Source: a virus. Taken from it: a DNA stretch of 40,932 bases. Positions 1 to 40,932 of this stretch are shown here, one piece after another (positions within the stretch are counted from its first letter, which is position 1; every line of letters starts with the position of its first letter). The DNA lies in IMG/VR virus record IMGVR_UViG_3300025168_000196, positions 1 to 40,932 of that record; one strand, 5' to 3'. The position numbers were made by a program, and so were the translations under genes. Under the pieces are notes generated by a model. That model was not told where the DNA came from and ran no database searches. It was given only the letters and a program-made list of their open reading frames with translations.

Positions 1-1
1 T

Positions 2-967
2 AACGTAGTTAATAGTAAAATAGGAACTACCCACTCTAGCTTATGGTCTGCAAGTATCGACCTTAATGTAGCTTCGGCATACGAAGTACCTGCATCTCAT
101 TCAGTGGAATGCTTTCCACTATCACAACATTTTGACGGCGGAGTAGGAAAGTATCATGATGATATTACTACAGGATCAGCTGATAAATCTGGAGTCAGCT
201 GGAGGTATACTAAAGCACAGAGTCAAGTACCCTGGAAACTTCAAGGAGGTTTTCCTGCAGGAGTTACCGGCTCGTATAATGCTACTTATCAAGGTGGTGG
301 ATCTTGGTATACTGGCTCCCTGGGTGTTAATTTAGAGTCAAATCAAAGCTTTGAAACTAACGATGATCTAGATATAAGAATGGACGTTACTAATGCTGTA
401 AAACTTCATTATAGCGGTACTCTTTCAAATAATGGATTTATATTAAAGTTTGAAGACGGTATAGAATTCAATACAAGTGCATCTATACGAACTAAATACT
501 ACAGTGCTAATACCAATACCATATACCCTCCATCTTTAACATTTACTTGGGATGATCAAAGCTATGTAACAGGAAGCTTAAGTGTACTAGATGACCCAAC
601 GGCTCATATAAAAATTACAAATAATATAGGAAGATACCCAGATGTAGGTAAACAGAGATTTAGATTACTATCTAGACCTAAATACCCTATCAGAACCTTT
701 ACGACAGGTAGTATATATAGAACTAACTATGCGTTAAATAGCGGTTCTGTCTATGCTTTAAAAGATGAATATACTGAAGAATTAGTTATACCCTTTAATG
801 ATAGATATACGAAAATAAGCTGCGATAGTACTGGACCTTTCCTCGACCTATACCTAGACGGATTACAACCAGAAAGGTACTATAGAATATTAGTACGCTC
901 TGAAATAGATGGAACAACATGTACTTTTGATGATGCTAACATGTTTAAAGTAGTAAGAAATGCATAA
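2..967 (+). CDS. Phage structural (tail/baseplate) protein, 5'-partial
   Basis: The reading frame is open from base 2 with no stop, so the gene begins upstream of the window; the in-frame GTG at 104 is unlikely to be the real start. At least 321 residues are visible. The protein is rich in Ser, Thr, Gly and Tyr with many beta-type segments and repeated 'TGS' steps, as in the next structural genes. The last part contains 'RFRLLSRPKYPIRTF' and 'LDGLQPERYYRILVRSEIDG', which look like a fibronectin-like beta-sandwich ending in 'FKVVRN'. No enzymatic motif is seen. It overlaps the next gene by 8 bases, so they are probably translationally coupled. A tail or baseplate role is inferred from composition and neighbours only. 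Confidence 0.6.
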   Translation, partial: NVVNSKIGTTHSSLWSASIDLNVASAYEVPASHSVECFPLSQHFDGGVGKYHDDITTGSADKSGVSWRYTKAQSQVPWKLQGGFPAGVTGSYNATYQGGGSWYTGSLGVNLESNQSFETNDDLDIRMDVTNAVKLHYSGTLSNNGFILKFEDGIEFNTSASIRTKYYSANTNTIYPPSLTFTWDDQSYVTGSLSVLDDPTAHIKITNNIGRYPDVGKQRFRLLSRPKYPIRTFTTGSIYRTNYALNSGSVYALKDEYTEELVIPFNDRYTKISCDSTGPFLDLYLDGLQPERYYRILVRSEIDGTTCTFDDANMFKVVRNA

Positions 968-1316
968 CGTAAGGTTAAATAAAAAAGTATTTAAAAAAGA
1001 AGAATTAGAAAAGTCTATAGATAGCTCTTTTAAAACTTTTGTAGATGAGGTTGAAGAAGATAACGACACAGTAGCGGAATTTTTTAGACTATATGATAAA
1101 TTGATGTATGAAATACCGGCCGAAGGTTCTTCTAATTCTCACGAATATTTAATTAGAGAAAGCTCTAAATTAGTACAGTTAGAAAAAGATGATACTGAAA
1201 TACAGCCATTACTTGACGAAATTACAAATCTAAGAACTAGGTTATTAGAAATGAATGTAGAGAATGTAGAAAGTATAAACGAACTAACACAAGATATTAA
1301 CAAGCAAATTAAATAA
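960..1316 (+). CDS. Small coiled-coil protein in the tail gene cluster
   Basis: A 118-residue, highly charged, helical protein. Residues 10-45 and 75-118 have heptad-like Leu/Ile spacing ('LLDEITNLRTRLLEMNVENV'), suggesting a coiled coil. No signal peptide, membrane segment or catalytic motif is visible. It sits between two large structural genes, overlaps the upstream gene by 8 bases and ends just before the TTG start of the next gene. A small baseplate component or assembly chaperone would fit, but the family is not recognised. Confidence 0.55.
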   Translation: MHNVRLNKKVFKKEELEKSIDSSFKTFVDEVEEDNDTVAEFFRLYDKLMYEIPAEGSSNSHEYLIRESSKLVQLEKDDTEIQPLLDEITNLRTRLLEMNVENVESINELTQDINKQIK

Positions 1317-1317
1317 A

Positions 1318-4300
1318 TTGCCAACAATAAAACATAATATAATACCAGTTGACCCAATAGGATTAGAAGAATTTTCTAATGACGATATTAAGGTTGTTGA
1401 AGCTTTTAATATTAACACTACTTTTGATGCATTTCAACATAAAATTGAATTACATGTTTATACAGAAGATAATCAACTTATAGATTCTTATTACGATTAT
1501 AGAAACGAAAAGTTTCTACAAGGTAGTCAAACCGCTGGCACAACAGGAGCATCAGAACTTACTTTAGACCCAAAAGCAGATGCTGAAAGACTAGGTTACA
1601 CTTACGGAGGTATAAACTTTGTATATAATTTTCTAGATAATCTTTATAGTGAAACAGGCAGAGGAGGAGAGTTCTTTATAGAAGAGATATCTGAAGATAG
1701 AACTGAAATACGATTACTTACTAATCAAATAGAAGAAGAAGTTTTAATAAACTATACAGAGAAAATTAAAGAAGACATTAAATCTACTTCCTACTTTAAT
1801 GAGTTTAGGCTCAACGTAAAAAACAACGACCTTCTCATTGGTATAAATATAGATATACAGGACTATAGAGACTACAAGTCTGTTATAATAAAACTTTATG
1901 AACCTCTACCCTCAGAGTACTCTTTAAAAGAGCTTCTTACCATTGAAAGAATAATATCAAATACAGTAGCATTTAAAATTGATACAGTAATAACACCTGA
2001 TGAAATTAATGTTCCGTACCTTAAAGGTCCAAATTTTAATATAGAAGAAGCTGAAGAACAAAATTCACCAACCGGATTTCTTAACTATAACGATTTATTT
2101 TCTTTTCCTACTAACAACACTTATAGAGAAGTACACAGTAGATTAAACGAAAAAGGAGTTGATATAAGTATAAGGTATAACGACTTTTCTAACTTTACTC
2201 AATTTAGTTCTGTAGAAGAAAGAGTAAGGAATTTTCAATATAAACTCAACCTTATTGAAACATATCAATCACAGTCAGACGTCGTCTCTAATATAGTAGG
2301 CGCGGCTACTGGCTCTAGATTTCTTACTGGTAGTTCAGTATTCTATGAAAACAAAATTAATACCATAGTAGATAATTTTGATCATTACGATAGACATCTT
2401 TATTATGAATCAGGCTCTACTTCTTGGCCCAAACAAGTACCTAGCAATAAGCCTTATACACAAGCAACAGGTTCTGCTACCGGTTCATTTTTCGCAGAAC
2501 TTCTTTTATCAGCAAGTAATTTTGATCAAACAAACGAAAGCCAACTACTCAACTCTATACCAGAGTATTTAAGAGAAGATCCTGATAGTATAAACTACAG
2601 TGCCTTTATTAATATGCTAGGGCAGCATTTTGATAATATTTGGGTATATGCAAAAGCCTTATCCGATAAGTACGATAATGATAATAGACTAGAGTACGGT
2701 ATATCTAAAGATTTAGTACACGATACTTTAAGAAACTTTGGAGTAAAAATATACAATAACTTTAGATCAACTGAAGATTTATTTAAAACATTTACCGGTC
2801 AACTATACGCTGGTGAGAGTGAACACCAGACAGTAATATCAGCTTCTAATCAAATAGTCTCTTTAGAAGATTATAGAAAAGACATAACTAAAAGAATATA
2901 TCATAACTTACCTCATCTGCTTAAAACTAAAGGTACAGAAAGAGGATTGAAAGCACTAATAGCCTCATTCGGTGTACCTACTGATAGTAATTTAGATATT
3001 ACTAATTCCGATACATATAATATACCCGGTTTATATGTAAGAACTATAGGAGGAAAATTAACCTCAGGAAGTGTGAACTTTGGACCATCCACTGAAACTA
3101 CCTCTTCTATAGCTAAAATTAAAGTAGACAACACAGGCAGTATAGTAGACGGCAACACTTTATCTCAATATGTTTCTGTTATAAACAGGGATAATAAATA
3201 TTCAGACGACATACATACTATAGAGGTAGGATTTTCTCCTACATATCTACTAAATGAAAAAATAGTAAGCGCGTCAGGTTTGGCATATAATATCGATGAT
3301 TATATAGGTAACCCTAAAGATGCACATTCAAGCAGCTATGCTACATTAGTAAGCCATTCCAAAGCATTAATGGCACCTGAAGTAATCACTTCGAGTTCTT
3401 ACAGTGCAGTAGGAGACGGGTTTAAGGTATCACAAGTTACTAGGCTTAACTACGGTAGTGCCGGAAACTATACTACTGCGTTCATAATGAGCGGTTCCCC
3501 GGGACCTACTGGCAGTAGCTATATTTACAGTACTAACAGAATAAGTAATTCTACAGATGCAGATATACCAACCGGTAGTAACGGTATTAATAGGTATATG
3601 AAAAAACTAGGTGGTGGATTTGTTGAAATAGTTTCTTCATCAAGGTATCAATCTGTATTTAACCTAACAAGTGGAACAATTGCAGGAACACTAGCTTCGT
3701 CAGGTAGTAACATAATTAACATACATCTTGATAGTGGTTCATTTAGTGGAGCAATGAATTTCGGTGCTGGAGCTAATATATATACTAGCCAATCATTTAC
3801 AGATGGACAATACACATCTTCTATAGATGGTCAAGTAATAAATAAAGTGTACCAATACGGTAAATGGTGGCCACCTGGTAGCTTAGAGTTTAGTGATATG
3901 TCTGCAACTGCTTCTGGAAGTCAAGTTAAAGCTATAGAAGTATCAGGAGGCCCTTATAGTTTCCCAGCAGGGACTAAGTTCCAAACCACAATGCAGCAAA
4001 TTACTATTCAACATGCTGATAAAATAGACACCACTATTCATACTGTATCAGGTTCACAGTCAGGTACTGCAGGTAACTGGTTCTCTTATGCGTTGAATGA
4101 AACTAGCACAGGAAACGGGCTACTTAGCTCCCCCTATAGTTCTCACCACTATGGTGAATTTGTAAGGTCTCTTAAGTTTTACGACAACGTACTATTTAAG
4201 ATGATAAAAGATTTTGTACCTGCTAGGTCTAATATTAATAGCGGTATAATAATTAAACCACATTTACTAGAAAGAAATAAACTTAAACAAGTAAAAGGTT

Positions 4301-5592
4301 CATTTACAAATAACATATATACCGGATCTATAGACACTAATAATACTACTGGTAGCTCAGGAGGATCTTTTTTAGACAACCTAGGTCATGAACTTAAAAC
4401 ACCTCTTACTGCTAGCTATAGCCATAGTATAGTTACTCCACTAGGAGAAGCAAACTATACATACCACTTAAAAGAAAGAGCAAGATATGATGGAGAATTA
4501 AGCGGTAGTGTAATAAAAATAGTATCTAGAGATGGAGATTTAAATGATAGTAACGAATGGAAATACAAAAATATTTCGACTGTATCCTATATGGGTGAAT
4601 TAGTAGAATTAGTAACATGTCCTACGATAGACAGCTTAACATCATCAGGATCTAAAATATTAGCATTTACCGGTTCAGCAAATATTAATCACGTAAATAA
4701 CAACCTATCTGGTGGATTCGTTTATGGCACAAGCTTTAACCCAACTATAGCTAATACAACAGTTTATGTTTCTAATCAAAAAGGACCATATACTTCATCT
4801 GCACTTTCAGTACCAGCCGTGGGCACTTACTATGTTAGAGGCTTTGTAAGCTCAAGTAACTGTGGAATAGCTTATACATCACAGAGCTCTGTTACATTTA
4901 CATGCCCAACAGTTTCAGACCCACTTGCTTCTAGTATAAGCAGTCAATCTATGAACGTAACTGCAAATATGTTATCTGCAGGAACAGGAGATCTGAGAGC
5001 TAGAGGATTTATATACGGAACTGCTAGTGCTGGAGTAACAAGTATGTATTCAGGAGAGTATCAATTCATTACTAGTAACTCACTAGCAAGTAATACTCTA
5101 GAAGGTTTTTCTGCTACATTAACAGGAAGTGGCGTATTAGATAGTTCTAGCACTTACTATGTTAGATCATTCTTATCTTCTTCTATCTGTGTAGACTACG
5201 GAGATAATATACTAACTACAGGAACCTCAGGTAGTGCTTCTTCTGGTTCATTTATGCAGTTTGGTGGTTCTGAAATAGAAAGTATACCTAAAGTATGCCC
5301 TGCAGTTGCAGAATTAGATCTGATGTTAGAAGAAAGTTATTACTTCGTAACTGATACTATACCAGGTAGACCATACCCAGCTGTAGGTGATGAAGTATTT
5401 GCTCAGAACCAAGATAACTCTAACACTCCAGGAGACCCTGCAATAGCAACAACAGGAAAAGAGTATATTAAGATAGCGACAACATTAGACGATAACGGTG
5501 AACACTTTGGTCAGCCAGGTAGTGATAACAACTTAATAAGAGTAAATGGGTTAGGTGTAGTAATAGGATACGCTAACTGTGATGATTTTTAA
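1318..5592 (+). CDS. Large tail/baseplate protein with fibronectin-like repeats
   Basis: A 1424-residue protein starting at TTG 1318, two bases after the previous stop; no nearby ATG fits. Residues about 415-555 carry 'IPEYLREDPDSINYSAFINM' and 'LPHLLKTKGTERGLKALIAS', helical segments of a kind I associate with phage tail-assembly proteins (P2 gpI-like/baseplate); this link is from memory of the family. The middle is a long Ser/Gly/Thr-rich beta region resembling a concanavalin-type or fibre segment. Residues about 1101-1290 hold two imperfect repeats that each begin with Cys-Pro and end in 'TYYVRGF'/'TYYVRSF', like fibronectin-type repeats of Bacteroidota surface proteins. A third Cys-Pro at 1327 starts an acidic tail. 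Probably a baseplate or adhesin-like tail component. Confidence 0.7.
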   Translation: MPTIKHNIIPVDPIGLEEFSNDDIKVVEAFNINTTFDAFQHKIELHVYTEDNQLIDSYYDYRNEKFLQGSQTAGTTGASELTLDPKADAERLGYTYGGINFVYNFLDNLYSETGRGGEFFIEEISEDRTEIRLLTNQIEEEVLINYTEKIKEDIKSTSYFNEFRLNVKNNDLLIGINIDIQDYRDYKSVIIKLYEPLPSEYSLKELLTIERIISNTVAFKIDTVITPDEINVPYLKGPNFNIEEAEEQNSPTGFLNYNDLFSFPTNNTYREVHSRLNEKGVDISIRYNDFSNFTQFSSVEERVRNFQYKLNLIETYQSQSDVVSNIVGAATGSRFLTGSSVFYENKINTIVDNFDHYDRHLYYESGSTSWPKQVPSNKPYTQATGSATGSFFAELLLSASNFDQTNESQLLNSIPEYLREDPDSINYSAFINMLGQHFDNIWVYAKALSDKYDNDNRLEYGISKDLVHDTLRNFGVKIYNNFRSTEDLFKTFTGQLYAGESEHQTVISASNQIVSLEDYRKDITKRIYHNLPHLLKTKGTERGLKALIASFGVPTDSNLDITNSDTYNIPGLYVRTIGGKLTSGSVNFGPSTETTSSIAKIKVDNTGSIVDGNTLSQYVSVINRDNKYSDDIHTIEVGFSPTYLLNEKIVSASGLAYNIDDYIGNPKDAHSSSYATLVSHSKALMAPEVITSSSYSAVGDGFKVSQVTRLNYGSAGNYTTAFIMSGSPGPTGSSYIYSTNRISNSTDADIPTGSNGINRYMKKLGGGFVEIVSSSRYQSVFNLTSGTIAGTLASSGSNIINIHLDSGSFSGAMNFGAGANIYTSQSFTDGQYTSSIDGQVINKVYQYGKWWPPGSLEFSDMSATASGSQVKAIEVSGGPYSFPAGTKFQTTMQQITIQHADKIDTTIHTVSGSQSGTAGNWFSYALNETSTGNGLLSSPYSSHHYGEFVRSLKFYDNVLFKMIKDFVPARSNINSGIIIKPHLLERNKLKQVKGSFTNNIYTGSIDTNNTTGSSGGSFLDNLGHELKTPLTASYSHSIVTPLGEANYTYHLKERARYDGELSGSVIKIVSRDGDLNDSNEWKYKNISTVSYMGELVELVTCPTIDSLTSSGSKILAFTGSANINHVNNNLSGGFVYGTSFNPTIANTTVYVSNQKGPYTSSALSVPAVGTYYVRGFVSSSNCGIAYTSQSSVTFTCPTVSDPLASSISSQSMNVTANMLSAGTGDLRARGFIYGTASAGVTSMYSGEYQFITSNSLASNTLEGFSATLTGSGVLDSSSTYYVRSFLSSSICVDYGDNILTTGTSGSASSGSFMQFGGSEIESIPKVCPAVAELDLMLEESYYFVTDTIPGRPYPAVGDEVFAQNQDNSNTPGDPAIATTGKEYIKIATTLDDNGEHFGQPGSDNNLIRVNGLGVVIGYANCDDF
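4618..5220 (+). repeat. Two tandem fibronectin-like protein repeats
   Basis: Within the 1424-residue protein, residues 1101-1195 and 1196-1290 align by eye. Both start with Cys-Pro-Thr, have a central 'GFVYGT'/'GFIYGT' strand and end with 'STYYVRSF' or 'GTYYVRGF' followed by 'SSS' and Cys. The repeats are diverged at DNA level, so this is domain duplication rather than a recent tandem copy. The pattern resembles the 'RG(F/V)xYG...TYYVRAY' repeats common in Bacteroidota extracellular proteins. Confidence 0.55.
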
Positions 5593-5602
5593 ATAAAGGA
5601 AT

Positions 5603-6829
5603 ATGGCACAACAGAGTTTAATAGGATTTAAAACAACAACACCAGATGTAGGTGAAGCAAGATTTTTATGGTCTGCATCTACTGGTCCGGACTCTTCTGT
5701 AACAGCATCAGTAATAGGGATGACAATCAGTATATATGATTGTAGTTCAACACCAAGAACTGATGCAATAGCAAATCTTACAAGCTTTACGATAGGAGAT
5801 GAAACACTTACTCTAATAGACAGAGAACCTTATAGTAGTTACTACTACTACGACGTAAGCCCCACTATTACTACCGGGTCGCTTGCTGATTATGAATCAG
5901 TATGTACTCTTACTAGTCTAACACCCCCACCTAAAATTGATACATTTAGAAACAGTCCATTTAATCCTGCTTTCAATAATGCATTGAAATTAAGAAGAAT
6001 ACAAAGAACTGGTTCACTAACAGCTGGTGGAAGCGGTATATATGAATTAGACAAAAAAGGAGATCAACTAGTACCTCAAAATCTTGAATCAGTTTTAAAC
6101 GGTTCAGCTACTACTGCATCGTTCCAAGAATCAAATCTTTATGCTAAGTCCTGGACTCTGCCTAGATATGAAGGTAGTAAGTTAAATAGTGGAAGTTTAT
6201 TTTTTAATGACCCCGCTTTATCGTTTACTCCATTTAAAGGAGTTAAATTTCCTTTACTAGAATCATCTAGCTTTATACGCTCTCAAGCCTATGCTGACTT
6301 AGATATTGATGACTTCTTTTTTAATCCTCCTTATAACTATATAAGAGGTTTATATGAACAAGGTAGTACACGTCCTTACCCACCATCAGCTCAACCCGTA
6401 TATGAGTTTATCGATAACGAATATAAAAGGATTACTAAATCTAAAATATATATACCAGGGACCGATGATATAATTAAATTATTGGACTATCAAGTTCAAT
6501 ACGAACCAAGACCAGTAAGCGGTTCTACTCATAGTGTTGCAAGCGGAGATAATATATTTACAGTACAAATAGAAACAACTAAAAACGTTGAATATTACGG
6601 TTTCTATAGTTCCAGCGGAGTAAGACATGGTACTATAGAATTGAGACCTCTTACTTCTGATGTTATATATGTAAGTGGATCTTACGTAGGGCCGCCAATT
6701 GATGCTTATGCTTTAGATGTAGGATCAATCTATAGATCTAATACACATCCAATATTTAGCCTTAGTGGACCAGGGTTAGATCCAAAAACATTTATCAATA
6801 TACTATCATCGTCTAACAACCTATCTTAA
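5603..6829 (+). CDS. Phage structural protein of unknown family
   Basis: A 408-residue protein. The ATG at 5603 has one of the few Shine-Dalgarno-like stretches here (AAGGA, about 5 bases upstream). The N-terminal ~110 residues are Ser/Thr-rich and beta-like. The middle contains 'FRNSPFNPAFNNALKLRRIQ' and aromatic-rich segments ('DDFFFNPPYNYIRGLYEQ'). The last ~120 residues look like a beta domain with 'YYGFYSSSGVRHGTIELRPL'. No enzymatic signature or signal peptide is seen. Its place between tail genes and its composition suggest a virion tail or baseplate component. The family is not recognised. Confidence 0.6.
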   Translation: MAQQSLIGFKTTTPDVGEARFLWSASTGPDSSVTASVIGMTISIYDCSSTPRTDAIANLTSFTIGDETLTLIDREPYSSYYYYDVSPTITTGSLADYESVCTLTSLTPPPKIDTFRNSPFNPAFNNALKLRRIQRTGSLTAGGSGIYELDKKGDQLVPQNLESVLNGSATTASFQESNLYAKSWTLPRYEGSKLNSGSLFFNDPALSFTPFKGVKFPLLESSSFIRSQAYADLDIDDFFFNPPYNYIRGLYEQGSTRPYPPSAQPVYEFIDNEYKRITKSKIYIPGTDDIIKLLDYQVQYEPRPVSGSTHSVASGDNIFTVQIETTKNVEYYGFYSSSGVRHGTIELRPLTSDVIYVSGSYVGPPIDAYALDVGSIYRSNTHPIFSLSGPGLDPKTFINILSSSNNLS

Positions 6830-6844
6830 AACATAATTTTAATA

Positions 6845-6852
6845 TATTTATA
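6845..6852 (+). promoter_or_regulatory. TATTTATA intergenic element (site 1 of 6)
   Basis: TATTTATA lies in the 40-base gap before the ATG at 6870, ending 17 bases upstream of it. The same octamer occurs in five other intergenic gaps at 10-17 bases from a start codon, which suggests a promoter-type AT element. It is the reverse complement of the T4 late promoter box TATAAATA, so its orientation and function are uncertain. Confidence 0.4.
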
Positions 6853-6869
6853 TAAAAGAACAAAATCAA

Positions 6870-7532
6870 ATGGGATATTTAAACAACAGTGTCGTAACAG
6901 TCGATGCTATCTTAACAAAAAAAGGAAGAGAACTTCTAGCAAGAGGAGATGGATCCTTTAAAATTACACAATTTGCATTAGCAGACGATGAAATAGACTA
7001 CACTCTATATAACCCAGATCACGCTTCAGGGTCAGCTTTCTACGGACAAGCTTTAGAAAATATGCCTCTGCTTGAAGCATTTCCAGATGAAACTCAAGTT
7101 ATGAAATATAAGCTAGCTACTCTACCAAGAGGTACATCAAAACTACCTTTATTAGAAGCTGGATATGCATCAATAAGCTTAAGACAAGGAGCATCTCTTG
7201 CTATTACTCCTCAAACCTTAAATTATTTAGGTGCAACTTCTACTTTTGAAGCAGGAGGGTATACTGCAACTATTGCAGATGCTAGAGTATTATCAAACTT
7301 TACTGGAGTTGGAGTAAACACAGAAGAAGCAGAAAGACTAAATACTAAGACAACACTTGGTACTAACGTTTCTAAGACAGTATTAGGAACATCTATTAAC
7401 CTCACAGCTACTACGGTAAATACATTATTCGGAGCATCTAAAACTACCTTACAGACAACAGTCACATTAATAGGAAGAGATAGTGGTGCAAGAGTAAGCA
7501 TACCGGTAACTATAACAAAAGTAAATAATTAA
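6870..7532 (+). CDS. Conserved phage structural protein (tail/baseplate)
   Basis: A 220-residue protein beginning 'MGYLNNSVVTVDAILTKKGR'. The N-terminal block ('GRELLARGDGSFKITQFALA', 'DDEIDYTLYNPDHASGSAFY') resembles a small structural protein I have seen in marine T4-like phages, where its precise role is not established. The last ~90 residues are Thr/Val-rich beta sequence. No catalytic motif is seen. It follows a TATTTATA element and may head a transcription unit with the next tail genes, the first of which starts 3 bases after its stop. Confidence 0.6.
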   Translation: MGYLNNSVVTVDAILTKKGRELLARGDGSFKITQFALADDEIDYTLYNPDHASGSAFYGQALENMPLLEAFPDETQVMKYKLATLPRGTSKLPLLEAGYASISLRQGASLAITPQTLNYLGATSTFEAGGYTATIADARVLSNFTGVGVNTEEAERLNTKTTLGTNVSKTVLGTSINLTATTVNTLFGASKTTLQTTVTLIGRDSGARVSIPVTITKVNN

Positions 7533-7534
7533 TT

Positions 7535-8548
7535 ATGTCATATAGAAGATTTGATAACGACGACATAGTTGTAAGTGCTGACTCAATAACATCCCCTTGT
7601 TGGACTAATAACACAGTAACTCTTACATCTTTTTTTACATCTAGTACACAAACTACTGCAGATAGTGGTAAGTATTACTATTATGTATATAACAGTACAA
7701 GTGCTGACTCTCAAGAAATACAATTTGCTTTAGCATATGGAAATAGATTAGGAAGCGGATCAACACTATACGATCAAGGTATAACAGGAAAATCATATAG
7801 CTCTACAGTATATGGACAATTTAGAACACTCATAAATGGTGATGAAGATACTGATTTTACTTTTGATGTAAGCAGTACTATTTCTACACCTAATAGTATT
7901 TACGCTCTATCCTTACAAAGAGCAAGATATAAAGAAAAAGCATTACCAGGCTCTCTATTATTGAAACTCTCAGGCTCTGGAGGTATTCTAAGCTTAACCG
8001 ATAATAGTAAAAATTTAGCTACAGATACTTTTGTAGATGCAGGTAGAGTATATAGCTTATATGCCGGCTCATCAGCAGGAGTTGTTAGCTCAACAACAAA
8101 AGAATACGGAAAATTATTTCCAGATATTGGGACTATCATACTAAACGGAGACTTATTAGACCAAGAAGGATTCTTAAGTGGATCAGGACTTAATTCTTCT
8201 ATTAATACCGGTAGTAATACAGCAGCATCTATTAGTAATATAAAACCAATGGTAGAAGCAATAGAAGACGGTGCAGAATTTACTTTAAGAGCTGACGAAA
8301 CTCTTTCTTCTAACTTTATATTTGTAAGAGCAAGAAACTCTGAGTTTAACTATTCAACTAACCCTTCAAACATTACAGGATCAGGAGAATTAAGGCACGG
8401 AGTAATGATAGATAATCCACAATCTTACATAACACAAGTAGGACTATATAACGACAGTAATGATTTAATAGCAGTAGCTAAACTCTCTACTCCTTTATTA
8501 AAAGACTTTACAAAAGAGTCGTTAATACGAATCAAGCTTGACTATTAA
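7535..8548 (+). CDS. Tail/baseplate structural protein, paralogue of the next gene
   Basis: A 337-residue Ser/Thr/Tyr-rich protein. Its last ~60 residues ('SEFNYSTNPS', 'YITQVGLYNDSNDLIAVAKL', ending 'IRIKLDY') closely match the end of the following 349-residue protein ('YEFNHTLNPT', 'YITSVGLYNDVNELIAIAKL', 'IQVKLDI'), whereas the N-terminal parts differ. This points to duplication of a C-terminal docking or assembly module, with N-terminal parts diverging. No enzymatic motif is visible. It starts 3 bases after the previous stop. A role in the baseplate or at the fibre attachment point is inferred. Confidence 0.6.
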   Translation: MSYRRFDNDDIVVSADSITSPCWTNNTVTLTSFFTSSTQTTADSGKYYYYVYNSTSADSQEIQFALAYGNRLGSGSTLYDQGITGKSYSSTVYGQFRTLINGDEDTDFTFDVSSTISTPNSIYALSLQRARYKEKALPGSLLLKLSGSGGILSLTDNSKNLATDTFVDAGRVYSLYAGSSAGVVSSTTKEYGKLFPDIGTIILNGDLLDQEGFLSGSGLNSSINTGSNTAASISNIKPMVEAIEDGAEFTLRADETLSSNFIFVRARNSEFNYSTNPSNITGSGELRHGVMIDNPQSYITQVGLYNDSNDLIAVAKLSTPLLKDFTKESLIRIKLDY

Positions 8549-8551
8549 TGA

Positions 8552-9601
8552 ATGAGTGCATACAAAAAATTAAAGTCTCAAGATGCATTTGTAACAACAT
8601 ATGTAGCTAAAAAAAACTGGTACTATTCTGGTAGTAACGTTATTAATCTTGCTCCTCTCGGTATACAAGTTCTAGCAGCTGTATCTTCCTCTGCTACCGT
8701 TTACCCAAACGAAGATATAGATTTCGGTCCTGGACAAAGTAATATTACTGGTCAAGGTACATTCAAAGAAGGGCTTACCTATAAAAGTATTGATCAATTA
8801 TACTATAGAAATTATAATAGTTCAAACGGTGCAAGTATACCTCCTTACTATCTTCAACAAGCCATAGCAGGTAACTCAATAACAACTTCTCATACTGCTT
8901 CACTTAATCTCTATGAACACTATGAAACCACAACTAATACACCAGTAGAAGGAATTGAAGCATCAGGCTCAAGGTACTTAAGCTCTTACGCTACTGTTTA
9001 TTCTTTTCCTAGAGAAATAATCGGTACTCATATAGAACCAGGATCGTTTAAAATGATACCTGCTTATAACGCTACAGTTGCAGGTGCACAAGCTGATTAT
9101 GTTGCAACTAATTACGTAGAAGTAGGGTATATAGACGATGCTGATATTGGAGGTGTGGGGTACTTAAACGGCTTAGAAGCTATAGTAGATGATGGAGAAG
9201 GAAACCTAAAGTTAATTAACTCTCTTCAACATACAAATATAGGTAACATTATATACTCTCACGGGCTTGTTATAATAACTAATCCTGACGTTGCATTTTA
9301 TTTCCAAGGTAAACCTGATTTAGGTATACTTACTTGGAAATCTAATCAACCTATTTATACATATAACTACCACGTAAAGGTTTCTGACTATGAATTCAAT
9401 CATACTCTTAACCCAACTGCGCTAACAGGTAGTAATAACAGATTACGAAACAACGTTAACGGGTCAGATTTTCAACCCTACATAACAAGTGTCGGTTTGT
9501 ATAATGATGTGAATGAATTAATAGCTATAGCAAAACTAAGTCAGCCATTACAAAAACCAGCTGATACAGAGTTAACTATACAAGTAAAATTAGATATATA
9601 A
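8552..9601 (+). CDS. Tail/baseplate structural protein, paralogue of the previous gene
   Basis: A 349-residue protein that shares its C-terminal ~70 residues with the preceding 337-residue protein but not its first ~270. The N-terminus ('MSAYKKLKSQDAFVTTYVAK', then 'KNWYYSGSNVI') resembles proteins next to tail fibres in marine phages; this is recollection, not a search result. The ATG at 8552 lies 3 bases after the upstream stop, and an ATG at 8548 is out of frame. The next gene starts one base after its stop, so it is probably translationally coupled to the long tail fibre. Confidence 0.6.
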   Translation: MSAYKKLKSQDAFVTTYVAKKNWYYSGSNVINLAPLGIQVLAAVSSSATVYPNEDIDFGPGQSNITGQGTFKEGLTYKSIDQLYYRNYNSSNGASIPPYYLQQAIAGNSITTSHTASLNLYEHYETTTNTPVEGIEASGSRYLSSYATVYSFPREIIGTHIEPGSFKMIPAYNATVAGAQADYVATNYVEVGYIDDADIGGVGYLNGLEAIVDDGEGNLKLINSLQHTNIGNIIYSHGLVIITNPDVAFYFQGKPDLGILTWKSNQPIYTYNYHVKVSDYEFNHTLNPTALTGSNNRLRNNVNGSDFQPYITSVGLYNDVNELIAIAKLSQPLQKPADTELTIQVKLDI

Positions 9602-9602
9602 G

Positions 9603-12600
9603 ATGGCAGATTTTCATCATCCAAAATTACGACTACTAAAAGGAGACGAATTAACTCATCAAGAGCTAGATAATAATATTAATTCTTTTTACTATTCAAG
9701 TTCTCTAGATGGAAGTAATATAAAATTATACGCAGGAAGTACATCAGGAAGCTTTTTAGGCTACACTCAATCATACGACGTAAACGCCTTTACCTCTTCT
9801 CATGCGATATCAGCATCTTACGTCCCAACTGCATCTTATGCTTTATTTGCAATATCTTCTTCTGTAGAAGTAACACTAGAACATTCATCATCATATGCTG
9901 AATCAGCTTCTTTTGCAGACATTTCTAATAACGCTTTATCTGCATCTCATTTTGCTAATGGAGTAATATCAGCATCAGTAAACCTTAATACTTTAACCTT
10001 AAGAAAAGCAGATAACTCAACCCTATCTTACTTAATACATACAGGTTCAGGAGAAGTAAACCCAGACGGATTACTTTCTTCTTCTGCTCAGATAGCAACT
10101 GATATTTCTGGTTCATTATCTAACTCAGCAATAAGTGCTCTAAATGCAGGTATAGTATCAGCATCAGCTCAAATAAGAGATAGATTAGTATCAGCAGGAG
10201 CATTTACTTCTGCCTCTAATGCAAGTATAAGAAATACATTAGGTACCAATCAATTTATTTTATCTGGATCTAAACCAAATACTAGTACACTTAGATTACA
10301 TCCTGCAGCTGGAACTAGTTTAGACTATGAAGTGGGAGGAGAAGATTTAAGGCTACAAGCAGTATTAAACTTAACAAGCTCGATATTATTAGAAACAGGT
10401 TCAGTTAAAACTAGACTTAACACATTAGAAGCTGCTTCAAGCTCATATTATAATTCATCATCTGTTGCTTTAAACACAGTAAAGCTATTCAATGGAGCTA
10501 CAACACATTCATTAATAATAGATACTGGCTCAGGAGAACCTTTACCAGATGGATTATTTTCTTCCTCAAATCAAGTAGATGGAGCACAGTTAGGGGCGAA
10601 TAAAAATATTACAATAGCAGGAACGTCTGTTAATTTAGGAAGTTCGATTTCTCTTTCAACTATAAACGCAGGAAGTAGTGTAGTATCAAGTTCTACCCTC
10701 TCAAACCCAGGCTACGGACAGGGTTTAATAAGACATTCAGTCAACAGTGATGACCCCGCTGATACACAAGCATCTAACTTAAGTAAAACTGATTCACCAG
10801 TCTTTGATGGTATAACTATATCAGGAAGTACTAATTTTGGTAGTGGTAGTAACTCAAACAATCACCTCTTTACCGGTTCAGTTTATGTTAGCGGTGCTTT
10901 ACATTTAGGAGGAGGATCAGCTATAGGTAACGATATTACCGGAGCTTACTGGCAAGGGTATCAAATATCAAGTTCTAAAATTGATTTTGCAGCAGGTGCA
11001 GGTAACTCTTTAAATGATGTATTAAACAAAAAGTTTGAAAAAGCAACGTTTGATAACACATCTGTTGAATTAACACTAACTAATGCTACAGGGTCTACTA
11101 CATTATCAACCATTGATAATAGGACAACAGGACTACTTAGTGCTACTTCTTCTTATGCAACTAAACTAGGTATGGACCTAGTATCAGGATCAGGAATAAT
11201 AAATGCAGCATTATCCGGTTCAAATACCAATACAATAAGATTTACTAAACAAGATGATTCTACTATAGATGTAACAATCAATACAGGATCAAACATAGTA
11301 CTCAGTATAGTAGAAGGAGGAGGTATAAATGTAACCAGCAGTAACGGTGTATTTACCGTATCTGGAGAACCAGCAAGTGCTACAAATGCAGGTATAACTG
11401 AATATGCATCTAACACCGAAATGACCGAAGGTGTATCTACTACTAGAGCTGTTACACCAGCTAACTACTTAGCCCGCTCAACAGCCTTAGGTGTATTAAA
11501 TATACCCGGATTGCTAGCCGCTACTTCTTCTTACCTTCTTAATACTACAGATACATTAACAGGAAATCTTACTGTAACAGGTACCCTAACAGCTCAAGAA
11601 CTACATACAGAGTTTACCTCTGCTTCTATTTTATTTGAAAGTGGCTCTACAAAATTTGGAGATACGAATGACGATAACCATGCATTTACCGGATCACTAG
11701 GAGTACAAGGCGATATAACAAACGGTGGATGGAAAGGAAATGTAATCTCTGCTTCTAAAGTAGATATAGATATAAGCGGGTTTGTAGATACATCAGGCTC
11801 ACCTGAAGATAATGACTTTGCTAAATTTACTGACGCTAATACTGTAGAAGGTAGAAGCTTTGCACAAGTAAAATCTGATTTAGATCTTGAAATCGGAACA
11901 GACGTATTAGCTCAACAAACAATAGGTATTGCTAATAATAACTTATTAGAGGTAGATGATGCAGATGCAGCTGATAATGATTACGCTAAATTTACTGCTA
12001 ATGGATTAGAAGGTAGATCTTATGCTGAATTAAGATCTGATATTAATGTAGAAAATGGAGCTGATGTAACAGACGCTACAAATGTAAAAGCTTCCCTGCC
12101 AGCTGGAGTTCCTTCAGGATCAGCTTCACAAGCAAGATCTCAAATAGGAGCAGGAACTGGAAACGGTACAATTAATACATCAGGCTCACCTATAGATAAT
12201 GACTTTGCTAAATTTACTGATGCAGATACTGTCGAAGGAAGAAGCTATGCTGAAGTAAGATCAGACTTAAACGTAGAGGATGGTGCAGATGTAACAGATG
12301 CAACTAACGTGAAAAGTAATCTACCAAGTGGTGTTCCTTCCGGATCAGCTTCACAAGCAAGATCTCAAATAGGGGCAGGTACTGGGAACGGAGACGGTAC
12401 AGTTGATACATCAGGTTCACCTGTTGATAACGACTTTGCTAAATTTACAGATTCAAATACAATAGAGGGTAGAAGCTATTCAGAAGTAAGATCAGATTTA
12501 GGTTTAGGGACAATATACAGTAAAGACTACACTGCTACTGTTGCTAACGGGTCAGGAGATATACCAGACGGAGATGCAGTATATGATCACGTAACTTCAA

Positions 12601-13271
12601 GACTATCAGGATATGTAGATACATCTGGTACTCCAGTAGGTCAACAAATAGCAATATTTACAGACGCAAATACTATATCAGGCTCCACCAATCTTAAAAT
12701 GCACGTTAATGGTTCTTATCCTCAATTTAATGGACTTCAAGTAGGGGATGGAGGAACATCTAATTTATATTTAGGTAACGCAATTGATCCTAGTAGTGCT
12801 AATAAAGGTGCAAGATTCCATTCTAATGATGCTGATTTCTATTTTGACTTCCAAGGAGATGCTACACAGAATTGGTTCTTAAGAGACTATGACGGTAGCG
12901 GAGGTATAAATACAAGGTTTACTTTTAATTTTATAGACGGTGACTTTTCAACAAATACCGGTACGTTTTCAGGAAATGTAACAGCTAACAACTTTGTTAC
13001 AACTTCAGATAGAAAATTAAAGAAGGATTTAGAACCTATTAAAGGAGGTTTGGATATTCTAAAAAAATTCGTATCTTATGAGTATGAACTAGAAAATAAA
13101 AAAGATGCAGGTTTTATAGCTCAAGAAGTTCAAGAATCTCTACCTTATGCTGTTCATACTAAAAAAGACGGTTACTTAGCTTTAGATACAAAGCCTATCA
13201 TAGCTCATATGCATAAAGCAATCTTAGAAATAGATCAAAGATTATCCGCTATAGAAGAAAAATTAAAATAA
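9603..13271 (+). CDS. Long tail fibre protein with C-terminal S74 chaperone domain
   Basis: A 1222-residue fibre. The N-terminus ('MADFHHPKLRLLKGDELTHQ') likely docks to the baseplate. The shaft is Ser/Ala/Thr-rich with many 'SAS' steps. Residues about 728-1026 carry fibre repeats of the type 'DTSGSPxDNDFAKFTD..T(V/I)EGRS'. The C-terminal ~90 residues are an intramolecular chaperone of the peptidase S74/endosialidase type: 'TSDRKLKKD', 'KFVSYEYE', 'AGFIAQEVQE' and a coiled-coil end. In the known family the chain cleaves itself between Ser and Asp of the 'SDR' motif, here Ser1135/Asp1136, releasing ~87 residues after trimerisation. It probably mediates receptor contact. Confidence 0.88.
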   Translation: MADFHHPKLRLLKGDELTHQELDNNINSFYYSSSLDGSNIKLYAGSTSGSFLGYTQSYDVNAFTSSHAISASYVPTASYALFAISSSVEVTLEHSSSYAESASFADISNNALSASHFANGVISASVNLNTLTLRKADNSTLSYLIHTGSGEVNPDGLLSSSAQIATDISGSLSNSAISALNAGIVSASAQIRDRLVSAGAFTSASNASIRNTLGTNQFILSGSKPNTSTLRLHPAAGTSLDYEVGGEDLRLQAVLNLTSSILLETGSVKTRLNTLEAASSSYYNSSSVALNTVKLFNGATTHSLIIDTGSGEPLPDGLFSSSNQVDGAQLGANKNITIAGTSVNLGSSISLSTINAGSSVVSSSTLSNPGYGQGLIRHSVNSDDPADTQASNLSKTDSPVFDGITISGSTNFGSGSNSNNHLFTGSVYVSGALHLGGGSAIGNDITGAYWQGYQISSSKIDFAAGAGNSLNDVLNKKFEKATFDNTSVELTLTNATGSTTLSTIDNRTTGLLSATSSYATKLGMDLVSGSGIINAALSGSNTNTIRFTKQDDSTIDVTINTGSNIVLSIVEGGGINVTSSNGVFTVSGEPASATNAGITEYASNTEMTEGVSTTRAVTPANYLARSTALGVLNIPGLLAATSSYLLNTTDTLTGNLTVTGTLTAQELHTEFTSASILFESGSTKFGDTNDDNHAFTGSLGVQGDITNGGWKGNVISASKVDIDISGFVDTSGSPEDNDFAKFTDANTVEGRSFAQVKSDLDLEIGTDVLAQQTIGIANNNLLEVDDADAADNDYAKFTANGLEGRSYAELRSDINVENGADVTDATNVKASLPAGVPSGSASQARSQIGAGTGNGTINTSGSPIDNDFAKFTDADTVEGRSYAEVRSDLNVEDGADVTDATNVKSNLPSGVPSGSASQARSQIGAGTGNGDGTVDTSGSPVDNDFAKFTDSNTIEGRSYSEVRSDLGLGTIYSKDYTATVANGSGDIPDGDAVYDHVTSRLSGYVDTSGTPVGQQIAIFTDANTISGSTNLKMHVNGSYPQFNGLQVGDGGTSNLYLGNAIDPSSANKGARFHSNDADFYFDFQGDATQNWFLRDYDGSGGINTRFTFNFIDGDFSTNTGTFSGNVTANNFVTTSDRKLKKDLEPIKGGLDILKKFVSYEYELENKKDAGFIAQEVQESLPYAVHTKKDGYLALDTKPIIAHMHKAILEIDQRLSAIEEKLK
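11784..12681 (+). repeat. Imperfect tandem repeats in the tail fibre shaft
   Basis: Copies of a 'DTSGSP..NDFAKFTDxxT(V/I)EGRS' motif start at about 11784, 12171, 12402 and, diverged, 12615; a further partial copy lies near 11953. The best-conserved unit is about 231 bases (77 residues). It includes 'GADVTDATNVK' and 'GSASQARSQIGAGTGNG', each present twice. Such repeats can vary in number by recombination and set fibre length. Confidence 0.75.
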
Positions 13272-13278
13272 TTACTCC

Positions 13279-14538
13279 ATGCCTATAGGAACTCGTCCAT
13301 TTGAATTTAATAGATTAGAGTCGCAGGGGTATGCTAATTCTGCTACTGCTTGTATAAGCGATACCGAATGGGCAGACGGCACTGGAGATATTAACTACCT
13401 ACTTATTAACACCCCATCACCAACAGTAGCTGACATAGGGGTAGGGAATGAATTTTACACTACAGACGAAGACGGAGATGACGCTAGAGACTTGTTTGAC
13501 GGACAAAGCGAATGGTATGGAGTTAGAACATCAGCTAATACATCTTCAGTAGCAGCCGTTCAAATAGCAGCTAACGGAGAAGTACTTGATGTAGTGTCAA
13601 GCTGTAATACTGGAGCGATACTCTCTATTAGCGGTTCGGTACCCTACGTTGATTACTATATAGGGCAAGCTATATACATGTACAAAACAGGCTCTCAAGA
13701 CTGGAACTCTATCGAAGGAGCAGTTTCCTACTCTTTGACAACCATAACATCATCAATGTCAGCTAGTCACTTCAATGATTTTATATCAGCATCTGTAGGA
13801 TTATATTTTGATCAAACTATAGCAGGACAAATAACTGATCCAGCAAATCAAGTTTCATCCTCTCTTCAATTTCAAGGGTACCCAACTTACGGTCAAAGCT
13901 TTATACCAGCTGTATCATCATCTAATTGGTCTGATCAAGGTCAAGACCATTATTTAATTAAGTATGCATGGACTCAAGGAGATGGAGGAAAAGATTTAGA
14001 TACTATGACAGGATTGAAGCCTGGAACCGGAACTGGACATGACGGCAACTATACAACTGCTGCTAACTATGTAGGATATGCTGTAGGAAGTAATGATGCT
14101 AATAACGGTAAGTATGTAGGTGATGGAAACTTTGCTTCCGGTAATTACTATTTTGCATGGCCTGGAGACGACACTGCATCAGCTGGAAATGAGCAGATAT
14201 TAGTAAATCAAGATTATATAATAAGTGATAATGGATCTATATCTTCGTTTGATGTAGAAATGTTTGCTAGATGGTATAGCTTTGTCGGTACCGGTGCAAT
14301 CACTGTATCTGTAGAATTATGGCAAGGTGGTACTTGGAGTGATGGAGGAACTATATGGAATAATTCCGGCGGTACTAAAAAAGATACTTTAGCATTTGAT
14401 CTTGCCTGTAGAAGAGGAACAAGTTCCGGTACTCGTTTAGCAGGCACTGATGAATCAACGAAATTTAAAAAAATGGGAACATTAACTTTTGCTTCTAATT
14501 CTTCTGGTAATCTTGAAGTATCATTGACTGCTGGATAG
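13279..14538 (+). CDS. Putative virion/fibre-associated protein of unknown family
   Basis: A 419-residue protein beginning 'MPIGTRPFEFNRLESQGYAN'. It is rich in Gly, Ser, Thr, Asp and aromatic residues with strong beta character. Residues 240-340 are especially Gly/Asn/Asp-rich ('GTGTGHDGNYTTAANYVGYA'), as in adhesins and receptor-binding tips. No catalytic signature or signal peptide is seen. It starts 7 bases after the tail fibre gene, the usual place for a tip protein, distal adhesin or fibre chaperone; the composition favours an adhesin. It is the last gene of the evident tail block. Confidence 0.5.
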   Translation: MPIGTRPFEFNRLESQGYANSATACISDTEWADGTGDINYLLINTPSPTVADIGVGNEFYTTDEDGDDARDLFDGQSEWYGVRTSANTSSVAAVQIAANGEVLDVVSSCNTGAILSISGSVPYVDYYIGQAIYMYKTGSQDWNSIEGAVSYSLTTITSSMSASHFNDFISASVGLYFDQTIAGQITDPANQVSSSLQFQGYPTYGQSFIPAVSSSNWSDQGQDHYLIKYAWTQGDGGKDLDTMTGLKPGTGTGHDGNYTTAANYVGYAVGSNDANNGKYVGDGNFASGNYYFAWPGDDTASAGNEQILVNQDYIISDNGSISSFDVEMFARWYSFVGTGAITVSVELWQGGTWSDGGTIWNNSGGTKKDTLAFDLACRRGTSSGTRLAGTDESTKFKKMGTLTFASNSSGNLEVSLTAG

Positions 14539-14541
14539 GCT

Positions 14542-15336
14542 TTGAAAAATGTTATGGAATACAAAGATATAAAAAATATTACGGATATATTAGTAGATTT
14601 TTTTAGAAGAAATGAAAATCATTCAGAGAATATACTAAAAAATACTTTTACTGATGATACTATGTTTGAACCTGCTTACCGTTTAGCTTGGATAACACCA
14701 GACGGGACTACACTCTTCGAAGATAACCCTCGCAGTTCCTTTAAACGTAAAACGGACCACAAAAGAACAATCCTCCTAGTTCTAAAGAAATATTACTCTA
14801 CCTTAAATGTAAAAAATAAACAAAACCTTTTAAAGACTTTTTTCGGAGATATATATAACAATCAACACTTAATAGATTTTTTTGAAGCTCAAATAATATA
14901 TACAGAAGATTTATCAAGAGACCTGTGGGGCAGTTTTAAAAGCAAAGAATATCCTCAGATTATAAAACATAAGAATGGAGAAGTAAGTTACATACCACTT
15001 TTTACAAACTATATGGCAAGGTTTATGTTTATCACCGGAATAGTAAGGCTTAGATTAAAACCTGTATCTATTGATAAACAAATTCCGGAAGAAACAGGCT
15101 TTAATATACAAGCTCACACTAATTTAACATTGCACCAATCTCAATTTTTAAGAGAATTTATTTTATTAAACGATTTACAGATTAAAAAAAGTGTTTTTAT
15201 TGATGATAATACAACATATAAAACATTATTAGACAGTTTAGGATTAAATATAACTCCTAAGTTTAATAGCTTTGGACATGCTTATAGAATACTAGATTCT
15301 AAGCAAACGTATAAAAGAGAGCTACTTAATAAATAA
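14542..15336 (+). CDS. Hypothetical protein
   Basis: A 264-residue (TTG start at 14542) or 260-residue (ATG at 14554) protein; the ATG start seems at least as likely because 'MEYKDIKNITDILVDFF' reads as a natural N-terminus. It is mostly helical, Lys/Asn/Ile-rich and unlike the Ser/Gly-rich tail proteins upstream. There is an 'FRRNENHSENILKNTF' stretch near the start and a basic end. I see no known motif, membrane segment or signal peptide. It starts only 3-15 bases after the fibre-associated gene and 4 bases before a GIY-YIG nuclease gene. Function unknown. Confidence 0.5.
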   Translation: MKNVMEYKDIKNITDILVDFFRRNENHSENILKNTFTDDTMFEPAYRLAWITPDGTTLFEDNPRSSFKRKTDHKRTILLVLKKYYSTLNVKNKQNLLKTFFGDIYNNQHLIDFFEAQIIYTEDLSRDLWGSFKSKEYPQIIKHKNGEVSYIPLFTNYMARFMFITGIVRLRLKPVSIDKQIPEETGFNIQAHTNLTLHQSQFLREFILLNDLQIKKSVFIDDNTTYKTLLDSLGLNITPKFNSFGHAYRILDSKQTYKRELLNK

Positions 15337-15340
15337 AATT

Positions 15341-15817
15341 ATGACACACCCCACATGGAATTACGATGGTAAGTTAATTACCGAAATATCCGATATGCCT
15401 AAAGATACATACGGATTTATTTATGAAGTTGTTCATACATTAACTAAACAAAAATACATAGGTAAAAAAGTATTATTTTTTGAAAGAAATAAAAGATTAG
15501 GTAAAAAAGCACTTGAAACTTTAAGGTTAGAGAGAAAATCTAAAGGTATAGGAGGAAGAACTCCCCTTAAACAAAAAATAATAACTGAATCAGACTGGAC
15601 ATCTTATTACGGTTCACATAAGAAAATAAAAGAATTATTAGCAAAAGACGGACCTGAGGCTTTTTCTAAGAGAATTTTACAATTCGTACCTAATAAGAAG
15701 CAACTAACGTATTTTGAATGTAAGTACCTATTTATTAATGAAGTACTTGACTCTAGAAATAATTATATAAATGATAATATTCTAGGTAAATTTTACAGGA
15801 AAGACTTTAATTTATGA
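15341..15817 (+). CDS. GIY-YIG family endonuclease-like protein
   Basis: A 158-residue protein with the GIY-YIG nuclease core. 'GFIYEV' (residues 25-30) stands for the GIY half and 'KYIGKK' (38-43) for the YIG half, separated by the usual ~10 residues. They are followed by a basic region with Arg residues ('LRLERKSKGIGGRTPLKQK'), 'WTSYYGSHKKIKELL', and a conserved Glu in 'TYFECKYLF' that would bind metal. In the family these are metal-dependent DNA nucleases, either phage homing endonucleases or host-DNA-degrading enzymes. No separate DNA-binding domain is seen, so a stand-alone Seg-like enzyme is the closest guess. Its stop overlaps the next start as ATGA. Confidence 0.72.
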   Translation: MTHPTWNYDGKLITEISDMPKDTYGFIYEVVHTLTKQKYIGKKVLFFERNKRLGKKALETLRLERKSKGIGGRTPLKQKIITESDWTSYYGSHKKIKELLAKDGPEAFSKRILQFVPNKKQLTYFECKYLFINEVLDSRNNYINDNILGKFYRKDFNL

Positions 15818-15975
15818 AACTAAGCAAGATTATACTACAAGAAAGCTCCTCTAGGGAAGTAAAGAAGATAACTGTTCGTGCTATTCTACAATTAGCCAAG
15901 TACTTAAACATCAGCAGAAAAGAAGCTAAGCAATACTTAATAAACGCAGCTAATGAATTAGGTGATTTAAAATAA
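15814..15975 (+). CDS. Small leader-bearing protein (53 aa)
   Basis: The 53-residue reading frame begins 'MKLSKIILQESSSREVKKIT' and ends 'NELGDLK'. Its ATG overlaps the stop of the GIY-YIG gene, and it fills exactly the otherwise empty gap before the next gene. The first ten residues match the recurring leader of this window, ending in Leu-Gln-Glu followed by Ser, a fit to the (L/I)-x-E cleavage rule of T4-type prohead proteases. The rest ('VRAILQLAKYLNISRKEAKQ') looks like a small basic helix-turn-helix-like bundle. I infer a small capsid-internal DNA-binding protein, unproven. Confidence 0.65.
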   Translation: MKLSKIILQESSSREVKKITVRAILQLAKYLNISRKEAKQYLINAANELGDLK

Positions 15976-15979
15976 CCAG

Positions 15980-16417
15980 ATGATTAAACTAACAGACATT
16001 TTACTTAAAGAAGACGGCCACGGAGAAGGATATGAAGAAGGTAACGTAAAGTTACTAGGTGATGTAATTCTACCTATTGATAAAAAAATGGTACTTCAAG
16101 CTGAAGAAGATAAATATAATAGAGGTCTCTTAGTTACCAATAATAAAGATAAGAGTTACGATATAGCGTACTGGGCAGATGAATTTAAACCGTACCCTAT
16201 CGAAGTAGAGATAGACGGTAAATCTGTTGCGAAAGAAGCTAAGGTAATAAAATTATTATTTCATCCAGAAATGAATGAATCAGTAGTTACTGAATCTAAA
16301 GGTGCTAAAAATTATTTTGATGATTTAAAATTTAATTATCAAAAAGCATTTAGATATTTAGAGGCAGATGAAAAAGAAGAATATAAACAATTAGTTAAAG
16401 ATTACTTTTCTAAATAA
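15980..16417 (+). CDS. Leader-bearing hypothetical protein (145 aa)
   Basis: Begins 'MIKLTDILLKEDGHGEGYEE': the shared leader, with Leu-Lys-Glu at residues 9-11 as a possible prohead-protease site, although the following Asp is less usual. Residues 25-100 form a compact beta-rich domain ('KLLGDVILPIDKKMVLQ', 'EVEIDGKSVAKEAKVIKLLF'). After a linker with 'VVTESKG' comes a helical end ('FDDLKFNYQKAFRYLEADEK'). The function is not recognised. It starts 4 bases after the 53-residue gene, within a run of leader-bearing genes, which suggests a capsid-internal protein. Confidence 0.62.
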   Translation: MIKLTDILLKEDGHGEGYEEGNVKLLGDVILPIDKKMVLQAEEDKYNRGLLVTNNKDKSYDIAYWADEFKPYPIEVEIDGKSVAKEAKVIKLLFHPEMNESVVTESKGAKNYFDDLKFNYQKAFRYLEADEKEEYKQLVKDYFSK

Positions 16418-16441
16418 AGTAATCACTAAATTTTTAAACGG

Positions 16442-17227
16442 ATGATAAAATTAAAAGACGTAATAGGATATCCATCTCTAAAGTATCACTTAGACAACAA
16501 ACTCTCATTGCATGAGCATGTCTACCGTTACAACTCTAAAGCCTTTATACAATTGTTTAAAGAAGCAAGAGAAGCTCTTAGAGACGAAGCTATTGAGTTA
16601 GACGAAGCAGATATAGACCTTATTGAAACGACCGATATAGGTGAATATGGTGAATACAATGGACTTAAAGTACCCTTAGACTTACCTATGGTATCATCTA
16701 ATTATAATCCTCTGTTCGAAATAGGTGCTCTAATCGATCGAATGATCGAAGATGAAGACTTAATAGACGAAGCAGCTTCTATAAATGAAATGATAGACTT
16801 TGATATGATCAAAGAATTGGTAGAGTCAATAGGAGGTAACATAAACATGGACAAATTTAGAAAAGCAGTTTCTATCCAAAACGAAAGTTTTGATTACAAT
16901 GGATTTGAAATGATAAAAGCTTCAGTTGACTACATAGCCGAAGCAGATTATAAGGGGAAAAAAGTAGCTCTTAACAAACCTAAAAGAGGAGGAAGCAAAA
17001 AGTTTTATGTTTATGTAAAATCTAAGAAAGGAAATGTGAAAAAAGTATCTTTTGGAGACACAGGCCTTTCAGTTAAACTTAAACAAAGAGGCGCTAGAGC
17101 ATCTTTTGCTGCTAGACATAAATGTTCAACTAAGAAAGATAAAACTAAAGCAGGTTATTGGTCTTGTAATATTGGCCGTTACTGGAAATCATTAGGCGGT
17201 GGATCAAATTTCTCGGGATACTGGTAG
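16442..17227 (+). CDS. Leader-type protein with basic Cys-containing C-terminal module
   Basis: A 261-residue protein. The N-terminus ('MIKLKDVIGYPSLKYHL') is a variant leader without an immediate cleavage site. Residues 30-165 are acidic and helical. The last ~90 residues form a basic module with 'KVALNKPKRGGSKKFYVYVK', 'KVSFGDTGLSVKLK', 'ARASFAARHKCSTKKDKTKA' and 'GYWSCNIGRYW'. This matches, from memory, a small phage module (DUF5872-type) attached to varied phage proteins, with two Cys and a His that could bind metal. The module is preceded by Ile165-Ala-Glu167|Ala168, the same residues around the cut site as in T4 internal protein leaders. It could be released as a DNA-binding peptide. 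Overlaps the next gene by 29 bases. Confidence 0.65.
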   Translation: MIKLKDVIGYPSLKYHLDNKLSLHEHVYRYNSKAFIQLFKEAREALRDEAIELDEADIDLIETTDIGEYGEYNGLKVPLDLPMVSSNYNPLFEIGALIDRMIEDEDLIDEAASINEMIDFDMIKELVESIGGNINMDKFRKAVSIQNESFDYNGFEMIKASVDYIAEADYKGKKVALNKPKRGGSKKFYVYVKSKKGNVKKVSFGDTGLSVKLKQRGARASFAARHKCSTKKDKTKAGYWSCNIGRYWKSLGGGSNFSGYW

Positions 17228-17711
17228 ACTAAAGCAATTTATAGAGTTCTGTAATTCTAATTTTGGTGACTCTTATAACTTAGGAGGCAGTCTGTGTGAT
17301 TATTTCTATATTAAAAACTTTAAACTAAAAGAAGTTAATGATTACGATATAATTTTAGATCATAATCATATTGGGTTTGACTATTTAGAAAATTTAAGAG
17401 CTGTAAAAGAATGGAAATTTCAAGGTGACTTACGCTATATAGGAGAAGAAAGCAACGCACAACAGGTATTTAAATCCAAAGTTAAAATAAACTCAGATAT
17501 CTACACTGTAGATTGGATGTTCGGACATACTATAAAACTTCCTCATGAAGTTATTGATATTGAATTTGAAGGGGTAAAAACCAAACTTACCTCTAAAAAA
17601 TTACGAATAGATATATTAAAAAATATAGCATCTAATAAATTTCAACAAATATTTTTTCAAAATAAAGGTAAAAAGAAATTAAGTTCGTATATTACTAAGA
17701 CTTTAATATGA
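17199..17711 (+). CDS. Nucleotidyltransferase-fold protein
   Basis: A 170-residue protein with a pol-beta-like nucleotidyltransferase signature: 'LGGSLCDYF' (Gly29-Gly30-Ser31), then 'NDYDIIL' (Asp48-x-Asp50) and a third acidic residue in 'YTVDWMFG'. The Gly-Ser to Asp spacing is slightly longer than the classical pattern. Members transfer nucleotides to proteins, RNA or small molecules; minimal versions act in toxin-antitoxin and defence systems. The GTG start at 17199 lies inside the previous gene (29-base overlap); no better start is visible. It ends in an ATGA overlap with the next gene. Substrate unknown. Confidence 0.55.
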   Translation: MDQISRDTGRLKQFIEFCNSNFGDSYNLGGSLCDYFYIKNFKLKEVNDYDIILDHNHIGFDYLENLRAVKEWKFQGDLRYIGEESNAQQVFKSKVKINSDIYTVDWMFGHTIKLPHEVIDIEFEGVKTKLTSKKLRIDILKNIASNKFQQIFFQNKGKKKLSSYITKTLI

Positions 17712-17971
17712 GTAAACCTTATACGCAATTAATAAAAGATGATTATATTATAAGAGATTTTCTATATAATACACCTGCTATTGAATTTGTTTGGCACAGA
17801 GATAAAGAAGATAGGATAGTACAGGCTATGCACGATACTGATTGGTTATTTCAATTAGATAATGAGATACCAAAGAGATTATCTAAAAATAAACTATTTA
17901 TACCTAAAGAGACGTACCACCGTTTGATTAAAGGAACAGGTGATTTAAAAGTAAAAATATATGAACTGTAA
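17708..17971 (+). CDS. Small conserved phage-type protein (87 aa)
   Basis: An 87-residue protein beginning 'MSKPYTQLIKDDYIIRDFLY'. The core 'VWHRDKEDRIVQAMHDTDW', 'FQLDNEIPKRL' and 'IPKETYHRLIKGTGDLKVKI' looks well folded and resembles a small protein I recall from marine T4-like phages, with no function assigned. Conserved-looking His, Asp and Arg residues might bind a ligand or metal. Its start overlaps the previous stop (ATGA), and its stop overlaps the start of a Cys-rich micropeptide by 11 bases. Confidence 0.6.
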   Translation: MSKPYTQLIKDDYIIRDFLYNTPAIEFVWHRDKEDRIVQAMHDTDWLFQLDNEIPKRLSKNKLFIPKETYHRLIKGTGDLKVKIYEL

Positions 17972-18026
17972 CTGTAAAGATTGTAACTGCACAAAGTCTT
18001 GTAGCTGTAATTGCTGTGATTGTTAA
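17961..18026 (+). CDS. Cysteine-rich micropeptide, metallothionein-like (21 aa)
   Basis: The ATG at 17961 opens a 21-residue frame, 'MNCNCKDCNCTKSCSCNCCD' plus a final Cys, ending at TAA 18024-18026. Nine of 21 residues are Cys, arranged as C-x-C, C-x-C, C-x-C-x-CC-x-C, the spacing seen in metallothioneins and other metal-thiolate cluster peptides. It fills the gap between two genes: its start overlaps the upstream stop by 11 bases and the next ATG is 3 bases after its stop. The other residues are Asn, Lys, Asp, Thr and Ser, which suits a soluble cytosolic metal binder. Expression is not proven. Confidence 0.6.
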   Translation: MNCNCKDCNCTKSCSCNCCDC

Positions 18027-18029
18027 AAT

Positions 18030-18284
18030 ATGAGACTATCAGATATCATTCTTAATGAAGCATATATAGATAAACTAGCCAGTCAGTTTTCAAAGGCTAA
18101 CCCTCACCTAGACTTTTATGTTAAATTCGGTGAAAGAATAGATGTTAAAGGATCTCAGCAAGATTTAATTAACTTTGGCACTAAACACGATGGTAAAAAA
18201 TTTGGAGAGTACCTAGACTATGAGGTGTTTTCTATAGATGATGATGAAAGAGGAGAAATAGTTAGAATAGTAAAAATAAAATAA
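18030..18284 (+). CDS. Leader-bearing small protein (84 aa)
   Basis: Begins 'MRLSDIILNEAYIDKLASQF': the shared leader with Leu-Asn-Glu10|Ala11, a good match to a T4-type prohead protease site. The remaining ~74 residues alternate short helices and strands ('FYVKFGERIDVKGSQQDLIN', 'EVFSIDDDERGEIVRIVKIK') and look like one small alpha/beta domain. No known family is recognised. It lies between the Cys-rich micropeptide and another leader-bearing gene. A capsid-internal role is inferred only from the leader. Confidence 0.62.
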   Translation: MRLSDIILNEAYIDKLASQFSKANPHLDFYVKFGERIDVKGSQQDLINFGTKHDGKKFGEYLDYEVFSIDDDERGEIVRIVKIK

Positions 18285-18293
18285 GTTTAAAGA

Positions 18294-18485
18294 ATGAAAC
18301 TAGCAAAAGTTATTTTAGAGAGTAAGAAAATAGTTACTAGAAAATCTTTAACTCTTACTGAAAGAGATGTAATATTATTGTCTGAAACTATATCTAAAAA
18401 GCTATTTGAGTATATTGATGTTGAAAATACTGATATACTTAATAAAGCGGTTCGATCTGCTATAGACGAACTTACAGAGATATAA
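18294..18485 (+). CDS. Leader-bearing small protein (63 aa)
   Basis: Begins 'MKLAKVILESKKIVTRKSLT': the shared leader with Ile-Leu-Glu9|Ser10. The mature part would be ~54 residues, helical, basic at first and acidic later ('ERDVILLSETISKKLFEYID', 'AVRSAIDELTEI'). This is a plausible internal-protein size, since several T4-type internal peptides are this small. It is the last gene before a 53-base gap and the primase gene. Confidence 0.6.
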   Translation: MKLAKVILESKKIVTRKSLTLTERDVILLSETISKKLFEYIDVENTDILNKAVRSAIDELTEI

Positions 18486-18488
18486 GTT

Positions 18489-18535
18489 GGTAGTCTGAAT
18501 AATTATTCTTATCTTGATGTATAGGTTACGGACTA
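18489..18535 (+). other. Possible stem-loop upstream of the primase gene
   Basis: The gap 18486-18538 contains TAGTCTG near its start and CGGACTA near its end, which can pair over 7 positions with one G-U, enclosing a loop of about 30 bases that holds the palindrome AATAATTATT. It lies just upstream of the primase ATG at 18539, where it could affect translation or mark a processing site. The stem is short and could be chance. Confidence 0.25.
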
Positions 18536-18538
18536 TCT

Positions 18539-19462
18539 ATGGACTATACATTTTTACTTGGCTCAATTGAAAATCTATTGGGCAAAAGCCACAAACGAGC
18601 TAGAAGCAATCACGCTTTTCATTGCCCTTTCTGCAATCACAGGAAGCCTAAGTTAGAGATTAACATGGCTACTAATGAACATGGAAAGAATCCATGGGAA
18701 TGTTGGGTATGTGAAACTAAAGGAACAACAATAAGATCACTTCTCTACCAATTAAAAACTCCTAAAAGTCAATCAGCTGATATTCTTAAATATCTCCCTA
18801 AAGGAGCACAAATAGAGTATAAAGGACTATCTATTATAGAGCTTCCTAATGAGTATAAACTACTATTCGAAGCTTCACCAACGTCCGTTATCGCTAATAA
18901 TGTAAAGAAATACTTATATGACAGAGGACTTACCGACTATGATTTTATTAAATACCAAATTGGGTACTGTACATCTGGAGAATATGGAGGACGAATTATT
19001 ATTCCAAGTTATTCTCAATCCAATCAACTCAACTTTTTTATTGCGAGAACTTACGATGGCAACTACTTTAAGTACAAGAACCCTGAAGCTTCTAAAGACA
19101 TAGTATTTTTTGAAAACCTTATAAACTGGAATACACCTGTTATACTATGTGAAGGAGTATTTGATGCAATAGCCATAAGACGTAATGCCATTCCACTTTT
19201 AGGGAAAAATATGGCTAAAGAGTTGTATAAAAAACTTCTTACTAGCCCGTGCTCCGATATCTATGTTGCGTTAGATTCTGACGCTAGAAATAGAGCACTA
19301 CAAATATCTGAACAACTATTAAACCAGGGTAAAAAAGTTTACCTAATAGAGATGAATGATAAAGACCCATCCGAAATGGGATTTAAAGCATTCACACAAC
19401 ATGTACAACAAGCACAAGAGTTAGACTTATCTAACCTTATGGTACACAAATTAGATTTATGA
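18539..19462 (+). CDS. DNA primase (DnaG/T4 gp61-type)
   Basis: A 307-residue primase. The N-terminal zinc-binding domain has 'HCPFCNHRKPKLEIN' and 'WECWVCETKG', giving Cys29, Cys32, Cys55 and Cys58 as likely zinc ligands for template recognition. A middle region ('YLYDRGLTDYDFIKYQIGY', 'GGRIIIPSYS') matches the RNA polymerase core of DnaG-like enzymes. A TOPRIM domain follows: 'ILCEGVFDAIAI' with Glu205 and 'YVALDSDARN' with Asp246/Asp248 for metal binding. It synthesises RNA primers for lagging-strand replication, with a helicase not seen in this window. Its size is close to T4 gp61. It overlaps the next gene by ATGA. A replication gene among structural and cargo genes is notable. Confidence 0.88.
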   Translation: MDYTFLLGSIENLLGKSHKRARSNHAFHCPFCNHRKPKLEINMATNEHGKNPWECWVCETKGTTIRSLLYQLKTPKSQSADILKYLPKGAQIEYKGLSIIELPNEYKLLFEASPTSVIANNVKKYLYDRGLTDYDFIKYQIGYCTSGEYGGRIIIPSYSQSNQLNFFIARTYDGNYFKYKNPEASKDIVFFENLINWNTPVILCEGVFDAIAIRRNAIPLLGKNMAKELYKKLLTSPCSDIYVALDSDARNRALQISEQLLNQGKKVYLIEMNDKDPSEMGFKAFTQHVQQAQELDLSNLMVHKLDL

Positions 19463-20241
19463 TCAAGCAAGGAATGAACATTCTTAAACAGAATGAGAAA
19501 AAGAGATTAGATTTTAACCCAGAATTAAAACAAATAAACTTTCTTGATAGGAGAGTTTATAAGAGAAGCGAAGGAGTATACTACCCATCCGTAACCACGA
19601 TACTCCAATATATGCCCAAGAATAAGTTCTTCGAGTCATGGCTAAAAGACGTTGGGCATAACGCTGATCTTATTATGAGACGAGCAGGTAAAGAAGGCAC
19701 TCAAGTCCATGAAGCTGCAGAGAAGTTAGTAGAAGGAGAAGAAATCTCCTGGATGGATGATTACGGTAATGCAAAGTATTCTCAAATAGTATGGGAAATG
19801 ATATTAAAATTTGCTGACTTCTGGAAAGAAAACAAACCAGAACTTATATCATCAGAGCAATTTGTTTGGTCTGATAAACACAAGTATGCAGGAACTGCTG
19901 ATATAGTCTGTAAAATGAATAATGAAATATGGTTATTAGATATTAAAACTTCTAATAGTATACATAAGTCATACGATTTGCAATTAGCTTCTTATGCCAA
20001 AGGACTAGAAGAAAGTAGAGGAGTTAAGATTGAAAGAACCGGTATCATATGGCTAAAAGCTAAATGTAGAGGACCTAGTAAACAAAAAGGAGTAATACAA
20101 GGTAAAGGATGGAAAGTATTGCAGATAGACGAGATAGAAAAAAACTTTAAATTATTTCAAAATATTTATGAACTTTATTTATTAGAAAACCCTAATACAG
20201 AACCAATTTATAACAGTTACCCTACTACTATAAAAGTGTAA
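19459..20241 (+). CDS. PD-(D/E)XK nuclease (RecB/Cas4-like exonuclease fold)
   Basis: A 260-residue protein with a RecB-type nuclease core: 'EGTQVHEAAEKLVEG' (His of motif I), 'KYAGTADIVCK' (Asp148), 'IWLLDIKTSN' (Asp161-x-Lys163) and 'YDLQLASYAKGLEE' (Gln175 of the QxxxY motif, with Tyr179). These are the metal-binding and catalytic residues expected of this superfamily, which acts on DNA ends in recombination, repair or host DNA degradation. It overlaps the primase stop (ATGA), so the pair is probably co-translated and both serve phage DNA metabolism. Another possibility is a packaging- or recombination-associated exonuclease. Confidence 0.8.
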   Translation: MIKQGMNILKQNEKKRLDFNPELKQINFLDRRVYKRSEGVYYPSVTTILQYMPKNKFFESWLKDVGHNADLIMRRAGKEGTQVHEAAEKLVEGEEISWMDDYGNAKYSQIVWEMILKFADFWKENKPELISSEQFVWSDKHKYAGTADIVCKMNNEIWLLDIKTSNSIHKSYDLQLASYAKGLEESRGVKIERTGIIWLKAKCRGPSKQKGVIQGKGWKVLQIDEIEKNFKLFQNIYELYLLENPNTEPIYNSYPTTIKV

Positions 20242-20242
20242 C

Positions 20243-20250
20243 TATTTATA
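20243..20250 (+). promoter_or_regulatory. TATTTATA intergenic element (site 2 of 6)
   Basis: TATTTATA immediately follows the nuclease stop and ends 13 bases before the lipoprotein ATG at 20264, followed by TTAAAC. It shares the wider pattern CTATTTATA-T/A-TTAAA with sites at 24185 and 35980. A candidate promoter element for a late transcript starting at the lipoprotein gene. Confidence 0.42.
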
Positions 20251-20263
20251 TTAAACCATTTAT

Positions 20264-21151
20264 ATGAAAAAGATAACATTTATACTTGCCCTACTTTTAC
20301 TAACAAGCTGTGCTAACTTTAAACTAGCTACGCTTAACCATACCCCAATAGTTACAAAAGAGGGAATAGTAGTAGATGTGATCGATAGTGAATCTTCACT
20401 TTTTAGGAAGTTTAATAACGATAGTAGGTTTAGGTGGGACTATACTAAGTTTGCCATGGACCAAGACTTACGTTGGTACTATTCATTTTATAGTAGAAAT
20501 AACTTATGGAGATATAATAGAAACGTTACTCCTTGGGACTTATATGTAAACAGATACGATTACTGGTTTGACTGGAATTTTAAGTTCGGTAACAGTTTAT
20601 TTAATCATTATGATCCATATAGGTTTAGAACCTGGGGATGGAATAGCTACGATCCGTATTACGGTAACTTTAATTTATGGAACAGCTCTTCTATGGCTTA
20701 TATGAACAAATACAGACAAAGTAATCAAATAGATATTGAAAATAAAGTAAGAAATAACAGAGTAAGGTCTAGAACTATAGTTACTAATAATAGTAATAAT
20801 GTTAGAGTTTACACTAGACCAGAGTTAAACGAAGATAAACTTAGACAATCAGTTAATTTACTCAAAGGTAGAAATAGTAATATAATAGTAAGAGAATATA
20901 ATAACCCAAATAATATAGAAAATGATAAAATTATCAGATCTAATCCTAGAATCTACGTCAGGCCCGAAGGTGGTAGTAATGGCGGGAGGGTCTGGAGCAG
21001 GGAAATCACACCTCCTCCGACAGTTAGACCTCAAGTCTCTCCCCCTAATCAATCCAGACAAATACGTGGAGGATCCAACACATCCAGCGTACAACAAACT
21101 AGGACCAGCAGCCAGAGCAGCGGACCAAGAAGCTCAGGACCTCGTAGATAG
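20264..21151 (+). CDS. Phage-encoded lipoprotein rich in Trp/Tyr/Asn/Arg
   Basis: A 295-residue protein with a clear lipoprotein signal: 'MKKITFILALLLLTSC', lipobox Leu13-Thr-Ser-Cys16, so it should be exported and lipidated. Residues 60-150 are very rich in Trp, Tyr, Phe, Asn and Asp ('RFRTWGWNSYDPYYGNFNLW'). The end is Ser/Gly/Pro/Arg-rich and finishes 'SSGPRSSGPRR'. This layout resembles lipoproteins of Bacteroidota. Possible roles are superinfection exclusion, envelope modification or lysis; none is shown. The last ~76 codons lie inside the next gene in another frame, an unusually long overlap. Preceded by a TATTTATA element. Confidence 0.72.
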   Translation: MKKITFILALLLLTSCANFKLATLNHTPIVTKEGIVVDVIDSESSLFRKFNNDSRFRWDYTKFAMDQDLRWYYSFYSRNNLWRYNRNVTPWDLYVNRYDYWFDWNFKFGNSLFNHYDPYRFRTWGWNSYDPYYGNFNLWNSSSMAYMNKYRQSNQIDIENKVRNNRVRSRTIVTNNSNNVRVYTRPELNEDKLRQSVNLLKGRNSNIIVREYNNPNNIENDKIIRSNPRIYVRPEGGSNGGRVWSREITPPPTVRPQVSPPNQSRQIRGGSNTSSVQQTRTSSQSSGPRSSGPRR

Positions 21152-21848
21152 TAAACAATCTTTTGTTTGGGATACTACAGCCAGTAACCCTAAGAAAATA
21201 AAAGAACTTACTACAAAAGGATTTAATGTATACATGGTAATGGTATATGCTCATCCTATGGTATCATATGTTTCAAACTTTAAGAGAGAGAGAAATGTTC
21301 CTGGATCAGCTGTATTTTCTACTTGGAGAAACGTTTATCAGTTAATTCAAGATTATGCTAAGATGACTAAAGGTAACTTTTCTTTATTTGTAAATGCAAG
21401 ACCTGGATTTGAAAAAGAGGTAAAGGGCTTTGATACTGCAGCAAAAAATGGTGCACAAGGTATAAAAGACTACCTACAGAGATACTCAGAAGAAAATAAT
21501 ATAGAAGGATCTTCTTTTAGAAGCCCTATAAAACTTTCTGATGAGGAAAATCAAGAGTATATTAATGCAACATCTCATATGGATTACGATAGAGAAAACT
21601 ATAGTGAAGATAGAGCTTTAAAAAAATATTTTCAAGATTGGTACAAAAAGAATGGAGTAGGACCTGGAAATGATAAAATGACCGCTAAACTAAAAAGCTA
21701 CAGAACAAGTAAAGAAAAAGCAAAGAAAAAAGATGAAGAGATATTAGAGAATATAGCTGATATGCTTTTTAGTCCTATTTTTAACTCAAGATTAGTTAGC
21801 TCAACACCAAGAGAAATTGACAGTAAACTACAGGACTTTTTAGCATGA
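20922..21848 (+). CDS. Leader-bearing P-loop kinase, zeta-toxin-like
   Basis: A 308-residue protein. The start is fixed by the shared leader 'MIKLSDLILESTSG', with Ile-Leu-Glu10|Ser11. A Walker A motif follows at once, 'VVVMAGGSGAGKSHLLRQL' (Gly22-Ser29). Next come 'LINPDKYVED' and 'FVWDTTASNPKKIKEL', where Asp and Arg positions suit a zeta-toxin/polynucleotide-kinase-like phosphotransferase. The C-terminal third is charged and helical and not recognised. It could phosphorylate a nucleotide, nucleic acid end or sugar nucleotide. The first 230 bases overlap the lipoprotein gene in another frame. It overlaps the next gene by ATGA. The leader predicts packaging in the capsid and injection of a matured enzyme. 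Confidence 0.75.
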   Translation: MIKLSDLILESTSGPKVVVMAGGSGAGKSHLLRQLDLKSLPLINPDKYVEDPTHPAYNKLGPAARAADQEAQDLVDSKQSFVWDTTASNPKKIKELTTKGFNVYMVMVYAHPMVSYVSNFKRERNVPGSAVFSTWRNVYQLIQDYAKMTKGNFSLFVNARPGFEKEVKGFDTAAKNGAQGIKDYLQRYSEENNIEGSSFRSPIKLSDEENQEYINATSHMDYDRENYSEDRALKKYFQDWYKKNGVGPGNDKMTAKLKSYRTSKEKAKKKDEEILENIADMLFSPIFNSRLVSSTPREIDSKLQDFLA

Positions 21849-23062
21849 TAGCACTATACCCAGGAGCTTTTAAACCACCTCATAGAGGACACTTTGAAAT
21901 AGTACAAAGACTACTTGACGGTACTATTAAGGGTAAGGTATATGGACTGGATAACTATAAACAAGCCGGTAATAATGTATTAGACAAAAGCTTTGATAAG
22001 GTAGAAAAGGTAGATAAGGTTGTTATCTTTATAGGGGGTAATGAAAGAAACGGTATTAACAAAGAGCAGTCAGCTGCTATATGGGAAATATATAAAAAGT
22101 ATATACCTAATTTAGAAATAATAACAAAGGAAGGTAATCCTATGACTCTTGCAAGGGATTATGCTTCTGAAAATAACGATAAAGAATTTTACTCAGTTAC
22201 AGGTATAAGAGAAAAAGATGACCTTAGAGATTTAGGGAGAATATCAGCATTTAAAAAAACCCCTAATGTTAAAGGATTATCAGTTACTTCAAATGATAGT
22301 AATGAAATCAGAGCTACTAATTTTAGAAAAGCTATTCTAAGTGGTAATTTAGATAAAGTAGCAGATTTTTTTCCTGCAATGTTAAATAGACAGGAAATGT
22401 TAAAAATATTAAATATGTTAAAATCAAGCATTGTATCCGAACAAATGAAGGATGAGTTGAAAAATGTTATTACTGATATCTTTACTACTAAAGATGATAT
22501 TGAAGAATACAATAAAGGCACACAAGGTACACATATACAACCACAAGCTGCTATTAAATCAAAAGATAAAGCACATTTGATTACTCTTTATAAAAGAATA
22601 CAGAGTCAGATAGGAGGAGATAATATTTCTATTAGGTTTATGCAAGACCATATTAGAGTAAGCATCGTTGATGAGTGGAAAAAAACCGGTTTCGACTTTA
22701 CACCTTTTATGGGATCTATTCTTGAATATATGATAGATCAAAAAATGAATATATCACCACTGCCAGAAATAAAAATTAAAAAAGATGTAGCCGAAGCATC
22801 AAGCGTTTTTGGTCGAACTGCTTATTATAATCCAGAACTTAAAGAAGTAGTACTCTACACTGAAGGTAGACACCCTAAAGATATTTTAAGATCTTTTGTG
22901 CATGAAATGGTTCATCATATACAAAATCTGGAAGGTAGATTAAAAGGCTACGGAACTACAAACACTAATGAAGATGAAGCATTAGTTGAAATTGAAAAAG
23001 AAGCTTACATGGTAGGCAATATTACTTTCCGAAATTGGGAAGATAAAATTAAAAATCAATAA
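21845..23062 (+). CDS. HxGH nucleotidyltransferase fused to zinc metallopeptidase domain
   Basis: A 405-residue two-domain protein. Residues 1-170 are a cytidylyl/adenylyltransferase-like domain: 'ALYPGAFKPPHRGHFEIVQR' with the HxGH motif, 'IGGNERNGINKEQSAAIWE', and 'SNEIRATNFRKAI' in place of the ISxTxxR motif. A helical linker follows. The last ~90 residues are a metallopeptidase-like domain: 'SFVHEMVHHIQNLEGRL' with His353-Glu354-xx-His357, and 'EIEKEAYMVGN' as a possible third ligand. This fusion resembles one I recall from marine phages, without known function. No N-terminal leader is present, presumably because the HxGH strand must start at residue 3. It is sandwiched between a kinase and a phosphatase gene. 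Confidence 0.75.
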   Translation: MIALYPGAFKPPHRGHFEIVQRLLDGTIKGKVYGLDNYKQAGNNVLDKSFDKVEKVDKVVIFIGGNERNGINKEQSAAIWEIYKKYIPNLEIITKEGNPMTLARDYASENNDKEFYSVTGIREKDDLRDLGRISAFKKTPNVKGLSVTSNDSNEIRATNFRKAILSGNLDKVADFFPAMLNRQEMLKILNMLKSSIVSEQMKDELKNVITDIFTTKDDIEEYNKGTQGTHIQPQAAIKSKDKAHLITLYKRIQSQIGGDNISIRFMQDHIRVSIVDEWKKTGFDFTPFMGSILEYMIDQKMNISPLPEIKIKKDVAEASSVFGRTAYYNPELKEVVLYTEGRHPKDILRSFVHEMVHHIQNLEGRLKGYGTTNTNEDEALVEIEKEAYMVGNITFRNWEDKIKNQ

Positions 23063-23067
23063 AGGTT

Positions 23068-23610
23068 ATGGGAAAATTAGTAGATTTATTAGAAGCGTAT
23101 CCGCTTCCTGAAGAAAAAGTAAACCCTCCTTATCAAATATACTGTGATATGGATGGAGTATTAACAAATTTTGAAAAGCGTTTTGAGCACTTTACAGGAA
23201 AACATCCTCAAGAGTATGAAAAAGAATTTGGAGTAGAAGCATTTTGGCATTTAATAGATGTTAAGGTAGGAGTTAAATTTTGGGTAGGCATGGACTGGAT
23301 GCCTAAAGGAAAAGCACTGTGGGACTTTATAAAACATTACAATCCCAAACTATTAACCTCTCCTTCTAGACATGATACATCAAGATTAGGAAAAAATCTT
23401 TGGGTTAAAAATAAACTAAGCCCTAAGCCTAAAACTATATTTGCTTTTTCTAAAAGTAAACAAAATTATGCAAACGAAAATAGTATATTAATCGACGATA
23501 AACCGTCAAACATAGATGAATGGCAAGCAGCCGGTGGTATTGCTTTTAGAGTTAGAAAAGGCGATATTAATGATGCACTAAAAGGATTGAAAGAGTTAGG
23601 TTATGAGTAA
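23068..23610 (+). CDS. HAD-family phosphatase (5'-nucleotidase-like) with leader
   Basis: A 180-residue HAD-superfamily protein. Motif I is 'YCDMDGVLTNFE' (Asp27 nucleophile, Asp29), motif II is in 'PKLLTSPSRHD', a Lys lies near 'FAFSKSKQNYA', and motif IV is 'SILIDDKPSNIDEW' with an Asp pair. The layout resembles 5'(3')-deoxyribonucleotidases, which remove phosphate from nucleoside monophosphates, though polynucleotide phosphatases share the fold. The N-terminus 'MGKLVDLLEAYPLPEE' fits the leader pattern with Leu-Leu-Glu9|Ala10, so the enzyme may be packaged and trimmed. It starts 5 bases after the nucleotidyltransferase gene and overlaps the next by 8 bases. Confidence 0.8.
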   Translation: MGKLVDLLEAYPLPEEKVNPPYQIYCDMDGVLTNFEKRFEHFTGKHPQEYEKEFGVEAFWHLIDVKVGVKFWVGMDWMPKGKALWDFIKHYNPKLLTSPSRHDTSRLGKNLWVKNKLSPKPKTIFAFSKSKQNYANENSILIDDKPSNIDEWQAAGGIAFRVRKGDINDALKGLKELGYE

Positions 23611-24184
23611 AGAAACATTACTAAAAAAAGAATTTAAAGAAAGCGACGTACAGAGAGTAAGAAATTTAGTCAATAAAGATTTTACTTCTGGAGTAAAGGT
23701 ACAAACAGGTTACCGTAAATCTTCTAAAAAACATAATGAAGGAGATATATGGGAAGATAGCGGTAAACAGTGGACTATTAAAAACGGTATTAAGCAAAAT
23801 ATCACTAAACTAGATGAAGCGAAAAAAGCTTTAAGAATACCTTTAAGATGTCCTAAATGTAACGGACCAATGGAGCATTGGTTAGCTAAAAAAATGTATA
23901 AAATACATGGATTCTGTTTTGATCCCTGCACTGTTGACTATGAAGATTCTCTTAAAAAAGCAGGACTCTATAAACAGTACGAACAAAGAATGATAAAAGG
24001 TAATGCTAGAGAGGTAATTAAAGACATAGAAAACTGGGTACTTGACTCAGTAAATGATAAACATACCTTTGTCACAGAACAAGGAGCAGTAGAAGATTGG
24101 GGAGGTATGAATAAAAGTACTAAAGAAAAAATACTTAATGACTTAAAAGAATTCACAACAGTAATGCGTAAGCATATAGAGTGA
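23603..24184 (+). CDS. Conserved phage-type protein with zinc-binding motif
   Basis: A 193-residue protein beginning 'MSKETLLKKEFKESDVQRVR'. A central segment 'KHNEGDIWEDSGKQWTIKNG' is followed by 'RCPKCNGPMEHWLAKKMYKI' and 'HGFCFDPCTVDYED', where two Cys pairs could bind one zinc. The last 70 residues are helical and charged. I recall similar proteins in marine T4-like phages, of unknown role; the motifs suggest nucleic-acid or protein binding rather than catalysis. It overlaps the HAD gene by 8 bases and ends just before a TATTTATA element, so it may be last in its operon. Confidence 0.6.
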   Translation: MSKETLLKKEFKESDVQRVRNLVNKDFTSGVKVQTGYRKSSKKHNEGDIWEDSGKQWTIKNGIKQNITKLDEAKKALRIPLRCPKCNGPMEHWLAKKMYKIHGFCFDPCTVDYEDSLKKAGLYKQYEQRMIKGNAREVIKDIENWVLDSVNDKHTFVTEQGAVEDWGGMNKSTKEKILNDLKEFTTVMRKHIE

Positions 24185-24192
24185 TATTTATA
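24185..24192 (+). promoter_or_regulatory. TATTTATA intergenic element (site 3 of 6)
   Basis: TATTTATA begins one base after the previous stop, is followed by TTAAAAC, and ends 13 bases before the GTG start at 24206. Spacing and flanks match the element before the lipoprotein gene. Candidate promoter. Confidence 0.42.
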
Positions 24193-24205
24193 TTAAAACA
24201 ACACA

Positions 24206-24562
24206 GTGACTCAAAAAGATATTTTACAATCAGTACTTAATGAAATTAAGCATATTAAGACTCATATGCCTAATGGAGAGTTAAAACAAATGCAATCAGA
24301 TATGTCTGATTTAAAAGAAGATATTTCAGAAATGAAGTACACCCTTCTTAACCCAGACAATGGAGTAATTGTAAATACTAATAAAAATACTGAATTTAGA
24401 GAAATACTTCAAATAAACCAAAAAGAATTTGAAGCTAAAATGTTGGAAGTAGAATCTATAAAACTTTGGAAAGAAGGAGTCACTAGAGCTCTATGGATTA
24501 TCTTCGGTATTATGGCAGCAATAATCATAAGAATGTTTATGATGCATGCTGAAGGTTTATAA
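24206..24562 (+). CDS. Small membrane protein with coiled coil
   Basis: A 118-residue protein from GTG 24206. Residues 1-45 form an amphipathic helix or coiled coil ('MQSDMSDLKEDISEMKYTLL'). Residues ~93-112 form one membrane segment, 'ALWIIFGIMAAIIIRMFMM', near the C-terminus, so the N-terminal part probably faces the cytoplasm. Tail-anchored coiled-coil proteins of this kind in phages can be holin- or lysis-related or membrane anchors, but no lysis enzyme is evident next to it. It follows a TATTTATA element and may head its transcript. Confidence 0.62.
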   Translation: MTQKDILQSVLNEIKHIKTHMPNGELKQMQSDMSDLKEDISEMKYTLLNPDNGVIVNTNKNTEFREILQINQKEFEAKMLEVESIKLWKEGVTRALWIIFGIMAAIIIRMFMMHAEGL

Positions 24563-24568
24563 AAATAT

Positions 24569-25357
24569 ATGAGCAAATTAGTTGTATCAGGATGTTCACA
24601 CACTGAAGGTTGTGCATTTTGGCATAATCCAACAACAGGAGATGTCTCTTCTTTTTCATCACCAGAATTACAAAAGTTTTATCAACAGCAAATTGTCTCA
24701 AAGCAATGGGTTAGGGATAACCTTACTTGGGGAGCCAAATTAAAAAAACTAGGAAAATATAAAGACTTTTTAAATTTAGCAAGAGGAGGTCAAGGACTAG
24801 ACTACATTTTGAGAAAGGTACTCTTTTATATATACGATAAAGATAATTTATCTGACCATACATTTATTATACAAGTACCAGCTCCTGAAAGAAAAGAATT
24901 TTTTTATAATAATAAATTACATACTTTTACTAATTTAGTTAACCATGATGGTATAGATAAAGTAAATAAAAATTTTTTATTTGAAATTTATAATATTGAG
25001 TACTACGAATACCAAGCTTTACAGACTTTATATACTATTCAACTTCTATTAGAATCTAAAAATGCTAAAATAAAATTTTTTTGTCAACCTTTTTTAAACT
25101 TATACGGTAATAACCCAACATCTTTAGAAAATTTACACAAGAAGATTATTAAGAACAGGGCAATAAGATATGAATCGCTTTTAAATAAAATAAATTTTAT
25201 ACCTACACTAAATTTTGGAGCTCATAAAAAGTATTACCTACATCATGCAGGTTTAAAAGAAGAAGATATGCACTTTACTGAAGAAGGAAATACCGAACTT
25301 GCCACATATTTATATAAAAACATGAATAATAAAGAGAAGTACAAACCTTTATTATAA
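24569..25357 (+). CDS. SGNH/GDSL hydrolase-like protein
   Basis: A 262-residue protein with the block layout of SGNH hydrolases. Block I is 'LVVSGCSHTEGCAF' (candidate nucleophile Ser10), then 'LNLARGGQGLDYILRK' with Asn and Gly for the oxyanion hole, and near the end 'EDMHFTEEGNTELATYL' with Asp233-x-His235. Related enzymes remove acyl groups from lipids, polysaccharides or peptidoglycan. A phage enzyme might alter host surface glycans, but some phage members are virion proteins of unknown role. No signal peptide is present. It lies 6 bases after a small membrane protein gene. Confidence 0.66.
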   Translation: MSKLVVSGCSHTEGCAFWHNPTTGDVSSFSSPELQKFYQQQIVSKQWVRDNLTWGAKLKKLGKYKDFLNLARGGQGLDYILRKVLFYIYDKDNLSDHTFIIQVPAPERKEFFYNNKLHTFTNLVNHDGIDKVNKNFLFEIYNIEYYEYQALQTLYTIQLLLESKNAKIKFFCQPFLNLYGNNPTSLENLHKKIIKNRAIRYESLLNKINFIPTLNFGAHKKYYLHHAGLKEEDMHFTEEGNTELATYLYKNMNNKEKYKPLL

Positions 25358-25371
25358 CTAACGAAGAAATA

Positions 25372-25563
25372 ATGCCATCAAAATTAAAACCATCTGCAAA
25401 AAAATACGTAAGGGATGCTAGAGGTAAAATGACTAAAAAATGGTCATGGGAACACTATACTCCTGCTACTACATCAACAGTTGAACTAAAAAAGCTATTA
25501 GAAAATTCTAGTTATAAAAGAAAAAAGAATATTATACTTAAAGAACTAGCAAAAAGAGCATGA
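25372..25563 (+). CDS. Small basic conserved phage-type protein (63 aa)
   Basis: A 63-residue, strongly basic protein beginning 'MPSKLKPSAKKYVRDARGKM', with 'KWSWEHYTPATTSTVELKKL' and ending 'IILKELAKRA'. I recall similar short proteins in marine T4-like phages, function unassigned. High Lys/Arg content suggests nucleic-acid or ribosome contact. It overlaps the next gene by ATGA, so the two are probably co-translated. Confidence 0.6.
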   Translation: MPSKLKPSAKKYVRDARGKMTKKWSWEHYTPATTSTVELKKLLENSSYKRKKNIILKELAKRA

Positions 25564-26816
25564 ATTTAATTCAACTTATACTTGAAGGTATTACTTATAA
25601 GATTCCAAATTTCAATTTTGAATGGGAGGAAGCAATAAGATACCCTGAGTTTAAGAAACTTGGTAAACAAGCTTGGATTAGTATAGCATCTAAAGGAAAA
25701 GGAGTTTCTATTGATTCAGCTAAGGATATTAGCAACACAGATGCAAACAAACCGGGCTCTTTTAAACTACTTGATAAAGATAAACAGAAAAGAACTCTAC
25801 TTCAAATTAAATCCGGTACTGTTGAGATGCCAATCATTGCAGTATATCCAGATGGCCATAAAGAGTTATTAGGAGGTAATACTAGACTTACAGCTTTGAT
25901 GCATAAGAACGGTAAAGCTACTGTTTGGATGTTTGATGTACCAGAAGATATTTCTACTAGTTTAAATGAGGATTTAACCTTATCTCCTTTTGATTATGAC
26001 CAAGATGGAAATGAATCTAGAATTAAGAGAGATATTAATAATAAAAAAGGATGGAGAAGATTAGGATCTAAATCTTCCCAAAATATAGCTATTAAAAAAT
26101 ACTTAGATAAATATACTTCAGGTTATAAATGGAGTAATCCTCCTAAATCAGAAAAGTTTTCTGATGAAAATGATAAGATGTACAAAACTCCTTACATAAT
26201 GTATGTACACCTACTTCAAACATCAGAAGGAAAAAATAATATAATTGATGCTTTAAGTGGTATGGCTGTTAATGAGCCTGATAATACTATGAAAAAGATC
26301 TTACAAGCTTTATTTTTAGTCTTTTCAAATAAAGAAGATCAATTTAAAAAAGTATATACTCAATATAAAAGTATGATTGAGAAAAATGCTAATGATGATT
26401 CAGGAGCTAATCCATTTGCTGCTTTAAAATATGCAAGTGAAAATTTCAATAATAAAGTAGAAATATTTAATAAATTTGTAAGAAATGGTTGGAGTGCTGG
26501 AAAATTTAATTTAAATGAAGCAATCGTAGGTGATAAAATCGTTTGCGATAACTGTGGATGGGAATGGAAAATTAAAGATGGTGGAGATGATTTATATATG
26601 TGCCATAAATGTGACCATAATAATACACCAACAGCACTTGAAAACTTTAAAGACGGTAAAAAGAAAGGTAAATCTAAACCAGGCAGAGTAAAGAAGTCCG
26701 GTGCTAGCTGTAATGGATCTGTTACGGATCTCAGAAAGAAAGCTAAAAATGCATCTGGAGAAAAAGCTAAAATGTACCACTGGTGTGCTAACATGAAAGG
26801 CGGAAAGAAAAAATGA
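25560..26816 (+). CDS. Leader-bearing ParB-like protein with zinc ribbon and basic tail
   Basis: A 418-residue modular protein. The leader 'MNLIQLILEGITY' has Ile-Leu-Glu9|Gly10. Residues ~75-135 resemble a ParB/sulfiredoxin-type nuclease or NTPase fold: 'MPIIAVYPDGHKELLGGNTR' followed by 'LTALM'. A helical middle follows. At Leu318-Asn-Glu320|Ala321 there is a second possible prohead-protease site, directly before a zinc ribbon (Cys329, Cys332, Cys348, Cys351) and a basic end with 'GRVKKSGASCNGSVTDLRKK' and 'YHWCANMKGGKKK'. That end module recurs, as I recall, on different phage proteins. I infer capsid packaging and release of a DNA-binding C-terminal piece. Overlaps the next gene by ATGA. 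Confidence 0.68.
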   Translation: MNLIQLILEGITYKIPNFNFEWEEAIRYPEFKKLGKQAWISIASKGKGVSIDSAKDISNTDANKPGSFKLLDKDKQKRTLLQIKSGTVEMPIIAVYPDGHKELLGGNTRLTALMHKNGKATVWMFDVPEDISTSLNEDLTLSPFDYDQDGNESRIKRDINNKKGWRRLGSKSSQNIAIKKYLDKYTSGYKWSNPPKSEKFSDENDKMYKTPYIMYVHLLQTSEGKNNIIDALSGMAVNEPDNTMKKILQALFLVFSNKEDQFKKVYTQYKSMIEKNANDDSGANPFAALKYASENFNNKVEIFNKFVRNGWSAGKFNLNEAIVGDKIVCDNCGWEWKIKDGGDDLYMCHKCDHNNTPTALENFKDGKKKGKSKPGRVKKSGASCNGSVTDLRKKAKNASGEKAKMYHWCANMKGGKKK

Positions 26817-27439
26817 AAATAGCAAATACAAAATTACATAGTGAACCTTACTTTTTAGACGCAACTGATGATATCAAGACTCTTAAAAACCCTAACTGCG
26901 TAGACCTCTTTGACCAAAATGGATACCATTTGACTAAAGCTGAACAAGCATTCTTAGGTCACAATGGATACGAGGCTATAGAGAGGAGACATGAAGACTG
27001 TATGAGATATGACTGGATACTATGGGACAAAAGAGACGGAGCTCATATAAATCACTCAGATATATTCGAGAGAAAAGGTTTTGCTTCTGTAGCTTTAGAA
27101 CAGCTTCACGCAATTGCTCCTTCTAACCCTATGTTACATAAGCTTATTAAAATGAAACCTAAATGGGGTATAGATATATCAATAGATTATGTATCCCCAG
27201 ATGCAGTCTTTGAAGTATTTCATTATGAATGGGATTCTTTTAGTTATGAACATGTTATAGAGAAAAAGTTGGAAATTGAAGAATTTATTCTTAAATTAGA
27301 TTGGGACGATGTAGCTAAAGACTTATGGAAAAAGAAAGACGATTGGTTTTATTTAGATTTTTTTGAGCAAACCAAATGGAGAACTGACTACTTTGATTTA
27401 TCTCCTGAAAAGTTCAAAAACGTTATTTGGGATAGTTAA
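26813..27439 (+). CDS. Hypothetical protein (208 aa)
   Basis: A 208-residue acidic protein rich in Asp, Trp, His and Tyr. It includes 'DLFDQNGYHLTKAEQAFLGH', 'ERRHEDCMRYDWILWDKRDG' and 'AVFEVFHYEWDSFSYEHVIE'. It looks like a folded soluble enzyme-sized domain, but I recognise no family. Several His/Asp/Glu clusters could bind metal, which is speculative. No leader or signal peptide. It overlaps the ParB-like gene by ATGA and is the last gene before a TATTTATA element. Confidence 0.52.
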   Translation: MKIANTKLHSEPYFLDATDDIKTLKNPNCVDLFDQNGYHLTKAEQAFLGHNGYEAIERRHEDCMRYDWILWDKRDGAHINHSDIFERKGFASVALEQLHAIAPSNPMLHKLIKMKPKWGIDISIDYVSPDAVFEVFHYEWDSFSYEHVIEKKLEIEEFILKLDWDDVAKDLWKKKDDWFYLDFFEQTKWRTDYFDLSPEKFKNVIWDS

Positions 27440-27445
27440 TCTATT

Positions 27446-27453
27446 TATTTATA
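27446..27453 (+). promoter_or_regulatory. TATTTATA intergenic element (site 4 of 6)
   Basis: A doubled form, TATTTATTTATA (27442-27453), lies in the 24-base gap and ends 10 bases before the ATG of the 1566-residue modular protein. Same type as the other intergenic elements. Candidate promoter for the cargo genes upstream of the terminase. Confidence 0.42.
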
Positions 27454-27463
27454 TACCTATATT

Positions 27464-30400
27464 ATGACATATCAAGAATTAAAAGATCGCTTATCAAAAT
27501 GCGAATATACTTTGACTTGTATCAAAGACGGTAATTCTAAGATTAAAGATACTAAAACTGTTAAAAAATTAGAACTACTTAAGGAATCTCTTGAGACTCA
27601 ATTAAAAGAGATGGATGTTAACGATCCAGTTATGATGAAGCTAAGATCTCTTAAGGCTAAGATAGGTAAGAAAAAAGGAATCTCTAAATGGCAATCAATT
27701 AGAAGTAATCAGCTTGTGGTTAGACTTAAGGCTAAGAGAGCTCAAGTAATGAGAGATATGGAACAGGAAGCTGAACCAGAAGGAGGTCCAATAGCCGATA
27801 AATATGGAGATTTACTAAATAAGATTGATGCTGCATTAGCAAAAGCATCAGGTACAGAACCAAAAAGCTATAATGATACTTTTAAAGAAGGCTGGAACGA
27901 CCAAGACGATGTATTTGCTTTAGGGTACGATCTAGATGCTACACAGTACTTAGTAGACTATCTTGAATCTAAATATAAAGCAGGAGTTGACTACGAATTA
28001 CATATCGGTAGAGGAGACACACACCCAAATGCTATATCTCTTATGAACCCAGATATGGAACAAGATAAAGAATTAGGTAATCTATTAATGTCAGCAGGAG
28101 ATAATGAAGAAACTGATTACCAATCAGGTAGAGAACTTGAAAAAGACTATAATGAAGGTCTTTGGGCCAATATTAATGCTAAGAAAAAAGCAGGAAAGAA
28201 ACCATCTCATGGTAACTCTAATGCTCATAAAGATGCAGTTAAAGCCGGTAATAAATTAAAAGAAAATATATCTTCAAGATTTATAAAAAAATACCTTTCA
28301 AGGGCTACACCTGAAGTTTTTTTAGATGTAGAAGATATAGAATCATATAGTGATAGAGATAAAGCTATACTTATATTCCTAGATGAAGAACATGGAGTTA
28401 CGATAAGTGATAAATTAGCAAAAGGTATTAAAGATAAATCATCAGCTGATATAATTAAATACTTTAAGGATAGAGATTATGAGTATATGTCCTATGGTGT
28501 AATGAGAAAACAATTAGGTGTTCCTGCAGCTACAGGATTTACATGGGATGAATCAGGATCACCTGGAGATAATGGTGAATATTGGTACGCTTATAAAGGA
28601 AGGCAAAGGGATTTAAATAAAATATGGAGTAAAAATTACCCAGAACTTAATATTCCTAAGTTTAATAAGGCCAATTATGACACAATATCTCTAGTAGCAA
28701 AAGAGTTAGATGATTACTATCGTGATATAGCAAGAAAGCAAAAAGGAATAGATTTAGAGGTTAGCTATGAAGAGTATGCTGATATGTGGGTTCAAGCCTT
28801 AAAAGATAAAAAATTACTTAATGGCAGATTAGTTAAAGAACAAGATAGAGCTCATAAATTATCTAAAAATGAAATTAGCCTTATAGCTCACGAAGCCGGT
28901 AAAGCTGTTATTAGTGCAATATTAAAATCCGGAGATGAAATTAGCTCAGCTAAAGTTAAAGACATATATGCATCATCTTTATCAGGAAATAACCCAGAAG
29001 CATTTACTGTACATATAATCTTTAAAAACGATAAAGAAGATAGCTATAGATTTCAAATACAAGACGATAAACTTTATTTTTTAGCACCGAACAACAAAGA
29101 CATTGTTATATCTGATGTAGGAATTAAACCTTCTGGTGAAGCAGTAATAAATAAAGAATTAATTAAAAACGAAATGTTAAAATACTTTAATAGTATGAAC
29201 GAATTAGAAGATAAAGGAATGGTAGTCACTAAAGATTCCAAAGAAGCTGAAAAATTAGCTAAAAAAGGAGTTAATGTCAAATTAACAACTGAAGGACCTT
29301 ATCAAACAACTTATGTAAAAGTAGCTCAAAGCGACTATAAAAAAGCAATGGCTATAATAGATCGAGCTATAGACAGTGAATATGTAAATACTGATATAGT
29401 TGATGATGATGGAGATGGTAATGTAATTATATACTTCAACTTTACAACAGCAATGACTGGTCATCCACACTATAATCCGGATGTAGATCCAGCAGAGTTT
29501 ATATACGACTTATCTATGGACTTACAGTCTCGTGGTGTGCAAGTAGTAGGCGCTAGTCACGATATTGAGGAAGGAATGTCAGATAAAGAATTTGCTGATG
29601 CTCAAGAAGCAGATAGGTTAGCTGATCACCCAGAAAGAGATAAAATTTTAGCAATACAAAAATTAATTGCTAAAGAAAAAGGTGTAAAAGAAGACAAGTA
29701 CGATGATATGGTAGCTTCTGACAAAGATATTCCTGACGGTAAAAGGAAAGGAGCAGCAAAAGCTTTAAGAATGGTAGACAAAGGAGCTTCTTATGATAAA
29801 GTAAAAAAGTACTTAAAACAAGAGAGAGTCGTTGAAGTAAAAAATGAATTTGAAACTGCAGATGAGTGGGCTGATGATGGTAGATATTATATACAGGTTG
29901 AAGATAATGGAAAAGGAGGAGGATGGATTATAGATCCTAATCATTCAAAATACACACCAGGTACTAAATTAATTTTAAATGTTTTAGACGAACAAGACTA
30001 TAGATTTGAAGATGCAGAAGATTATTTTCTTCAAGTTCAACGTATGGAAGCACTTAAAAATGAAGCAGAAGCTGAACATCTTATAAATCGTTACGGAACT
30101 GATTTAGTTGATGAATTAGAGCTTCATATAGAATGGCATGAAACAATGTTTCCAGAAGATATTGAATACGATGACGACGATGATGTAGATGAAAGCCGTT
30201 ATACTAAACTTAGAGATTATTATAAAAAGATAGATCAAATGAATCAGCAATCAAAAAAAGACTTCGAAAAAAATCCAGGACATGGTAATGTAGCTGAACC
30301 TTCAAAACAAGTAGATGTAAATGAAGAATCTGAGATAGATAAGATTACTAAAGCAAAGAGACTTATTAAACAACAAGCTCCTGCTATGAATAAATTACCT

Positions 30401-32164
30401 CAAGACGATCCTAAAAGAAAGTCATTTATTGATAGAGTAAAACAAATAAACCAAAAGCATAAAGAGTTACTAGACAATGAAGATGATAAAATATCAGGAA
30501 CAGGTAGAGATCAAGAGTTAGATGAAGGAAGAGGAGATTTCGATGATGTATTAAAGGCTGTACAAAATATGTCTAACAATGATGACATATCAGAAAAAGA
30601 AGCTGCATTAGAAATAGTATATGCTTTAGCAGATAAATTTAAAATACCAGTTGATAAGAATCTAGAAGACTATATGGAAGAAAGAGTAGTTAAAGAAGGT
30701 AACGGGTTGTGGGCTAATATTAGAGCAAAAAGAGCTAGAGGAGGAAAACCAGCTCATAAGAATTCTAATGCTCATAAAGATGCCGTTAAAGCTGGTGAAA
30801 AGATTAATAAGACTAACGAATACGGAGGTAGTCAAGGAGCTATGGAGTTAGAAGATTTATTTGGAGCATTAGGATATAGAGACGGATTCGATGAATTTAT
30901 AGAAGATAATCCTGGAGCAGTAGAAGCACTCCATAGTTGGATTAGTAGTATACCAGAATTTAGAAAAAAATTAGGTGCTGAATTTTCCAATTCAGAGTTA
31001 GAAGACATGGGGTTATATGATATTGCAGGCTACGATGATGATGATAATGTGGATGAATATGACATCTACCACAAGCAAGATTGGAGTGATGATCCGAAAG
31101 AAAAAGAAGCTAGAAAGAATAATGCAGATAGGAAAAAGATAAATAAAGATACTTTAGATATAGACGAAGTAAAAGTAGGAGACACACTTACTAAAGACGG
31201 TAAAAAAGGAAAGGTTACTAAACTTTCTGATACTCAAGCTACTGTAGATTTTGGAAACGGAGATGTATACGGTATAGCACATAGTAGAATTAAAGGTAGA
31301 AAAATAGCAAAAGAAGTTATTGAACCATACAAAGGAGTAGGTAAAAAGGACCCTAATAATATACGTCAAATGCATTATGATGATTCAAGAGAACAGTTTT
31401 TCGATTATTTGGAAACAGCTTTTTCAATTGCACAGGTAAAAAAACTCTTAGCTAAAGATCATACTAATGTAGAATTTATTACCACTACAATGCTACCTGC
31501 TATTTTTAAAAGAGATGATCAACCTTTCCCTCCTCGTTTTGTACAGCAGATGGGATCAAGAGAAACCTTAAGAAGAGATTGGGTACGGGTAGCTATAGAT
31601 ATGTACCCTGAACCTAAAGTTACTCCTAATGCTGTTAATCCAGATGGATCTGAGTATACGGGTGATACCCCAGTCTACAATAGTGCAGGAAAGCAAGTTA
31701 AAGAAGCAGAAGCTAGACCAATGCCAGATACTATCTTACGTGGATACAATGCTAATGTAAAAAACGCACAATCTATGGCTTCAGCACTTTTATCTCTTTT
31801 TCATCAAATAAACGATAAAGAACCTACAGATTTTACATCTAACGGAAATATAAAAAGAGTTTTAAAGTTACTTAATTACGTTGCAAAAGCACCGGACACT
31901 GAAACAGATGAACCAGTAAAAGAAGCTGGACCTGGATTCAAACACGATTGTGCTGCTAAAGTAGTACATGAAAAATACGGTAAAGGTAACTGTATACCAA
32001 AAAAACATACACTAGTCAAAGAAGGACAGAAATACGTAGTAACTCATTATGATGTTCTTTTTGAACAAGGAAATAAGAGAGTAAAGAATATACCAGTTAG
32101 TGAACTAGAAATCAAAACTTCAAACGAACACTGGCATAAAGGGTATAAAAAGAAAAAAAAATAA
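27464..32164 (+). CDS. Giant modular protein with repeated modules and many protease-type sites
   Basis: A 1566-residue acidic protein that reads as a string of short domains. 'LWANI(N/R)AK(K/R)' basic modules with 'NSNAHKDAVKAG' occur at residues ~232-262 and ~1081-1112. A possible SH3-like segment, 'EVKVGDTLTKDGKKGKVTKL', lies near 1235. The C-terminal module has 'GFKHDCAAKVVHEKYGKGNC' and 'THYDVLF', ending in Lys-rich sequence. Possible prohead-protease sites lie between segments: LKE267|N, IEE703|G and LDE1021|G, plus the weaker VKE1078|G, VKE1414|A and VKE1487|A. The N-terminus ('MTYQELKDRLSKCEYTL') is not the standard leader. I propose a polyprotein of capsid-internal pieces. A plain scaffold or structural protein is the alternative. 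Confidence 0.65.
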   Translation: MTYQELKDRLSKCEYTLTCIKDGNSKIKDTKTVKKLELLKESLETQLKEMDVNDPVMMKLRSLKAKIGKKKGISKWQSIRSNQLVVRLKAKRAQVMRDMEQEAEPEGGPIADKYGDLLNKIDAALAKASGTEPKSYNDTFKEGWNDQDDVFALGYDLDATQYLVDYLESKYKAGVDYELHIGRGDTHPNAISLMNPDMEQDKELGNLLMSAGDNEETDYQSGRELEKDYNEGLWANINAKKKAGKKPSHGNSNAHKDAVKAGNKLKENISSRFIKKYLSRATPEVFLDVEDIESYSDRDKAILIFLDEEHGVTISDKLAKGIKDKSSADIIKYFKDRDYEYMSYGVMRKQLGVPAATGFTWDESGSPGDNGEYWYAYKGRQRDLNKIWSKNYPELNIPKFNKANYDTISLVAKELDDYYRDIARKQKGIDLEVSYEEYADMWVQALKDKKLLNGRLVKEQDRAHKLSKNEISLIAHEAGKAVISAILKSGDEISSAKVKDIYASSLSGNNPEAFTVHIIFKNDKEDSYRFQIQDDKLYFLAPNNKDIVISDVGIKPSGEAVINKELIKNEMLKYFNSMNELEDKGMVVTKDSKEAEKLAKKGVNVKLTTEGPYQTTYVKVAQSDYKKAMAIIDRAIDSEYVNTDIVDDDGDGNVIIYFNFTTAMTGHPHYNPDVDPAEFIYDLSMDLQSRGVQVVGASHDIEEGMSDKEFADAQEADRLADHPERDKILAIQKLIAKEKGVKEDKYDDMVASDKDIPDGKRKGAAKALRMVDKGASYDKVKKYLKQERVVEVKNEFETADEWADDGRYYIQVEDNGKGGGWIIDPNHSKYTPGTKLILNVLDEQDYRFEDAEDYFLQVQRMEALKNEAEAEHLINRYGTDLVDELELHIEWHETMFPEDIEYDDDDDVDESRYTKLRDYYKKIDQMNQQSKKDFEKNPGHGNVAEPSKQVDVNEESEIDKITKAKRLIKQQAPAMNKLPQDDPKRKSFIDRVKQINQKHKELLDNEDDKISGTGRDQELDEGRGDFDDVLKAVQNMSNNDDISEKEAALEIVYALADKFKIPVDKNLEDYMEERVVKEGNGLWANIRAKRARGGKPAHKNSNAHKDAVKAGEKINKTNEYGGSQGAMELEDLFGALGYRDGFDEFIEDNPGAVEALHSWISSIPEFRKKLGAEFSNSELEDMGLYDIAGYDDDDNVDEYDIYHKQDWSDDPKEKEARKNNADRKKINKDTLDIDEVKVGDTLTKDGKKGKVTKLSDTQATVDFGNGDVYGIAHSRIKGRKIAKEVIEPYKGVGKKDPNNIRQMHYDDSREQFFDYLETAFSIAQVKKLLAKDHTNVEFITTTMLPAIFKRDDQPFPPRFVQQMGSRETLRRDWVRVAIDMYPEPKVTPNAVNPDGSEYTGDTPVYNSAGKQVKEAEARPMPDTILRGYNANVKNAQSMASALLSLFHQINDKEPTDFTSNGNIKRVLKLLNYVAKAPDTETDEPVKEAGPGFKHDCAAKVVHEKYGKGNCIPKKHTLVKEGQKYVVTHYDVLFEQGNKRVKNIPVSELEIKTSNEHWHKGYKKKKK

Positions 32165-32165
32165 A

Positions 32166-32810
32166 ATGAGAAAAGCTGAATTAGAAAATATCATATTAGA
32201 AGCTTATAAAGAGGTACTTAACGAAAGTTTATTAGACCAATTAAACGAAGAAGAACCTGAAGAAGAGCCTGCCCCTGAAGAAGCACCTGATATGGATGCC
32301 CCTAAAGATACTGTTCTAGAAGATGCAACCGATAAAATACTAGGTAAGTTTCCCACAGTTAAAGCCGCTTTAATAAAACTACAGTCAGAACAATTTAAAG
32401 AGTTTGTTGAATCAATAGATTGGGTTTCCCCTAGACCTAGTTCATTTAGAATTAACCTTAAAAACGGCCAAGACTACATTCTTAAATGGATGGGAGATGG
32501 ATTTCAAGCTCAAATTCAAGGTAAAAGATACTATATTAATAAGATAGATGATTATCAGCAAGCATTAGATAAGTTAGAAGTACTTTATAGAGAGTCACCA
32601 ATGAAAGGAGCTGGAGAAGGAGAACCTGCTGATACTGACACCGGAGGTGGTGGTGGTGGAGGAGGAGGCGACTTTCCCGGCGGAGATGGAGGAGGAGGAG
32701 CTGGTGGAGGAGAACCTGATATTCCTTTACCGGGAGGAGATGATGGAGGAGGAGCTGATTTATCAGATGAACCTGTAGACTTTGAAGCAGGAGAAGAACC
32801 AGACGCATAA
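32166..32810 (+). CDS. Leader-bearing acidic protein with Gly-rich tail
   Basis: A 214-residue protein. The N-terminus 'MRKAELENIILEAYKEVLNE' has two stacked sites, Ile-Leu-Glu12|Ala13 and Leu-Asn-Glu20|Ser21. A Glu/Pro-rich segment follows. Residues 55-145 form a compact domain with 'FKEFVESIDWVSPRPSSFRI' and 'NGQDYILKWMGDGFQAQIQG'. The last 65 residues are a Gly/Asp-rich low-complexity tail ('GGGGGGGGGDFPGGDGGGG'). The acidic character and position upstream of terminase suit an internal head or scaffold component. It ends in five consecutive in-frame TAA codons. Confidence 0.65.
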   Translation: MRKAELENIILEAYKEVLNESLLDQLNEEEPEEEPAPEEAPDMDAPKDTVLEDATDKILGKFPTVKAALIKLQSEQFKEFVESIDWVSPRPSSFRINLKNGQDYILKWMGDGFQAQIQGKRYYINKIDDYQQALDKLEVLYRESPMKGAGEGEPADTDTGGGGGGGGGDFPGGDGGGGAGGGEPDIPLPGGDDGGGADLSDEPVDFEAGEEPDA

Positions 32811-32822
32811 TAATAATAATAA
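32808..32822 (+). repeat. (TAA)5: five tandem in-frame stop codons
   Basis: The stop of the Gly-rich protein is the first of five TAA triplets in a row, followed by TACTAAAC before the next ATG. A triplet microsatellite at a gene end can arise by slippage. It also gives an A/T-only, unstructured leader for the next gene. Confidence 0.7.
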
Positions 32823-32832
32823 TACTAAACAA

Positions 32833-33144
32833 ATGAATAATAATTTTGATCTTAAGAAATTCTTAGCAGAGAATAGAGCTAACAACAGTAAAGCAATCAA
32901 CGAAATAGACCCAGACCTTTTAAGAAGAGCACAAGGACCAGCTCCTAAAAATGCAGCTGCTAGTTTAGCAAAAAGAAAAAAAGAAATAGACGCAAAACGT
33001 GCTGGTAAACTACAAGTAAGTAAGGGATCTAACGCTGAACAAGAGCAGAAAGTAATTGATTTTGCTAATGCTGCAATCGCACTTATGGACGAACAACCAG
33101 GTACAAGCGCAGAAGCTGCTTTACAAACGGTATTAGAAGCATAA
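32833..33144 (+). CDS. Leader-bearing small Ala/Lys-rich protein (103 aa)
   Basis: I place the start at ATG 32833 rather than the in-frame ATG 32782, because the longer form would run through the end of the upstream gene and add only an Asn-rich stretch. From 32833 the protein starts 'MNNNFDLKKFLAENRANNSK', giving Leu-Ala-Glu13|Asn14, a leader like those of its neighbours. The middle is basic and Ala-rich ('AAASLAKRKKEIDAKRAGKL'); the end is 'AEAALQTVLEA', with another Leu-Glu|Ala-type site. A small capsid-internal protein is inferred. Its TAA overlaps the next ATG by one base. Confidence 0.65.
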   Translation: MNNNFDLKKFLAENRANNSKAINEIDPDLLRRAQGPAPKNAAASLAKRKKEIDAKRAGKLQVSKGSNAEQEQKVIDFANAAIALMDEQPGTSAEAALQTVLEA

Positions 33145-34388
33145 TGAACCTTATAGACAAAGTCATACTAGAATGGTCCTATAAGACCAGAAAAGGATAC
33201 CCTGACTTTAATAGTCAAGAGGATATGGCTTTGTTTGAATCTATATTTGGTTTTGACCCTACCCTTATAGAATTAAAAAAGTTCAACTACAATATACTCA
33301 CACCAGAAGCACAGGAAATAGCTACTGTACTTATAAAGATTTTAAATATAGAAAAATCACAAATCCAACCTGATACTAAGAATCATGTCGTTATTTACGA
33401 CGATGCTCGCCCAGCGTTGATTAAAAAGTTAGAAGACGACGGTAGATATGGACCTCCCGGTGGAGTACGTAACAATGTTTTTAAAGTAGGAAAAGTTGCT
33501 ATAATTTTTAAACCAGATAAGACTAGTGGAGAATACTTCGACTTAAAACCACAAAAATTAGGATTAACTCTCGATAGTAGAGTAAAATTAAAAATTTCAA
33601 AACAGGAATTACTAAAAGGGATTGATGCTGCTTCAAAACTTAGTGAAGAACAGAAAAAAGTTATAAAGTATTTAACTAATAAGAAAAATAGACCTACTGA
33701 TGAAGAGGTAGTAAGTGCTTTCGAAAACAAATATTTCTATAATGAATTTTTTAAAAACCTTGGTGAAGTCTTAGGAGCTTATAATTACGGTGAAACTATA
33801 GGAGCAGATGAAGTAGTTTTCCCTAAAGCAGGAAATTACCCTCTAATAGATTACATTCTTTATAAAGGAGAAGACCAAATACAGGTAAGCGCAAAATCGT
33901 CTAAAAGTCCAGGTAATACCGTTAAGCTAGAAAGTTTAGAAAGACTAGTAAAAAGCAAAGGAGGTAAAATTGACACTAATTTACAAAAAATTATTACTAT
34001 AGTTAATTCTAATACTGTCGTTACAGGAGCTTTTGAACTTATAGATGAATTCGGTTCTAATACACTTAAACAACAAAAAGAAGAGTACCTAGAAGAGTTC
34101 ACTACATTTCCTTCTCTCGATAAAGAAGGGTATGATGAAATAGCACACCAAAAGAGAATCCTACTAGAGAAGCAAATTATAAAAGAGCTTAATCAAGATT
34201 ATAATTTTTCTGATCTGTTTAATCAATACGTTGCTGTAAAGTACGTAAAATACGACATTACTATCCCAGGACTGGAAGAAAATTCAAAAGTTATAGAAGG
34301 AGGTCAATTTTATACCCCATTGAAGAGTAAGAATTCAAAAAGACATGACAGTGATAAAATTGGTTTAGATATAAAAGAATCTAAGTAG
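33144..34388 (+). CDS. Leader-bearing protein, possible restriction-type nuclease
   Basis: A 414-residue protein starting 'MNLIDKVILEWSYKTRKGYP', with Ile-Leu-Glu10 followed by Trp, which is unusual after the cut. The central part contains 'AGNYPLIDYILYKGEDQIQV' leading into 'SAKSSKSPGNTVKLESLERL'. An Asp about 11 residues before a Gln-x-Ser-Ala-Lys strand resembles the D-(x)n-(E/Q)xK core of restriction-endonuclease-fold enzymes. That assignment is tentative. The gene lies directly upstream of terminase. If packaged and injected, a nuclease or nuclease inhibitor would be a sensible cargo, comparable in concept to the T4 internal protein that counters host restriction. No other family recognised. 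Confidence 0.6.
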   Translation: MNLIDKVILEWSYKTRKGYPDFNSQEDMALFESIFGFDPTLIELKKFNYNILTPEAQEIATVLIKILNIEKSQIQPDTKNHVVIYDDARPALIKKLEDDGRYGPPGGVRNNVFKVGKVAIIFKPDKTSGEYFDLKPQKLGLTLDSRVKLKISKQELLKGIDAASKLSEEQKKVIKYLTNKKNRPTDEEVVSAFENKYFYNEFFKNLGEVLGAYNYGETIGADEVVFPKAGNYPLIDYILYKGEDQIQVSAKSSKSPGNTVKLESLERLVKSKGGKIDTNLQKIITIVNSNTVVTGAFELIDEFGSNTLKQQKEEYLEEFTTFPSLDKEGYDEIAHQKRILLEKQIIKELNQDYNFSDLFNQYVAVKYVKYDITIPGLEENSKVIEGGQFYTPLKSKNSKRHDSDKIGLDIKESK

Positions 34389-34402
34389 TTTAAAAATAAG
34401 TT

Positions 34403-35977
34403 ATGGCACAAGACATAAAAAAGATCATAGCACAGGAGTACATCAAGTGCGCCAAAGATCCGGCATACTTTATGAAGAAGTATTGCTTTATTCAACATCC
34501 TACTAGAGGTAGAATACTATTTGCCCTTTACCCGTTTCAAGAAAAAATACTACATTTATTTAGAGATAATCAGTATATAATTACACTTAAGTCCAGACAG
34601 CTAGGTATATCAACTCTATCAGCTGCTTATAGTTTATGGTTAATGCTTTTTCATAAAGATAAAAACGTCCTAGCACTAGCAACTACACAAGCAACAGCTA
34701 GAAATCTTGTAACTAAAACTATTTTTATGTACGATCAGCTACCTAAATGGTTAAGGTTAAGAGCTGTAGAAAAGAATAAGTTATCTTTAAGATTAAAAAA
34801 TGGGTCTAAAATCACTGCCAAATCTTCTAACGCTGATGCAGCAAGATCAGAGGCAGTATCATTACTATTAATTGATGAAGCAGCATTTATAGACAATATA
34901 GATGAAACATATACTGCAGCACAACAAACGTTAGCTACCGGTGGACAATGTATGGCACTGTCTACTCCTAACGGAATAGGTAACTGGTTTCATTTAACAT
35001 GGGAAAAGGCTGAAACAGGTGAAAACTCCTTTTTACCTATAAGATTACCATGGACGGTGCATCCAGAAAGAAATGAAACTTGGCGTCAACAGCAAGACAG
35101 AGACTTAGGCCCTAGAATGGCCGGTCAAGAATGTGACTGCGATTTCTTATCCTCCGGTGACACAGTATTTGAACCTGAAGATATAAGTTTTTACGAAGAA
35201 ACGTACCAAAAAGACCCTATGGAGAAAAGAGGAGTTGATGGTAATTTATGGATTTGGGAAGGAGTAGACTACAGCAAATCGTATATGGTTGTAGCGGATG
35301 TTGCTAGAGGAGATGCTACGGATTATTCTGCATTTCATATATTTGATATAGAAAACTGTGTACAAGTAGGTGAGTATAAAGGAAAGATATCTCCTAAAGA
35401 TTTCGGAAATGTACTTGTAGGAATAGCAGCTGAGTATAACGATGCACTATTAGTTGTTGAAAATGCTAATATAGGATGGGCTACAATAGAACAGGTAATG
35501 GAAAGGGAATATAGAAATTTATACTATAGCCCTACTAATAATAGAGACACAGTAGAATCCTATATGAACAAATTTGAACGTGATAAATTGGTACCCGGCT
35601 TTACTATGTCGGCTAAGTCACGTCCATTAGTAATCGCTAAAGCGATCGAGTATATTAGAGAACATTCTGTGCATGTACAATCAAAAAGGCTAATGGCTGA
35701 GATGAGAGTATTTATATGGAAAAACGGTAAAGCACAAGCTCAAGATAGATATAATGATGATTTGATTATTTCTTTTGCAACTGCTTTATATGTAAGAGAT
35801 ACTGCATTAAGACTAAGACAACAAGGTATGGACCTAGCTAGAGCTTCATTATCTTCGTTTACCAACCTTAATGCCAAGAACCAAGCTGTCATTAAAACAG
35901 TTGGTAATCAAGTAAAAAATCCTTATATTGTTAATACACCAGGAGGCGAAGAAGATATCTCTTGGTTATTAAAATAG
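34403..35977 (+). CDS. terL: Terminase large subunit (DNA packaging ATPase/nuclease)
   Basis: A 524-residue TerL of the T4 gp17 type. The ATPase has a deviant Walker A, 'TLKSRQLGISTLSA' (64-71), Walker B 'SLLLIDEAAF' (154-159) and coupling motif 'ALSTPNGIGN'. The RNase H-like nuclease has 'VVADVARGDATDYSAF' (Asp299), 'LLVVENANIG' (Glu353) and 'DRYNDDLIISFA' (Asp452/Asp453). It cuts concatemeric DNA and pumps it into the prohead through the portal encoded next. It starts 14 bases after the leader-bearing putative nuclease gene. No small terminase is seen in this window. Confidence 0.95.
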   Translation: MAQDIKKIIAQEYIKCAKDPAYFMKKYCFIQHPTRGRILFALYPFQEKILHLFRDNQYIITLKSRQLGISTLSAAYSLWLMLFHKDKNVLALATTQATARNLVTKTIFMYDQLPKWLRLRAVEKNKLSLRLKNGSKITAKSSNADAARSEAVSLLLIDEAAFIDNIDETYTAAQQTLATGGQCMALSTPNGIGNWFHLTWEKAETGENSFLPIRLPWTVHPERNETWRQQQDRDLGPRMAGQECDCDFLSSGDTVFEPEDISFYEETYQKDPMEKRGVDGNLWIWEGVDYSKSYMVVADVARGDATDYSAFHIFDIENCVQVGEYKGKISPKDFGNVLVGIAAEYNDALLVVENANIGWATIEQVMEREYRNLYYSPTNNRDTVESYMNKFERDKLVPGFTMSAKSRPLVIAKAIEYIREHSVHVQSKRLMAEMRVFIWKNGKAQAQDRYNDDLIISFATALYVRDTALRLRQQGMDLARASLSSFTNLNAKNQAVIKTVGNQVKNPYIVNTPGGEEDISWLLK

Positions 35978-35979
35978 AC

Positions 35980-35987
35980 TATTTATA
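35980..35987 (+). promoter_or_regulatory. TATTTATA intergenic element (site 5 of 6)
   Basis: Located 3 bases after the terminase stop, followed by ATTAAAAC, and ending 16 bases before the portal ATG at 36004. Matches the wider pattern CTATTTATA-TTAAA of sites at 20243 and 24185. Candidate late promoter for head genes. Confidence 0.42.
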
Positions 35988-36003
35988 ATTAAAACTTACC
36001 TTA

Positions 36004-37908
36004 ATGGCGGATAAATCCTTATTTGGCAGACTTAAGACACTTTTTTCAAACGATGTAGTAATTAGAAACGTCGGAGGAAAAGAACTTAAAATTGCTGATG
36101 TTAACAAAATACAGAATACCGGTAAATATCAAACGAATTCTTTAGTAGATAGGTTTAGTAGACTCTATATCTACAATAATAAGAATATATATAATCCTAA
36201 TATTAACTATCAGACATTAAGGATACAGTTATATTCGGACTATGAAGTAATGGACACTGATCCAATTATAGCTTCTGCTTTAGATATAATAGCTGACGAA
36301 GCAACGGTTAAAAACGATCAAAACGAAATCCTAGCAATACAATCTTCAGATGAAAATATTCAAAGAGTACTTTACAATTTATTTTACGATGTACTAAATA
36401 TAGAATTTAACTTATGGTCTTGGACTAGGAATATGGTTAAGTATGGAGACTTCTTCTTAAAATTAGAAATCTCTGAAAAGTTTGGAGTATACAATGTGCT
36501 ACCTTACACCGTATACCATATGATAAGAAGAGAAGGAGAAGACCCAGAAAATCCTTCTAAAGTGCTTTTTCAATTAGATCCAGACGGACTAGCCTCATCA
36601 CAGAGTACTAACTATTTACCAAGAAGACGTAAAAAAAATGAAAAGATAATAGATTTCGATAATTACGAAATAGCTCACTTTAGATTAATATCTGATACTT
36701 CCTACCTTCCTTACGGTAGGTCTTACTTAGAACCAGCTAGAAAGATATATAAACAAGTTACTTTAATGGAGGATGCGATGTTAATTCACCGTATAATGAG
36801 AGCACCAGAAAAGAGAATGTTCTATATAAATGTAGGTAACGTTCCACCAAATGAAGTAGAGCAGTTTATGCAAAAGACTATTAACTCTATGAAAAAGACT
36901 CCTTATGTAGGAGAAGATGGTCAATACAACCTTAAGTTTAATATGCAAAATATGATGGAAGATTTCTACCTACCTGTAAGAGGAGGAGATACTTCTACTA
37001 GAATTGAAACTACTAAAGGTTTAGAATACGACGGTACCACCGACGTTAATTACCTACTTAATAAAATGTTTGCTGCTCTTAAGATACCTAAAGCTTATTT
37101 TGGGTATGAAGGAGATTTAAGCGGTAAAGCTACATTAGCAGCAGAAGATATAAGATTTGCTAGAACAGTAGAAAGAGTGCAAAAAATAATGGAATCAGAA
37201 CTAACTAAGATAGCTCTGGTACACTTATACTCTCAAGGATTCTCAGGAGAAAGTTTAACTAATTTTGAAATTAAGCTTACTACTCCGTCTATTATATTTG
37301 AACAAGAAAAAGTAGCATTACTTAAAGAAAAAGTAGATTTAGCTGCTCAAATGAAAGATAGCAAATTATTCTCTTCAGACTATATTTATGAATCTATATT
37401 TAATTTATCTGAAGATCAATATATGGAAATGAGAGAGCTCGTCAGAGAAGATTCTAAAAGAGCATTTAGAATAGCTCAAATAGAAGGTGAAGGCAACGAT
37501 CCTGCTAAGTCAGGAACTACATACGGTACTCCACATGACTTAGCTTCTATGTACGGTAGAAGAGCTACTTCTACACCAAAAGGCGGTGGACCTGATGATG
37601 TACCAACCGGTTATTCAGAAACACCTAGTGAACCAGAATGGGGAGAACCAGGACCTGAAGGTGGTAGACCTACAGAAAAAGCTTCTGTTTACGGTACTAA
37701 TGATGCTTTAGGAGGACGTGATCCTTTAGGTGTACACGGCATGAAAGGAGGCTACCCGTCAGATAATGACAATGTAGCTGAAAACTTATCTACACAGGCT
37801 GTTTATCATAGAAATAAACAAGATCTTAAAAATATAGTTTTTAAAAAACAAGCAACTAAGGAATCTAAGTTGCTAAGTGAAGACAATATTAAAGATTTAG
37901 AGAATTAA
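36004..37908 (+). CDS. Portal protein (T4 gp20-type)
   Basis: A 634-residue protein directly after terminase. Portal-like features include 'YSDYEVMDTDPIIASALDII' near residue 80, 'NLWSWTRNMVKYGDFFLKLE', 'PYGRSYLEPARKIYKQVTLM', 'RAPEKRMFYINVGN' and 'KMFAALKIPKAYFGYEGDLS'. These fit the gp20-like portal family, in which twelve subunits form the DNA channel at the special vertex and nucleate head assembly. The last ~130 residues are Gly/Pro-rich and flexible ('RRATSTPKGGGPDDVPTGYS'), which may hang inside the head or be trimmed by the prohead protease. Gene order matches T4 gene 20. Confidence 0.9.
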   Translation: MADKSLFGRLKTLFSNDVVIRNVGGKELKIADVNKIQNTGKYQTNSLVDRFSRLYIYNNKNIYNPNINYQTLRIQLYSDYEVMDTDPIIASALDIIADEATVKNDQNEILAIQSSDENIQRVLYNLFYDVLNIEFNLWSWTRNMVKYGDFFLKLEISEKFGVYNVLPYTVYHMIRREGEDPENPSKVLFQLDPDGLASSQSTNYLPRRRKKNEKIIDFDNYEIAHFRLISDTSYLPYGRSYLEPARKIYKQVTLMEDAMLIHRIMRAPEKRMFYINVGNVPPNEVEQFMQKTINSMKKTPYVGEDGQYNLKFNMQNMMEDFYLPVRGGDTSTRIETTKGLEYDGTTDVNYLLNKMFAALKIPKAYFGYEGDLSGKATLAAEDIRFARTVERVQKIMESELTKIALVHLYSQGFSGESLTNFEIKLTTPSIIFEQEKVALLKEKVDLAAQMKDSKLFSSDYIYESIFNLSEDQYMEMRELVREDSKRAFRIAQIEGEGNDPAKSGTTYGTPHDLASMYGRRATSTPKGGGPDDVPTGYSETPSEPEWGEPGPEGGRPTEKASVYGTNDALGGRDPLGVHGMKGGYPSDNDNVAENLSTQAVYHRNKQDLKNIVFKKQATKESKLLSEDNIKDLEN

Positions 37909-37912
37909 TACA

Positions 37913-37920
37913 TATTTATA
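37913..37920 (+). promoter_or_regulatory. TATTTATA intergenic element (site 6 of 6)
   Basis: Located 5 bases after the portal stop in a 29-base gap; it extends to TATTTATATATAG and ends 17 bases before the ATG at 37938. Candidate promoter for the scaffold/protease segment. Confidence 0.42.
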
Positions 37921-37937
37921 TATAGTAAACGTATACA

Positions 37938-38792
37938 ATGAGGATAAAACATTCAAAGTATCGCAATACTGGTCTTATATATGAATTGCTGATAAAGCAA
38001 ATCGCTGCTGATGTACTCAAAAATAGAGAATCAGAGGCTATACAGATCTTAAAAAAGTATTACAGCGGTAAAACTACTTTAGCTAAAGAGTATAAGCTAT
38101 ATGAATTTGTAGTTAAAAATAACTCAGTATCTCAAGCAAAAGCAGAAACAATCATTTCTACGATTACTGAGGTATCTAGAAAATTTAATCAAAAATTACT
38201 TAAAGAACAAAAGTATGCTTTGATATCAGAAATAAAAGAAAAGTATAATATCGATGAATTTTTTTCTATCGATGTAAGAGATTATAAAGCATTAGCGTCT
38301 TTATACTGTTTATTAGAAGCACAAAATAATTCTAATATAGTTGACCCTAGCTTTTTAATTAATAATAAAACTACTTTATTAGAACATTTAACATCTAAGA
38401 AACAAAACGCAGATGATGTTAAAGACTCTTTAATAGAGCAATACTCTAAGTACGATAAAGATTTAAAGCTTTTAACCTTTAAAATCTTATTAGAAAAGTT
38501 TAATAGCAAATATAAAGATCTTCTTCCTGAACAGAAGAATATTTTAAAAGAATTTATAACATCTGTTAACTCAAGTAAAAAACTTTTTAACCTAGTTAAT
38601 AAAGAATTTACTAAAATTTCTGAAGCTGTAACAGGCTTAAGTAAAAAAGTGACTGATGATATATTAAAGATTAAATTACATGAAATATCTAAATCTATCA
38701 AACCATTAAAAAGTACTGATAAGGTTGCAGATACTCATTTAGTTAATCTAATGCAATATTACGATCTGGTAAACGAGCTGAAAAGCTTATGA
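37938..38792 (+). CDS. Head-module helical protein of unknown function
   Basis: A 284-residue protein starting 'MRIKHSKYRNTGLIYELLIK'. It is almost entirely helical, Lys/Leu/Ile-rich, with long coiled-coil-prone segments ('VSRKFNQKLLKEQKYALISE', 'KLLTFKILLEKFNSKYKDLL'). There is no known motif and no leader. It lies between the portal and the gp67-like small gene, a spot where T4-type phages carry prohead core or assembly proteins. A role in capsid assembly is inferred from position. It overlaps the next gene by ATGA. Confidence 0.6.
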   Translation: MRIKHSKYRNTGLIYELLIKQIAADVLKNRESEAIQILKKYYSGKTTLAKEYKLYEFVVKNNSVSQAKAETIISTITEVSRKFNQKLLKEQKYALISEIKEKYNIDEFFSIDVRDYKALASLYCLLEAQNNSNIVDPSFLINNKTTLLEHLTSKKQNADDVKDSLIEQYSKYDKDLKLLTFKILLEKFNSKYKDLLPEQKNILKEFITSVNSSKKLFNLVNKEFTKISEAVTGLSKKVTDDILKIKLHEISKSIKPLKSTDKVADTHLVNLMQYYDLVNELKSL

Positions 38793-39022
38793 CTAGGTCG
38801 GAACTAATCCAGTTAGTACGAGAAGTACAACAAGAATTAGACGAAGCTAACGTTACTAACAGTGGCGGAGCATCATTTACACCTGGTGATGGAGCACAGT
38901 ACGCTACACCAGCAGCATACGGAAAGGCTACTCGAGCAATACAAACGCTCAAGAAGCAAGGTTACAAGCAGGTTAGTCGTCCTAAACGACCGTCACATAC
39001 TAAAGGATTTGATTATTTATAA
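38789..39022 (+). CDS. Small prohead core-like protein with leader (77 aa)
   Basis: A 77-residue protein beginning 'MTRSELIQLVREVQQELDEA', an amphipathic helix ending in Leu-Asp-Glu19|Ala20, a strong prohead-protease-type site. The rest contains 'GGASFTPGDGAQYATPAAYG' and a basic end ('KQVSRPKRPSHTKGFDYL'). Its place between portal and scaffold genes corresponds to T4 gene 67, a small core protein cleaved to internal peptides; equivalence is inferred from position and size, not sequence. A TATTTATA at 39014 lies within its last codons and may be coincidental. Confidence 0.65.
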   Translation: MTRSELIQLVREVQQELDEANVTNSGGASFTPGDGAQYATPAAYGKATRAIQTLKKQGYKQVSRPKRPSHTKGFDYL

Positions 39023-39025
39023 AAA

Positions 39026-40762
39026 ATGAGAACATACACAGTAACAGAAAAGTACAGAGCCGTTAACGAAGGAAAAATGGCTAAATCAGAATTTGTAAGA
39101 CAAATGAGACTTGGTTACCCTGAGCATATCACTCAGTGGAACGGATTCAAAGACACAGTACAAATTCTTAAGAATAGAGGACTTCTTTTTGAAGAGATAA
39201 AACCTGTAGTAGTTGAAGAGAAGATTGATTCAATGAAATTGCCGTACAGTTTAGAAGCATTAGACAGAGGTATTAGACATGAGTTTGCAGAAGCTAAGAT
39301 AGAATATCACGCAGGTGCTAACATTAATATGGAACAGTACAACGATGCTTTAAATAAAGCTAAAGCAAATTTAGATAAGGACCCTATGCACTATTTAAAC
39401 ATAGTTGCTGGAAACGATAAGCACGTTGATAAAAACGATCAAATGAGACCAGTATCAGACAAACCGGATGTATTTAACGGCCTTAAAAAAGCTGATTTAA
39501 GAGAAGCTAAAAAAATGCTTAAAGAAGGAAAGATGAGTGATCTAGCAGAAAAACTAGGAGTAGATCTAGGCAGATTGCAAGCTGCATCAGATAGATTAAG
39601 AGAGATGGAAAGAGAAGAAGCTGCTGAAACTGCCGGTAAGGTAGAAGCTATGAAAGCCGTAATAGATGAAGAACCAGATGAAGTAATGAATATCGATAGA
39701 TTAGGAAGAGAAAAAGTAGATCACGATAGTAAATATACTAAAATAAAAGAAGAAGAACAAGGTCATATGGTAGATGAACACGAACATATGTTCTTTAGTT
39801 TACTCTTTAATAAGAAATATGACGATATACTAGATGACTATATGTCTAGTGATCAATTTAAAGGAGACGAAAAAGAATTACAAGATAAAACTGGAGAAGC
39901 TAATGTATTCGATGCTGCATATATGGACGAGTGGGAAGACGCTATCAAGCAATTTGAAGCCAATAACTACGATTATAATGAAGGAATCGAAGATGTAATA
40001 GACCCAGCTAACTACGCCGTAATAGGACATAACTATTTATCAGGATTTGGTAAAGAGCACACTCTAACCCCAGATCAATTAGAAATGTTAGGACGTAAAA
40101 TAGTAGATCAGCTATATAAAGGAGATTTTAAAGCAGCAATGGCTAAACATGGTGAACCGATAAATAAAGAAGTAGTCGAAAAGAAAGGTACAGATCATGA
40201 TAAAGATGGAGATATCGATGGAGATGATTATAAGCATGCTAAAGATAAAGCTATAAAAAAAGCAATGGGGAAAGACGAAAATCAAGACAAGCAGTTAAAA
40301 GAAGCTATTAAGAGAATTGTTAAAAAAAGCTTACTTAAAGATACTTTAAATGAAGCTGCTACTAATCATTTAGCTGCTATGGCAGATACTTATGGAGACT
40401 ATAAAGGTATGACAGTCGTATTAAATGATCTTCAAAATATAGTAACTGATATAGAAAGTTATTATGCTAAACAAAAAGATAGATTAGAAGGAGTATTTAA
40501 AAAAGTAGGAGAAATACAAAATGAAGAAGGATTTAAAGTAGGAGGGTTTTTAGCACCTGCTATAGAAAGCGCTTTTGTAAAAGATTCAAGACACTTAGGA
40601 GGTAATAGATTTATGAAAGGTGTAGAAATACCTAAAGTAAAAGTTGCTAAGTTTAATAACTTAAGACAAGAAGAAGCACCTCTAGAAGCAGAAACAGCTC
40701 CTAAAGAAACTATATTCGGTATAAACGAAAAAGGAGAGTTTAAATTAAGAAAAGACTTATAA
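39026..40762 (+). CDS. Putative prohead scaffold/core protein
   Basis: A 578-residue, highly charged, helix-rich protein just upstream of the prohead protease, where T4 has core and scaffold genes 67/68 and 22. Residues 1-50 include 'VRQMRLGYPEHITQWNGFKD'. The middle is acidic coiled coil ('LGRLQAASDRLREMEREEAA'). An EF-hand-like loop 'DHDKDGDIDGDDY' starts at Asp390 (Asp390/392/394/396/398/401). A protease-type site, Leu441-Asn-Glu443|Ala444, precedes a C-terminal ~135-residue domain ('NHLAAMADTYGDYKGM', 'FKVGGFLAPAIESAF'). In the model, the core is digested before DNA packaging. Scaffold assignment rests on composition and gene order. Confidence 0.68.
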   Translation: MRTYTVTEKYRAVNEGKMAKSEFVRQMRLGYPEHITQWNGFKDTVQILKNRGLLFEEIKPVVVEEKIDSMKLPYSLEALDRGIRHEFAEAKIEYHAGANINMEQYNDALNKAKANLDKDPMHYLNIVAGNDKHVDKNDQMRPVSDKPDVFNGLKKADLREAKKMLKEGKMSDLAEKLGVDLGRLQAASDRLREMEREEAAETAGKVEAMKAVIDEEPDEVMNIDRLGREKVDHDSKYTKIKEEEQGHMVDEHEHMFFSLLFNKKYDDILDDYMSSDQFKGDEKELQDKTGEANVFDAAYMDEWEDAIKQFEANNYDYNEGIEDVIDPANYAVIGHNYLSGFGKEHTLTPDQLEMLGRKIVDQLYKGDFKAAMAKHGEPINKEVVEKKGTDHDKDGDIDGDDYKHAKDKAIKKAMGKDENQDKQLKEAIKRIVKKSLLKDTLNEAATNHLAAMADTYGDYKGMTVVLNDLQNIVTDIESYYAKQKDRLEGVFKKVGEIQNEEGFKVGGFLAPAIESAFVKDSRHLGGNRFMKGVEIPKVKVAKFNNLRQEEAPLEAETAPKETIFGINEKGEFKLRKDL

Positions 40763-40766
40763 AAGA

Positions 40767-40932
40767 ATGGCACAACTATTAGTAGACGTTACCCCATTTA
40801 AATCGGTACTTAGAGAGTCTAAAGAAAGACCAGGAGTATACGAAGTTGAGGGTGTTATGCAAAGAGCAGTTGCGGAAAATCAAAACGGTAGGACTTATTC
40901 AAAAGCTATATTAGAAAGAGAAGCTTCTAAAT
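40767..40932 (+). CDS. Prohead protease (T4 gp21-type), 3'-partial
   Basis: The ATG at 40767, 4 bases after the scaffold stop, opens a frame that runs off the window end after 55 codons. 'MAQLLVDVTPFKSVLRESKE' is followed by 'GVYEVEGVMQRAVAENQNGR' and 'TYSKAILEREASK'. The last stretch resembles T4 gp21 ('EGIFMQAEVVNRNKRLYPKR', then 'ILEKAVK'), as I recall it. The catalytic His and Ser lie beyond the window. Gp21 is a serine protease that cleaves core, capsid and internal proteins after (L/I)-x-E. Its presence supports the leader-processing proposal. The major capsid gene would be expected downstream. Confidence 0.82.
   Translation, partial: MAQLLVDVTPFKSVLRESKERPGVYEVEGVMQRAVAENQNGRTYSKAILEREASK

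Follow-up and report, generated by a model that had tools for sequence, protein, structure and literature searches.

Unrelated proteins of an ocean phage share an N-terminal leader resembling T4 capsid-targeting sequences

A common N-terminal leader of the form Φ-x-x-Φ-Φ-x(0-2)-E opens eleven genes of the window analysed here, a stretch of 40,932 nucleotides (positions 1 to 40,932 of IMG/VR virus record IMGVR_UViG_3300025168_000196), and all eleven are real ORF starts. The leader, the conservation of its positions, its modularity and its link to a T4-type head are observed directly. Capsid targeting by the leader is well supported, because its positions match those of the T4 capsid-targeting sequence (CTS), it is associated with a T4-type head and an S77 protease, and published mass spectrometry detected leader proteins or products of the syntenic cassette in the virions of two cyanophages. 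The leader is very probably related to the tag by which T4 loads proteins into the head before infection. A preliminary description had proposed capsid targeting for a slightly larger set; the same three lines of evidence uphold that reading, while the supposed variant at 16442 drops out and the protein at 33144 becomes doubtful.

Leader genes of the cassette

The leader is a short N-terminal segment (about 7–20 residues) that precedes the domain, which starts at residue ~12–15 in the kinase and ~19 in the HAD protein. The leader genes are confined to the window beyond base 15800, the 11 tail genes upstream are all without a leader, and every gene described here is on the plus strand. The 53-aa protein at 15814..15975 (leader MKLSKIILQE, S after Glu) has a body with no homologue among the TerL-neighbourhood contigs searched, and bodies that look similar to that of the 145-aa protein at 15980..16417 (MIKLTDILLKE, D after Glu) are found in IMG/VR behind MKL..IIL.E leaders. 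An 84-aa protein (18030..18284; MRLSDIILNE, A after Glu) is followed by one of 63 aa (18294..18485; MKLAKVILE, S after Glu) whose leader is retained in three relatives with K or N after Glu. The P-loop kinase of Zeta_toxin/PNK-like type (20922..21848; MIKLSDLILE, S after Glu) and the HAD 5'-3' deoxyribonucleotidase-like protein (23068..23610; MGKLVDLLE, A after Glu) gave no match in PDB sequence searches; the Cr30 and Atu_ph07 homologues of the latter begin right at the domain. The gene at 25560..26816 (MNLIQLILE, G after Glu) encodes a ParB-like segment, recognised by eye, a zinc-ribbon-like segment and a basic tail, and its C-terminal basic domain is found again behind other leaders. A 214-aa acidic, Gly-rich protein (32166..32810) begins with MRKAELENIILE and has A after Glu. 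The leader nearest to the T4 form, MNNNFDLKKFLAE with N after Glu, belongs to the 103-aa protein at 32833..33144, whose relatives retain FDLKKFLxEN. Between portal and protease, the 77-aa protein at 38789..39022 begins with MTRSELIQLVREVQQELDE (...QELDE), has A after Glu and shows conservation across over 50 related ORFs.

The 414-aa protein at 33144..34388 begins MNLIDKVILE followed by W, and its relatives are invariant through E-W-S-Y without a break between leader and linker, so that its standing as a cleaved leader protein is doubtful from sequence. Its earlier label of possible nuclease finds no support, the predicted structure being of low confidence with no PDB match at E<=0.001. The protein at 16442..17227 (MIKLKDVIGYPS), once listed as a leader variant, lacks the Glu, which is also missing from the conserved sequence in four relatives; by sequence it is therefore not a cleavable leader protein and is excluded from the set. 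Its C-terminal part has homologues in an NMNAT-like fusion protein of Melnitz and in a protein of HTVC008M.

The earlier claim of about eleven unrelated proteins with a common leader is borne out, with all starts verified and a clear enrichment. A fixed regular expression matches 11 of 41 window genes (26.8%) and 6 of 215 (2.8%) in crAss001, phi38:1 and phi14:2, Bacteroidota phages whose heads are of other types (p=3e-6). The eleven matches include TerL, miss 23068 or similar borderline cases and do not correspond one-to-one to the eleven leader genes first described. With A/G/S required after Glu, the counts become 7/41 and 1/215. Against the eleven matches in the window, shuffling of the N-termini yields 0.87 by chance and internal Met yields 0.24. 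The match at the TerL N-terminus (MAQDIKKIIAQEY) is a chance false positive, as is the match of 24206 to a looser expression. In the relative G001, leaders open 33% of genes in the head/cargo cassette and 4.6% outside it, and in Flavobacterium phage immuto 45% and 5.4%, so that in both the leaders are grouped in the corresponding cassette. IMG/VR leader types were compared by the fraction lying at ORF starts: among the matches listed, leader motifs stand at a gene start in 75/86 and 89/114 cases, and a Glu-to-Lys control motif in 19/62.

In the kinase, leader positions 4, 7, 8 and 10 have low entropy among 23 orthologues, and E10 is present in 23/23. Residues 11–14 are hypervariable, the invariant domain begins at P15, and residues 1–9 form the only segment of the AF2 model with pLDDT <50. 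In T4 IPIII, residues 4 and 7 serve targeting and residues 8 and 10 processing (PMC9026906). The conserved kinase positions (hydrophobic 4 and 7, I/L at 8, Glu at 10) coincide with those that matter in the T4 CTS; in the non-kinase leaders they are offset by 1–3.

Head genes, virion proteins and scaffold tails

The window holds a T4-type head context. A terminase large subunit of T4 gp17 type (34403..35977) and a gp20-type portal protein (36004..37908), collinear with immuto gp20, are followed by the first 55 codons of a prohead protease gp21 of peptidase family S77 (40767..40931). The preliminary description's gp21-like protease is present as a partial gene, its PF03420 match being weak (E=6.6e-4) over the 55 codons that reach the window end. 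The whole gene is found in 10 of the 11 related contigs, and G001 has GELDHP and ISSRG at the conserved PF03420 segments GELxHP and SSRG. Near its own N-terminus the window protease reads VLRE|S. Leader-like motifs also stand at expected protease sites of relatives, in gp22 (AIAE|A), in gp21 (TLRE|S) and in the major capsid protein (MCP), where QVVAE|A and QIVSE|A align with FLTE|A of T4 gp23 and ELLRE|S of gp24. The relatives' MCP begins MEINNLLE|SS, resembling MAKINELLRE|S of T4 gp24.

Related phages supply virion data. For cyanophage S-CREM2, published mass spectrometry places 6 of the 7 T4-type leader proteins in the virion (p=4.9e-4); among these are a SAM hydrolase, a kinase, a cytidylyltransferase and a Cas9-like protein. 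In S-SCSM1, 7 of the 9 genes in the syntenic cassette carry a virion-protein annotation, and several virion proteins of the cassette have no clear leader; the leader of its NMNAT is MKSFLQFLKEA. The T4-GC190 cytidylyltransferase was found in the S-SM1 virion (PMC3037559), and its P-SSM4 orthologue begins MKKFSAFLKEA. Marine phage virions have yielded enzymes such as SAM hydrolases, kinases and NMNAT-like proteins, although contamination could not be excluded in those studies (PMC10665884, PMC9602691), and the cyanophage proteome studies likewise allow for carry-over of abundant proteins. Cassette homologues are also present in HTVC008M and Melnitz; no virion proteome for immuto was found in the literature searched. 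The window's NMNAT/cytidylyltransferase-like protein (21845..23062) has no leader, although cyanophage proteins of this type carry one and are virion proteins. By analogy, the leader is probably not the sole packaging route, because this NMNAT lacks it though such proteins are packaged elsewhere, and S-SCSM1 packages proteins without a clear leader.

The leader type MQKLAGIITE reproduces the C-terminal tail that scaffold gp22 conserves: the tail reads RRMQKLAGIIK and one relative's leader RRMQKLAGIITE, with S after Glu. Among the matches listed in viral metagenomes, two leader types precede at least 59 (MQKLAGIITE) and at least 20 unrelated body families. Co-occurrence with a gp21-type protease holds for one type: all 9 long contigs with MQKLAG leaders encode S77, against 5 of 10 control contigs, whereas S77 was not found in 4 of 5 long MKL..IIL.E contigs, which have no Gp23 MCP either and are perhaps fragments. 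The scaffold tails of T4 and cyanophages have no clear resemblance to their own leaders, and the suggested tail copy is therefore limited to the Bacteroidota-type clade.

Proposed mechanism and alternatives

We consider it probable that the leader is a capsid-targeting sequence acting like that of T4 internal proteins. Cargo genes in a cassette adjoining the head genes would be co-expressed late, and the first 9–19 residues of their products, as a short amphipathic segment, would dock on the scaffold core while the prohead forms, so that the cargo is enclosed. The S77 prohead protease would then most likely cut after the leader Glu, and the released enzymes, as in T4, would be injected along with the DNA. 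Because at least one leader type in this clade copies the scaffold C-terminal tail, the tag perhaps works by occupying a scaffold-tail docking site, a concrete hypothesis for the binding partner of capsid-targeting sequences. For this phage we infer cleavage and injection, as well as what the leader docks on and how the host is affected. The wider proposal, that a large, abundant T4-like clade packages an open-ended enzyme arsenal as pseudo-scaffold through scaffold-tail copies or analogues, is evenly balanced in our judgement; if true, the injected proteome could be read directly from sequence.

Cleavage is the step at which a different account deserves most weight. The leader could target proteins to the prohead core and generally stay uncut, its Glu belonging to the docking helix. 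The residue after Glu is indeed variable: A, G or S, as the earlier rule expected for most leaders, follows the Glu in 8 of 11 window leaders, with another residue in three, A/G/S follows in 39% of related leaders, and kinase orthologues have E|R, E|D, E|K and E|Q; the invariance of 33144 across E-W-S-Y points the same way. Cleavage may accordingly be looser than in T4, or partly absent. The uncut account is nevertheless unlikely, since an invariant Glu before four hypervariable residues is expected at a cut boundary, A/G/S after Glu exceeds the 17% background, and some HAD orthologues still have Glu followed by A or G although their leader differs in length by one residue. Gp21-type cleavage after the leader Glu is plausible because relatives also show the motif where MCP, gp22 and gp21 are expected to be cut.

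Docking to some other late assembly or host target (tail, neck, RNA polymerase) would fit a cassette lying between tail and head genes, and we infer the capsid location of the window proteins; it is improbable given a leader type identical to the gp22 tail, the agreement with T4 CTS positions, the leader proteins of the S-CREM2 virion and the gp24-like start of the relatives' MCP. Still more remote is a common N-terminus by chance or by translational or compositional bias (M-K-L, AT-rich starts). The genome is 33% GC with many MK starts, and the regular expression has real false positives such as TerL; this origin is refuted by the enrichment, the conservation over 23 kinase orthologues, the Glu-to-Lys control and the 59 or more bodies behind MQKLAGIITE.

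Relation to known systems

Under capsid targeting, the sequence of this ocean phage may itself reveal enzymes carried into its bacterial host, and, given a predictive leader, learning which phage proteins are the first to enter the cell comes down to a sequence search and one proteomics test. The principle is already known: the window leaders represent T4-type internal-protein targeting, here with an unusually large enzyme cargo. In T4 (IPI, IPII, IPIII and Alt; gp21 being peptidase S77), as in the window, a short N-terminal leader with hydrophobic positions 4, 7 and 8 and Glu 10 stands on unrelated proteins in a context of head assembly and an S77 protease. T4 has ~4 cargo proteins, whereas the window phage has ~10, a kinase and a nucleotidase among them, in a cassette of 25 kb; T4 leaders are aromatic (Y/F-x-x-F-I) and those of the window aliphatic (L-x-x-I-I). 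Unlike T4, the window phage has several leader subtypes, and in one relative a leader reproduces the scaffold tail, a use that, as judged from sequence, appears new here.

The cassettes of the Kyanoviridae group (S-CREM2, S-SCSM1, P-SSM4, Pelagibacter phage HTVC008M and Methylophilales phage Melnitz) share homologous HAD, kinase and other genes near primase, with the leader on several. Mass spectrometry identifies their products as virion proteins in S-CREM2 and S-SCSM1; the leaders of these cassettes are T4-like (F-x-x-F-L-x-E), and their NMNAT carries one where that of the window does not. In the open-access literature searched, 'capsid targeting' occurs together with 'cyanophage' only in a T4 review (PMC9026906). 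In phage P1, N-terminal residues of DarB are likewise enough to direct a protein to the head interior, but Dar proteins have no consensus and apparently no separate scaffold system (PMC9024508). Ejected head proteins of phiKZ and SPN3US also bear N-terminal propeptides cut after x-x-E, but these are mostly >100 residues long and their S80-type proteases belong to a different family (PMC5694885).

Leader placement and gene order

The phage is a marine T4-like myovirus, represented by a 40.9-kb fragment of 33% GC whose nearest isolate is Flavobacterium phage immuto (78% identity in the large terminase, TerL), and hundreds of related contigs are present in IMG/VR. Gene order runs from tail genes through a cassette of cargo genes to TerL, the portal, small genes and the S77 prohead protease gp21, collinear with immuto. 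The short N-terminal leader that the preliminary description had assigned to eleven genes is confirmed at their starts in the form Φ-x-x-Φ-Φ-x(0-2)-E, compared with a chance expectation of 0.24–0.87. Leaders are found only beyond base 15800, where 37% of the called genes match the regular expression, TerL being a false positive within that figure. Leaders account for 33% of genes in the matching cassette of a 191-kb relative (G001) versus 4.6% elsewhere, and for 45% versus 5.4% in immuto; in three Bacteroidota phages whose heads are of other types the figure is 2.8%.

Some details of the proposed set require correction. The supposed variant at 16442 lacks the Glu, is conserved in this Glu-less form and drops out. 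The protein at 33144 starts with the leader pattern but is a doubtful case, conservation running through the putative cut site. Ala, Gly or Ser had been said to follow the Glu in most leaders, and the exceptions include 15980 (Asp) and 32833 (Asn). The gp21-type protease gene at 40767 is truncated in the window.

Other features of the region are set down here. Within 33144–34388, which encodes a protein of unknown fold, MNLIDKVILEWSYRTKKGYPD is near-invariant across the clade, with the remainder down to ~47% identity. The cassette also encodes a leaderless 1566-aa protein (27464–32164) that matches PHROGs of unknown function over short stretches and whose counterpart in G001 has 951 aa. A lipoprotein-like ORF (20264–21151) and the kinase gene (20922–21848) overlap by 230 bases on the same strand in different frames.

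Leader architecture and the head-protein motif

The kinase assignment of gene 20922 is borne out by a P-loop kinase-type fold (O-phosphoseryl-tRNA kinase, polynucleotide kinase, zeta toxin) and a Pfam Zeta_toxin match. Across 23 kinase orthologues, residues 4, 7, 8, 9 and 10 are nearly fixed, with E10 present in 23/23, while variability along the N-terminus peaks at residues 11–14 and P15-K16 is invariant. Very low confidence in the AF2 model is confined to residues 1–9. When the kinase leader MIKLSDLILE is compared by position with the capsid-targeting sequence MKTYQEFIAE of T4 IPIII, the relevant IPIII residues are 4 and 7, needed for targeting, and 8 and 10, needed for processing (PMC9026906). 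The HAD protein (gene 23068) carries a leader where its gene sits in the cassette. Its homologues in Agrobacterium phage Atu_ph07 and Caulobacter phage Cr30, the latter encoded next to ribonucleotide reductase genes, lack the leader and begin at the domain.

The same motif occurs at the expected sites of the head proteins. In the major capsid protein of relatives, QVVAE|A or QIVSE|A (where | marks the predicted cut) aligns with FLTE|A of T4 gp23 and ELLRE|S of T4 gp24, the sites at which gp23 sheds 65 residues and gp24 sheds 10 (PMC9958956). The scaffold gp22 begins with MANKDLFKQAIAE|AK. In gp21, LRE|S occurs close to the N-terminus and LQE|S close to the C-terminus. The leaders thus share a motif with the phage's own head proteins.

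Scaffold-tail leaders and modular cargo

The gp22 C-terminus of the clade reads ...RRMQKLAGIIK, and tails read from contigs are variants of this peptide, such as ARMQRLAGIN and ARMKKLANIK. A cassette protein of immuto begins with MKKQILSEQFRRMQKLAGIITE|SQ. Searching IMG/VR for MQKLAGxxxE yields at least 120 stretches, with 114 non-redundant among the matches listed, 89 of which have a plausible gene start; the motif sits on at least 59 unrelated bodies, and the residues following the Glu are all polar or small in the matches listed. For MQKLAG leaders, the S77 protease is present in all nine long contigs among the matches listed. A second form, MKLx[KNED]IILxE, sits on at least 20 unrelated bodies in IMG/VR, and the control motif with Glu changed to Lys shows mostly chance-like behavior. 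Four long contigs with the MKL..IIL.E type (L295, L300, L304, L334) have no S77 or Gp23 match; they could be fragments, chance matches or phages with another head type. The L-x-x-I-I core of the window leaders resembles K-L-A-G-I-I of the scaffold tail, a putative link by pattern only.

Two adjacent genes between gp21 and gp22 of another contig (L498, 5404–6180) both start with MSKQFITE(S/A)KRMQ(E/K)LAGI and, judged by sequence, appear to be tandem cargo with scaffold-tail leaders. The basic C-terminal domain of window 25560–26816 (KDGKKKGKSRPGRVKK.GASC.GSVT...) recurs in sequences L054, L021, L024, L009 and L069. Different leaders and middle parts precede each copy, suggesting shuffling of leader, variable body and basic tail.

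Virion proteins of other phages

Among 196 annotated genes examined in cyanophage S-CREM2, a T4-type leader sought in the first 30 residues (0.46 occurrences expected) is found in 7, and 6 of these encode virion proteins (p=4.9e-4; proteome from Table 3 of PMC10665884): SAM hydrolase, a Cas9-like protein, gp13, an APH-like kinase, gp136 and a cytidylyltransferase. With a looser expression, 5/10 leader proteins are in the virion (p=0.04). The authors of the proteome left contamination possible (PMC10665884). In this Cas9-like protein, gp12 (L136, the S-CREM2 genome, 7704–10313), reported in the virion, the motif RFASFMAE|A lies at residues 19–25, possibly behind a mis-annotated start.

In cyanophage S-SCSM1, 7/9 genes of the cassette ahead of the primase are annotated as virion protein (89–93, 95, 97). 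The virion-annotated NMNAT bears the leader MKSFLQFLKEA, and a clear leader is missing from most of the others; the NMNAT/cytidylyltransferase family is also found in the S-SM1 virion (PMC3037559). The window HAD protein, kinase, 16442 and 17708 have homologues in the cassettes of Pelagibacter phage HTVC008M, where the kinase leader is MIPFILKEG, and Methylophilales phage Melnitz. Shared homologues and virion annotation tie the cassette itself, beyond the leader alone, to the virion, but the window NMNAT (gene 21845) has no leader and counts against this link.

The leader system of the window is most probably a T4-like form of capsid targeting, in which the enzyme cargo is enlarged, modular and lineage-specific. 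Leader proteins are likely packaged into the head, their cleavage is plausible, and by analogy the cargo would be injected into the host. Capsid targeting itself is already known from T4; what is new is the identity of one leader type with the scaffold tail, together with the correlation between leader and virion.

Follow-up and report, generated by a model that had tools for sequence, protein, structure and literature searches.

The 1566-aa open reading frame at 27464-32164 (+) of a 40.9-kb virus record (40,932 nucleotides, hereafter the window) is probably the gene of a mosaic polyprotein that would supply the capsid with exchangeable cargo after being cut by the phage's own prohead protease; from the sequence comparisons we put the probability of this reading at about 0.7. 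The reading draws on mosaicism of the protein, a joint motif found in two phage groups, leader-bearing equivalents of single units, a gene fusion that keeps a leader and a protease encoded in the same gene cluster. Roughly 18-20 small units would be made as one polyprotein, drawn into the prohead via an N-terminal module with a putative targeting role, and cut there by the S77 prohead protease at [LIVM]xE/ joints (a slash marks the predicted cut). The freed pieces would be retained as internal head proteins, presumably functioning as such, packed with the DNA and perhaps injected, and among related phages the units would move as cassettes to and fro between the polyprotein gene and separate genes in its vicinity that have leaders.

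The frame is a real, single and uninterrupted one. Near-identical copies occur on two other viral contigs from one metagenome (L001, residues 1-1204, 99%; L002, residues 831-1566, 100%). The window also encodes a large terminase (34403-35977) and a T4-like portal (36004-37908); judged by the portal, the closest cultured phage is Flavobacterium phage vB_FspM_immuto_2-6A (immuto below), with 72% identity over the whole portal protein, and the source of the 1566-aa protein is a marine T4-like virus of bacteria. The modules of the protein, and the genes that bear on its interpretation, are as follows.

27464..32164 (+): whole gene of the putative mosaic polyprotein, 1566 aa
27464..27610 (+): residues 1-49, conserved N-terminal helical module ending QLKE49/M, candidate capsid-targeting part
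27611..27889 (+): residues 50-142, DxNDPV module, basic, pI 9.7
27890..28156 (+): residues 143-231, F-GYDLD module, phrog_23411
28157..28264 (+): residues 232-267, basic LWAN module, copy 1, pI 10.3
28265..28840 (+): residues 268-459, NISSRF module, starting at LKE267/
28841..29203 (+): residues 460-580, domain shared by most relatives; alpha/beta type in the L010 model
29204..29572 (+): residues 581-703, module with IEE703/ at its end; its fold is ferredoxin-like in the relative L010
29573..30193 (+): residues 704-910, divided by VKE743/ and VVE791/ into three candidate modules, the last ending VDE910/ (cuts at 743, 791 and 910 placed from the motif and a few relatives)
30194..30526 (+): residues 911-1021, two helical modules with VNE954/ between them and LDE1021/ at the end
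30527..30697 (+): residues 1022-1078, GRGD module; [LIVM]xE ends 15 of 17 distinct upstream contexts
30698..30820 (+): residues 1079-1119, basic LWAN module, copy 2, pI 10.7
30821..31168 (+): residues 1120-1235, FGALGY acidic module ending VDE1198/, then a short stretch ending IDE1235/
31169..31924 (+): residues 1236-1487, VKVGD module (ending near VIE1287/), a module with few relatives to VKE1414/, and AEARP to VKE1487/
31925..32164 (+): residues 1488-1566, constant C-terminal module GPGF..HDCAA..NEHWHKGYKKKKK, phrog_11470/22379
32166..32810 (+): next gene, leader MRKAELENIILE/AYKEVLNE/; in phage immuto it is fused to the polyprotein and its leader is retained within
39026..40762 (+): gene between portal and protease, with module IDPANY..GRKIVDQLYKGDFKAAM common to relatives' polyproteins
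40767..40932 (+): first part of the prohead protease gene, which belongs to family S77 in relatives; the gene runs on beyond the window end

The original prediction named six cut sites, LKE267/N, IEE703/G, LDE1021/G, VKE1078/G, VKE1414/A and VKE1487/A. All six are present and backed by comparison with relatives, and the list can be extended by LKE49, VKE459, VKE743, VVE791, VDE910, VNE954, VDE1198, IDE1235 and VIE1287 as further candidates. Also present are the two copies of the LWANI.AK module (residues 232-267 and 1079-1119) and the Cys/His/Lys-rich C-terminal module (residues 1488-1566) that it had pointed out. Its proposal that basic modules would be released as DNA-binding peptides holds for a minority of modules only. 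The pI of the whole protein is 5.4 and that of its modules ranges from 4.1 to 10.7, many of them being acidic small domains of pI 4-6, and by computed pI most are acidic or near-neutral; strongly basic modules are limited to the two LWAN copies, residues 50-142, residues 1236-1287 and the C terminus. Charge does not support a general DNA-binding role of the units. Nor did we see the separate acidic linkers that had been thought to carry the sites, which sit at module ends instead.

Related loci were collected by a scan of viral contigs, which yielded 68, with relatives from about 50 contigs, and dereplication left 33 polyproteins of 263-1566 aa. These have the C-terminal module in common, and the full-length ones mostly share the N-terminal module as well, together with a domain that corresponds to residues about 450-600; between the common parts, units are lost, gained, duplicated or reordered among relatives. 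A joint was defined as the meeting of two segments that are adjacent in one protein and more than 35 residues apart, or reversed, in another; this definition is blind to the motif, which was scored within 3 residues of the interval. [LIV]xE was found at 59% of 144 joints, compared with 26±3.6% under random placement (0/1000), and at 59% of the 63 joints that remained after similar ones were clustered, compared with 25±5.5% (0/2000 shuffles). At these 63 joints the control motifs [LIV]xD (11 vs 24%), [LIV]xK (32 vs 30%) and [LIV]xQ (6 vs 9%) showed no enrichment; among joint controls with altered spacing, [LIV]E was likewise not enriched (25 vs 18%) and [LIV]xxE weakly so (32 vs 20%). About 40% of the dereplicated joints have no [LIV]xE, some of them being intra-module joints or having another xxE. 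As an illustration only, since the anchors were picked by eye after the pattern had been seen, distinct contexts upstream of module starts contained [LIVM]xE in 119 of 154 cases, another xxE in 24 and neither in 11, with the motif in 7/7 upstream contexts of the TDxSF module. BLAST segment ends were also tried as joint positions; they gave weak enrichment, many ends lying inside modules at indels, and were dropped for the joints between far-apart segments. The raw number of [LIVM]xE matches in the window protein is at chance level (28 vs 26.4±4.4 in shuffles) and was rejected as evidence for a polyprotein. Judging from the comparison of relatives, the non-random feature of [LIVM]xE is solely its placement at module joints.

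Structure prediction for the relative L010 agrees with this placement. The AlphaFold model (975 aa, mean pLDDT 72.4) contains several confident small domains, and the joint sites at 171, 353, 511/516, 649, 717, 776, 848 and 897 fall between them, at most 3 residues from stretches of pLDDT<50 and nearly all in coil; no single continuous fold spans the sites in this model. Other matches of L010 (405, 472, 740 and 913-956) lie away from low-pLDDT stretches, in or next to ordered segments. The structural evidence comes from L010, the model of window residues 700-1566 being poor (mean pLDDT 41.6). Some motif matches of the window protein likewise fall within folded modules, for example at 1503-1547 in the C-terminal module, where ordered structure is predicted in L010, and a match by itself is not to be taken for a cut site. 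The core of the original prediction, a polyprotein with prohead-protease sites between its modules, is strongly supported by the comparison of relatives, all six sites included, with cleavage as the proposed step; its DNA-binding part holds for a minority of modules. As to function, Pfam gave nothing above cut-off for the window protein, its PHROGs matches are all unnamed and PADLOC returned no match. With L010, no PDB sequence match was obtained through the alignment profile (a weak test, as the profile kept 132 positions only) and no Foldseek match below E 0.001 with the model; the sole match by VIA-align was a generic ferredoxin-like one for one module (Z up to 8.9).

A protease of the expected kind is encoded in the same genome. 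The last 166 bases of the window, from 40767, are the start of the next gene, MAQLLVDVTPFKSVLRESKERPGVYEVEGVMQRAVAENQNGRTYSK, which matches the start of the relatives' ORF carrying the S77 prohead protease domain (T4 gp21 family); PF03420 was above cut-off in 12 of 16 relative contigs. In eight relatives the propeptide of the capsid protein ends ..NQAKQIVAE/A or /Q, the position expected from T4 gp23. It is plausible that this prohead protease tolerates V at P3, and the VKE sites that had been ranked as weaker need not be weak, because the propeptides end QIVAE/. Hydrophobic-x-E is found at exposed unit boundaries both by the joint tests with their controls and by the coil and low pLDDT at joints in L010.

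Units of the polyprotein also occur on their own, behind short leaders. The basic LWAN module is a complete gene of 52-57 aa in several relatives; that of L042 (52 aa) reads MKNFIQALKE/LQE/EKPGLWANIRAKRARGEKPAHKNSNAHKDAVKAGNKLKP, the stand-alone form being MKNFIQALKE/LQE/EKPGLWANI; L053 and L051 carry comparable genes, and in the gene of L017 the module is present twice. Unit 143-231 stands alone in L073 and L074 as the gene MKLSKIILE/NYDDDSLFTFGYDL, in which N follows the predicted cut, and the NISSRF unit (268-459) forms the start of a separate gene in L003 and L004, after MAYKYKIKE/NISSRF or MEYKYKIKE/DISSRF. Units lie inside neighbouring genes, directly after those genes' leaders, in L020, L021 and L046, and the DxNDPV module of L013 and L055 is inside a different neighbouring gene, directly after ..LI(N/T)E/. 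The N-terminal module of the polyprotein itself (49 aa) contains LKE41 and LKE49, and short leaders take its place in L064 (MAKDKITIKE/) and in immuto (MKKLIRIVE/). In immuto, the syntenic immuto26A_192 (841 aa) unites the putative polyprotein with the homologue of window gene 32166-32810; the leader of the absorbed gene, KSELKEIMLE/AYIEVLQE/, is still present at the fusion point. A leader was scored when a hydrophobic pair, one arbitrary residue and E followed each other somewhere in residues 1-22 of a protein. Such leaders are enriched: the window has them in 10 among 34 genes, where 3.3 are expected (P 0.00025), and immuto in 14 among 28, where 2.5 are expected. Leaders such as MIKLSDLILE/S and MNLIQLILE/G, which start many head-cluster genes, resemble T4 capsid targeting sequences. 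The leader-bearing head-cluster proteins listed here are candidates for further packaged proteins.

15980-16417: leader-bearing head-cluster gene
18030-18284: leader-bearing head-cluster gene
20922-21848: leader-bearing head-cluster gene, the leader standing before a predicted ATPase/kinase
23068-23610: leader-bearing head-cluster gene of an enzyme-like protein, a 5'-deoxyribonucleotidase; leader by a looser pattern only, the immuto homologue having a full leader
25560-26816: leader-bearing head-cluster gene
32166-32810: leader-bearing head-cluster gene, next to the polyprotein gene
32824-33144: leader-bearing head-cluster gene
33144-34388: leader-bearing head-cluster gene

A similar architecture is found in the cyanophage protein T4-GC119 (phrog_727; e.g. 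SSM2_109 and Syn9 gp114), which lies upstream of terminase in many cyanophages and is likewise built of small mosaic units set apart by [LIVM]xE. In 16 cultured cyanophage proteins the motif was present at 61% of 36 joints, compared with 23±7% (0/2000). Some unit types are shared with genes of Flavobacterium-type phages, whereas others (DUF192, DUF6321 and Cys-rich basic units) differ and long homology with the window protein is lacking; T4-GC119 counts as an analogue in architecture rather than as an established homologue along its length. Its GenBank entries in S-SM2, S-SSM5 and P-SSM4 read 'similar to Synechococcus phage S-SM1 protein' as a note. Over the portions of the records covered, that note is also attached to gp3, 13, 14, 15, 18, 19, 20, 21, 23, GC190 and a few others, and is absent from gp16, gp17, gp22, gp41, gp43-47, uvsX, uvsY and nrdAB, although gp16 and gp17 exist in S-SM1. 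The published virion study gives 41 proteins for S-SM1 virions, gp14, gp21 and GC190 among them (PMC3037559), which suggests that the note marks the S-SM1 virion proteome and that T4-GC119 is in the virion. As a counter-point, Syn9 gp114, at the T4-GC119 position, has no structural label in its record. Residues 339-441 of SSM2_109 (L096 5698-7824) are a DUF192 domain, a unit flanked by [LIVM]xE motifs; packaged cargo may thus include a family known from cellular genomes. In Prochlorococcus phage P-HM1, PHM1_163 (L070 3629-4936), labelled 'possible cytitidyltransferase', combines two modules of the window protein, the C-terminal one and one of LWAN type.

Could the gene instead encode a component of the prohead core or scaffold, like T4 gp22, gp67 or gp68, cut many times so that its fragments can exit the head? 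Core proteins and propeptides are well known to be cleaved at multiple sites (PMC5694885), and both the head-cluster location and the modules in common with the gene between portal and protease would suit such a role. We nonetheless regard it as unlikely: between their protease and capsid-protein genes, relatives and immuto have another gene that is acidic and scaffold-like, the L010 units are confidently predicted small domains rather than disordered or coiled scaffold, units stand alone behind leaders as cargo does, and among the cyanophages the virion note is on T4-GC119, not on gp22. Slightly less probable again is an uncut, beads-on-a-string protein of the virion or the cell interior, in which [LIVM]xE at joints would be a relic of gene fusion or a favoured flexible linker. 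The retention of the absorbed gene's leader in the immuto fusion is what such a relic would look like, and the chance-level motif count also fits; yet two phage groups, and relatives that have diverged strongly, keep the joint motif but not its D, K and Q analogues, and a relic without function should decay.

We give very little credence to a polyvalent protein (Iyer et al. 2017) that would enter the host in one piece and be cut there by other peptidases. Such proteins also have many unrelated domains in one phage protein beside virion genes (PMC5512222), but the joints fit the motif of the phage's own prohead protease, and Pfam detected no embedded peptidase domain in the window protein or the mosaic relatives scanned. 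The cleaved cargo polyprotein is the reading that we prefer.

Parts of this reading have known counterparts. T4 internal proteins are small and variable, have a short N-terminal leader ending in a gp21 site, are packaged in the prohead core and are delivered with the DNA (PMC3012670, PMC7411985), and IPI, IPII, IPIII and Alt, with their capsid targeting sequence, resemble the leader-bearing stand-alone modules described above. The T4 proteins, however, are encoded by one gene each, whereas the window gene places many units in a single frame and has the protease motif at their joints; family searches gave no link between T4 internal proteins and these units. Polyvalent proteins combine 2-15 unrelated domains per phage protein, are predicted to be packaged and processed, and were likened to polyproteins by the authors (PMC5512222). 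The window protein likewise has many distinct domains and is encoded near virion genes; among the families covered by Pfam, none was found in common. Polyvalent proteins would be processed by embedded peptidase domains (such as MPTase), whereas here a separate prohead protease would act at a repeated motif. In phiKZ and SPN3US head proteins the prohead protease cuts at AxE or SxE, at several sites per protein (PMC5694885), but these multiple sites are in propeptides (in T4, in core proteins) and not, as proposed here, between retained domains. Our literature search, partly keyed to 'polyprotein' so that other wording may escape it, found no prohead-protease polyprotein of this kind, and the literature examined contained no description of T4-GC119 as a polyprotein. 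What we did not find in the literature searched is the combination, that is, folded exchangeable units delimited by prohead-protease motifs.

We see about an even chance that an exchangeable-cassette cargo system operates in at least two marine T4-like groups (the Flavobacterium-type phages and the cyanophages), with shuffling updating the arsenal. Under the rule that this would imply, a small domain of any kind would be packaged and released as a separate protein once it is flanked by two prohead-protease sites or preceded by a leader that ends in one. In the T4 precedent a handful of small head proteins protect the incoming DNA; if our reading is right, abundant marine phages carry many more head proteins, from one polyprotein gene, and tailed phages would have a polyprotein logic that uses the capsid-maturation protease. 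The cut motif would then be a simple finding rule, turning dozens of 'unknown' small marine-phage domains into candidate packaged effectors. The idea is directly testable, as cultured phages exist (Flavobacterium phage immuto and Synechococcus phages S-SM1, S-SM2 and Syn9) and so do their hosts.

Three further genes have features of their own. The gene between portal and protease (39026-40762; L032 8268-10592 and L013 12858-14651 in relatives) is mosaic too, has the units GRGD, YTKEKLL and IDPANY in common with the polyprotein, and occupies the position of T4 core genes 67/68. In immuto26A_204 (L095 21627-22868), the scaffold-like gene before the capsid protein, there is a near-perfect tandem duplication of the unit GFEQWLDSVSAQMDKFGKNNPTIQAIEKAV..GHGMTKGHK, set between [LIVM]xE motifs. 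The protein encoded at 21845-23062 has a nucleotidyltransferase-like start (YPGAFKPPHRGHFEIV) and a zinc-peptidase-like motif, HEMVHHIQN, near its C terminus, and its immuto counterpart is annotated as NadR.
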